A DNA stretch of 64,000 nucleotides. It comes from Opeltia flavorubescens (lineage: Eukaryota; Ascomycota; Lecanoromycetes; Teloschistales; Teloschistaceae). The notes beneath the pieces were generated by a model that saw only the letters and a list, made by a program, of their open reading frames with translations, was not told the DNA's origin and did not search any database. The stretch lies in NCBI GenBank assembly GCA_000442125.1, contig KE546983.1:501581-565580 (forward strand), written 5' to 3'. Position numbers and translations under genes: made by a program. Shown piece by piece: positions 1 to 64,000 of the stretch (position 1 is the stretch's first letter; every line of letters starts with the position of its first letter).

Positions 1-1700
1 TATAGTTTTAGCGGGATAATAATTTTACTATTATTTAAAAATATAATATTAAAAACGTTTATAAAAAGAATTCTAAATATATAAAAGCCGGGTTATAAAG
101 CTTAAAAATAAAAAGCGAGTTGCTATTCTATAAATTTTTATATATTTTAAAAGATTCCGTTATTTATACGGAGCTTATAATAAAATATTATAATAATCTT
201 TTAACTAATTATTTTAAAGCGGAATAGATAATAAAACTGCTTTATTATTAATATTAATAGTTTAATTTAAATAAAAAGGTTAAAGAATATATACGAATAT
301 ATAATATTTATTAATATATAAAAGTATATTAGTATAAACCGTATAGTAAACTATAATCCCTTTCTATTTTTAATAATTTATACTAGGAAATTGCTTTAGA
401 TTTCGTAACGGGATTGCTACTATTAAAATACTATATAAATAAAGCTAATACTATATTAGTAATAGTAGACTGTTATTCGAAAATAGCTATATATATTTTA
501 TATATAAAAATAATTAATATAGTAGAATTCGCGGATCTATTCTTTAAAATAATAATCTATAAAGGAATTACGCTAAAAGATATTATTAATAATAGGGGCT
601 TATTATTTATAAACGAATTCTAGTCTAAAATTTATTACCGCCTGAAAATAAAAAGAAAATTAAATACTACTTTTTATCCGTAAATAAATAATTAAATAGA
701 GCGCTAAAATTAATTACTAGAATACTATCTTCGAATTTATTTAAATAAGGAGTAATTTAATTAGGCGAAAATTCTTTTTATTATAAAATTTACGTATAAT
801 AATAGTATTTATTTTATTATAAATAAAATACTATTTTTTTTATAGACTAGAATATACTTTAATCTAGAATTTAATATTATAAATAATATTTCTAAAAAAA
901 AGGCCCGTAAAGCTAGTATATTAATAGTAAAAAAATATATAAAAAAACTAATAGAATTATATAAAAAGCTAAGCTAGAAATAATAAAAAGCGTAAAAATA
1001 ATAGGCGAAATACTATAATTATTTTTATATAGATATAAAATTTAATTTAAACGATATAGTATTCCTATTATTAAAAAATTTAAAGCTAAAAAAATTATTT
1101 AAAAAACTTATTTATTATTATACCGGACCGTATTATATTAAAAAATATATTAATTTTTAAGTATATAAACTATTATTACCGCCTGGTTCGCGTATTTATA
1201 ATATCTTCTATATTTTTTTCCTAAAAAAATATTAGTAGAAAAAAAGATAAAAGGTTTTTTAATACCTACTTCTAAAGTTTATAAATAACGAGCTAGAATA
1301 GAAAATAAAAATAATTTTAAATAAGCGTATTAAAGGATTTAAAAATAAAGCGGAATAGTATTTAATTAATTAAATAAATTAGTTAAAAAAGTATAATTTA
1401 TAGTAACCGAAATTAAATCTAGTAAATATTAGAAATTTAATAAAAAAGTTTAACTAAAGCTATAAAAAACCGCCGAAGAAATATAAAAAGAAAAGTTAAA
1501 TATTTTAGTTATACTAGCCGCTATTCCTTTTAAAACTTTTAATAAATTTTTTATAAACTTTAATAATATTATATCTAAATAAAAAATAAGTATAGGAAAA
1601 AATAATATAAATAATAAAATTTATATTAAATTTCTAAAAGCTAATTAATTTATTTAAAAAAAATTTATCGAATATAAATTAAAAGCGAATTTAAAATAGT
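1..1700 (+). mobile_element. Ty3/Gypsy LTR element fossil H, 3' part of pol
   Basis: Remnant of a Ty3/Gypsy-type LTR retrotransposon entering from the left window edge. The stretch 414-623 is still open for 69 codons and reads as an integrase catalytic-core segment (VIVDCYSKIAIYI-like block followed by ADLFFK). Sequence before it (1-380) is consistent with the RNase H/integrase N-terminal region. Around 1,090-1,210 there is a trace of the Gypsy integrase tail (YKLLLPPGSRIYN-like), and at about 1,310-1,400 a chromodomain-like trace, pointing to a chromovirus-type element. The 5' part lies outside the window and a 3' LTR could not be fixed. The element is broken throughout, with too many lesions to count, in keeping with heavy RIP. 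It is old, but LTR dating is not possible. Family call is good; end coordinates are approximate. Confidence 0.75.
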
Positions 1701-1814
1701 AAATAAAATTTATTAAATTAAAATTCGAGCCTATTTAATAAAATAAATACTTACTAGTAATTATATCCTATTTAATCTTTTTATACTATATCTCTATATA
1801 TTATTCTACGATTC

Positions 1815-1912
1815 GGTACGCTCTTTTATTTTATAATTTACTACGCTCCTTTATTTTATAACTCGCTATATTCCTTCGTTCTATAATTTACCGCGCTTTT
1901 TTATATTAATAA
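1815..1912. repeat. Tandem repeat, about 25-26 bp unit, about 4 copies
   Basis: Successive copies share the pattern acgctccttt-attttataa-ytcg, diverging mainly by C/T and G/A changes as expected if RIP hit a minisatellite. It sits just downstream of the Gypsy tail H and could belong to an LTR or untranslated region. Confidence 0.6.
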
Positions 1913-2190
1913 ACTTTCGGTCTGTTTTTTTATATTAGCCCTATTAGTTAATAAAATTTTATTAATAATTTTATTAATAGCTATATAGTAATAAAAAGTA
2001 ATATTATTTTTTAAAGTTTTTAATATCTTAGGAATTTTAAATATCTTCGGAATTTTTAGAATTTAAAAATCCTAAAGCCCTTTTTATAGTATTAGATAGA
2101 CCTATTCTATTAGTAAAATAGATAGCCTAAAAAATAAAGGTTTTATACTGGAAATTCCTCTTTTTTTATTATATATATCCTCTTTTATAT

Positions 2191-2254
2191 TCCTTTTATT
2201 AGTATTTTTATTAGTAGTTTATTTCCTTTATTAGTATTTTTATTAGTAGTTTAC
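2191..2254. repeat. Tandem duplication, about 32 bp unit, 2 copies
   Basis: Two adjacent near-identical copies of a unit containing tttattagtatttttattag followed by tagttta. No function is evident. Confidence 0.6.
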
Positions 2255-2388
2255 TATTAGTTTAGTATAAAAAAAAATTAATAACTATAAAAATATTATT
2301 AGTATTAAAAAATTAAAAAATTAAAAAAATTAGCGATAGTAGTATTATTCGATTAAAAAAATATTATTTAATTTATTTTTTCTTTTTT

Positions 2389-2436
2389 TAAAATACTATA
2401 ACCGAAGTCTTTAAAATATTATAGCCGAAGCCGTTT
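2389..2436. repeat. Short tandem duplication containing 'ataRccgaagYc'
   Basis: Two adjacent copies of about 22 bp (aaaatactataaccgaagtc, then aaatattatagccgaagccg), differing mostly by transitions. No function is evident. Confidence 0.5.
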
Positions 2437-2689
2437 TCTATTACTATATTAATTTTTATATATTTTAGACTAATCTAAAAATAATAAAATAAAATATAGA
2501 CCTATAGCTTATAATATTAAAGTAAATTATAAATCTATATTTATTTTTTATTAAATCGTACTTTTAAATTAGCCGCTTTCCGTTATATTTTTTCTACTCG
2601 CTAGTATAACTATTATTTCTATTCTTTTATTTAATTTAGAGTCGCTTTTAGCTTTAATAGATTATTTAGCTAGATAAATAGTAAAGGAT

Positions 2690-3350
2690 AGTTTATAATA
2701 GTCGGCGCCCTAATATTTAATTCTAGAAGCTTTAATAAAGCCGGGTCTCGCGACTACTAAAAAAAGTTAATAGAAATAGTAGAATTTAATATAATAAATA
2801 TACTAGATTTAACGGGCTGGCTAGCCCTTTTATAAAAATAGATTATTTTTAATTAGTTTAGCTACTATTTAAAATCCTTTTTAAATTATTATTAAAAATT
2901 AACCGTCGTTTTAAATCTAAATAAAATTCTCGCCGGAGCTAAATAATATAATAGGCTACCGCTTTATACTATTTAGCTACCAACTAGTTTAAAACGAAAT
3001 TATTAAAAAAATCAGCTTTTAAAAATATATAGGGTAATATTAAAGGCCCTAATATAAATTTAATAATAGATTTAATAGAAAAATTAACTAATATTAAATT
3101 TAGATAAACTACTATTAAAAATTATATAAAAAATAATAAAAGCCGTATTAAATTTTATTAATTAAATTTCTAGCTATTAAATACCGTTTTTATTATAAAA
3201 AATATTTTATCTAAAAGTAATTAATTAAAATCTAGTAGTAAAATCTTATTATACTAATTATAAATCGATAATAAATAAATTAAAAGTAAAAAATTTAATA
3301 ATAATTTACTATAATATAATAAAGGTTTATTTTTATTACTACTAAATATT
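2690..3350 (+). other. Coding-like relic of unknown family
   Basis: This stretch keeps more G/C (ggcgccc, ccgggtctcgcg, cgggctggctagccc, tcgccggagc) than its surroundings, and one plus-strand frame has protein-like composition over most of its length, consistent with a mutated coding region. A ggcgccc box near 2,704 resembles retroelement primer-binding sites, so a gag relic is possible, but no diagnostic domain can be read. It is broken throughout. Strand and nature are inferred from composition only. Confidence 0.3.
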
Positions 3351-5310
3351 ATAGATTTAAATTTTTTTTTTTTTTTTTATTCTTCCTATTCACGCTATTT
3401 AAACAGACCTCTTTTCTTTATAAAAAAATATTTACTATATAAAGGCTATTAAAGCGAGCGGGATTAAATATATAAATTTATTTATAGAATTCCTAATTTT
3501 ATAAAAGCTCCTAAAATCTATTATTAAATTATTCGGGATTTTAAAATAAAGCCTCTTTTATTAAAAAATTTAAAAAAAGATTTTTACTTTAATCTACAAA
3601 TAAACTTTAACCGTAAAAAAATAAATCTAAATTTAAATAAAAAAAATAATAAACTTTTATAAATATAAATAATTAACAATCTATATATAATATATTATTC
3701 TCTTATTTTAACTCGTGTATTTATTATTTAAAATTACGGATTTTTTAGTAAAAGTCTTCCTATTTAACGAAATTCCGATAAGTTTCGCGTAAAAATTTAT
3801 TATTATAAACTAATAATAAATCGATCTAGCTACTAATTAAATTTACGCTTTAATTATAAATTTAGAAATTCTAAACTATTTTTACTAGCTTTTTATTTAT
3901 AAAAAATATAGAATTTTATTTTTAAATAGTATTTAAATATTTTTAAATATATTTAAAATATTTTTATATTATTAGCTATATAAAATAAGGATTTTAAATA
4001 AAATTAATATAAAATAATTAATATATTAATAAACTTACTATTAAATAACCTCGAGTATTTTTATAATTCTAGCGGTATATATAATATAAAAGCTTTATAT
4101 ACTTTTTTTAGTATAATATATATAGAATCTTATTATTAAAAAACGCAGCCTTTAATAATACGCGGAAATAATAGCTATATAATAAAAGCTTTATACCGAG
4201 TTAAATTTATAATTTAAATAGTTATTAAAACTTTAAATTATTAATAAAAGCTTTATTTATTAAAAAATAAATATAAAAATAAAAGAAATTTATTATTAAT
4301 ATTTTTAAAGGCTTTACTACTAATAGATTTACTACTATTAAATAAACTATTAAATATTATAATATCTATAATAACTAGTAAAGAAGAAAAAAAGGGAAGA
4401 TTTTTATAAAAACCTATATTTATCTACTAGTACAATTACCAGCCCTTTGTATATTATATTAGAATAAAGTCTATATATTAACTAAAAAAAAATTTCTAAC
4501 CCCTTTAATTATAATAATACTATAGCGTTTTTTCTACCTATAAAAGTATATATAATGCTGTAAACTTTTAGCGGGCTTTTAACGGAATTTTAATAGTAGA
4601 AAAATAATAAAAACTAATAACTATTTCTATAATTAGTAGTATCGATATAAATAATTTTTTTTTTTTTTTCTACTAGGTTTTAAACGGTTTTTAATAAATA
4701 TTTATTTAAGTATTTCGGATAGCTTAAATTACTTTTAAACTTTAATACTAAAGTTAATATTTTAAAAAAAAAAGTAATTATTACTATTAAACTATAGGAG
4801 TAGTTAATATTTAAACCCTAAATAAAAATTATATAATAGAAATAATATATTAAATTATTAGTATAGCGGGCTTTTTAAAAAACTTAAGTGGGGTTATTTA
4901 AATAATTACTATCTAGTATAAAATAAATATATTTTTAAATATATAGCGATCCCTTTTACTTTTTATTAAAAAGTAAAAATTAGTTTTTTAATATATCTAA
5001 ATATATATACTATAAATAGCTTTTCTATAATAGTTTACGCTTCTAAATTAGTTTAATTATACCTAATATATTATATAACGCTATCAATTTTTATTTTTAT
5101 TTTAAAATTTTTATAATATTAGAATATACTCGTTAAATATTTTAAGTAAAACTATTATATATATTATTATATATAAAATTCACGGAATTATTATAATTAT
5201 AAAATTTAGCTAAAATTTAATTTTCCTCGCTTATTAAGAATACTTTATTACTAATAGATAAACGAGTAAAAATTAATTTTTTATATAAACTAGACTTTTT
5301 ATTTTTAAAT
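3350..5310. other. RIP-saturated sequence, unclassified
   Basis: No gene or complete element is recognisable. The stretch contains poly-T runs near 3,361 and 4,664. Its right part (about 4,950-5,310) is homologous to about 17,930-18,245, so at least that part is a dispersed repeat. Islands such as aacttaagtggggtt near 4,885 suggest a formerly less A/T-rich transposon sequence. Confidence 0.5.
4950..5310. repeat. Dispersed repeat family R1, copy 1
   Basis: Aligns by eye with about 17,930-18,245. The shared stretch includes ataaaatttagctaRatttta, then tactttattactaatagata, then aaattaattttttatataaa, with differences mostly of RIP type. It ends about where homology to TIR transposon copy B begins. 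Class unknown. Confidence 0.55.
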
Positions 5311-6692
5311 TCTATTATAAAAAGAATAAATATTTTAAAAATTTATTAAAATATTTTTAAATATTATTTTATTATTACTAGCGTTATTTATAATAATAAT
5401 TAATTTTTTTATTTTAAATTTAAATTTTAAAATAATTCTTTTAATTATTATTATAAAATATTAACTAATATATTATTTTAAAATATATTTTAATTTAATA
5501 AAAATTTTATATTAATTCTAGATTTTATTAATAAAAAATATAATAATTAAAATATATAATTAACTATTTTTTATTAATTAATAATTAAATATAATTTAAT
5601 TTTTAATATATTAAAATAAACTATTAAATAATTATTTTTTAATATTATTTAAAAATTTTAATAAATAATTTTTAAAAAATAATAAACTAAATAATTTAAA
5701 TAATTTATTAAAATATTAAAATATATAAAAAACTTTAATATTTTTTTCTATTATAAAATTTTTATCTATTATAATAAATTAATATAGAAATTAAATATTA
5801 AAATTATTATATTTTATATTTTTTAAAAAAACTTTTTATTTAATAAACTAGAAATTAAAAAAAATAAATATATTTATATATAATATAGTAATTATTATAA
5901 TAATATTTAAATTAAATATATTTTATTTATTTATAAATTTTAAAAAATAATTAAAAAAATTTATAATTTTTCGCTTTTCTTTTATATTAAAATATAATAA
6001 TATATATTTTAATTATATTTTTTTTTTATTTATTAAATAAATGGATGAAAATTTAATTATATTATTTATATATTATATTAAACTTTTTATCGAGCGTTAT
6101 AGTATATTTTTATCAATAATTCTATATTATTATTTTTTTATAATTATTTTTTTAAATATATTTAATTTTTTAATTTAAAATAAAAAATAATTTAATAAAT
6201 ATAATTTTATTAAATTAAAAAAACTTTACGCTTTTTTTTTATATAAAAATAATTATAATTTAATTTATTAATAAATAATAAATTTATATCGAATTATAAT
6301 TTATTTAATTTTAAAAAAAAATTTAAAAATAAATTAATATATTAAAAATTTAAAAAATTATTTTATAATTATATAAAGAAAATACAAAAATAAATAATTA
6401 TAAAAAAAAATTAAAAAATTATTAGAAAAAATAAAATTAATATATTTTTATTAATATATTATAAATTATTATTATATTAATTAAATATAATATTATTTTT
6501 TTATTAATTTTTTTTAAATATTTTTCTTATAAATCTATTTAAACTTTTAAATTATTCTATTAGATTTTAATATTAATATTTAATTATTATTTATTAATAA
6601 AAAATAAATTATTATAATTAATATAATATTTTTTTAAATATTATAAATTAAATATTATAATTAATATTCTAAATATTCTAATATTAAAATAT

Positions 6693-6912
6693 CGAACTAA
6701 CATAAATAAAAATTATAATAATATAATATATAAATTCGATTAAATTTATTCGATAATAAAACTAATTATTAAAAAATATAGAATTTTTTAAAAGATAATT
6801 AAATAATAAAAAAATACTAAAATTAGTTTCTATTATATCCAAACCGATTATTATTAATATAATATATTTTAAATATAATTTAAAGTTCGTATAAGTAATA
6901 TATTAATAATTA
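6693..6912 (-). repeat. LTR of element G (low-coordinate copy)
   Basis: Matches 14,172-14,393 over its length, with differences almost all C/T or G/A. As the element is on the minus strand, this is its 3' LTR. Confidence 0.7.
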
Positions 6913-9900
6913 TCGCTTTTTAAAAAAAAATTTATTTTAAATTTTAAAATTTTTTATTAATAAATAAAGGAAAATAATAAAATTTCGCTTATATAATTTC
7001 TATATTTTAGTAATTATATAGTATTAAACTTTTAATTTTAATATTAATAATTTTATTAATAATTATAAATATAATTTATTAAATAAATACTATTATAATA
7101 TTTAATTATATTTATATTTTTTTTTTATTCTAAACTTTTTTTTAAATTAATAATTTTTTTTTATATTTTTACTACTATTATTATTATATATTCTATATAT
7201 TATAAAAGTTATATATTATAATTATAATCTATTAATAGATTAATAATTTATAATTTAATATATTTAAAATTTTTTTATTTAAAAAAAGGTTTAAAAGATT
7301 TTAAATTTTAGATAAAAATCCAAATAATTATATAGATTTTAATATTAATATATTATTTATATATACAATTAATATTAAGTTTAATAATAATTTAACCTTT
7401 TAATTTAAAATAAATATTTTTCCGGTTTATAATACTAAATTATATATAAAATATATTTTTTATTATTTAATAATATAACTCTTTATTTAATTTTAAAATT
7501 TAAAAATATTTTTTTATTATAATTTAAACTAAATATTTTAATATTTAAAGTTTTTATTTTTAAAATATAATTATTTTATATAACTAATATTTTTATTTTA
7601 ATTAAATATTTTATATTTATTTTTATTAAAGATATTATATATTTAAAAAATAAATATATATTTATTAAATCGGGTATATTTTTTAATATTTTATTTTATT
7701 CAAATTAAACTATTAATATAAGTTTAAAAAATTCTCGCAATATTTTTAAAAAATTTTTAATATTTTTATTATTTAAAAAAAAAATAAATTTTATTTTTTA
7801 ATTAAATTAAAATTTTTTAAACGTTACTTTTATATATTAATATTATTATTAGTTTATTTTTTTAATAATTTAGCTTTAAATTTAAAAAAAATATTTATTT
7901 TTTTAAATATTAATATAAATTTTTATAATCGGTTTTTTTTAAAATTAATATAAATATAAATTATAATTTTTATAAAAACTCTAATATTTTTTTTTAATAA
8001 AAATTTAGAATTTTAAATATTTTTATTAAAATATATTTTTTATTTAAAAATTTTTCTTTTTTATAAAAATTAATCGATAAATTTTTTTTTATATAATATA
8101 TATATAACTATAATATATATATTATCTAAATTATTTAATTAACTATCTATTTTAATAATTTTATCTATTTTTTCGATCTATATATATATTAGAAGTATAT
8201 TTAATATTTTTATAATCTCAACGCCGCGTTATATAATATACGAGTTAAAAAAAAATTTTATAATATACTATTAGTATTAAACTAATATTTATTATATTTA
8301 TTATTTTATATATTTTTTTCTCTATTTTAAATAAATTTTATAATATTAACGCGTATATACAACTTTTCAAGTATATATTGAAAAATATATATATTATTAA
8401 TAAATTTTATATAATTATTTTATTAATAGAAAAAAATATAAAAAATTATTTTAAATTAAAAATTTAATTAATTATAACCGTTAATAATATAAAAATAATA
8501 ATAATATATCGATTTAAAATAATAAAACGTATAAAAAATATAATTACCTTTAATATTAATAATTTTTTAAAAACTATCAATAATAATCTCTATATCCGAA
8601 ATAAAATTACTTTAAAATACTATAATATTAATTATTATTAGATATATATATTTTTTTTATATAAATTTCTTATTTAAATATTATATTAATTTCTTTTAAA
8701 TAGGTTTATTTTTTAATAATATTCTATATTTATTTATTAATAGCGAGTCGGATATTAAAACGAAAAAAAAAATAAAAAATTTAAAGCTTTAATTTTTAAA
8801 AAAATAATAATTATAGATATAATTAATCGATCGAAAATTTTTTTAAATAATAAAAATATAGCGAAAATAGTATTAATAAAATATAAATATAATAAATTTA
8901 AAAATAAAATTATAATTATTAAAAACTTTAAATAATATAATTTTTAAATAAAATAATAATCAACGAATAAATAATATATATAAAATATCGGTAATATTTT
9001 ATAGTTTTTCTAATATATATAACTCTAAATTATTAAAAATAATAAATTTTTAATTTATATTATTTATTTTATTTTATTTTTTTATATTATATTTTTTATT
9101 ATTTAAATTTATTAATTTTATTTTATATATATATTAAATTTTTTATAAAAAAATACTAGTTTTATTTAATAAAGTATTTCTTTAATTTTATTCTATAAAT
9201 TATTTATTTATTTTTTATAGCTTAGTTAATAATAGTTTTTATTTTATATTATAGTTTTTTATTAATAAAATTAAGAGGAAAATATTTTAAAATAAAATTA
9301 TTACCTTTATATTAATAATAGAATTCTAGTAATATAATATTAAAAATTAGATATATTTTATATTTTTATAAAAATATAAATTAATATATTAAAAATTCGA
9401 GTACCTTTAAAATAATAAAAAGCCCGATATATTTATTAAATAATTTTTTATTAAATTTATATAATTTAAAATTTTTTATTAATAATATTATTATATTATT
9501 TATATTATATTATTATAGCGTATAATATTTATTATAATAATATTTTAATACTTTTATTATAGAAATCTAATATTTTATAATTTTTTTTTAGATATTTTCT
9601 AAATAATTCACGCGGTTTTTAATTATCGGTACCTTTTTTTTATAAATATATTTTTTTATAAAAAATTAAATAGATAGCGTTTAATTATATAAAATTTTAA
9701 AAGAAATTATATTAATAATAATATTAAAGCTAATATTATATATAAAATTTATATATTTAAAAAATTTTATTTAATTATTTTTTATTTTATTATAATAAAT
9801 TTATAAATAATATTTTAAAATCTAATTTTATTATTTTATCTATTTATTTATTTAAAAATAAAAAGTAATATTAAATTTATATTTTATTTATATTTAATAA

Positions 9901-12900
9901 TAGAATTTTAATTAAAATCTATTAATAAATAAAATTTTTTTATTATTTATAATTTTTATAAAGGATTTAAATTATAAATAAATTTTTTTATAAAATAGAT
10001 TAGCTAATTTAAAAGCCGTTAATATCTTTACTAAAAATAAATAAATAGTTATTTTTATATAATAATCTATTATTATAAGAATTATATTATAAACGTATCC
10101 TTTAAATTTATTTAATAGAAAATTAGTAATAAAATCTATTATAAACTTCTTTTATAGTTTTTTTAATAAAAATAATAATTTCAATTTATTATAAAAGCGA
10201 TATTAAAACGTTTTTATATATTAATAAATATTATAAATTTTTATCTATAATTTAATATTTCTAATTATTTTTAATTAGTAATATTTTTATTTAAATAATT
10301 TTATAATTTTTTTAAATTTAAAATATTTAATAAAAAAATTATTATAATTTTAATATAAAAGTTTATTAATTATAATTTTATTATTAAATATATAAATAAT
10401 CTATTTATTTTAAAATAGATTTTTAATATTAAATTACTATTTTTTTATTTTATATATATATTTATCTAATATTATCTTTATATAATAGTTATATATAAAA
10501 AAATTAGTTTTTTTATAAAATTTATATTAACTTTTTAATTAAAAAGAAAGAAAATATATATATTATTTTTTAAATTATTATAATTCTTATAATTTTATAA
10601 AACGTTAGTTATTAATAAAAAATTCTATTTTTAATATTTAAATTTAATTCTTTTTACCTTTTATTAAATATTTAAATTAATTTATAGCTCGAGTTTTTTA
10701 TTTATAGAAATTTATAAATTTTTAGCTTTTTTTATTTATTTTTTATTCTACTATAAAAATTAATAGTTAATAATTCTAAAAATAATCGTTTTTAAAATAT
10801 TTTTAAATAAAATATATTAATAATATTATTAAATTTTTTTATTAAAAATAATTTTAAAATTCTTTAAAAAAAATATTTTAAATATATTTTATTAGTACTA
10901 ATTTAATTTATAATATAGCTAATAATTAATTAAAATAATTATTTATTTATTTTTATTCGGTTATTTTAATAATATATTAATAAAATTAAATTTATTCGTT
11001 TAATAAAATATAATAAAATTATATAAAGCTAAAATAATAGTTTTATATATTTATTTATTATATAATATTTTTATATTTATAAATCTATAATAATTATTAT
11101 AATTTATAAAAATTTTAATAATATAAAAGTTTTTTTTAAATAATAATATTATTATTTAAATATTATTATAATAGTAAAAAACTTTTAATTATAAATTTTA
11201 TATTTTTATTTATAATTATTTAGTTTATAATTCTAAAATATATATAAATATTACTAGTTATTTTTATATAGCTATAAAAAAATCGCGGCGATAATATATT
11301 TAAATATATTTATTTTAATATATATTTTTTATTTAAAATTAAAATATTAAAAAAATAGTATTTTTTAAATAAATTTTTTAAATTTATTAAATATATACTT
11401 TTTATTAATATTTTAAATAGATAATTTTTTTTTAATATTTTTTTAATTTTCTTTTAATAAAGCGATAAAAGGGCTAGTAATCTATATATATTTAACGATA
11501 AAATATTAAAAAAAATTAGTAAGTTTTATAAAAATTTAAATATTATAAAAGGTTTTTAGTTTAAATTAAAATATAATAATATTTATTTAGTTATAATTTA
11601 TAGATATATTTAAAAATAATATACAGAATTTTAAAAACTCTATTTTATTAATAAAAAAATCGTATTTTATTAAATTGATATAGAATTTAAACCGGCGGAA
11701 TTATTTAAAAATTTATTAAATATAATATATATAANTTTTATATAATTTTATATAAATTAAAATATTATTAAAATAAATAATATAATATATATCTAATAGT
11801 TCTAATAGAATTTTATAAATATATATTTAAAAAATTATTAGAGTATTTATAAATTTAAAAATTATAATAATATATTTAAAATAATTATAGCGGGTTTAAA
11901 AAATAATTTTTTATTTAATATTTAAATAGATATATATATAATAATAAACGTTTTTAAAGTTAAATTTTATAAAAACCGCGCTATTAATAAATTTATTTAA
12001 CGTTTCGCTAATTAAAAATAAAAAATAATAGTTTTTAATAATAATTTTATTTAAATTTTAATAATTAATATATAGTTTTAATTTTTAATTTTTATTAATA
12101 TAAAAATAATAAATATTTTAATAGGGTTTATTAAATAATAAATCTAGCTTTTTATAAAAATATTATAAAAAGATTTTTATTAAATCTAGAATTTAATATT
12201 TAATAATTTATAAAAAAATTTATATAATAGATTTCTAGTAAATTTAATAGAATATTTAATTTTAAAAATATTAAAAAACTTTTCGATTTTTCAAATATTA
12301 AATTAGTTTATATATTTAATAAATTTTAAAAATATTTTTTATATATCGATTATATCTAAAATAATATTTTATAATCGATTATTATTACTAAAGCCTATAA
12401 ATAATATAAATATAATAAAAGTATAAATAATAAAATTTTATTATAATTATTATTCGAATTATTTTATATTATTAATTTTAAAAAATTTTAGATTAATATT
12501 AAAATATTATTATTAAATACTATAATTAATAATAATATAATATTTTTTTAAATTTAATATATTTTAAATTATTATTAATAGACTTATTTTATTAATTATA
12601 TAAAAAATATTTTATATAATTTATATTCGTTTCTAATAATCGATAATATAGAATTTTACCTAGTAAATTCTATAGTAAAATATTTTCTTTCCGCTTATTT
12701 AAAAGGAAATCGATAATTCGATATTAAAATTAAAATTTATATTTTCTTTAATAATAAAACGTTAACTAATAATATTATATTTAATTTCGTTAATAAAATA
12801 AATATTTATTAGATTTATTTTTATAATATTATTAAATTTTAAATAATTTAAAAAAATAAAGCTTTAAACTTTAATTAATAGAATTTTTACTTTTAATAGT

Positions 12901-14171
12901 ATTTTTTTTTAATAGGAGTTTTTTATTTTTTAAATTATTTATTTTTTAAATTTAAACGTCTATATTTTTAATAAATATATAGTTTTTATTAAATTTTAAA
13001 TTAAAATAATTTTATATTTAATAATTAAATTAATTATAATTAAAATATTTTATTTAATAAAAATTTCTTTTATTTATATACTTTTATAAGCGGTATATTT
13101 TATAGATACTTCGTTTTTTTAATATAAAAAATTAGATTTTTAGATTTAAATTAGGTTATTCTTCTAGAATTTTTAATATTTTAATATTTTATTATTTTTT
13201 TTAAATAAAAAGCCTATATTATAAATACTTTTTAATTAAAATATAAAGACTATAAACTCTATTATTATTAAAGGGACGTTTTTTATTTTTAAAATTTATT
13301 TTTAGAGATTCGTATAAAAATAATTATAGAAATTTATTATATAATAAATTTCTAATATTTTAAATTATTATAATTTAAAATCGATAAAAAATACTTAAAA
13401 ATTATATATTATTTAATCTATATATTAATTATATATATAATACATTTTTAATATATTAAATAATTTATTAATTAAATTATTTAAAGTATTTTTTTATTAT
13501 TTTTTAAAATATTTAAAAATAATTATATTTATAAAATTTCTATTCGCTTTATATATATTATATAGGTTTTTTAGATCGTTTTTTAAATATTATATTATAA
13601 ATAGAATTTTATTAGAGTTAATAAACAAAATTTTTAAATTTAAATAAAAATAAATTTAAATTTTTTAAAATTAATTTATATATTTTTATAACGATTTTTT
13701 ATAATAAAATTTTATTTTTTTAAATTTAAATTTCGATTTTTTTATTAATTATAAAAAGATTTTAATATTTTTATATTTTAATAATAAACGCGATTTACGG
13801 TTCGAACTTTAATATTATTTTATAATAGGCGAGAAATTTAAATTATTTTTTTTAATAATTTTAATATTTTATTTTAAATAAATTAAATTTTTTATTTTTT
13901 TAATTTTAATATAATATTAAAAAATTATAGTAAAAAAATAATATTAAAAATTTTATTTTTTATTTTTTTGTTAAAATTTTATATAAATATTTCGATAATA
14001 AATAAAGTATTTATAAAATTATTTTCTTTTATATTTTCTATAATAGTTTTCTATTTTTCGCGTTAAAGATATTATATTATATTATTTCTATTATTATTAG
14101 AAATTTTTTTAAATTCGCGATTAAATTAAACTAATTATTTTAAATTTAAATCGTTATTTTTTAAAAAAAAG

Positions 14172-14393
14172 CAATTAAAATTATAAATTAGAATTATAAT
14201 AGCGTAATTAATAAAATTAACTAGATTTATTTAATAATAAAACTAATTATTAAAAAATATAAAAATTTTCAAAAAATAGTTAAATAATAAAAAAATACTA
14301 AAACTAATTTTTATTATATCCAGGTCGATTATCGCTAGTATAGCGTATTTTAAATATAGTTTAGAAATTATATAAATAATATATTAATAATTA
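14172..14393 (-). repeat. LTR of element G (high-coordinate copy)
   Basis: Matches 6,693-6,912. It retains slightly more G/C (aggtcgattatcgctagtat) than its partner. By orientation it is the 5' LTR. Confidence 0.7.
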
Positions 14394-17300
14394 AATATTA
14401 AATATATAAAAACTCGAATAATAAAATAAAAATAATCGAATAATATTAAATAATTTATATAAAAATTCAAAAGAAAAATAAATATTTTTATTATTTTTAA
14501 AATTTTTTTTATTAATTTTATTATTAGTATATTTATTATATTTATTTTTAAATTATATATTAAAAAAATATTAAATCGATTAATTTTAAAAATTTATATT
14601 AAAAAATTTTTAAATATTTTTATTATTTATATTTAAATAAATTCGAAATATTATATAAAAATAGTAAAAAAAAATAACTCGACTTTAAAAACTATAAAAT
14701 ATATTAAAAATAATAAATTAAAATAGTTAATTAATAGATTTATTTTTAATTATTAAAAAACAATTATTTAAAAAATTCAAAAAAATTATTTAAATTATAT
14801 AAATAAAAATTTTTATTAATATTTTAAAAATTAATTAAATAAAAAATAAAAAATAAAATTTAAATAATTATTAAATATTAAATCTTTCATTCTATAATTT
14901 AAAAATAAAAATATTTAATTTTATTTTTAAATATTTATAATAATTTTTATATTTATTTTTTAATTAATTTTTATATTTTATAAAATTTATTTTTTATAAA
15001 TATTATTTAAATTAATATTTTTTAAATAATTATTTTAATAAATTATTCGCGAAATTTTTATTAAATTATAAAAAAAAATATATATATTTAATTAAAAGTT
15101 TTTAAAATTTTTAAAAAATAATAAAAATATATTTAATATATTAATTTAAGTATAAAATAGTTTTATAAAATACTATTTTATATATTAATTATTTTAATAC
15201 TTAATTTCTATATAATCTATAAAAAAAAAATATAAAATATATAAAGAATAAATATTATATAATAAATATAAAATAATTAAATATTTTACTATTATAATAA
15301 TTATTTTAATATTTTATTATAAAAATTAAACTAAAATTTTAGATTAAACCCGATTTAATCTATTAAAACTTTAATTTATATAAATTTTAAAAATTTATTA
15401 AAAATTTAATTCGAATTTAATTTATATTAGATTAAATATAAATTAAATATAAATTTTCCTATTTTATTTCAACGAGTAAATTTTATAAAAAAAAATATTA
15501 AAATATTATATTAATAAAAAATCGAGTTTTTTAAATTTTATTAAAACTTTTAATAATATTAATATAATTTTTTTAAAAAAAAAAATATAATAAATTATAA
15601 AATAATATAAAGGAAATTTAATATAAAAAAATTAATTAATATATATATTTTTATTTATTCGACTATTATAAATTTTTTAATTTATTTATATTTATAATAA
15701 AAATAGATATTTATTATAAAATAATCTAATATAATAAATAATTTTTCTTTTAATTTTATTATTATAATATTTTAATTATTATAATTTTATTATTTTTATA
15801 AACTATCTAATTAAAATAAATCGCTATAAATATTATAAATAGTTATATATACAGCGAGTTATTATAAACAATTCGTTTTATTATTAATTAAATAAATAAA
15901 AAAATTTATAAAAATTTTCCAGACTATAAAATACTAATAAAATTATTTTTAAAATTAATATATTAATAGAATTAGTTTTAATAATAAAATATTAATAAAA
16001 TTTCTATTTAATAGTTTATATATAAATATATTTTTTAATTTTATAATTTATAAAATTTTAAATAGTTATATATATTAAATATAAAAATTTATATTATATT
16101 TTAAATTAAAAATAATATATAATATTTTTATAATAATTATATTTTAATTATATTTTTATTTTAATTTAATTAATATTTTTTCGATTTTTTTAAAATAATT
16201 AGAAAATTTATTATATATAAATTAAACTAATATATATAAAATTTAATTTTTAAAAATATATATTTTCTTTAATATAATATTCGATTAAATAATTAAATAG
16301 CTAGTTATTATATTTATTTATAATAATTTCCGATTTTAAAATTAAATTATATTATTTTCTTTTATTTTTATCTATTTTATATTTAATAATCTACTATTTT
16401 ATTTTAAAATTTTCTATTATTATTTATTTTCGTATATATATATTATATATTATTTTTTTTTAATAAATAAACTTAATTTTTAAAAAAACTTTTATTTTAA
16501 AGTTTTTATTTATTTTTATTTCGATAAATTTATTTATATAAAAATATTTAGCGTTTATAATTAAATTAAATTTTTAATATTTTTAAAAAAACTAATTTAT
16601 ATTTCTAATATAAATTCTAATTTTAATATTTTTTAATATAGTTATAATTATTTCCGAATTTTTTAAATTTTTTTTTTTTATATTTTTTTTTAGTTTTTTT
16701 TAAAATTAAAATAATTATATTAAAAATAATTTAAAAATTTATAATTTTATTATTTATAAAATAATAAAAATAATAAAAATTATAATCCTCTATATAATAA
16801 TTAATTAAAATATTTTAATTTTTTAATTTTATAGATTAAATTAAATATAATTTTTTTTTAAATTAATTTTTATTTTATTTTATTAAATATTATATTAAAT
16901 ATTTTTTTTATTAATTTTAATAATAAATTATTTTTTTTATATTTTTTAATCAAAAAATTATTTTTTTAAAAAAAATTTTAATCTAAAAATTTTTATTTAT
17001 TTTCGCTTTTCTATATTAGTAAACTTTTTATACTAAAAATCGCTTAAAAAATTAGTAATTAAATAGTCGAATTTAATATAAATTAGTAATTATTTAATTA
17101 AATAATAATTAATAAAATATTAAAATTTATTTATATTATATCTATTTAAATTTTTATTTAAATCTTTTTTTCTAATTATAAATTAAAAATTTTTATATTA
17201 AAAATCGTTTAAAATAAACCGTATTATTTTTAAATAAAGGATTTTATTAATATTATTACTATTTTCTATATATTTAAATAATAATAGAGGTATATAATTT

Positions 17301-17929
17301 ATAAAAAATAATTTATTTCTATTAAATTTATTAAAAATAAATATAAACTCGATTTAAAGAAAATTAATATTGATAAAAAATAATTTATTTTTATTAAATT
17401 TATTAAATATAAATATAAATTCTATTTAAAAAAATCGTAATTTATAAATAAAAAATTTAATAATATTAGTAAATTATTTAAATAAATATAAAAACGAATT
17501 TATATTATATTTTTATAATCTAATAATAAAATATTTATATAAAAATTCAAAATATTTAAATTAAAATTTTAGTAAAAATATTTATATTAAATATAAAAAA
17601 ACTCGAAATTTTTTTAAATAGATTTTAAAGGAATTTATATCTATAATAATTTTAATTAATATTTTTAATTTAAAAAAAATAAAAATTTTTAATTAAAAAA
17701 TTCTAAATAATTAATTTATTAAATTTTTTAATTATATTTTTATTTTTTTAATATATAATAGTTTCCGTTATATATAATAAAAAAAATTATTATTAAAAAA
17801 TTAAATAAATTGATTATTTTTTTTTAAATAATTTTTTAAATTTTATTTTTTTAGTTTTATTAAATTATTTAACTTTATTAAATTTTTTAATTCTATTAAA
17901 TTTTTTAGTTCTACTAATTTATTTAATTT

Positions 17930-18245
17930 TATATTTTTTTTAATAGATATATAATAAAAATCGCTAGTGTAAATCTAATATAATTAATAATATTTTTAAA
18001 TTTTATTTAAATTTTAAAGTTTTTATATTATTAAAATATATTAATCAAAAATTTTAAACTAAATTACTTTATATATTATTATATAAAAAACTATAAAAAC
18101 TATACTAATTATAAAATTTAGCTAGATTTTAATATTCTTTATTTATAGAAAATACTTTATTATTAATAGATATATAATTAGAAATTAATTTTTTATATAA
18201 ATTAAATTCTTTTTTTATTAAATCTATTATAAAAAAATAGATTAT
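17930..18245. repeat. Dispersed repeat family R1, copy 2
   Basis: Counterpart of the copy at about 4,950-5,310, in the same orientation and 13 kb downstream. Both copies are deeply A/T-converted, so neither its coding content nor its class can be read. Confidence 0.55.
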
Positions 18246-19644
18246 TTAAAAAATTTTAAATAATATTTAAATTAAAATAAATATTTTTTTTGAATTAAAA
18301 TTTTATCGATACTATTATTATTAATAAAACTATTATTTTTTATATAAATATATACCGAATAGAAAAAAATAGATTTTATATATAATTAAAAAATAATAAA
18401 TTTATTTAAATTTATAGCTATTATTAAAATTATTATAAAAAAAAATTAAATTAATAAAAAAAATTAAATTATTAATAAAAACTTAAATATTTAAATTATT
18501 TTAATATATATAATAAATTTATCGATTTTATTTATTTTAATTATATTAATTATATTAATTTTAATATATTTTTATTTATAGTAATTTTGTAACAATATTT
18601 ATTATAATATTTAGCTATTATATAACTATATATATATATTATACTAAAATTAATTAATATATTTTTTTTTAATTTTTAATATATATTTTAATTATTTATT
18701 TTTTTAATTTTTTAATTTTAATAATTTATATTATAATTTATTATTTTTTTATATTTTTTTATTCGATTTAAAACTATTAAACTAGTTTTATTAATATATT
18801 TAAATATAATTTAGTTTTAGTATTTCTAGCGATTTAAATATTTATTTATTTATTAAAAATATTTTTTATTAACTTCGTTTAAATTGTTAAAAAATATAAA
18901 AATTTTATTTTTTTATTAAAAAATAAAACGATTATTATTAAATATAATAAAAAATAATTATTTTAAAAAAATTATATTAATTATTTAGCTAAAATTTCGT
19001 TAATAATTAATTATAATAATAAAAAAACTAAAATTTTAAAAATTATAAAATTCTAGTTTAGAATAAAAAATAATTATAAATATTTTATTAATAATTTTAT
19101 ATATAATAATATAATAATAAAAAAATAGTATTATATTTATATTTAATAAATAATTTTTTTTTTATATTATAACGTTTTATTAATAAATTTTTAATTAATT
19201 TTTTTAGTAATAATTTAATTATATTATATAATAATAAAATTAAATAAACTTTTTATTTTAAATTAAAAGAATAATTTCTATATTAAATATTTTTTAAGGA
19301 ATTAGCGGTTAAAAAATCTAGTTTTATTAATATAATACAAATTTATATAATAATTAATCTAATAATAAATAATAATTTTTTTTATATTTTATATTCTATT
19401 AAAAAAAATTAAAATATTTCTATTATAATTTAAATATAGGCTTTTTTAAATAATATTTAATTTTAATCTATTATATATATTTATAATTTAAAAAATATAA
19501 AATAGAAATTAATTAAAATAAAATCGTATTAAAATATTTTAATTATTAAATTATAAAAATTAATTAATTAGAATTTAAATAAAAATATATATTATATAGA
19601 ATAATAATTAATTTTTAAATAAAATAAAAACTATTATTAATAAA

Positions 19645-19800
19645 AATTCGATATATATTAAATAAAATTTCGATAAATATTAAATAAAATTTTAATAGAT
19701 ATTATTTAATAGAATTTCTAATATAAATATTATTAAATAAAATTTCTATAAATATTAATTAGAATTTTAATAATTATTAAATACAATTTTAATATATTTT
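19645..19800. repeat. Degenerate tandem repeat, about 22-30 bp unit
   Basis: About six loosely repeated units built on ataaatattaaataaaattt, with tcga or taat joints, lying in direct order. Divergence is partly by transitions. No function is evident. Confidence 0.5.
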
Positions 19801-22266
19801 ATTAATTATATAAAAATTTAAAAATAAATTTTATATTATATAATTAAAAATAATATTTATTTTAAAATAAAGAATCGATAATATTTTAATAATTTTTTAA
19901 TAATAATTCGATATAATTTAAATAAAATATTTTATTTAACTTTTATAATTAAAATAAAAATTAAATTTCTATAATTTATTTCTAAAATTATTAATATTTT
20001 ATTAGTAATTTAATAAAATTTCGATAATTATAAAATAAAGTCGTTAAAAAATATTTTTTTCAAAAAATATCGAGCTTTTTTTATTTATAAAAATATAAAT
20101 TTAAATTTTATAAAAATATTAATATATCTTTTTAAATTTATTTTTTATTATAATTTCCAGCTTTTATATTAATTATATATATCTTCTAATATAATTTAAA
20201 ATTTGATATAGTTTTTAAATATTAAAAAAAATAAATCGGTTATAATTTAAATATAAAATTTTAAATTATAAAATATATAATTATTTATAATAATCGATAG
20301 CTATTAAATATATTATTTAATTTAAATATCTATTTTTTTATTTATATTATACTATTTAACCACCGATTTTTTATTAAAATAATAGTTTTATTTCTAGATA
20401 TAAACTCGATATATTAGAAATTTATAAAAAAATAAAAAATAGATTAATTATAAATTAAATACTAGTTTTAATTTATATAATAAATTAAAACTAAAATTTA
20501 ATTTTTTTAAATTTTATAATTTTAAATTATTAATTTTATTATAAAAATAATAAAATTATTAAAATTTATTTAATAATTATTCTAGAAAAATATTTTTAAG
20601 ATAAAATAAATTAAAAAAATTAATATAATTTTATAATAAAAGCGATTTTATAAATTTATTAATTAGAATTTTATTAAAAAAATCTATTAGATAAAAATTA
20701 AAATATTATTTAATTTCTAGTAAAATTAATAATAAAATAAATTTATAAAATATAATTTAATAATAAATTATATATTTATTATTATATAGAAACTTATATA
20801 TTTATTAATTATTATATTTAATATAAATAAATATAATATTTAAATTTATTTTTAATAAATTATAAACTTTAATTTATTAAATAAATTTTTTATCTATAAA
20901 AAATACTATTAATAATTTCGTTTTACTAGAATTTATTATTATTATTAATTATTTAGAAAATTTAAAATAAAAATTTTATAAATTATATTTATAATATAAA
21001 TCGTTATTAAAAATAATATTTAAAAAATTTAAAAATAATATTTTATTTTAAAATCTATTATTAAAAATAATAGACTAATATTTTATATATATTAAATATT
21101 TTATAATTTTTTTATAATTATTAATATATTTATTAAAAAAATTAATATAAAATTATAATAACTTTAAAACGGTATATATAAAAACTAATTTAATTATTAT
21201 TAAAAAAAAAATTAAAATTAATATATTTTTAATATATATAAATTTTTTAAAATATTATTTATTTTTAATTTTTTTAAACTATAAAATATTTAAAAATAAT
21301 AATATTTCTATTAATATCAATATTTTAATATAAATAAATTTAATAAAATTTTTATTTTTATATTATATAAATTTTAAAAAATTATTTAATTTTATTTAAT
21401 ATTAAATTTTGTATTTATTTAAAAACCGAGCTTAAATTTTATTTATTTTTATAGTATATTATTAATAGTAGATAAAAATTATATTATTTATAAAAAAAAA
21501 TATTATAAAATTATATAAAAATCAATATTTTATTTTTATTATAAATTTTTATTTTAAATTAATTAAATAATTTTATAAAAAATTATATTAAAAAATAAAT
21601 AATATTTTAAAATTATATAATATTTAAATAAAAATTATTAATATATTTATATTATTATTCTATTTATTATAAATTTATATATTTATAAAAATTTTAATTT
21701 TAATATTATTAAGTATATTAATTTAATTATACTATTAAAATTTTATATATATTATTATTATTTCTATTATTATTATTTTAAATTTATAAAATTTAATAAT
21801 AAAAAATTTTTTTAAATTTTTTTTTTAATATTAATAGTATTTTATTAAAATATTTTTATAATAATAAACTTTTTTTTATTATTTTTTAAATTTTTAAAGT
21901 TTAAATTAGTAATAGAAAATAAAATATTTATATATAATATATCTAATATATTAAAAACTAAAAGTTTTTTAATAATTTAAATTAGATTTATTTATTAAAA
22001 AAAAACAATTTTTATTTAATATAATATTATAAATATAAAAAAATTTTTTTTTAATTAAAAATATAAATATTAAAAATATTAATATTTTTATAATTTACTA
22101 AAAAGTTTATATATACTCGCGGTTCTATTTTTAATAAATAAAAAATATTTTTTAAAATTAAATAGGCTTTATATTTATATTAGCGAATATATTTAAAATT
22201 TAATTTATAATTTATTTTTTATAAAAGGTATTTTTTTTAAATATTTTATTATAAATATATAATTTA

Positions 22267-22494
22267 TATTATAATATTAGCGTATATAATTTAAAAAGCG
22301 ATATATAAATTTAAAAAAATTTTTTTTTTATAATATTCGTCTAATAATTAATTTTATATAAAAAATCTATAAATATAATTTAAATATTTATTTAATAGCG
22401 AATTCTTTTTTTTTTAGATAATATTTTATATATTATTTATTTTATTAATTTAAATTTATATATTTTTTAAACCAATTTTTTTAATTTTATAATA
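22267..22494 (+). repeat. Left LTR of element F
   Basis: Pairs with 51,882-52,115. Starts tattataatattag and ends tttataata. Preceded by target duplication attta. Confidence 0.8.
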
Positions 22495-25400
22495 TTATAT
22501 TATATTTATTTATTTAATTAATATTTATTTTATAAAAATAATAAATTATAATTTTTTTAAAAAAAACTTTATTTATTTTTTAAATATTTATAATAAATTT
22601 AAAAATTTTTTTAAAAAAATCGAAAATTTTAATCTAATTTAATTATTTTAAAATTCTATTTCAAGTAGTTATAATAATATAAATACTTTTTATTATTTAT
22701 AATAATTTATTAAATTTCGCGAGTAAATTATAATTTAAATTTTTAAATTAATTTATATTAAATAAATATACCGAAATTTTAACTACTATTTAAATCGATT
22801 TTTAATATTTATATACTAAATTTTACTAAATTATTATATAATTAATAATTATATAAAACGAATTTTTTAATAAATAAACGCTTATAATTACTATTATTAC
22901 TATTATATAAAAAATATTTAAATAATTTAACCTCGAGATTTTTAAAGAGAACTATATTAAATTCTATAACTAGCGTTAATAGATAAATATTAAACTTTTA
23001 ACTAACTATAATTATTATAAAATAGAATATAATCGAATATAATATATTTATTTATATATTATTAGTAGTATTAATTTATTTATTCTATTTATATTTAAAA
23101 TCTCGAGTTTAATAATATTAAAAATATTAAAAATTATTTAAAACTAACTTTTATTAATTTAAATTATAAAATTAATATTTAAATTAAATTAAAATATTTA
23201 TAATAAAAAAATAAATTTTTTTTAAAATATTTAATTTTTTTTATAAAATTTATATCGTTTATTAAAATTAATAAAAATTTTAAATATTATTATTTAATTT
23301 ATAATTTAAACCGTAAATTTAATATTTATTTAATTTTTTTTCTATTAACTATTAAACTATATAGAAATATATTTATAAAATTATAAACCGTTATAATAAT
23401 TACTAGTTTTAAAACCTATAATATAATAAAAATTTTAATAATTAATATTCTAGTAGTAATAATTAATAAATAGCTTTTACCCTTATTATTACTATTATTA
23501 CTACCGCTAAAGCCGCTATTAAAACCGTTATTATTATTAATTATAAAAAAAACGCTATAAATATATCTATATTTAGTATTAATAAAAAGTATAAAATTAA
23601 TAAAAAATAATAATATTTTATTTTTAAACTTTATATATATTATAAATAATATTCCACTAATATTTTATATATTTAATTTACCGTTTATAATAATTATCGA
23701 ATATAATATAACCAGTTCTTTTTTTCGAATATAAAATTTATAATAAAGTTAAAAAATATTTAGTTTTTAAATTAAATCGCTTTTAAAAATTTTTAAATAA
23801 TTTCTTTTATAAATTATTTATATAATTAATAATAAATTTATAAAATTCGAAATTAATAAATTTTTATTAATTATAAAAAAATTCTTTATAAATAAATCTA
23901 TTTTATATATTTATATAATAATTAATAATAAAAATTTTATTATTAATTTTATTAATTAAATCTATATATATAATAATTATTTTTATTTTTATTATTTAAA
24001 ATATAAAAAAATCTTTAAATTTATCGATAATAAATTTATTTTTTATAACGAATATTATTATTCCATTCTCGCCTATTTAAAGGATTATATTAAATTAATT
24101 TATTTTTTTATAATATTTAAATTAAATTATTTAATTATTTTTAAATATATTTAATTAAATAAATATAATTCTATAATTAATTAAAAAAAAGATTTTTTTA
24201 TATTTAAAAATAACTACTATTATTAAAATTATTTAAAAGGTTTTACTGATTAAATAAAAAAAAATATTAAAATATATTTAAACCCGTTTAAAGAAAATTA
24301 TATATTTAATTATTAAATATTTTAAAATTATTTTTAAAATTTTTAAATACTAAATAAATAAACCTAGTATTTTTTACGTTTTTTATATATAATTTAAATA
24401 ATAAATTTTTTATTTTTTTAATAATAAATATCGATAAATATTTAAAGGAATTTAAATTTATAATTTATATTTATTTAAAAATTTCGGGTTTTATTTCGTT
24501 TAATAATTTATATTAAAATTTTAAAAAATAACTATAATTATATAAACTATAAACTCGCTAATTATATATTAATAATAGTATTATATTTTTATATTATTAA
24601 AGTTTTCGCTAATAAATTTAAAATAAACCTTTAATTTTTTTTATTTTATCGATTATTATAATTTTTTAAAAGTTTTTTTAAAATAAATAACTAATATATT
24701 TTTTATAAAATATTTTTGTAATTATAAAATTAAATTAATAAAAAATATATTTTTATTTAAAAAGCTTTTTTATAATATAAATTATAATAAACTAATTATA
24801 TTCTAGAAAATTTTTAAAAAAAATTTTAATAGAAAATTTATTTATAATAATTTTTCAAATATTATACCCTTTATACTATTTATTAAAAAATTTAAAAAAA
24901 AACTTATAATTTTATATCGACTACTATTAATTTAATAGAATTACTAAAAAAAATTAATATTTTATCCTTTTATTATAGGAAATTCTAGATTATTTATATA
25001 AAATTAAAATTTTTATTAAATTAAATATTATTATTATTTTTAATAAATTTTATATTATTAAAAACTATAAATAGAAAATAATAAAAGAAATTTATTATAG
25101 TTTATTTAAATAGCTAATATTATTATTTTAATTATTTAATAGCCCGAATTTTTTTTAAAAATTTATTAATAGTATTTTTTATAAATATATTAATATCTTT
25201 TATACTATTTATATTAATAATATTTTTATTTATAATAATAGTTTAAAAAAATATAAATAATATATTTAAAAAATATTAATAATATTTAAAATTATTAATC
25301 TATAAAAAAAAATTATTAAATATAAATTCAATATTATTTAAATTAAATCTTTTCGTTTTTTTATTATTATTAATAATTACGAAATAGATTTTATAAAAAT

Positions 25401-26211
25401 TAAAATTATTTAAAATTAAAATAAGCTTTAAAATATTAAAAAAATATTATTTTTTATTAAATTTATAAATTTTTATCGATATTTTATTAAAAATTTTATT
25501 TTTATTATTAAACTTTTTTATAAATTTATATATAAAAATATTTTTTTTAATAAACTATTATTTATAAATAAACTTTTAATATTTTAAAAAAAAAATTTAT
25601 ATTAAATATAATTCTAGTTTATTATAATTTTAATAAAAAAAATATTATAAAAACTAATATATTTAATATTATTATTAAAGAAATATTTTTTTAATATAAT
25701 AATAATAGATTTTTTAAATTTATTATCTATTTTTTTTATAAAATAATTTTATAGTAAATTAACTATAAAACTTATAATAAAAATTTTTTAGCGATTATTT
25801 AGTATTGAAAATAATAAAAATCCGAATTTAAAAAAATATTAAATATTTTTACTATATTTACTAATTATTAAAATTTTAAATATTTTATATTTATTAAAGT
25901 TTTTAGCCGCTAGTAAATTTAATAAATTTAATTTTTTTTTTCGTTTAAATTTTAAAATTAAATATCGTTTAAATTATTAAAATATTAAATTTGATATTTT
26001 AATTTAATATATTAATAATTTATTTAAAAAAAAATTTATATTTAAAATATTAAAAATAAATTTTTTTTAAACTCGAGTTAATAATTAAAATTATTTTTAT
26101 AAAAATTGTTAATAATTTAAATTTAAAATTTAAAAATATTTTTAATATTTTTAAAATTTCTAATAATAAAAATAATAATTATTTATATTTTTTAAAAAAT
26201 TTTATTATTAA

Positions 26212-26353
26212 TATTATAATTAATAATAATCTAGTTTATTATAATATTATAAAACTATTATATAATTTCGGTTAAAATATTATATCGCTATATTATATTA
26301 ATAAAAAAGAGGATCTATATAATTAAAAAAAAATTTTCCGAAATTTATAGCTT
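26212..26353 (+). repeat. Left LTR of element D, first half
   Basis: Matches 49,793 to about 49,933 (agtttattataatattata, gctatattatattaata and neighbours). It is cut by insertion of element E; bases 26,349-26,353 (agctt) are E's target duplication. Confidence 0.85.
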
Positions 26354-26557
26354 TATTGTATAGTAGGTATAGAATAATAATATTATATTAAAGGTAAAAA
26401 CTATTTACCTGTAAAATTGACAACTAAATAAATATAGGCGCTAAAAGGCGCTAAATTCAACTGGATAAATATATTTAAAAGGCTTCCTTCGGGCTATAAT
26501 AGCTATTTAGTCCTACCTGCTCTATCAGCCTTCTACCTATATAATATAACCGTAATA
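26354..26557 (-). repeat. LTR of element E (low-coordinate, 3' LTR)
   Basis: 204 bp, from tattgtatagtaggtatag to accgtaata. It pairs with 42,286-42,489, with nearly all differences C/T or G/A. Confidence 0.9.
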
Positions 26558-29500
26558 GATACCGGTAATAAATAAAGCTATTAGCCTCTAATAATAGGCT
26601 TTTCCTCGCTAATAAGCGGCTCTTTAGTTTATTTTTACTACTTAATATTAGTATTAATATTATTAGCGGCTTTATTATAGTTTAAAGCCGATTCCGGGTT
26701 AAAGTAGCGCTTATACTTTTCTACTAATATTTTAATATTATTTAAACGGTATTTAAATATCTATTAATTATTTTTAAGCTTATAACTAACCTAATAAATA
26801 AAGTATTAAATAGAAAAGTCTTTACTTTTATAAATACGGCGTTTATAAAAAATTCGTTCGATTTCGAATTCTTTATTACTATTGATAATAACTAGAAGTA
26901 TAGATATACGGTAGCGCTAATAAAAATTATCGCTAGGGTTAATAGTAGGCTCTAGATATACTACTAATATTATATTATAAATATTTATAGTAGATAATAG
27001 CTTTAAATAATAAGCTAATAATCTAATATATTCGATAATTTTAAAGGGGCCTACTAGCTATAATTTAATTTCTTTAAAAGTAAGCTCTAATATATTATAG
27101 CCTTAATATAAATATATTTTTATAAAATCGCCAACTTTAAAATAAACTAGTTAATAGTATATATTATAATATTTCTTTATTTTTATTATAATAAAAATAA
27201 TAGTATTTTTAGTATCGATATATATAGACCGGTATTTTTTTATAATTATTAATATTATAGTATTCCGTGCTATAAATACGTTTATAGGCTCGCTAGCCTC
27301 TAGAATAATCGGGTTACAGCGACGAGCTATCCGTATTATAACTAGAAAGGCAGTTAGTTTTTTAATAAGAGCGTTAATAAAAATTTTAAAGTCTAGTATA
27401 TTTTCTAGCTAAATAGTTTATTTAAAGTTTAATAGGTATAGAAGATCTAGTACTTCGCGAGTTTTAAATTCGAATAGTATTTAATTAAATATTTTTAATA
27501 TAGAACTATAGTTTATAAAGTTATTAAAGGCTATTAATATTTATAAAAAAATAGTAGGCTATAATCTAAAATCGTCTAGTATAATAATATAATAATATAT
27601 AATAATTTTAGCGGTTTAATTAATTTATTCTAATATATTATTAATTTATAAATATTAAATAGTAGAATACTATAAATCCACCTTTAATATTTTAAATATT
27701 TAGTATTATAATTAACCTATAAACTCTATTATCGCGATTTAAAATTATTATTTATAATATACTCTAATTTAGCTTTACTAGTCTATTTAATAGTTATTCG
27801 ACCTATTATTTACCGTTTTAAATAATCTTTTTAGATATATAAGTAACTATTTTAGTAAATTTATCTATTATTAATATATAATAATCGTATTTTTTATACA
27901 ATTTTAATAGAATAAGGATAAAATCGATAGTAAACGTATAAAACGGTTTTATCGGGTTAAATACTAGCTATAGAATTCCGTATAAACGATAGCGAGGTAT
28001 TTAATTAATTTAATACTACGAATAATAGCGAATAAATTTATATAATTTTATTAATATATTATATATAGAGGCCTTCCGTTAAACGTTTATACGTATATAT
28101 ATAATCGGGATAGCCTATTTTATCGTATATCAGCTGGAATACTTTTTTTTCTATATCTATAGGTATTATTAGGCGTAGGTTTTATTTATTATTATTAAAA
28201 TAAAATAGCGCGTTAATAATATAATATAATAATTTAATAATATTATTATTTAGTTTTATATTAGTTTTAACGGATTTTTTAATTTTAATCTAGCGGCTTT
28301 TTTTTATATACTTATTGATTAATTATTAGCGGAATTCGGCTAATATTTTTACTAGATTTACTAGAAAGTAATATACTATAAAGGCCTCTATATCTAACGA
28401 TTCGTCTATTTTCGGGCGGTATTTATAGCTAGTAAATTTTAATAGTATATCTAAAACTATATTTATAACTCTAAATTTATAGCGGATATTAAATTTAAAA
28501 TATTAAAAATATTTAAAAGCTTATATTAAATAAAGGTTAAACTTTTTTATAAATACTTTATTTAGACTAGTCTAATATAAAATATTAACTATAGTAAAAT
28601 AATCCGTATAAATAATAATAATATATTTAACTATTTTAATTATATAGCGGATCTTTTTAATTATTTAAAAAATACCTACGACTTTTAATTCCGTAAATTA
28701 ATAGTATATTTTAATATTTAATAGTAAACGGTTAAAAAATAGAATTAATTATTTAAATTTTTATTTAAATTTTTCGCCTATTTTATAGATAGTTTTATCT
28801 ATATTATAATAGATATAGGCTATAAAGCCGAACTTTTTACTAGTATCTAGATCTATATATAGTACTAAACTTTCGTTAAAGTAGACTAGGATTGATAATA
28901 ATAAAAAAAGCTTTTATAAATAGTAAAACGCGTTAAATTTTTTAAATATAAATACTATTAATAGATTCCGGATAGTAGTTTTTTTATAAACGTTACCTTT
29001 AATAGTAATATCGCGGTTTATATAAATTTTATATTTTTAGAATAATTTTATAATAGTTATATAATTATTAATATACTATTAAAGGTAACTTATTAAATTT
29101 AAATATTTTTCTAATTATTAGAATATATATAGAAACGAAAACTTTAAAATTACTTTTAGCTTATTTTTTATTATAATAAACCCGAAGGTATTAATCTTTT
29201 AACCTAATAGATATATAAATATATAGCTAATAAACGATTTTATAAATAATAAATATAGATTTATAGTATCGAGCGTGCTAAAAATCTAGTTAAAATATTC
29301 TATATATTTTTTTATTAAAGAGGAAAAAACTATAATATTATTAATATAGATTTTATAAAAAGAGCGAAATAAGCGTAAAATTTTATTTATTATTTATTAT
29401 ATATAAACTAATAAATTATAATAATCTATTACCGGTACTTTAAACGTTTTTTATCCTTAATATAAAACTATTATTAAACGGTAATAATACTATTAATTAA

Positions 29501-31540
29501 TTTATTATTAGTAGAAAAAGCTTATAAAATCTACTATAAAAAGGATTTTAGCGTTATAAATTTACGCTAGGATTTTTATTTATAGTAGAACTAGATAGGT
29601 ATCTAGTATTATAATTTTATTAAATATCTAAATATCGATAATAATATAGTTTTTAAAGCTTTAATCGGTATTTTTCTAAATTATAAAATAAAAAAACGAG
29701 AATAAAATAGCTATAGTAGTTTATTTTATCTAATTTTACTTATAAAATTTATTAAAGGCTTTATTAATAATCTTTTTATTATAAATATTAATAAGATATA
29801 TACGGGTTTACCCGGGCTTATAAATCTACTTCTAGTTTTCTATTAATAGAATATTTATATATTCTAACTCCGGTATATTAATTATATTACCGGTATTTTA
29901 TTATAAACGCAGGTAGCGTTTAATTAAAATAGCTAGAGTAGTTTATTCAGCCTATATTCTAAAGATTATTGCTTCTATAGAATATACTATTTCTATCCGA
30001 TAGTTAGGATTAATAAATAGTATAATAGCGGTATTTAAAGCTATAGTAGTTATTATAACAATTATTATATAGCGTTTAAAATTCTTTAAAAACTATTTAA
30101 GCTTTCGCTTTAATATTTTAATAGCTAGTTTATAATTTTCCAAGCTAATTTAATAATATTTATTAGCCTCGTATTTATAAATAATATCTAGTTAAATTTT
30201 CGCGGTTAATTAGATAAAAAATAGCGAATCGTTTTAAATATAAACTTATTTAAATATATAATCCACGATATATATATAGCTAATAAAAGTATTTAAAGTT
30301 TTTAGTTTATAAATAAAATAACGGTTTTATAGAAGATTTAAAGGTTTTCGGCGTAAACTAGCGATTTTAACAGCTTTACTAGCGTATAATAGTATTATAA
30401 TATATTAAATATTATAAACAATAGCGTTTATTTTAATACCTTTAATACTAATAGTAATTAATATTACTATATTATTATAGAAGTTAATAGTTATTATATT
30501 TATAAATAAATATATATCGATATCTTTAAACTTTATAATATTAATACTAATAAATATATTAGCGCTTAAATCGTCTATTAAATAAAACTCGCGCGTAATA
30601 ATAATAAGCTTTATAACCCTTTTATTAGATATAAAAATTTTAATAATAATAAACTTAATAATATTATATTACCTTTTACGAATACCTTTAATATTTATAA
30701 AAGCTGGTATCTTCTAAATTATAGCTTACAGCAGTTATTTTAATAAAAATTTTTAGTTAATTAAGTTTATTATATAGTTTATATTCTAATAAAAATTATA
30801 ATTTTTTATATTAAATTATAAACGAATATCTATAGTTATATAATAGTATTTTTAAAAAGTAAAGCCTATTATTAATATATCCTTTACGATTAAACAAATT
30901 AACTAGAGTATTTATAGCGATAGCTGTTTAATAACCTCTAGCTTAATATTCTCCGGCGTATTTTTAAATAGTTTAACTAGTTCTAAATAAATTTACGCTA
31001 GTACTACTGGAATATTTAGTTTAATAATTGGTTTAATTATAGTAGCTATAGCTAAAAATGGTTTTTTATTATAGTTAACGCGTAGATAATAATATAAAGC
31101 GTTATTTAACTTAAAAATTTTATTGTATTTATCGTATTAATATATTTTTACTGGTTTAAATTTAGATATTATACGTTTTACTATATTAGTTAGGATTTTT
31201 AATAATAGTATATAGAATTTTATTAAGCTTCTCGTCTATTATATATTCAGCTCTAGTAAAATTTATTGATTGGTAGAAGCCGTTTTTATAATTTTAATAC
31301 TATTCTATTCTATCGCCTAGAACCTACTTACCGAAAGCTTCCTATTAGAAGTAAACTCGCTAGTTATTTAGCTAGCGGCTTCTATATAGATTTCAGCTAT
31401 TATTATACTATTAATAGCTATAGTTTTACTAATTTCCGGCTTAATTCTATTACGGCGGAGTATTAATTTTAAACGAAAACTGCTAATAATTATTTTAAAT
31501 AGTATACTAATTGTTTTATATATTAGATTCGCTTTTAATT

Positions 31541-31560
31541 ACTCGTCGGAATGGATTAAA
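31541..31560 (+). repeat. Left terminal inverted repeat of transposon A
   Basis: actcgtcggaatggattaaa, matching the inverted right end at 40,480-40,499 apart from transitions. Preceded by target duplication gcttttaatt. Confidence 0.8.
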
Positions 31561-31837
31561 TTAAACCGGGTTTTGACCTAGTTAAATCTAACCTAAATAG
31601 ATTAAATATACGCTGGGTTAGGCTAGAGATTTTATAGGTTAGATTAGAAATTTTATAGATAAATTTAAAACTTTACTACTATTATTTTAAATTAAAGCTT
31701 TTATAATAATTATTATAATAATAATTATATTAATAGCTAGTAGTTTATAATAGTTTTAGTAAATTTTTCTACTATCCTTTAATATTAATATTATTAGTAT
31801 TTTATAAATAAAAAAGTTTATTTATATTATTTCCGCC

Positions 31838-32048
31838 GTTATTTTAAATATTTTTACTAATATTTTAAATATTTTTATCTTTATTTTAAATACTTTTATT
31901 TTTATTTTAAATATTTCTACTTTTATTTTAAATATTTTTATTTTTATTTTAAATACTTTTATTCTTATTTTAAATATTTTTATTCTAATTTTAAATATTT
32001 TTACTTTAATTTTAAAAATTTTAACTATTATTTTAAGTATCTCTACTA
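31838..32048 (-). repeat. 21-bp tandem repeat array, about 9-10 units
   Basis: Consecutive 21-bp units of the form attttaaatayttttatttt, each beginning with attttaa and varying mostly by C/T. A 21-bp period equals seven codons. On the minus strand the units read as a lysine/isoleucine/phenylalanine-rich seven-residue repeat, as expected if a charged heptad (coiled-coil-like) coding repeat had been RIPed. The array lies near the left end of transposon A. Coding status is inferred. Confidence 0.6.
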
Positions 32049-33195
32049 TTATCTTTAGAGTTTCCGCTATTATTATTAAAATATAAAGTTTTTCTACTAT
32101 TTTCGCGAGTATTTCGCTTATTACCCTAATTACTTTAACGATTATAATATATAATTAAAATAGTTTAAATTATTTTAAATAACGAAGTAAAAATATTAGA
32201 CTAATATTTATAAAAAATTTTAATATATTAATTTAAAAGAATTAATAAGAAATAGTAATTATATCTTATAGATATACTTTTTATTTATAATCGGAATAAA
32301 CGAAGAAATTAATGAGTTTTATATTTATAGATATTATTATAATATATTTTATATAGATTATAATAATATTAATTACTATAATAATTATTATAATAAAATA
32401 ATAAATAAAACTATTAATTATTTACTATTAAATTACTTAACTATTATTAATAAAGATACTTTTTTTAAAATTTCGAATATATTTTATTTAAACTAAATTC
32501 CTTCTAAACCTATAAAATTTTATATAATTTTATAATATAATTAAATAAGTAGCGCTTTTAAAATTAAAGAATTAATAGTTTTTTATAAATATTATATTTT
32601 TTTAAAAGCTTTTACTAATAGTTATTAATAGAAGTAGAATTAATATAATAATTACTATAATTTATTTCTAGATTTAAATCTATATATACGCTTTATTAAT
32701 TTAATAATAAGTATTTTTTTTATAATCGTGGATTTTATAATATATTTAACCTAAACTTTTATTTAATACGGTATCTTTATAAAAAAAAAATTATATAAAT
32801 CTATAAAATAAAAATATATAAAAAACTTATTATAGCAATTTTAAGTTAGATTAAATAGAATTTTTAATTAAATTTAAATATAATAGCTAAAAAAAATTAA
32901 TAACGGTAGTTATAATAGTTATTATAATAGAAAGCTTATTTTTTATATTATAGTATAGTAAAATTACAAACTATTATAGAAAAGTTAATAGTAGAAAGTA
33001 TATATAGAAAAGAAGAAGGAATTAAATAAAGAAATTTTTTTTTAAGTCTATTAATTAAAGTAAAACTTATATATTTATTATCTAAAATATATTTTTTTTA
33101 TTATAATATTAATAATTTTTATCCGATTTTTAGAATTCCTTTAATATATAAATATTATAAATATTATCTATTATAGTATAATTTATTAAATAGTT

Positions 33196-33287
33196 GTAGT
33201 AATAATTATAATAATTATAGCTAAAAAAATATTTAAATAATAAAAAAAAGCAATTTTAGCGCTAGCGGATATATCCGGTATTAGTTT
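33196..33287. repeat. Direct repeat inside transposon A, copy 1
   Basis: About 85 bp, including gcaattttagcgctagcgga followed by tatatccggtattagt. Repeated about 240 bp downstream. Confidence 0.65.
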
Positions 33288-33432
33288 ATTACTAGCGTAT
33301 TTTTTATATTAAATTTACTAGAATAATATTTTTTATACTATATTTTTTACGCTTTATATTTTTTTATAAAAATTATTTAATAGTTTAATTTAATTTATCA
33401 AAAAATAATAGTAGCTATTTATTTAAATAGAT

Positions 33433-33526
33433 ATAATAATAATTATAATAGTTATTATTAAATAGATATTTAAATAGTAAGAAAAAGTAATTTTAGCGCT
33501 AGCGGGTATATCTAATACTAGTATCT
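33433..33526. repeat. Direct repeat inside transposon A, copy 2
   Basis: Matches 33,196-33,287: gtaattttagcgctagcggg followed by tatatctaatactagt. The block between the copies shows no matching inverted ends. Confidence 0.65.
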
Positions 33527-35360
33527 AATAGTATTAAAGCTATTTTTTATTATTTACCAATTCCTTTTTTTTTTTTTTTTCTACCTACTTTAGATTTTTA
33601 TACTTTTTTATAGCTTTTTAATATTTTAATAGAACTATTATAAAGATTATTATAATATCGTAAAAACTAAATAAAAAATTATTTAAATACTAACTTTTAA
33701 AGTTTAATTATTTAAAGCTTTTAAAATATCCGGTAATATAAGTATAATTATTATTATATATTTACTAATTATCTCCAGCTTATTAATAATATACCTATTA
33801 ATCTAAATACTATAGATATCGACTCTAAAATTATAGTTAAAAAAGGAGAAGACGTAGATTTAAACGATTTTATAGATATTAATAATATACTATTAATATA
33901 AAATATATAGCGGGTTTATATCTAATATATTTACTTTTAAATATTTTTTCTATAAAGCGAGATTATTATGATAATTATTTTATTCTATTACTAAAAATTA
34001 TTAAACGTTGTACTATCTAATCGGGAAAAGTTAAATCAACTTTTTAGATTTTAACTAAAAAGAAAAACCGAATTAAAGTTTAACTAGAATCTTTATATAA
34101 TTAAAGCTTATAATCGTATTAATAAATTTATAAAAAAAGAGGCGAAATTAAAAAAAAAAAATATAAATAATATAGCGATTAATCGAGTTTATATAACTTT
34201 TAAAAATTCCTTTAAATATTAAAATATATCTTTTAAAAATTAATCTATAATAATAAAATAGAAAATTAATATATTAATCGAGAAACGGTAAGCTATAATA
34301 ATTTTTATAATAATCTTTACTCTAATATTAAATATCTAGTATTATTTAAAGTAAGCACGCTTCTATTTATATAAAGTAATATAGCGTTAATTATAACCTA
34401 AAGAATATATATATCTAGAATAATAGTAATTCTATATTTAAGGATATTTTTAATAATAAAAATAATAATAATAAGTTTAATATTTATAATAATCTTTATA
34501 TTAATTTATTAATCTAGATTCTATTTTAATCTTTTTTTAATCGTATATAAATCGCTATAATTATAGAGAGTAACCGCCTAAAAATAATAAAGAATTATTA
34601 GAAAAAGGTAGACGAATATAAATTTTTTTCGCGGAACGCTATAAAAAACGAAATAATAAATAAAAGCGTATTAAATAGAAAAATCGGATTATTAAATATA
34701 AAATTAAACTTAAATATATTAAAAATTATAGTTTAAATTCCTATTTTTATAAAAAAAAATATTCGAAATATTTAATTATTTTTATTATAAATATATAGTA
34801 ATTATTATAATAACCTTTTAGCTAATAACTTTAGGATAAAATAATTAAAATAAATTTTCCTCCATTTTAGCAGTATTTTTTAAAAATAAATAAAGTAATT
34901 ATTTATATTATAGCCGTATACTATAATTTATTTAAAAAGGAAAAATATAAAAAAAACTGAATTACTTTATTAAGACCCGTTTAATAATAGAAAAAGTACT
35001 TTAATAATAAATAGTTTAATTTAAATCTAAATCCTAATAATATAAAAGATACCTACTATTTTATAACTAGAAACTAGAACGAAAATACTCTATTTATTAA
35101 AGTAAAATATCTAGTAAATAATTCTAAACGCTTCTAGTTATTAGAAAAAAGAGCCCGGAGATATATTAAATATATTATACTAATTTAAACTTATTATAAT
35201 AATTATTATAACGTTATAAATAGATTATTTATAGTTTAATAATAAAGAAATTTAAATAAAATTAAACTATTATTATAATTTTAATTATTTAATAAATAAG
35301 AAAATAATAATAATAAAAAATAAAAAAAAGTATTATAAATATTATATATAATAACAGTAG

Positions 35361-35441
35361 ATTTTTATTATTTTTATTATTTTTATTATTTTTATTANTT
35401 TTATTATTTTTATTATTTTTATTATTTTTATTACTTTTATT
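35361..35441. repeat. 9-bp microsatellite (TTTTTATTA)n
   Basis: About nine copies in a row with one N at 35,398 and a final variant ttacttttat. A low-complexity expansion inside transposon A. Confidence 0.85.
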
Positions 35442-38400
35442 TAATTTTTTTTTAATTTAATAATATATATATTATTTGTATTAGTTAAAAACTATTATAA
35501 AAGAATTTTTTCTTTTAATTTATTTCCTTTTTCTTTTATTATTATTTAATATAACCGCCGCTTTTATCGCCCTATTCTATTTTCTAAAGGCTCTATAGCC
35601 TTTAAAGGGTAGGAGCCCGAATAGGTAGAAAAATACTAGAGTAAAAAGGAGGATTATTTTATTGAGCTTATTATAAATCTAATAAAGGTATTTCTATTTA
35701 AAAATAAATTTAAAACTTATATCTATTTATATTAAATTAATTTCTATTAAAAAATTTTTTTTTATATAAGTTTTAGTATATAGTTAATATTAAATAATTT
35801 TTTAATAGGATAAATAATATATTTAAATACTATATTTTTTTAATTTAAAAATTAATTTTTAATTATTATAATAATTACTATAAAAAACTCTTTTATTTAT
35901 ATATAATCGATAGGTATCCTTTAGAAATTTTTTATATATCCGCGTTTTTCTTTTATTTTCTTAAACGCCGAGGCTAGCTAGAGATAATATTACTATTCGA
36001 AATAGATTCTCGCGCTAAAAATAATTTTTTTTTTAAAAGTATAGTAGAAGAAGTCTATATATTTTTTTAAATAAAGTTATAAAAATTCTAGTTAATTATT
36101 TTTATTTAATAAGCTATAAAAGGTTTATTTTTATTTTTATTATTTATATAATCCGCTATTTTTATAAATACTTTATTTTAGATTTATTTCTTTTTTTAAA
36201 TATTTTTTTTATTTAACGGTTTATCTAAAACGAGATTTTAAAGTATAATATACTTTATATATATATTCTTTTATAAATAATACTAACGAATAATTATTTT
36301 TATTTAAATTATAAATAAATAATATAATTTATAACTACTATATAATCGGTTAGTAATTAAAAATAGGATTTTATTAATAATATTAAATAACGTTATATTA
36401 AATATATCCCGTATTATATATATTATAATAGAGAACCGAGGCTCTAATTCCGCTTATTATTATAATATAGGCTTTTTAGATTTATTCGGATTTTTATTAT
36501 ATAAAAATAGATTTATAGTACTAAATTAATAAAATAGCCGATTATTATAATAATTATTATAATAATTATATATATTGTCTATAATATTCGTTAAATTCGT
36601 TTACTATTTTAGCTATAATAAAATTCTAGTTGATATTATTAAATAGATTATTTAACGTTATAATATCCGAGTAAGTTATAATTTATTAATTAGATCGTTT
36701 AGTTATACTAGGTCTTTTATATAATTGGTTAATATATTAATAGTATATATTTTCTAAAATCTACTAATAGACTTTATTTTAAAAGATATCTATTTTATTA
36801 TTATTCTAACCTACGAATTATATAATAGTTAAAAATAAATAAAATAATATTACTTTTTTATATAATAGCCCGAGTCTTATTAGAGTTTAATTATAATAAA
36901 TCTAAAGCTTTTTATAAATTATATTAATCGCGCCTACTATTATTTTTTTTTAAACTATTCTTTTTTTTTTAACCGATTTTTAATAGTATTAAAATAATTA
37001 AAAAAACGATTATATATCTAGAATAAAAGATATATTATAGGAGCCCGCGTTATATTTAATATTTTAGTAAAAATATAGAAAGGTTTTAATATTTAAATAA
37101 AGTATTAAACCTAGCTCTATTTATTATTATTAAAATAAAGATACCCTATTTTTTTTAATTAATCGAAATATAAGTTTAGTTTTATTTATAGGCTATATAT
37201 ATAGATAAATATATAATATATTAAATTCTACCGGCTAGTAATATTTTAAAAAAGTTTTAATAGTTATCAGGTCCGAAGTTATTTTTATTTTTTATTTAGT
37301 AGATTTATAATAGAAGGATTATTTTATTTAGCTTAAATTTTTTAGAATTAAATATTATTAAAGATATTTTTATAAACCCCGTTTACGTTTATATAAATAC
37401 TTATTTTATAAATTTAAATTAATAGTATTATAATAAATAATTATTATTCTTTTTTAAATTAAATTACTATAATAATTATTATAATATTTATATACTTTTA
37501 TTAATATAATTAATAAATTTTTTTAAATTTACCGAACCTCGTTTTTATCTTTTTAATCTAGCTAGTTTTTTTATAGTTTATTATTTATAGAATTAATATA
37601 AATATTATTTAGTAGCGCGTTTAATATTAGCTATAAAATATATATTAAATATAGAATATATATTAATCCTAAGGCTATATTATCCTTATTATCTAAAAGA
37701 TCGCAATCTTTTTTATAATAATTAACGTGTTTTATAATATTTTAAAGGTTTTCTAAAATATTTTTAAATATTATCTTATTATTATTTGTATTATCCGTAG
37801 TAATAGTTAATATTCTATTTTCTAGCTCGAAATTTTTTAGTATTCCTTTAACTATTTCTATAAAATATACGCCGGTATAATATTTTAAAATATTCTCGAA
37901 ACTAATAAAAATTTTATATTAATTTTAAATTATATTAATAAAAAATATAATAATCGATATATATAATTAACGGTTTTTTATTTACTAGTAATTAAATATA
38001 ATTAAAACTTTTATATATCGAGGTAAATTATTAAATAATTATTTTTTAATATCGTTTAAAAATTTAAATAGATAATTTTAAAAAGATAATAAACTAAATA
38101 ATTTAATTATTTAATTAAAATACTAAGATATATAAAAAATTTTAATATTTTTAATTATAATAAAATCTTAATCTATTATAATAATTTAGTATAAAAACTA
38201 GATATTAAAATTCTCGCGNTTTANTTNNTTTAAAANNACNTCGTNTTTANTAANCTAAATAAAATAATAAAAAATTCTATTATATAAAAAAAAATATAAT
38301 AATTTTTATAATAATTAATTTATAATACGTACTTTATTCTTCTATAAATTTTATAAAATTATTTAGAAAAGTTTATAATTTTTTATTTTTCTTTTATATT

Positions 38401-40479
38401 TAAATATAGTAATATATATTTTAATTATATTTATATTTTACCCGTTTATTAAATAAATAAATATTATTTTATATTATATATAAACTATACCCGATTTATT
38501 ATTAAATAAAAAAATATACTTTTAAAAATAGTCCTATATAATTACTTTTTTATAACTGCCCTAATAGATATACTTAAATTTTTTTTTTTCTAAATTTATA
38601 ACGGCTTAATATATAACGTTCTATTATTATAAAAAAATATCGCGTTTATTTTTTATATAAAAGTAGTTGTAATATCTTTTACTAATTATTATTAGACTAT
38701 TATTAGATTATAAATCGGTCGGTTTTAATAAAAAGATCTAGAAGCTATTTAAAATATCTAAAATCTAGAAAATATCTTTAAAATTAAAGAAAAAAGATAT
38801 AGTATAAATTTAATAGTAAAGGTTTTTTTTTAATAATAAGTATAGTTACTTTATATATTTTTTTTTACTAGCCCCTTTTTTTTAATTTAGATGGTTGCCC
38901 TAAAAATAGATTATAATATAATTTTTATATTATTTTTTTTAGAATTTTAACCTCGGATTTATTTAAACTTTAATATTATTTTTAGTTATTTTATATTCTT
39001 TATTTTATACTAGTTTTATTTTATAATACCTATATTTTATACTAATTATTATAGTAATTTTTAAACGAATCTTCTAATTAAAATATACTAATTTATAAAT
39101 TTATTTACTAGCTATTATATTTAAATAAACTATAACTATTTTAGCGGATAAAATTTAAAATAAAAATAATATAATAATATTTAAGGAAGTTATTAATAAA
39201 ATAAATTTTAAACGGTTATTTTTATTTTTTATTTAGTCCGATTATTCTAAAAAGGTTATATTTAATTATTTAGAAAATTTTTTACTATTTATTTTTAAAT
39301 AAGCGGTTTAATCTATATAATTTTAAAAATAATATTAAAATTATAAATTACAGGCTAAATAATCGAATATAGAATAATTATTTTATAAATTTTTTTTTAT
39401 TTATTAAAAGACGACTACTATAAAAGCTAAAAAAAGTAAACTACTTTAAAAGATTAAAGGAAGGGTTTAATTAAAATAAAAAACTTTTATTAAATAGCGA
39501 GTTAATAAAAAAGTTTAAATAGTTATTAAATTTTAGATTTTTTAATATAAAACTTTAACTAAAATAAAAAGGAAAAAAATTTTTAAAAAAAATAAATAAA
39601 TTAATACTTTAATTTAAATAGTAATTTTTATAATAATTTAATATTTAGTTATAGTATTTTATAAAATTTATTATTTATAAAAATTTATAGATTTTATATT
39701 TTTTAAAATACCTTTCTAGTATATTATTTAAAAAATTTTTATTAAATTATAGAAAAAAAGAATATAGATTTAATTAAAGACTTTAGAAATATTATAAAAA
39801 ATAATAAAAGCTTTTTTAATATATTAGTTTAAATATAAATCTTTTAATATTTTATTTTAATTATCTATTTATATTTTTAATATCGAACTTTTATATAATT
39901 TATATTAAAAAAGTAATAATATTTTTAAAGGATATAATTTTTATAAAAAAAATATAAAAAATTTAAAATTTATATATAATAAGATTATAGCGTTAATCTA
40001 ATAGTAGCTAGATTAGCTTATAATATTTAAAATATATATTAAATTAACGTTTTTATATCCGTTTTTTTAAATTTTATTTATTTATTTATATATTTATTTA
40101 AGCTATATTAATAAATAATTTTATATATTATAATTATTTTAATCTATAATATTTTTTTTTATATATATATATTTTATAATATTTACTATAAATACTAGAC
40201 TATTTATAATTCTAGCCCGACTTTATAATAGAGCTATATTAAATAATTTTTATCTTTAATTAAATTATAATTAGTTTATTATAATAATTACTATAACTTT
40301 AATATAAATTATTATATAAAAAACCTAATAATAGTATACTAAATATAGAACTTTTAAAGTTTTAAGTTAAATTTAATTTAACCCGCTAATAATTTAATAT
40401 ACGCGGGTTTTAAAAAATCGTTAAAAATCCAACCTAACCTAACCTATTCACGGGTTAAATCGGGTTAAGTATAGGTTTC

Positions 40480-40499
40480 CCTAATTTATTCCAACGAGT
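40480..40499 (-). repeat. Right terminal inverted repeat of transposon A
   Basis: Ends ttattccaacgagt on the plus strand. The same end is found in copy B at 15,464-15,477. Followed by acttttaatt. Confidence 0.8.
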
Positions 40500-42285
40500 A
40501 CTTTTAATTAACGGAGTTTGCGGAGCTATAAGGAGATTCCGGTATTAATATATAGTAGAAAATATATTCGGCTGGTTTCTTTATATATAATTCGGGTACG
40601 CGAATAGATATTTAAATATATAAAAGAGGTTATTTTATAATAGCTAGTATACTATTATTTTTTTATATTATTTACTTTTATTTTTTTATAAAAGGTTTAA
40701 TTTTAACGCTTTACGGTTTTTATTACTATTATAAATATTAAATTAATTATTTTTTTTATTTTAAAGGAATTTATAAAAGNNTTTAANNGTANTTATTATA
40801 NTTTTATCNNGAATTAATATTTATAGCCGAGCGTTAAAATATTTAATATTAATTATTACTTAAGTACTTTTAATAAATATTATTTTTATATTTTTTATTT
40901 TAATAATAATATTATTAAAATATTTTAAAAGGTTTTTTTAAATTTATATATCGTTAATAGTATAATATATCTACTCTAGCTACGCTAGTATAATAGACGG
41001 TAGCTCGTTAAAATAGTCTTTAAAAAATATATATTATAGTTTAATACTATCGCCTAATTATAGCGATTTATAAATAAGCTTACTAATTATAATAATAAAC
41101 TATATAATTACTTCGCTTTATAGATAAAAATCTAGATTATAATATATTAATAATATATTTATCGTTTTATATTTAATTTTTATATACTATATAAAAGCGT
41201 ATATATTATAATAGATATTATAAGACTTTATAGATTCTACGGGCGGTTTATCGCTATCTAGTTAGAATAAACTAATATTACGAGCCCTCTATTACAATTT
41301 AGTAACCGCTAGTATAGCTATTAGATTTATTAGTATAGTAATTATTTAATTCTAGAAGTTTTATATAAAAAATTCTAGTAGTTAAACTAAACAGGCGTTT
41401 ATAAATAGTTATTTATTTAAAAAAACTTACTACTATTATAATAAATTACTATTATTTATAAATCTACCCTATTATTATTATAATAGAATTTCTACTATAT
41501 TTAACGGCGGTATAATACTTTTTTTCGATTTTACTAAATAAAATAGGCTAGATTTAGTACTAGAAATATAGTTTCGCTACTTAAATATATTAATAAATTC
41601 GGTAATATTTATAAATTCGTCGATTTATTATAAGTCTTTTAGCGAGCCCGGAAAGTAAAAGTAAAAATTTAAACTATTTTAGATAAAATTTATAGCTAGC
41701 TTTTAAATATAAACTTAAAAGCCTTTATTTTTAAAATTTATAATAGTATTATTATAGAAATCGTTTATTACTTTAATAAAAATCCGCGGGTATTCGCTCT
41801 AATTTATAGGATAAATAGCGATAAAAACTATACTAGCTTTTATTATACTAGTTTAAATTATTTAACTACTAGAAGATTCCTATATTAAAAAATAATATAA
41901 GCCTGGATTTCTTTTATAGATATAATTAGTATAGACTTTAAAAATTATTATAAAGGCTCGATTTTATTTTAAAAACCGTTTAATATACTTTTAAAATTTT
42001 TTAATATAAAACGCAGCTATAATAAAAGCTAGTATAATAGCGAGGTCGGTTAGGTCCTCCGAATTATTATAGAAGATATCTAAAATTTTATTAGAAGAAC
42101 TAAAAACCAGGGTATATTTTAATTAATTCTATTAATCGAGTATTTAATATAAAAGCGGTGGTTTAATAAATAAAAAAGCGTTAGGCCTACTCGAAAAATC
42201 TAGTACTATATAATAATTAATAGTATATATATACGGAAGTTAATAGTATTATATTTTATACAAGTTGCCTTTAATTACTACTATT

Positions 42286-42489
42286 TATTATATAGTAGGT
42301 ATAGAGTAATAGTATTATATTAAAAGTAAAGCTTATTTACCTATAAAATTTATAACTAAATAAATATAGGCGCTAGAAAGCGCTAAACTCAACTAGATAA
42401 ATATACTCAAGAAGCCTTCTTCGGGCTACGGTAGCTATTTAGCCCTACCTGCTCTATTAGCCTTCTACTTATACGGTATAGCCGCAATA
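42286..42489 (-). repeat. LTR of element E (high-coordinate, 5' LTR)
   Basis: 204 bp, from tattatatagtaggtatag to agccgcaata. It shares aaataaatataggcgcta and ctatttag-ccctacctgctc with its partner. By orientation it is the 5' LTR. Confidence 0.9.
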
Positions 42490-42609
42490 AACTTTTTAAA
42501 TATTAATATATATATATTCTTTATATATAATTTTATATATATAATAGTAGAATATTAAATTATTATTTATATTTCTATATAATTTTTCTACTATTATATT
42601 CTTTTTATA
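42490..42609 (+). repeat. Left LTR of element D, second half
   Basis: Resumes with aactt (target duplication of E, 42,490-42,494), then matches about 49,935-50,049, including tttttaaatattaatatata and ttattatttatatttctata. Together with 26,212-26,353 it reconstitutes one LTR length. Confidence 0.85.
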
Positions 42610-45600
42610 TTTTAATATTTCTATTTTTTATAAAAAACAGTTCGACTATATTATAAAGCTATAATATAAAATAGTAATAATAATATTATATTTATAATTA
42701 AATTATAATCGCTAATAAATATAATTATATTATAAAATAATAATATAAATAAATTTATTAATAATATTTTAAATATAGAAATTCGAGCTTTTAAAATAAA
42801 ATTAGCTTTAGTTTATTAATAAAAAAAATTAGAAATATTAAAAGTAGAAAAGAAATTAGAATTTCTAAAGCTATTTATTATTATATATCGATAATAAACT
42901 TTTAAAACTATAATTAACGATTTTAAATATATTAAAAAATAAAAAATAAATAAAAAGTCGAAATTAAAAATTTTTAACTCTATTTAATATAAAAATAAAA
43001 ATTATATAGAATATATACTATTTAAACGCGAATATAAATATATTTTCGAAATTTATTTAATTATATATAAAACGGAAGCCTTAAAAATTCTATTTAATAT
43101 AAATTATCTTAATTATTATTTAATAAATATATAAAATCGAATTAAAAAAACGAATTTAAATATTAGGTTTAAAATAATCTAAAATAAATAATTAAAATTT
43201 CTATTAAATTAATTCGACCTTTAAATTATTTATAATATTAAAATAATATTATAATATTTTAACGCGAAATATTATAATAAATAAAATATTCTTTTATTTA
43301 TTAAATATTTAAAAAATTTTAAAAATTATATAAAAAAACTTTTATTAAATTATATTTAAATAAATATTTTAAAAAACGCCTTTTAAAATACTATAATCGA
43401 CGAAATATTTAAAATATTTAATTTTCCGAAAATATATTAAAGGATTATTAATTAAATAATTAAAATTAAAGTCGATTTAATTATAATATTAGGCGCGTAT
43501 TAATTATAATAATATAAATACTAGAGTATTAAATTTTAAAAGCTATAAAAGTAATTAAAAAAAATAAAATCTATTTAATACTATTATATCGGTAATTAAC
43601 GCGAATATAATAATAACTAGTTATAGAAATTATAAAAGCTAGTATAATTTCTAAAAATATAATTTAAATAATAGCCGCGAATTTTATAAAAATAGTAACG
43701 TACTAATAATAATTATTTATAAAAAATATAATAAAAAAAACTATAAAAAATCCGATTACTTTTATAAAAAAAAAAAAAAAAAAAATAAAATCTAGTAAAT
43801 ATTATTTTTATATTATTAAATCGCTAATAAATAAAATTATAATTATTTTATCTAATTATAAATATAATTATTTAAAAAAAAAAAAAAAAATTAAATTAAT
43901 AATATTTATTAATTATAATATAAATTTGAATTTTATATTATAATATTATATAAAGGAATTAAAACTATATAATAGCCGCGATATTAAAGCGCTAGTTAGA
44001 ATATTAAATAATATAAGTTTAATTTATATTTAAAAATATAAATTTCCGGTTAACTTTATTAATTTAAAAAAAAAATCTAGAATAATAATAAATAAATATA
44101 TTAAAACGAATATTAAATTTTTTAATATTATATTTAATCTTTTATAATTATATTAATATAATTTAAATATTAACTAGATATATATATAATAAATATAACG
44201 CGATTTTAGTATTATTCTAGCGGGAATAGATATTAAACTAATCCCGGTTAAAAAATTAGAATATTTATTAAAAATAAAAGAATTTAAATAATTATATTTT
44301 TTTAATATAAAGTTATATAATAAAAATAATATAATCGCTTTATATAATATTAAAAAAATAATTTTATTTAAAAAATACGCTAATTTAAAAAAAATTTATA
44401 TTTTTTAAAAAATTAATAAACTTTTTAAATATTTTATAAATAATTATATTTTTAAAATAATAGATAATTTACCGTTTAAATTTTTATATAATTTTTTAAT
44501 TATTAAATTAAAGGTTTTACGGACCTATATTAATAAAAGTTTAATAAAAAAATTTATTTATTATTTAATATCGCGAGCTAGTATATTAATTATATTTATA
44601 AAAAAAAAAATAATAACCTTCGCCTTTATATTAACTACTAGAGGCTAAATCGAGTTATTATTAAAAATTAATACCCTTTTTTTCTAATATTAAAAGTTTT
44701 AGATAGATTATATAAAATAATAACTTTTACCTATTTAAATATTCGAAATATTTATTATTATATTAAAATCCGGAAGAGTAATAAATAAAAAATAATATTT
44801 TATATCTATTATAGCTATTTTAAATACTATATTATATTATTAAATTTAATAAATACCCCGATTATTTTTTAAATATATATTAATAATATTTTTAAAAATT
44901 TTTTAAATCTATTTATTGTAATATATATAGATAATTTATTTATTTATTTAAAAAATAAAGCCGAATATTTAATATATATATATATAAAATCTTTATAAAA
45001 TTATTATAATATAAATTATATATTAAATTAAAAAAGTATTTATTTAATATATATAAAGTTAGATTTATAAAATATATTATTTATTTTAATAGTATTATAA
45101 TAAAAAAAGTTTATATTAAATATATAAAGAATTAGTCTCTTTTAAAATTATATTATAATATATAATATTTTTTTAAATTCGTAAATTTTTACTAATATTT
45201 TATTAAAATATTTTTATAAATAATATTACTATTAATATCGCTATTATAAGGTAATAATAAAGGAAAATTTAATATTAAATTTATTTTAATTAAAAAAGTA
45301 GCTAGTATATTTAAAATATTAAAGGAATATTTTATAATAGCGTTTATTTTATAATAATTTAATTATATATTTTAAATTTTTATTAAAACCGATATTTTAA
45401 AATATACTATTTTAGTAATTATTTTATAATTTTTTAATACCGATATATAAATCCGCTAGTATTTTATTATCTATTAGTTTTATAAAAAAACGATAATAGA
45501 ATATAATTATAATATTGAAGATTTTAAAATATTAGCTAATATTTATATCTATAAATAATAGTAATATTATATTAAAAAAGCTTTTTATAAAATAAAAATT

Positions 45601-48600
45601 ATTATTAATTATATAAACTTTTATAATTTTTTTATAAAAAAGGAATTAAATTATAAAAATATTAGATAATAAAAATAACTAGTTAAGCTAGATTTAAATT
45701 TAAAATATAGGTTAAATAAATTAAATTTTATTAATATAATATTATAAAAAAATAATTATAAAGTATTTAAAATTTATATTGCTTTTAATATTTTAAATTA
45801 AAAATATATTTATTTAATTTTATATTCTAGAAAATTTTAAAAAAATTTTAAAAAAAGCGTAAAACTAATTATAGGTTTTTTAAAAATCTAACGCTATTTA
45901 TTTAGAACTATTATAAAATAAAATAAAAATAAATTTAAACGTTTATAAAAATCTTTAAATAATATTAAAAAATCGTTAAAAAATAATAAAAAAAGCTATT
46001 TTAATAATAAAATATTATTAATTAATTTTAAAAATATTTAAAAAAATTTTTAAAAATTATTTAAAAATATTAAAACCGCTATTAAAAATTTTTAAAATAT
46101 AATAATAATATATTATATAGCGAAAAAAATAAAAGCTAATATTTTTAATAAAAAAAATAAATTTTTAAAAGATTTTTTTAAATATAGATTTTTAATAAAA
46201 GGTCGCGTATTTTATATTTATATAAAGAAGCGTAATAATAATATATTATTTATATTTTTTTATAATTAAAAACTATTTTTAATATTAATAAAAAAAAGAA
46301 ATAAAAATACTTTAAAAAATAATATAAAAATATCGACTCTATTTTTTATAGCTAAAAGGAAGTTTTTTAAAATAAAAAAAAGATATTTACTAGTAAAAAC
46401 TCGTGATTTTAAAGTATATAAAAAATTAAAAACTTTTTATAATTCTAATACTATTATATATAATAATATTTAATCGATTTTTTTAAATAATTTTAATAAT
46501 TTTAAAAATTTATAATTAAAGCGATAAATTATTAAAAAAACGACTTTAAAAAATATATATAATATACTCCTATTATTTTTTTATTATATTATAAAAAAGT
46601 TTTAAAAATTTAATAATATAATTAAAAAATTAATATTTTTAAAAAATAAATCGTTTAATAATTTATTAAACGTTTATATAACGTTAAAATAATTTAATAA
46701 AAATTATAAATAATATTAAAACTAAAAATAATTTTATTATAATAAATAATAGTCTTTATTTTTTAATATAATTAAATAAAAAGTTTTTAAATATAATTAT
46801 AACAATTTTATAATAGATTATTTCGATTATAAAAAAATATTAAAATTTATTCACCGAAAATATTTTTAGCCGAATATAATAAAAAAAATTAAATACTATA
46901 TATATATTTATAATATATATTATTAGATAAAACCTATAAAATATAAATTATTTAGTAAAATATAGCTATTAGAAAAATTTTTAAAATCGTTTAATAATTT
47001 AATTATAGATTTTATTATTAATTTATTTTTATATAAACGCTTTTATATTATATATAATTCGATTTTCTTAATAATCGATTATTATATAAAGTTTATTATA
47101 TATATTTTATATTAAATAGTTATAATTATAGAAAAGCTAGCGGATATTTTTATTAATAAAATATATAGCTATTATAATATATTTAAATTGTTAGTTTTTA
47201 ATTAAAATTTTTTTTTTATTTTATAATTTTAATCTATTTTTTATTATTATTAAAAGATTTAATATTATTTAAATATTATTTTTTTTTTATAAATTAATAA
47301 ATAAATTAAATAATAAAATTAAATTTTAAAGTAATTTTTAAAAAATTCTATTAATTATAATTAAAATAATTAAAATAAATAACTATTTTTTATAAAATTT
47401 ATATATAATAATAATAAATATATTTTTACTGATATAATATTATTTTTTATCGCTATTAATAGATATTTTAATCTAAAAAATAATATTTAAATTAATAATA
47501 CTAAAAATAATATATTTAAAGTATATTAATATATTAAAAAATATATATATATATATTTAATTTAAAAGCTAATAAAAAATAATAATAAAAAATAATTTAA
47601 ATATTATAATTAAAAATATTTTATAAAATCCTTCGCTACTAGCGATATAATATAACTAAATAGGCGTAATATTAAAATAAAAAAGTTATTAAAGAAACTA
47701 AATTATAAATTTTATAAACTTTTTAAAGTAATAAAATTAATAAATTTATAATTATATTATTTAAAACTTCTAGCGTTAATAGATTATATCTATTTTAATT
47801 TTTATATTTTTTTCCTCGAGCTATATATAATAGTAGAAGAGAGAGATAAAAAAAATCTACTATTTTTATTTATTAATAATAAAAAATAATATAAAATCGA
47901 AAAAGTATTAAATTTAAAATAGTACTATAGAAAATTATAATATTTAATAAAATAATTTAATTATAGCTTTAAAAATAATAATTCATTTAATATTAAAAAA
48001 ATATCGAAAACTAGCGAATATATAAAGAACTTCTATTATATATATTTTAAAAAACCTTTAAATAATAATAAAAAAAAGCTTTTAAAAAAAAATAAAAAAA
48101 GAAAATAAATTATAATTAAACTATATATAAATATAAAAATAAATTAATAAATAAAATTAAAAATATAAAACTATAATATCAAAAACGCGAAATAGTAATA
48201 AAAATAAAATTTTATATAAATATTAAAGTTTATCTATTAAATATATAATAAAAAATATATATTATAAAATATTCTATTAAAAAAAATTATAATTAAAAAA
48301 AAATTTTATTAAAATATAAATTTTAAAATTATAATTATTTAAAAACGATATAAGTTTAAAAATAGAATATAGAAATAAATATATAAAAATAAATATTAAA
48401 AATAGATATAAAACGCTAGACGAATATAAAATTATATAATAATATTATTTTTTTTTATCTCGCTTTTATTAATAGAAAAAAAATTATTTTTTCTAGCCGA
48501 ATTTAACTACTCCTTTTTAATAATTAAAAAATCTAAGCGATTTTAATATAAAATTAGCGTACGAAATTAAATAAAAAAAGTAAATATATAATAAAATATA

Positions 48601-49792
48601 TTATATTAATATTTATATTAATTGATTTTTTTAAAATATAAATAGTTTTAATAATATTAAAAGTATTAATAGTTTTTTTTCGCTATATTTTAGTTTTCTT
48701 CTAAGCTTTAATTGATTTATAGCTAAAAAAAATAATAATATATAAATAACGCGTAATATATCGCTTTTTATTATTATTAATAATATTAATAATAATAATA
48801 ATAGAAATTATTTTATTAGTAATTAAAATAAATTTTTAAAAAATTTATATAAATTAAAAAAGCTACCGTAATATATAAATTTAATATATTAATTTATATT
48901 TTTTTTAAAATTTAAAATAACGCGTATAATATTTAAAACTAATATTAAATTTTATATAATAAATAAAAATATAATAAATAATAAAATTATTTTTTATTTA
49001 TTTTTTATTAAAAATTATTAAATACTAATATTAAATAAGCGATATATATTATAATATTAGTTTTAATATATTAATAGTAGTAATCCTTTTATAAAATTAA
49101 AGTATTTAATAATATTAAAGTATTAAATATTTATATATTTTAAAAAAATTTTTTAATTATAAAAGTTTTAAAAGCTTTAAAATCTATAATAAAAAATATA
49201 AAAATTAGAAAAAATTTATAAAAAGATAGAGCCGGTAAATAAAAATAAATTATAATAAAAATATTAAAAATATAAATTAAAGAATATTTTATACTAAAAG
49301 AAAATATTTATTATATATTTATAAATAAAAAATAAAATTATATTATTTAATATAAAGTTTATAATATTAATAATATAATTTAAATTATTTAAAATTTAAT
49401 AACTTTAATTATTTATAATTATTCTAGTATAATATAGCCGCTAAATAGAATTATTAAATAATATTAATTTTTATAGATATGTTTTAATATAAATATTCGC
49501 TAAATATTAAAAAGTATTAATAATATATTATAACGCGATAATTAATATTAATATTAATATCGAATAATTTTTAATATATAAAGTAAAACTATTTATATAT
49601 TTTATATATTTTATATATAATAATAAAACGTTTTATATATAAACGCGTATTAATATTATATATTTTTAAATTATTAATTTTATTAATATATATTTTAGAT
49701 ATATATATTTTATTTAAAAAACTTAGCTATTTATTATATATATATCGCCTAACTATAAAATAATAAAAATATTATTATAGAAGAGGGAATAT

Positions 49793-50049
49793 TATTATAA
49801 TTAATAATAGTCTAGTTTATTATAATATTATAGAACCGTTATATAGCTTCGGCTAAAATATTATATTATTATATTATATTAATAGGAAAAAAGGTTTATA
49901 TAATTAAAGGAATTTTTTTTAATTTTTTTAACTTTTTAAATATTAATATATATATATTTTCTATATTTAATTCTATATATATAATAGTAAAATACTAAAT
50001 TATTATTTATATTTCTATATAGTTTTTCTATTATTATATTCTTTTTACA
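49793..50049 (+). repeat. Right LTR of element D (uninterrupted)
   Basis: 257 bp ending ctttttaca. It serves as the reference that reveals the split left LTR, and keeps more G/C (gaaccgttatatagcttcgg) than the left copy's first half. Confidence 0.85.
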
Positions 50050-51881
50050 ACTAATATCTTTTAAAATAATTTTTTTATATAAAAAATATTTAAATTTTTT
50101 TATAATAAAGCTATATACTTTAAATATATTCTTTTAATAAAATATAAAAAACGAAATAAATTTTTATATTATTAGAACTAATTATTTATTTTTAATTTTA
50201 AATTTTTAAAAAATCGCTTTTATTAATTATATTAAAATTATCCTATTACTAGCTATTTTAAAAAAATTAAAATTTATAAATTATTATACTAAAATTATAG
50301 AGAGTTTAAAAATTATCAATATATAATATAAAATATTCGAAATTATTACTTTTATATTAAAAATAAACCTAAATATAAATTTAAAACTATTATAATAAAG
50401 TTTTTATTTATATTTATCTAGTATTAGTATAATATTTTTATAGATTTTATTATTAAATTATTTAAAAGTAATAAATATAATATAATTATAATAATAATAA
50501 ATTAATTATTAAAAATATATTACTATATATTTTATTATAAAATTAATAATATTAAAAAATTTATTAAACTATTTAGAAATTATATATAAAAAATATAAAG
50601 TTTATTTAAAAATAATATTTTTAATTAAAACCTTTTATTTATAAAACGATTTTAGAAAATTATTTATAAAAGAATTTAAATATTTAAAAATTTTTTTAAT
50701 ACTTTTTATTTTAAAATTAATAGTTGAATTAAATATTTAAAGTTTATTATAAAATAATACCTTTAAAATTATATTATTTATTTATAAAATAATTAAATTA
50801 AATAACTATTAGCCGTTAAATTGAATATTTATAATTATATTTTTAAAATTATTATAATAAATTTATTTTTTATTAATTATAGATTTTATTTTTAAATAAA
50901 TCTAAAACCTTTTAATATTTCTAGCCTAAATACTTTTTATAAAAAAACCAATATAGCGAGTAAATTATTAATAATATAAAAAATTTAATTAAATATATTA
51001 GCTTTAATATAATATTAATATAAATTAAATATATTAAATATATTAATTTCAGCCGCGCGCTAGTATTAAAATTTAATATTAGCGATTTTATTAAATTTAA
51101 TACCTATAATATTAAAATATATAAATTTTTAAAAAAATTAGATTATAAATATAAAAAACTTTATTTTATATTTAAAATTATTAATTTTTATATTTATTAT
51201 CTAAAACTACTTTTTTTTATTTTTTATATAATTTTACTAAAATTTATTATTAATAATTTTTATTTAAAATAAATAATCCCGTTATTATTATTTATAAAAA
51301 ATTAATAGTAAAAAAAATTATTAATTAAAATAAATTCTAGATTTTTTATATTAATATAACTAGTTATTATATTAAATTTAATAAAAAGATTATAATATAT
51401 TATATTTAATTTTTATTTAAAATTTTACTAATATTATATATTTATTAATTATTTTTTATATTTAATATTTTTATAAATTCTCGAAATTTTATATTTAAAC
51501 CCGCTATTAAATAATAATCTAAATATTATATTTTATATTAAATTTTATCTATTATAGTATTATAATTAAAATAGCTAATTTTTATAGTATATAATTATTA
51601 TAAATTTTAATTAATACTATTTTATATATTTTAAAAATATATTTTTATTTAAAAATCGCGAATTTAAATTTATAATAAAATTTTATTTTAAATTTATATA
51701 TAAAAATATAAAAATAATATTTTAATTATTAGAATTTTTTTTTAAATTTTTTTAAAAAACCTTTTAAAAATTTTTAAATATTATTTTGCTTTTAATTTTT
51801 TTTCTATTAATTATTAATAATTTCCGTTGTTATCTAAATAAATTATTTTTATAGAACTCGGAATATTAAAAAAAAAGCTAT

Positions 51882-52115
51882 TATTATAATACTAGTATAT
51901 ATAGTTTTAAAAATAATATATAAATTTAAAAAATAGTTTTTTTATAATATTCGTTTAATAATTAATTTTATAAAAAAAGTCTATAGATATAATTTATATA
52001 TCTATTTATTAGCGAGTTTTTTTTTTTTTTTTTTTTATACAATATTTTATATAATATTTATTTTAATAATTCAAATTTTTATATTTTTTAAATTAATTTT
52101 TTGAACTTTATAATA
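51882..52115 (+). repeat. Right LTR of element F
   Basis: Pairs with 22,267-22,494; the few extra bases are largely a long T run near 52,018-52,037. Followed by target duplication attta at 52,116-52,120. Confidence 0.8.
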
Positions 52116-52120
52116 ATTTA

Positions 52121-54690
52121 TTATAAAACTAGTTATTTTCGCCGTTTTTATTTTAAAAATATATAAATAAATTTATTTTATTAATATTACTTATCTTTTA
52201 ATAATTAAAATATATTTATTATATTTTAAATTATTATTTTATTTAAAATAAAAATATAAAAAGCTAATAATTAATTTCTAGTTTTTAATAAAACTATATT
52301 AATTTTAATTTTTATATATATTTATTATTTTTTCAAATAAAATTATTATTATAATTTTATTATATATAAAAAATTTTTATTGTTTTTTCAATATTATTAA
52401 CTACTTATAATATAAAATATTATATATATATATTATATAAAAATATTCCTTTTAATATATTATATAAAAATTCTACTATTTTTTTATTAATAATTATATT
52501 TATCGGAATTAAATTATAAATAATTTTAAAAAATAATTTTTTAAAATATTTCGTTTTTATAAATAATCTAAATATAATTTTATCTATTTTAAAAAATATA
52601 TATATTTTATATTTATATATTATTAGTATTTTTTATTTATTTAAAATTTTTATTTTTTTAATAATTTTAATAAAATAATAAATAATTTTATTTTTAATAT
52701 AAATAAAAAACTAATATTATTTATAAAAAATATCGATTTATATAATAGTAAAGTTAATTTAAAAATTTAATTAACTAATAAAATTTTTTTTAAAAAATTA
52801 ATAATTTTTATTTTTTTTTAATTAAATTATTATTTAATTATTTTAATATAAATAATAATATTAAATATAAAAATAAAAGTTTTTATTTATTAATATATTT
52901 TTTTCTATTAGATTTATTATTAAATTTTAATATATAATATATATTTATTAATATTTAATTATATTATTAATTAGTATATTTTTATTTATATTAATTTTTT
53001 TATAAATTTTAATTCGTATTAAAATTATTTTAGTATTAAATAGTTTATTATTTATATATTTATATTTTTTAATAAAACTATTTTATAGAAAACTATTATA
53101 TTTACAATTAAAAAAACTATAATTTATAATTTATAAAAAGCGAAAATAAAAATCTATAGTAAAAATATTTAAAAATATAATAAATATATTAAAATTTAAT
53201 AATATAATTATATTAAATTTTTTTTTATTATTTATTTATTTTATTTTTTTATTTATTTTTATTTTAATTAAAAAAATTTTAAATTTTTTTTAAATTTATT
53301 TTTAAATATTTATTTTAAATTTATATTAAAATTATAAAATTTTTTTGAAATAATTTATTTAAAAATAATAATATTTTATTAATTAATATATAATTCTATA
53401 AATATTTAAACTAGAGCTATTAATATATATATTATTTAAATAATTTCAATAATTAAATAGTCGATTTTTATTAGTATTTTTATTTTTTTATATATAATTT
53501 TCGATAATAATAATAAAAATAGTATAAAATATTAATTTACTTTTCGAATTATATATATAAAAATAATTATAAAACTAATTAATAAAACGAAAATATTATA
53601 TTTTATAATTTTTAATTAATATATTTATTATAATAACTATATTATTATTTAATATAAATATATATCTTTTAATTATTATAACGAAACCTCGATAAAATTA
53701 TTTTATATTAGCTGTTTTAATAATTTTATATTTTTTATTATAATTTATAAAGAACTAATTGTTAATATATTATTAAATATTTGAATATTATTAAAAATCT
53801 ATTATAGATTTAATATATTATTATTCGATTTTTATAAAATAAATTAAATCGAATAAAAATAATTTTATTTTAATTATTTAAAATATATTCTATAAATATA
53901 ATTTAGTATTTTAAATATCAATAATATTTTAAATAATAATAGCTTTATATATAAAATCAATAATAGTTAAAAAAAAATTAAATTATTTTTTTAATTTAAA
54001 TAAATCGGATTTATATTTAATTATTTCGATTTTATAATTTTTATATACTATTTCTTCTAATATATTTACTATAGTAATATTTAATATATTTATAAATTGT
54101 ATATATTATAATTTTTTTAATTTAATAATTATATTAAATTTAATTAAAAGGCTAAAATTAATAAAAAACTAAATTTTATAAAAAATAGCTTTTAATTTAA
54201 TTATCGCGATCTATAAGTTTTCGTTTTTAAAATTAATAAATTTAAATTTTTATTTATTTATAATAATAATAAAAGAATATATATATAAAATAAAAAAATC
54301 TAATAATTAAATAAGTAGTTTCTATATTTTTTTTATTAATTAAATAATTTTTTTTAATAAATATATAATAAAAGTATTTTAATATATTTAATAAATTTTT
54401 AAATAAAATTAAAAATTTAATTAATATTTATATTATAATTAAATATAAATATAATACTATAAATATATAAAAGTATAAAATTTTAAATTAATAAATATTA
54501 AATAAATATATATATATATATATATATATAAATTAATTATTAAAAAAAATCTATAAAAAAATATTAAATCGTTTAATATTTAGTATAATAAAGCTAATTA
54601 TTTAATTAAATTATTATTATTAAATTAGCAGATTTTAGTATAATATACGCCTATAGTTCGCTTAAATAATATAAAAATTAACTATTTACA
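52121..54690. other. RIP-saturated sequence right of the nest, unclassified
   Basis: The right flank of element F up to the composition boundary. No gene and no LTR or TIR pair was found. It presumably belongs to the same older sequence as the left flank at 15.5-22.3 kb, but homology was not demonstrable by eye. It ends with an (AT)n run and a short transitional stretch with sparse G/C. Confidence 0.5.
54506..54531. repeat. (AT)n microsatellite
   Basis: About 26 bases of uninterrupted TA alternation close to the right edge of the AT-rich block. Confidence 0.9.
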
Positions 54691-55236
54691 AATGCATAAA
54701 TTCAAGCTTTATAAGAACATTGACATCGAGTCTCATACTTTTCACCAAGTCTGGAGAGTCTCTGAAGCCAGGAAATGCTTCGAATGGTCCTTAGCCTTGT
54801 CGTTGCTGGTCAATCAAAGAAATGGTCATTTCTTCTTGCGAGGCGCAAGTTTTACTTATTAAACCGCATGTGTCCTTTTTTAATTCGATTTCCATCATCC
54901 AGGATGGTTGACCGATGTCACGAAATGCTAAGAACGAGATCGTTGCTCTCGATGTCCATGCCTTGTTTAAGTATAGTCGATCACATGGAGGCTCGATTCG
55001 AAAAGACGTATGTTTGAAGGCAGGACAGCCACAACAACGCTAGCCTCTCCTGGCAGGGAGCTCCTCCAACCTCCCTTTCTCTCATGCCCTCACCCCACCA
55101 AATATTCTGCAGTGTCTCACTCGGAGCAAGACTGCGTCATGATCGACTTGTTCTACGACTTCGACTTGATCGTGTCAAGTCTCTTTAGTATCCGTGTATT
55201 GGCACCCGTCGGATGACCTCCTCTTCCTCTCTCGCA
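54690..55236. other. Intergenic DNA after the isochore boundary
   Basis: Composition changes abruptly from almost pure A/T to balanced. Short open frames on the plus strand (54,775-55,017; 55,010-55,216) resemble no protein family I know and lack support as genes. The stretch lies immediately upstream of the P450 start and may once have held its promoter. Confidence 0.5.
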
Positions 55237-56467
55237 ATGTCTACTGTACGGACTGCTGTTGTGGCAGCGTCGTTGCTGAAAGCGTTGTGANTAATAGCGT
55301 GCCTTTACTACCAGATACTCCACACCCATTCAAGGCTCAGGCATATCCCGGGTCCATTCTGGGCTCCTCGAATAACAAATCTCCAGCGTATCTCCTGAGT
55401 GAGAAGCCGGCGAGCCCATGAGATCCATACCGAGCTCCACGAGCGTTGTGGAGACTGCATTCGCTTTGGACCCAACATTGTGTCTGTGGCAGACCCATTC
55501 GCCATTTCGACCATCTATCTCATGCGCCCACGGTCTCCGAAGGTGATTCCTGTCCTCGTCCCGCTCGAACGTCGCTGATCGTAACGATCTGCAATGCAAC
55601 TTCTACAAGGTCTTAATGCCTTTCTCGAAAACCAGACCGGCATTACTAGCAGTCTTCAATACCCAAGACGAGACGTTGCGCAAGCAATTGAAGACCCCCA
55701 TTGCCCCATTTTCTCCATATCAAACACCGTCTCTCACGAAGACTTTGTCGACCGTGTACTCCATGTCCTTTTCCATCAACTAGACCATCGTTATGCAGAT
55801 TCGCGTTGCACGTTTGACCTTGGGAATTGGCTCCAGTACTTCGCCTTCGATGTCATGGGTACCCTGACCTTTTCAAAGAGGTATGGGTTCTTGGAGCAAG
55901 GATGTGATGTGAATGGCATGCTAGTGATAAACTGGAATTACATGACGGATGCGGCATCGTTCACTCAAATCCCCTGGTTCGACAATGTATGGAGAAAGAA
56001 TCTATTGGCCGCCGCGCTGAAGGATTCAACCGGCTTTTCCATTCTTCAAGTTGTCGACGATTTCCTCGGCGAGAGACAGAGAAAGGCAGAAGACACTGAC
56101 GTTGGGGAGAAGGGCGTACCTTTTCACCAAAAGGATATGCTGTCTCTTTTTCTCGAGCTCTCCAAAACTAATGATCCCGTGCCTCCTCAGTAAATTAGAT
56201 CTGTTTCTGCTTCTATTCGTGCAGGGAATTCTGATTTTTCGCTACTGCTGCTCCAGGGCTCCAACCGCATGGACTTTCTCGAATATCATCGCCGGCTCGG
56301 ATCCAACTAGGGTCGTTCTCAAGACCACCATATACAATCTAGTAGCACACCCACCCTCGGTGCAACGGCTGTATGACGAATTACTGGATGCTGATAAAAC
56401 ACGGCAATTCACCAGGCCATTCTCCACATGGGACGGTCTTCGTAATCTACCGTACCTCGATGCTTAA
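55237..56467 (+). pseudogene. Cytochrome P450 pseudogene (pisatin-demethylase-like), truncated
   Basis: Relic of a microsomal haem monooxygenase gene. The ATG at 55,237 opens a short hydrophobic anchor; the proline-rich hinge IPGPFWA follows in the same frame at about 55,345-55,365. Then come ELHERCGDCIRFGPNIVSVA (about 55,435-55,495), the long open frame to 56,189 with FDLGNWLQYFAFDVMG typical of fungal pisatin-demethylase-like P450s, and the I-helix AWTFSNIIAGSDPT after a 67-bp GT-AG intron (56,190-56,256). The usual oxygen-binding AGxDTT reads AGSDPT. Similarity stops at NLPYLDA near 56,465, just before the expected ExxR helix; the haem-binding cysteine loop is absent. Two in-frame stops interrupt the anchor and hinge, an N lies at 55,291, and frame changes occur between about 55,560 and 55,710. 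It is certainly non-functional. The subfamily call is tentative. Confidence 0.85.
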
Positions 56468-57132
56468 TACCGCTCGGTACCGAGATCGGATACGGCTCCG
56501 GGAGCGAAGCCCGTCTCAGATACCTTACTTGCGAGGATTCGATTGCTTCTAGCGCCTTTCTGCAACAGGCATCGACTAGAAACGGCGGTGGTGACGTCCT
56601 ACCTCGCAGCCTTGTGCAGCTTTGACGTCGCAATTTCACTTGGATCACTACCCTCAAAGCCATTACATGGTTACTGTCTTCCGGTTCTTTGTGCCCAAGA
56701 CTAATACCCTGTGCCTCACTTGTTATCCGGGGAACAAACTGTTTACCCTTTCCAAACGACTGCTCATCCCGATCCAACCTACCGGCGAATGGTCTACTGC
56801 GGACCCTCATCCAAGGCTTGCCAGCTATGCAGGAGGTAAGAACTACTTTGCGACCGTTATACAGATGCATGCATATAGCGTACTCGTCTATTGTGCTACC
56901 AATGCCATCAGGTTCAGAGACGAGAGCAATCCTGTCCGAGGGGGGCTAGCGATTAAGAAGCTGACCAAGCCATCCCAATTAGAGCTTTGACGGCAGCGAA
57001 AAACAGATCTGCACACGTTTCACGCACCTGATTGTTACGCTCGCGAGAATCTCGTTACCAGGTCCAATCCTTCCTTTATCAGCGCCCGTGTCATCATCAC
57101 TAAATCCAAGACCCTCTTCATCCAGCCTCGTG
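56468..57132. other. Unassigned stretch after the P450 relic
   Basis: Open frames exist on both strands (56,622-56,990 plus; 56,409-56,870 minus), but none resembles the missing P450 C-terminus (no ExxR or FxxGxRxCxG) or another family I recognise. It could be scrambled P450 sequence or intergenic DNA. A minus-strand acidic stretch near 57,000-57,130 could belong to the 3' end of the neighbouring Ulp1 relic. Confidence 0.4.
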
Positions 57133-58843
57133 TCATCGCTTAGCAGTCACAGAGATCCACATTCGTTGTCCCCCGAGGAGGTCGTCGTTACTTCCGTTTG
57201 ACAATGCGCTGTCCATGTTCGACTCGTTGCGGGTATCGAGAGCATCGCCAAACGAGGTGTCAGGCTGTGGGGAGGGGCCGCCTCCAGGTCCTTGCTCGAA
57301 TAGTTGGTTGTTCCACGATGTAGGCTTGGTTGTGTCGTACGTATTGACCTTCGTGCTGTTGCGTCGGGTGCGAGCGTGTGTAGTCTTGAAAGACCGATCT
57401 GATTCGGCAAGCGACCGCCGTTTCTTGCCAGGCGTCGTGTGTAGGTACTCGTCTCTTTGAGCTTCGATGATGGCACTTCCTGCAACCGCCGCATATTCGA
57501 TAACTGGTGCTGGTGGTTTATCCTTCATTGCAAACGGCTCCAGGAGCAAATTATTATCCAAGAGACAAAGACATCGCAAGTCCACTGGTAAGACGTTGCT
57601 TGAATATTCCTCAAACCCACCTGCAGCGTCTAGGGGAACTTCGTTTGGACATCCTGAGAGCCATGCTGGAGTGCCATCTCCAGTGACTGCGCACTAGTGC
57701 CAACGATAGGTGGCGTCGAGTAGCTCTTGATCCTCAGCCACTGAAGCGAGTCCAAAGCTGGCGCCGAACGTTGACACTCCGATGGACAGATGGTGTCTCT
57801 GTTTAGGGATGGGTCCGATGAAAACTCTGCCGTAGGGTCCAAGTCGATTTTCACCAATACCACCTTGACGTCAGATAGCACAGAGTCCATCGTGAGTGGT
57901 GCACCCGCGTTTGTCTTAGCGAGCCGTACATGCTTAGCTTCTTGCGCTGTACTCGTCCCTGTCACTGCGAGAGAGTCCACCTAAGGTCGACAAAGGCAAC
58001 TCGAAGCTCGGTTTTCAGCCAGACCTTGATGCTGTCAAAGGCGGATCGTGAAAGGATTCGAAGTGTTCGATCGTCTTCGTTTGAGGGTTGACGTGAGCAA
58101 GAACGCTGTGGTTCCCACCTTTATTGACGGGGATGAAGATCTGCTCCATGTTGAGGAGATCTTTACCGCCGAATTTGGCTCTCGTGGGCCCTGTTCCCCA
58201 AAGTGCTTTTCAGCTCTTTGCCTCTCCTCCGCCAGGATGTGCCTCGCGCATCGTGACATCATCGGACCCAGTCATAACATTTCTCGGACGGGTTCGTGTA
58301 GTAGTAGGCACTGAAGGTATTGCTTGGCTTTACCCAGGAGGAGGCAGGTTTGCGGTAAGGATGCACGGTCCGCAACGTGTCCTAGACTTTGCCACGCAAC
58401 CCTCGAGACGCCCTGGGAGAGATGTAGAGTTGCCCGATTCCTCGTCGGCCTGTTGAGGCGCGGTATGTAAGTTGAGATGCCTTTGTGAAAATCGGTCGCA
58501 TTCACTAGTGCTTTCGTGATGGCCTCAGTGCCAACAGTGGCCCGGATATTTCGCTCCAGTTGTTGATTCGAATCGCGAGATATGGATTCTCTTTCTCAAA
58601 GGTGTCGATGTACTTCCATATCAAGCCCGCCTCGTACGCACGTCCCTCTTCTGCAGCTTGGATCACCTTTCCGCTGCCGACGATCCGATCCTTGGCGAAA
58701 TAGAGAAGTGCGGGTGGATTATCAGCCCTAGATTGTAATTCATTAGGAAGTCCCGGGGATATTGGGTCGTGGGTCGCGGGAGGAGTGCTTTGTAGGCTCT
58801 CATGGACGTGGGGGAAATGATTCGACGCTAATGCATTCATCAC
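57133..58843 (-). pseudogene. Ulp1-type (C48) cysteine protease pseudogene
   Basis: Decayed gene for a protease of the Ulp1/SENP fold, which in the known family cleaves ubiquitin-like modifiers. The clearest block (about 58,040-58,179) reads KDLLNMEQIFIPVNKGGNHS then VLAHVNPQTKTIEHFESF, the stretch that carries the catalytic His (normally NHW) and precedes the Asp. After a frame change, FDSIKVWLKTELRVAFVDL follows (about 57,980-58,036). A later block, GVSTFGASFGLASV (about 57,735-57,783), lies where families have the catalytic DCGV, but the Cys codon is not there. The 5' part, 58,505-58,843, is an open frame of 112 codons (ALLYFAKDRIVGSG, WKYIDTFEKENPYLAIRINN) followed by a frame change. The C-terminal part (57,133-57,585) is polar low-complexity. 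At least four frame changes are needed, so the gene is dead. The true start may lie upstream of 58,843. Confidence 0.65.
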
Positions 58844-59632
58844 GCTTAAGCCTTAATTACGCGATATTATAAGATTAAGATTATCAGAACAGGCCACAGT
58901 ATCGAGACCCAGGAGATGTGGATAGAACGTACCCGCTTCCTGAGGCATAGCACGACTGGAGATCCACTTCATAATGATTTCAGGTAGGTGAGGGTAGAGG
59001 CTGAGAGATCATTGTCGTCGGGTGGACTTGGCAGCAATTGAAAAGAGGTAGCAATTGCGATGGATGGTGAAGGAGCGCCTGAAGGGTTGCACCCTCCCTT
59101 ACTACAACCCCTTAGCAGCCTTTTCACCATCCATCGCAACACGGGTCGGGATAGACTTGTCGTGTCAAGCGATGTAGACGTAGCATCAGCGCGGTGATGG
59201 CTGGCAGCAGGTTTTCTGATAGCCAAAGAGTAAGGAGGATTCCTGCCCCACCAAGCATGTAGATTCCGAATAGGTGAGGTGGAGGGGCGAGTTGAAAGCT
59301 TTGTGGGCCCCTCACTCCGCCGTGAGCAAGTCAGCTACATGCGGATTGGAAGAGGTTCTTGAGATGATCTCTTAGGAGCTGATGGATTCAGATTCTCCTT
59401 ACACAATGTAGTCGATCTTAGCCGTTTCTTGTAGAAAAGCGGAGAAGGGATCCGGGTTCCCACGGGGTTTGTACATTTTAATGGATAAAATACTGGTATT
59501 AATTTGTATCTTCAAGCTCATGACTAGTTTTACATTCCATCTTCATCCTGTGTGTCGTTGTCGCATCATCTGCTGGCCTTATCATACCACGCCGGCCTCA
59601 TATTTTGCTATCTCGTGCCTCCAGCCATCAGA
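58844..59632. other. Spacer between the Ulp1 relic and the nuclease-like gene
   Basis: No convincing gene. Minus-strand frames at 58,969-59,226 and 59,124-59,315 lack any recognisable domain and overlap a hairpin. The stretch could contain decayed 5' exons of the Ulp1 relic and the 3' untranslated region of the nuclease-like gene, whose stop is at 59,633. Confidence 0.4.
59055..59139. repeat. 17-bp perfect inverted repeat with 51-bp loop
   Basis: ttgcgatggatggtgaa at 59,055-59,071 is exactly complementary to ttcaccatccatcgcaa at 59,123-59,139. Inside the loop a weaker inverted pair (gaagggttg / caacccctt, about 59,080-59,114) extends the structure. It may be a transcribed hairpin, a remnant of a small inverted-repeat element, or an inverted duplication in a decaying gene. 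Confidence 0.8.
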
Positions 59633-61634
59633 TCATTGGCTGCCCTTCTGGGCTCCTCCTTGTTGCTCGCCAGCATTGATGCCTCGTGCCCAACGTACGA
59701 TGTTATTCTCAAACCATTGACTGTACTCGTTGGTTCCCCATTCAATCAACACGTGGAGTCGATAGACAATCTTCCAGACCCCTGCCATATCGATTGTATC
59801 CCCCAAGTGATTCGGGCCCATCATCACCTGTATTAATATCAACTCAACTGTCAAGGGTGCAAAGATTTAGCTACGGTACCTACCAAGTGTCCCTCCACGT
59901 AAAAGAAAAGGTAGTACTTCCAATGATGTCCCTCGATAACTATCGCTGGCATTGGCATGGACGTATCCCAATGATGATGTAGTTTCTTTTTCAATGCCCC
60001 GGACGCCCAAATCGCTAGGTTTAATTCTGGATCACGACCCGGCTGCCGCTTCTTCACCTCTATGTCGAGAAATAGTGGCATTTTCTTGATGAATGACAAG
60101 GACTGATTCAGACTGCGCTCATTGTAGCCAATGCACCCGAAGGCCTCGCCGACTTCTCGATCTTGCACCGGGGAAAGTTTGAGCCCAACGCACCAGTCCA
60201 CCATCTTACTGATGGCTTTATCTTCGGTGCTCTGGTTGTCATCTTTCACAGCTTGAATGCGCCGAGCATCACTGGCCTCGGAAGATGTTGTGACGTTGGT
60301 TTCTGAGGAGTAACTATACCTCTGGCCAGCGGGCATCGTCGTATGCAGGGGTGACGGTTCAATAGAGCATGTTTCGCTGGAGTGAAAAGAAGCTGTCAGA
60401 CCGAAGAAAAGGTGTACAGTAGATCTTACTTACACATTGATGATCCGCATGCGCCGCCCAACGTCCCAGACGGCAAACTCCTCCAAGATCGTGTGTGCCA
60501 ATGCGCCCCAATTGCGCTCATGGGCATCTACTTGATCATTCCAAGTGGCATTCTCAAGGACATTATCTAATCTCAACTTGAGTCGCCGCAACTCACAAGG
60601 CGGATAAGGCAGTTGATTGGGTTGCGCAAAGTCGTGCCATGAGACTGAATCGCGAGACTTGCGCGGAGTTGCGGCATCACTTCGGTAAGCTTCCTACATG
60701 CTGTCAGATCCTGATAAGTACAGAATTTAAGGGGCGCACCAACTTGAAGCTCGAAAGGAATCACACCAGATGGGATATGTTTGAGTTTCTTGTATAGTCC
60801 TTCGACCTTGCCTGGCATACTCCTGTACTGTTGCTTTATCATCTCAAAGCTTCGCTTCACGACCCGAGGCTTGGACTCTTCCAGGTCCCTTAGCTTGATA
60901 GAGGCGATCGAAGGTGCTGTATCGAATGTTGTTTGGCTACTTTTATTGGAGCTGCGCGACTTGCCCTTGTTCTTCGATGACTTTTCTGCATTGCGGGAAC
61001 TGCCAAGTGACGTTCCAGTGGGGGTTTCTCGCTGTCGTCCGACGAGCCCGGTTCGGTTTTCTGTGAAGTCAGACGAAGGTGGATTAGAAAGCGCAGTCTC
61101 ATGCGATAGATTTCCGCGAGGCACACCAGAGAAATGACTGTCCTCTGGCTGGAAGGCACAAGGTCTTGGAATTTTAGTGGGAGGTTGATTGGTGGAAGCT
61201 TTATTCGAAGGCGGTTGGTTTTCTTTGGCCTGCGATTGAGGTCGAGTTCTCTGAGATTGATGGCCCTTAAGTCGGTTCTGAAGTGGTTGATGTTTTGACG
61301 GCTGATACTCATCGTCGGAGGTAGGATTCCGACGACCAGATCGGGTTCCGGACGCCATTGCGCGTTTCAAGCCACAATAATTTCGAGATCGAGGGAGTTT
61401 GGTTTGGATCGCTTGAGAAGAGTTTGAAGGCTGGCAGGATCGTGAGCGTGAGGTTTTTGATCGAAGTGGCGCTGGGCTTCGTGAACGTCTTGCCCGTCCA
61501 AACCGAGCTGGCTTCTTGCGGATGCGATTTGACTGAGCTACGCTCTCTCTCCACAGGAAGACACTGTGGTCTGAAGAGAAAGGATGAGGATTGATTTGAT
61601 TGCAGGGTGGGGGAATATAATGAGATTGTTGCAT
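59633..61634 (-). CDS. PD-(D/E)XK nuclease-like domain protein, four exons, apparently intact
   Basis: Modelled exons (minus strand): 61,634-60,744; 60,693-60,434; 60,376-59,884; 59,827-59,633, joined by introns of 50, 57 and 56 bp (GT...AG; first donor gttggt is atypical, second gtaagt and third gtaggt are standard). All phases agree and give 612 residues. Residues 1 to about 235 are a disordered Ser/Arg/Gln/Pro-rich tail. Then VEGLYKKLKHIPSGVIPFELQ-like and DNVLENATWNDQVDAHERNWG-like segments, WDVGRRMRIINV, and the nuclease-like core with KMVDWCVGL (Asp444) and LFLDIEVKKRQPGRDPE (Asp488, Glu490, Lys492, the D-x-E-x-K motif), ending with IVIEGHHWKYYLF and a helical C-terminus. This matches the Pezizomycotina family annotated as PD-(D/E)XK nuclease-like; its substrate and role are unknown to me. 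Start alternatives: ATG 61,634 (longest) or ATG 61,358 (residue 93, gcgcaATGg context). It is the only recognisable gene in the window without breaks. Confidence 0.82.
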
Positions 61635-62470
61635 TGTGAATGACTAGATGAAGTATCAACGGACTTCGGAGATTGATGCCGTGATTAGCCGGGCGGGTTC
61701 ATTTCAACCTCACTTCGAGGATACAATCATCGTGTTCGTGGCCTAGAGATCTCTTTTGAACTTACGGAGACAATCAGTCGTCAAAGCCATGGATGGTCTT
61801 CCTTATGTGCGAATTTTACTAAACCAAGGGCTTGGCGTTCACTAGGAAATGCAACAGAAGATACATTACTTTCAATTCAATGGTATTCAATCAGTCCTGT
61901 AGAGAGAGATAGAGAAGCGACGCTTCGTGGTGACTGTGGACGTGGAGTTTGCGAGCGGCAAGCCGGTAAGATGACTTATCATCACGTGATCCAGGTCGAA
62001 GTATTACCGACTTCCGATAAGTCTTGGTGGCAAGTGTCTCCATGTTAAGGGATGCTCGAGGATGATAGTAGCAAGTGGGCTTGACCTTCAGCTATCTATT
62101 ACCTTCTCGCAGCAAGACCATCTGCGCGTGGGTCTACCATTTTTGTCATTGTCTTTGGATGTAATAGATACGGTAGCGCCTTTAATCATATTAGATTGTT
62201 CCGATCCTTTTTGTTCATCGTTTCACGTCTTTTACACCATCGGTGATGACTTCAAATCCTTACAGCAGCCAATCGCCCGCAAACAATTTTTGGGAGTCTA
62301 AACTACAGCGTGGCAAAGGTAGCCCCATACTGTCCTGAGATCGCTTCCCAAAAAGTCTCTTGATCATCAACAACGCCGTCCTCGGCTACTATCTCAAATC
62401 CTTCCTGTAGACTTATCAGTTTTGAAATTCCCGGAGAATCATCGTCAACGTACCTCGGTTGATACGTAAT
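61635..62470. other. Intergenic: upstream region of the nuclease-like gene
   Basis: About 800 bases between the start of the nuclease-like gene and the GMC-side relics. It should contain that gene's promoter. A plus-strand frame at 62,062-62,301 has no recognisable domain. I see no other structure. Confidence 0.4.
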
Positions 62471-62487
62471 AGTCTGCACCTGCTTGA

Positions 62488-62699
62488 TCAGGCCGTCCTA
62501 TCCTTTCCTAACTCCGGGTCCGCTTCACAAGCCTGCTGTAGCAACAACTCAATATCCCTCAAGTCGCTGAAACAAAAGTCCCTTTCCCGCTCGAGCCTAG
62601 TCACAGCCCCCTTCAATGTGTCGTTTCCTTGTATTACCGCTGCGGATGCTCCGCCTCCTGCTGCTATCCTAGCTCCTGTCAAACATGATACGAAAAAAT
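62488..62699 (-). pseudogene. Unassigned exon-like fragment
   Basis: A minus-strand frame reads IQGNDTLKGAVTRLERERDF followed by CFSDLRDIELLLQQACEADP, a charged helical segment with natural protein composition. It is preceded by a plausible splice acceptor (tttttcgtatcatgtttgacag) ending at about 62,681. It lies downstream of the GMC relic on the same strand but in a different frame and does not resemble GMC sequence. It could be the last exon of an otherwise lost gene. Family not recognised. Confidence 0.3.
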
Positions 62700-64000
62700 T
62701 TTCGCATATTCGAATGCCAAGGTTTAACCCTTTGTTTTCTGCTATGACAAGAGACGGGGTATATACCTCCAGTGCGACACGGGCTCGATATCTCTGCAAT
62801 CTTTTCTGTGAGCATGCACACCGTCCCCATTAGCAGCTTCGGTGGTCGGAAAGGGAACACGGATGCGTCCGCTACCTTCAAGTTCTCCGTCCCGCATACT
62901 CGGCCTGAGGAATCGACGATAGCATACTTCTTATCTTCGTTGCTCATTCTAATCGAGGACGAGGCATGGTACATCGTATTGAGCGCCCTCCCAATGTAAT
63001 GCAGGAGTTGTGCATTGGACGTGACAGTCTTGCCAGTGCAGTACTCCTGGTCGATGTTGATACTGCATGGCCGGATCCTCGGACGTGTTTTTTGAGCCTG
63101 TGGAATCTGCGATGACGGTTTCAGCTTCAGTTGGGTCGGTGAACCATTTGGGATTGATCAGAGTTTGGTCGTGCATGCAGCTCGATAAAATGGAAATGTT
63201 GGTTCGCGCCATCAGTGTGATGCTCGACGGCCATCAAGGTTGCGTATTGGTAGCCATCCACAACGCCTTCCGCCGTCGGAACCTGAGAATCAGCCGACAA
63301 AGCCCGGCTGGGAGGAATACTCAAGCTCGGGCTAATCAGAGGGGAGGGCGGCAAGATCTTGAAGATCCACAGGTGAGTTTTAACATGGTTCGATTGCATA
63401 TGGATTAAAGTGGTGAGATATACCTCGCTGAGCATTTTCAGAGAACCGAGTTCGTACACCCTCTTTCTGAGGGATTTTCCTGTAGGCTCCAAAATCAAAA
63501 CCTGGACTGCTTGCAGTACTGGCATATTCGACATTGAACTCGACAATTGCGTTTTGCAAATGGTCGCTGTAATCGAAAGCTGTCCCTGTCTGCGCATTGA
63601 CCTAGGAGGTGATTCTAGAGAAGGTACCATCCTGTATGCCGTGGCCGATACGTGGGCGATCACTGACAACCGGGATGCCATCTTGACTGAGCAGCCTAGC
63701 AGGTCCAAACCCAGACACCTGTAACCACTGTGGGGATTGGAATGTGCCTGCAGATACGACGATCTACTCGGAGGTAGAGATTGTCAACGGAGTTGTTGGA
63801 TTTCTGGACACCGCTTGAATGCGTTTAGCTGTCTTGCCATCGAATAAGATTTTCTCTGCCAGAGATCAAATCTGGCCGACCGAGGAATGGGCTCAGCAAG
63901 GCAGTCTCGGAGGAGTCCCATAAGCCGTCAATATGGTTCATTACGCTGACGAGAAATGTGGAGCCGTCGGGAGCACTCGTCGTGGATCAGTCGACTGGTG
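62680..64000 (-). pseudogene. GMC oxidoreductase (choline dehydrogenase/aryl-alcohol oxidase type), broken, cut by window edge
   Basis: FAD-dependent alcohol oxidoreductase relic running right to left; its N-terminal dinucleotide-binding part is outside the window. About 63,700-63,770 encodes IVVSAGTFQSPQWLQVSGFGP, the GMC signature-2 type segment, followed by LLSQDGIPVVSDRPRIGHGI. A substrate-domain stretch continues (AFDYSDHLQNAIVEFNVEY, about 63,530-63,590). Near 63,120-63,212 comes MHDQTLINPKWFTDPTEAE. The C-terminal block is intact in sequence: TSNAQLLHYIGRALNT then MYHASSSIRMSNEDKKYAIV and VADASVFPFRPP (about 62,800-63,025), where the family keeps its catalytic His and the FAD-contacting NLRVVDASVFP motif (here NLKVADASVFP). 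Stop codons interrupt the frame before IVVSAG and after SRITS, and at least two further frame changes occur, so it is non-functional. Which alcohol it oxidised cannot be told. Confidence 0.8.

Follow-up and report, generated by a model that had tools for sequence, protein, structure and literature searches.

Three Ty3/Gypsy retrotransposons and one DNA transposon nested within one another in an AT-rich block

Within a very AT-rich block of the window (the whole stretch of 64,000 nucleotides that was analysed), which probably derives from an ascomycete-like fungus, four transposons, F, D, E and A, are each located inside the previous one, and there is very little doubt about this arrangement. 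The nest is composed of three Ty3/Gypsy retrotransposons (F, D and E) and one unclassified DNA transposon (A), the positions of which are given in Table 1. The four-level nesting reported in a preliminary description of this DNA was recovered, together with its ordinary Gypsy lengths, which follow by simple arithmetic (see net lengths in Table 1). Containment, the paired ends, the target duplications of E and A, the preserved pre-insertion site of E and the colinear halves of F can all be read directly.

Table 1. Positions of the nested elements and their parts in the window.
Feature	Position	Strand	Basis
F, outermost, Ty3/Gypsy, net 6006 bp	22267..52115	+	LTR pair, TSD, RT_RNaseH_2, halves colinear with D
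F left LTR	22267..22494	+	LTR alignment
F reverse transcriptase / RNase H region	24139..25945	+	Pfam and homology
F integrase region, beyond D insertion	50167..51396	+	named by homology and position
F right LTR	51882..52115	+	LTR alignment
D, Ty3/Gypsy, net 7697 bp	26212..50049	+	LTR pairs, TSD, homology
D left LTR, first 142 bp, ending in E target AGCTT	26212..26353	+	LTR alignment
D left LTR, other 115 bp	42495..42609	+	LTR alignment
D reverse transcriptase / RNase H region	44293..45826	+	homologous to F, G
D integrase region, assigned through homology and position	46708..48003	+	homologous to F right half, G, K
D right LTR, 257 bp, intact E target AACTT at 49930-49934	49793..50049	+	LTR alignment, direct reading
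E, Ty3/Gypsy, net 7167 bp	26354..42489	-	LTR pair, TSD, sub-threshold Pfam
E LTR (3' LTR in element's orientation)	26354..26557	-	LTR alignment
E LTR (5' LTR in element's orientation)	42286..42489	-	LTR alignment
A, innermost, 8961 bp, termini TACTCGT...ACGAGTA	31540..40500	.	inverted ends, TSD, second copy
A target duplication CTTTTAAT, 8 bp	31532-31539 and 40501-40508		exact
Near-palindrome TTATARTAATTAYTATAA, 18 bp, 21 matches in A	31701..40296	.	at most 2 mismatches, 18 separate places
Second copy of A right end	15332..15478	+	self-comparison, 101/144

Bases 1-54800 were compared with themselves in chunks by composition-weighted local alignment, with the reversed sequence as null. The best score of the reversed window was 95.8, the cut-off for listing was set at 1.1 times this value (about 105), and the best three matches per chunk and strand were kept. 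In this self-comparison, which had been proposed as a check, all LTR pairs and the inverted ends of A were recovered, and the LTR pairs align over the lengths given for them. No outer LTR pair enclosing F was found among the pairs above the cut-off or the 60 weaker pairs listed. An earlier plain-score alignment was not relied on because its random-place nulls sometimes equalled or beat the true score (443 against 892 and 459 for F, 292 against 386 for E), probably due to random places overlapping the query or its partner.

The LTRs of the outermost element F are identical at 198/227 positions (score 295) and are flanked by the exact duplication ATTTA noted previously (22262-22266 and 52116-52120), an exact 5-mer being expected by chance in 1.8% of random site pairs. 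The left half of F contains an RT_RNaseH_2 match (E 2.2e-7) over the Pfam gathering score. The region beyond the D insertion was not itself matched by Pfam in any of the three plus frames, and its designation as integrase is based on position and on homology via D to a further sequence, K, which carries a sub-threshold SH3_Tf2-1 match. At the protein level, the left half of F (24877-25869) matches D at 44591-45613 with a score of 183 (null up to 70.5) and the right half matches D at 46732-47967 with 125.5 (null up to 63.5), the latter region being also colinear with another homologue, G (10397-9174). Judged from these alignments, the two halves of F match D colinearly, with the reverse transcriptase preceding the putative integrase region, and both of these regions are likewise colinear with G.

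The assignment of F, D and E to the Gypsy class, with F and D on the plus strand and E on the minus strand, is upheld by the order of reverse transcriptase-RNase H followed by an integrase-type region. In D, this order rests on homology to F, G and K, the only Pfam match on the plus strand being RT_RNaseH_2 with E 1.5. In E, matches to RT_RNaseH (E 0.011) and, downstream, SH3_Tf2-1 (E 0.0063) both lie under the gathering score, and the reverse transcriptase precedes the SH3_Tf2-1-bearing region. The reverse transcriptase region of E (29771-29031) aligns with F with a score of 112 (null 53). The right half of E is only slightly over the null against D (53.5, null 47) and G (50, null 42), and the right half of F against the left half of E stays under it (48.5, null 60).

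The two parts of the left LTR of D match the right LTR separately (26212-26354 with 49793-49935, 116/143, score 200; 42490-42663 with 49930-50115, 152/174, score 221), and their lengths of 142 and 115 bp sum to the 257 bp of the right LTR, exactly as had been described. The LTRs of the interrupting element E align at 26352-26550 and 42284-42482 (169/199, score 506) and are identical at 173/204 positions over their full length. As previously noted, E is flanked by AGCTT (26349-26353) and AACTT (42490-42494), which differ by one G/A transition, and the single, uninterrupted pre-insertion target AACTT is present in the right LTR of D. The order of insertion proposed earlier, F, D, E, A, follows from containment, and E is moreover placed after D because the other LTR of D keeps the E target site once.

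Very AT-rich DNA is difficult to assemble, and ambiguous bases are found in A (35398, 38219-38254) and E (40780-40810), as might be expected if unrelated RIP-mutated repeats had been mis-joined in low-complexity DNA. However, the ambiguous bases are all single or double and none is located at any of the eight seams, the seams of E and A carry matching target duplications, the two pieces of the split LTR of D add up to precisely the length of the intact one, with a single duplication of the target, and the halves of F are colinear with a Gypsy element, which makes an assembly artefact highly improbable.

The boundaries were upheld, but their earlier description as clean at every level is a little too strong, since the 5-bp duplications of F and D are near what chance yields in AT-rich DNA. 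For D, a weak duplication absent from the preliminary description was found (ATTAA, 26207-26211; ACTAA, 50050-50054), which contains one C/T mismatch, a transition, and other offsets at the same site match equally well or better; a 5-mer with at most one mismatch is expected by chance in 12% of cases in the AT-rich zone. Since several offsets were scanned, the duplications of F and D are weak on their own, and the case for nesting is carried by the LTR pairs and the colinear halves.

The innermost element A is delimited by inverted ends that align at 149/170 positions in the self-comparison (31524-31729 with 40528-40266), with a score of 108 barely above the cut-off. Over the terminal 18 positions, 15 are identical in inverted orientation (chance 0.0002 per random pair, uncorrected for the choice of ends), including five matched G/C positions, and 0/200,000 random pairs reached both values. 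In the proposed comparison with other copies, which covered the window, a second copy of the right end shares 22 of the last 25 bases and terminates at the same base (15478), thereby providing an independent right boundary. The low self-comparison score and the lack of a transposase domain might suggest that A is a fragment of other repetitive DNA and that E was broken by rearrangement. This is very improbable given the inverted ends with their matched G/C positions, the second copy with its common end base and the exact 8-bp duplication, a length which arises by chance at 0.16% in the AT-rich zone and 0.07% in the zone of E.

Short inverted ends and duplications of 8 to 10 bp are typical of hAT and Mutator-like TIR transposons, 8 bp being the rule for hAT and 9 to 11 bp for Mutator-like elements. 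A duplication at A had been recognised earlier as 10 bp, GCTTTTAATT/ACTTTTAATT, and is indeed present, although this reading contains one mismatch (9/10); when the ends are taken asymmetrically, CTTTTAATTA is matched at 10/10. A 10-bp duplication, and with it a Mutator-like rather than an 8-bp hAT-like element, is rather unlikely, since the symmetric ends TACTCGT...ACGAGTA leave exactly 8 bp with zero mismatches. The base following ACGAGT is moreover A in both copies, which weighs little as A is common here. The exact 8-bp duplication, which reads best, fits hAT, but A was not classified as such since six-frame Pfam searches yielded no hAT transposase.

A transposase of any kind was not recognised in A by Pfam in all six frames or in shorter pieces, and could be concealed by RIP. 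Two sub-threshold matches were discarded: RNase_Y_N (E 0.0039 and 0.031), which sits on a 21-bp tandem array (31839-32057), and LAG-3 (E 5.4), which overlaps a 9-bp array (35361-35441). Stop-codon density (median 9.5 in A, near the 9.0 of D, with the three windows listed for A lying on the 21-bp array) and codon-position tests did not settle whether A was once coding. At the protein level A is at or near the null against D (65 against 71 on the plus strand, 62.5 against 59 on the minus strand), and the terminal 12-mers, searched as literature text, retrieved only one cancer study and one Acinetobacter infection study, both unrelated by title. Although A resembles hAT and Mutator-like elements in its short inverted ends and its duplication of 8 to 10 bp, it differs from them in its length of 8.96 kb, the lack of a recognised transposase and the 18-bp near-palindromes dispersed throughout, few or none of which occur in F, D and E. 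Speculatively, and with low confidence, A may represent an undescribed TIR family of about 9 kb studded with this repeat (about one per 0.5 kb), which is perhaps bound by the transposase of the element or by some other protein that binds DNA, and which would have outlasted genes erased by RIP.

The RIP-like mutation described earlier is evident in all four layers, with a (CA+TG)/(AC+GT) index of 0.07-0.18 compared to 1.24 in the flanking DNA of 50% GC. Some parts of the nest fall below 8% GC, and 600-bp windows in the left half of F, in D and in the left part of E have 3 or more stops per 100 codons in each frame. Short sites such as the primer binding site and the polypurine tract of F, D and E have probably been degraded by RIP. 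GC content does not follow the inferred age throughout, since A (0.140) is lower than the enclosing E (0.204). RIP is not known to make transversions. The statement that RIP prevents dating by LTR divergence was therefore too strict: transversions rank the layers in part, with 12/227 in F, 6/255 in D and 2/204 in E (p = 0.013 for F versus E, without correction for multiple comparisons, 0.098 for F versus D and 0.31 for D versus E). This ranking supports F as the oldest element and does not separate D from E. Five of the six transversions in D are clustered within the 25 bp that immediately precede the insertion of E, the remainder (1/232) being fewer than in E, and the precedence of D over E is therefore not confirmed by transversions. 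In a limited literature search, a transversion ranking of RIP-mutated LTRs was not encountered in the available text of PMC11540331, PMC6218096, PMC5915480 and PMC9970103; in that of PMC11540331, the term refers to a phylogeny model.

Taken in the order of containment, F arrived first, D then entered the stretch of F that separates the RNase H region from the integrase region, E inserted on the opposite strand into the left LTR of D, and A, as a TIR transposon, entered E last. Each layer was probably placed by its own transposition, through a Gypsy integrase (F, D and E) or a cut-and-paste transposase (A), and RIP would have scarred the layers.

F, D and E resemble fungal Ty3/Gypsy elements, Tf2-like as judged by the sub-threshold SH3_Tf2-1 matches, in their LTR pairs, 5-bp duplications, reverse transcriptase-RNase H before integrase and net lengths of 6-7.7 kb, but differ in being heavily mutated. 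The nest is a clean case of a common genome graveyard, ordinary for a RIP-prone filamentous fungus, and no new phenomenon. AT-rich blocks with repeats split by other repeats and RIP-inactivated transposons are likewise described in the available text on Epichloe festucae (PMC6218096), where the build-up of layers is proposed to result from tolerated insertions into inactivated DNA. By analogy, layers probably pile up here since insertions into already inactive DNA are tolerated. In contrast to that description, as far as the available text extends, one nest is worked through here with its boundaries made explicit, and parts of it are below 8% GC. In this textbook case, a single sequence suffices to order four insertions, and the order can be cross-checked by the pre-insertion site kept inside the nest and by a clock based on transversions alone. 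Nests of this kind allow one to ask how RIP-like mutation scales with the age of a layer, and whether transversions rank insertions where transitions are saturated. A second nest, partly resolved, is located at 1-18 kb of the window.

The nest consists of three Ty3/Gypsy retrotransposons, F, D and E, and an innermost DNA transposon with inverted ends, A. The F and D levels are established by the LTR pairs, by the two pieces of the left LTR of D, which sum to 257 bp, and by the colinearity of the separated halves. The preliminary description proved right both in its factual observations and in its insertion order F, D, E, A, which follows from containment. Coordinate arithmetic yields net lengths of 6006, 7697, 7167 and 8961 bp for F, D, E and A, respectively. 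In a self-comparison of the window (300-bp chunks, composition-weighted scoring, cut-off 1.1 times the maximum of 95.8 obtained with the reversed window), 58 matches exceeded the cut-off, and all previously named LTR pairs are among those listed, as are the inverted ends of A, which at a score of 108 lie barely over it.

Features of the nest and its surroundings (window coordinates)
Feature	Position	Remarks
F LTRs	22267-22494; 51882-52115	identity 198/227
D left LTR, in two pieces	26212-26353; 42495-42609	142 and 115 bp
D right LTR	49793-50049	257 bp
E LTRs	26354-26557; 42286-42489	identity 173/204
A	31540-40500	termini TACTCGT...ACGAGTA
Tandem array in A, near left end	31839-32057	21-bp unit, ~10 copies
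Second A copy, right part only	5329-6259; 14937-15478	interrupted by G
G (Gypsy) LTRs	6702-6912; 14183-14393	minus strand; element ~7.7 kb
K (Gypsy remnant)	1-5037	plus strand; integrase-like region 189-1502
Direct repeat pair	5038-5344; 17962-18256	295-307 bp
AT-rich interval	52121-54650	between F and 50% GC flank
P450-like exons	55732-56464	plus strand scanned

F is flanked on both sides by an exact ATTTA. The candidate duplication of D, ATTAA (26207-26211) and ACTAA (50050-50054), differs by one C/T transition and is weak, because other offsets match equally well or better. Since random 5-mer pairs from the AT-rich zone agree exactly in 1.8% and with at most one mismatch in 12% of cases, the duplications of F and D are weak evidence when taken alone. 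The target of E, duplicated as AGCTT/AACTT, is present once in the intact right LTR of D (AACTT, 49930-49934), so that the window still contains this site as it was before the insertion.

The RIP signature is visible in the ratio (CA+TG)/(AC+GT), which is 0.07-0.18 in the four elements versus 1.24 in the 50% GC flank. GC content rises from 0.076 in F to 0.097 in D and 0.204 in E and falls again to 0.140 in A; composition therefore tracks insertion order only partly. Transitions between LTRs are frequent (17 in F, 30 in D, 29 in E). Transversions, which RIP does not produce, number 12/227 in F, 6/255 in D and 2/204 in E (12, 6 and 2-3 under four alignment settings; uncorrected p = 0.013 for F versus E, 0.098 for F versus D and 0.31 for D versus E). 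They support F as the oldest element, so that the earlier view that RIP prevents dating by LTRs was slightly too pessimistic. Five of the six D transversions are clustered in the 25 bp ahead of the E insertion, perhaps as a single event; since D retains 1/232 outside this stretch, transversions are uninformative on D versus E, and that order rests on containment.

Two Pfam families were recognised in one of six frames of the left half of F: RT_RNaseH_2, at 2.2e-7, exceeds its gathering score, and RT_RNaseH, at 2.5e-5, reaches it. The left part of E gave sub-threshold minus-strand matches (RT_RNaseH 0.011, RT_RNaseH_2 0.026, SH3_Tf2-1 0.0063). No Pfam family was found in the three plus frames of the left part of E, of D or of the right half of F, nor in the three minus frames of the right part of E, which from its position would be the 5' side; a shorter D piece yielded RT_RNaseH_2 at an E-value of 1.5. 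Protein-level comparisons connect the elements with one another (nulls from reversed sequences in brackets): F left matched the RT region of D at 183 (70.5) and F right its integrase region at 125.5 (63.5). Against G, F left scored 199 (90.5), F right 141 (66.5) and D 312.5 and 246 (73). E left matched the RT of F left at 112 (53), and only weakly D at 67 (53.5) and G at 85.5 (58.5); E right was likewise weak against D, 53.5 (47), and G, 50 (42), and F right against E left remained under the null, 48.5 (60). In Ty3/Gypsy elements RT precedes integrase. From the RT/RNase H match to the integrase match, F retains ~450 bp around the D insertion and D spans ~1.1 kb, in line with the shorter total length of F. 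K, less AT-rich at ~17% GC, matches the integrase region of D at 309.5 (62.5) and SH3_Tf2-1 at 1.6e-6, slightly under the gathering score.

The ends of A show an inverted identity of 15/18, with a chance of ~0.0002 per random pair, uncorrected for the choice of ends. The 10-bp target duplication first proposed contains one mismatch, and CTTTTAAT is the exact version; 8-mers agree exactly by chance in 0.16% of cases in the AT-rich zone and 0.07% in the zone of E. A second copy, more AT-rich than A, ends on the right at 15478 and shares 22/25 terminal bases with A; its left part was not found within the window. The direct repeat pair adjoining this truncated copy, with numerous transversions (30/294), possibly represents the LTRs of a still older element. 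A Pfam scan of A in six frames and in shorter pieces gave no transposase match, and A was not similar to D at the protein level against reversed nulls; A is an unclassified transposon.

Counts of all 12- and 16-base words in A and six other regions single out one family in A (13 occurrences against an expectation of 0.9). Its log-likelihood score is 22.7, compared with top 12-base scores of 8.7-12.7 elsewhere; the top 16-base words score 22.8 for A and 15.8 for G. The motif TTATARTAATTAYTATAA occurs 33 times in the window with at most two mismatches (7.15 expected; 0/100 shuffles reach 33). Of these matches, 21 lie in A, where three overlapping pairs reduce them to 18 places, five in the second copy (counted over 5329-6701 and 14394-15478), three each in G and E, one elsewhere and none in D or F. 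At up to three mismatches A holds 31/108 and the contrast fades. The pattern was initially spotted by eye, and words of this kind arise easily in AT-rich DNA, so that any function of TTATARTAATTAYTATAA would be tentative.

The AT-rich block runs from position 1 to ~54.65 kb (windows of 4-20% GC) and ends sharply at ~50% GC DNA. Nested repeats in AT-rich blocks have been described in Epichloe festucae, where RIP-inactivated repeats are proposed as a safe haven for subsequent insertions (PMC6218096). In Blastomyces, the LTR elements counted as nested and/or truncated are overwhelming in number (PMC11540331), and nested insertions are mentioned in Pyrenophora teres (PMC5915480) and Zymoseptoria tritici (PMC9970103). 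The nest is a fresh instance of an already described phenomenon and ordinary biology; A is the layer worth a look genome-wide. Within the block, the interval next to F gave no match in a six-frame Pfam scan despite strong codon-position bias (median chi-square 17.4 versus a shuffle median of 5.6). Cytochrome P450-like exons lie about 1 kb from the sharp boundary; their matches, with E-values of 0.0004 and 0.0035, do not reach the gathering score.
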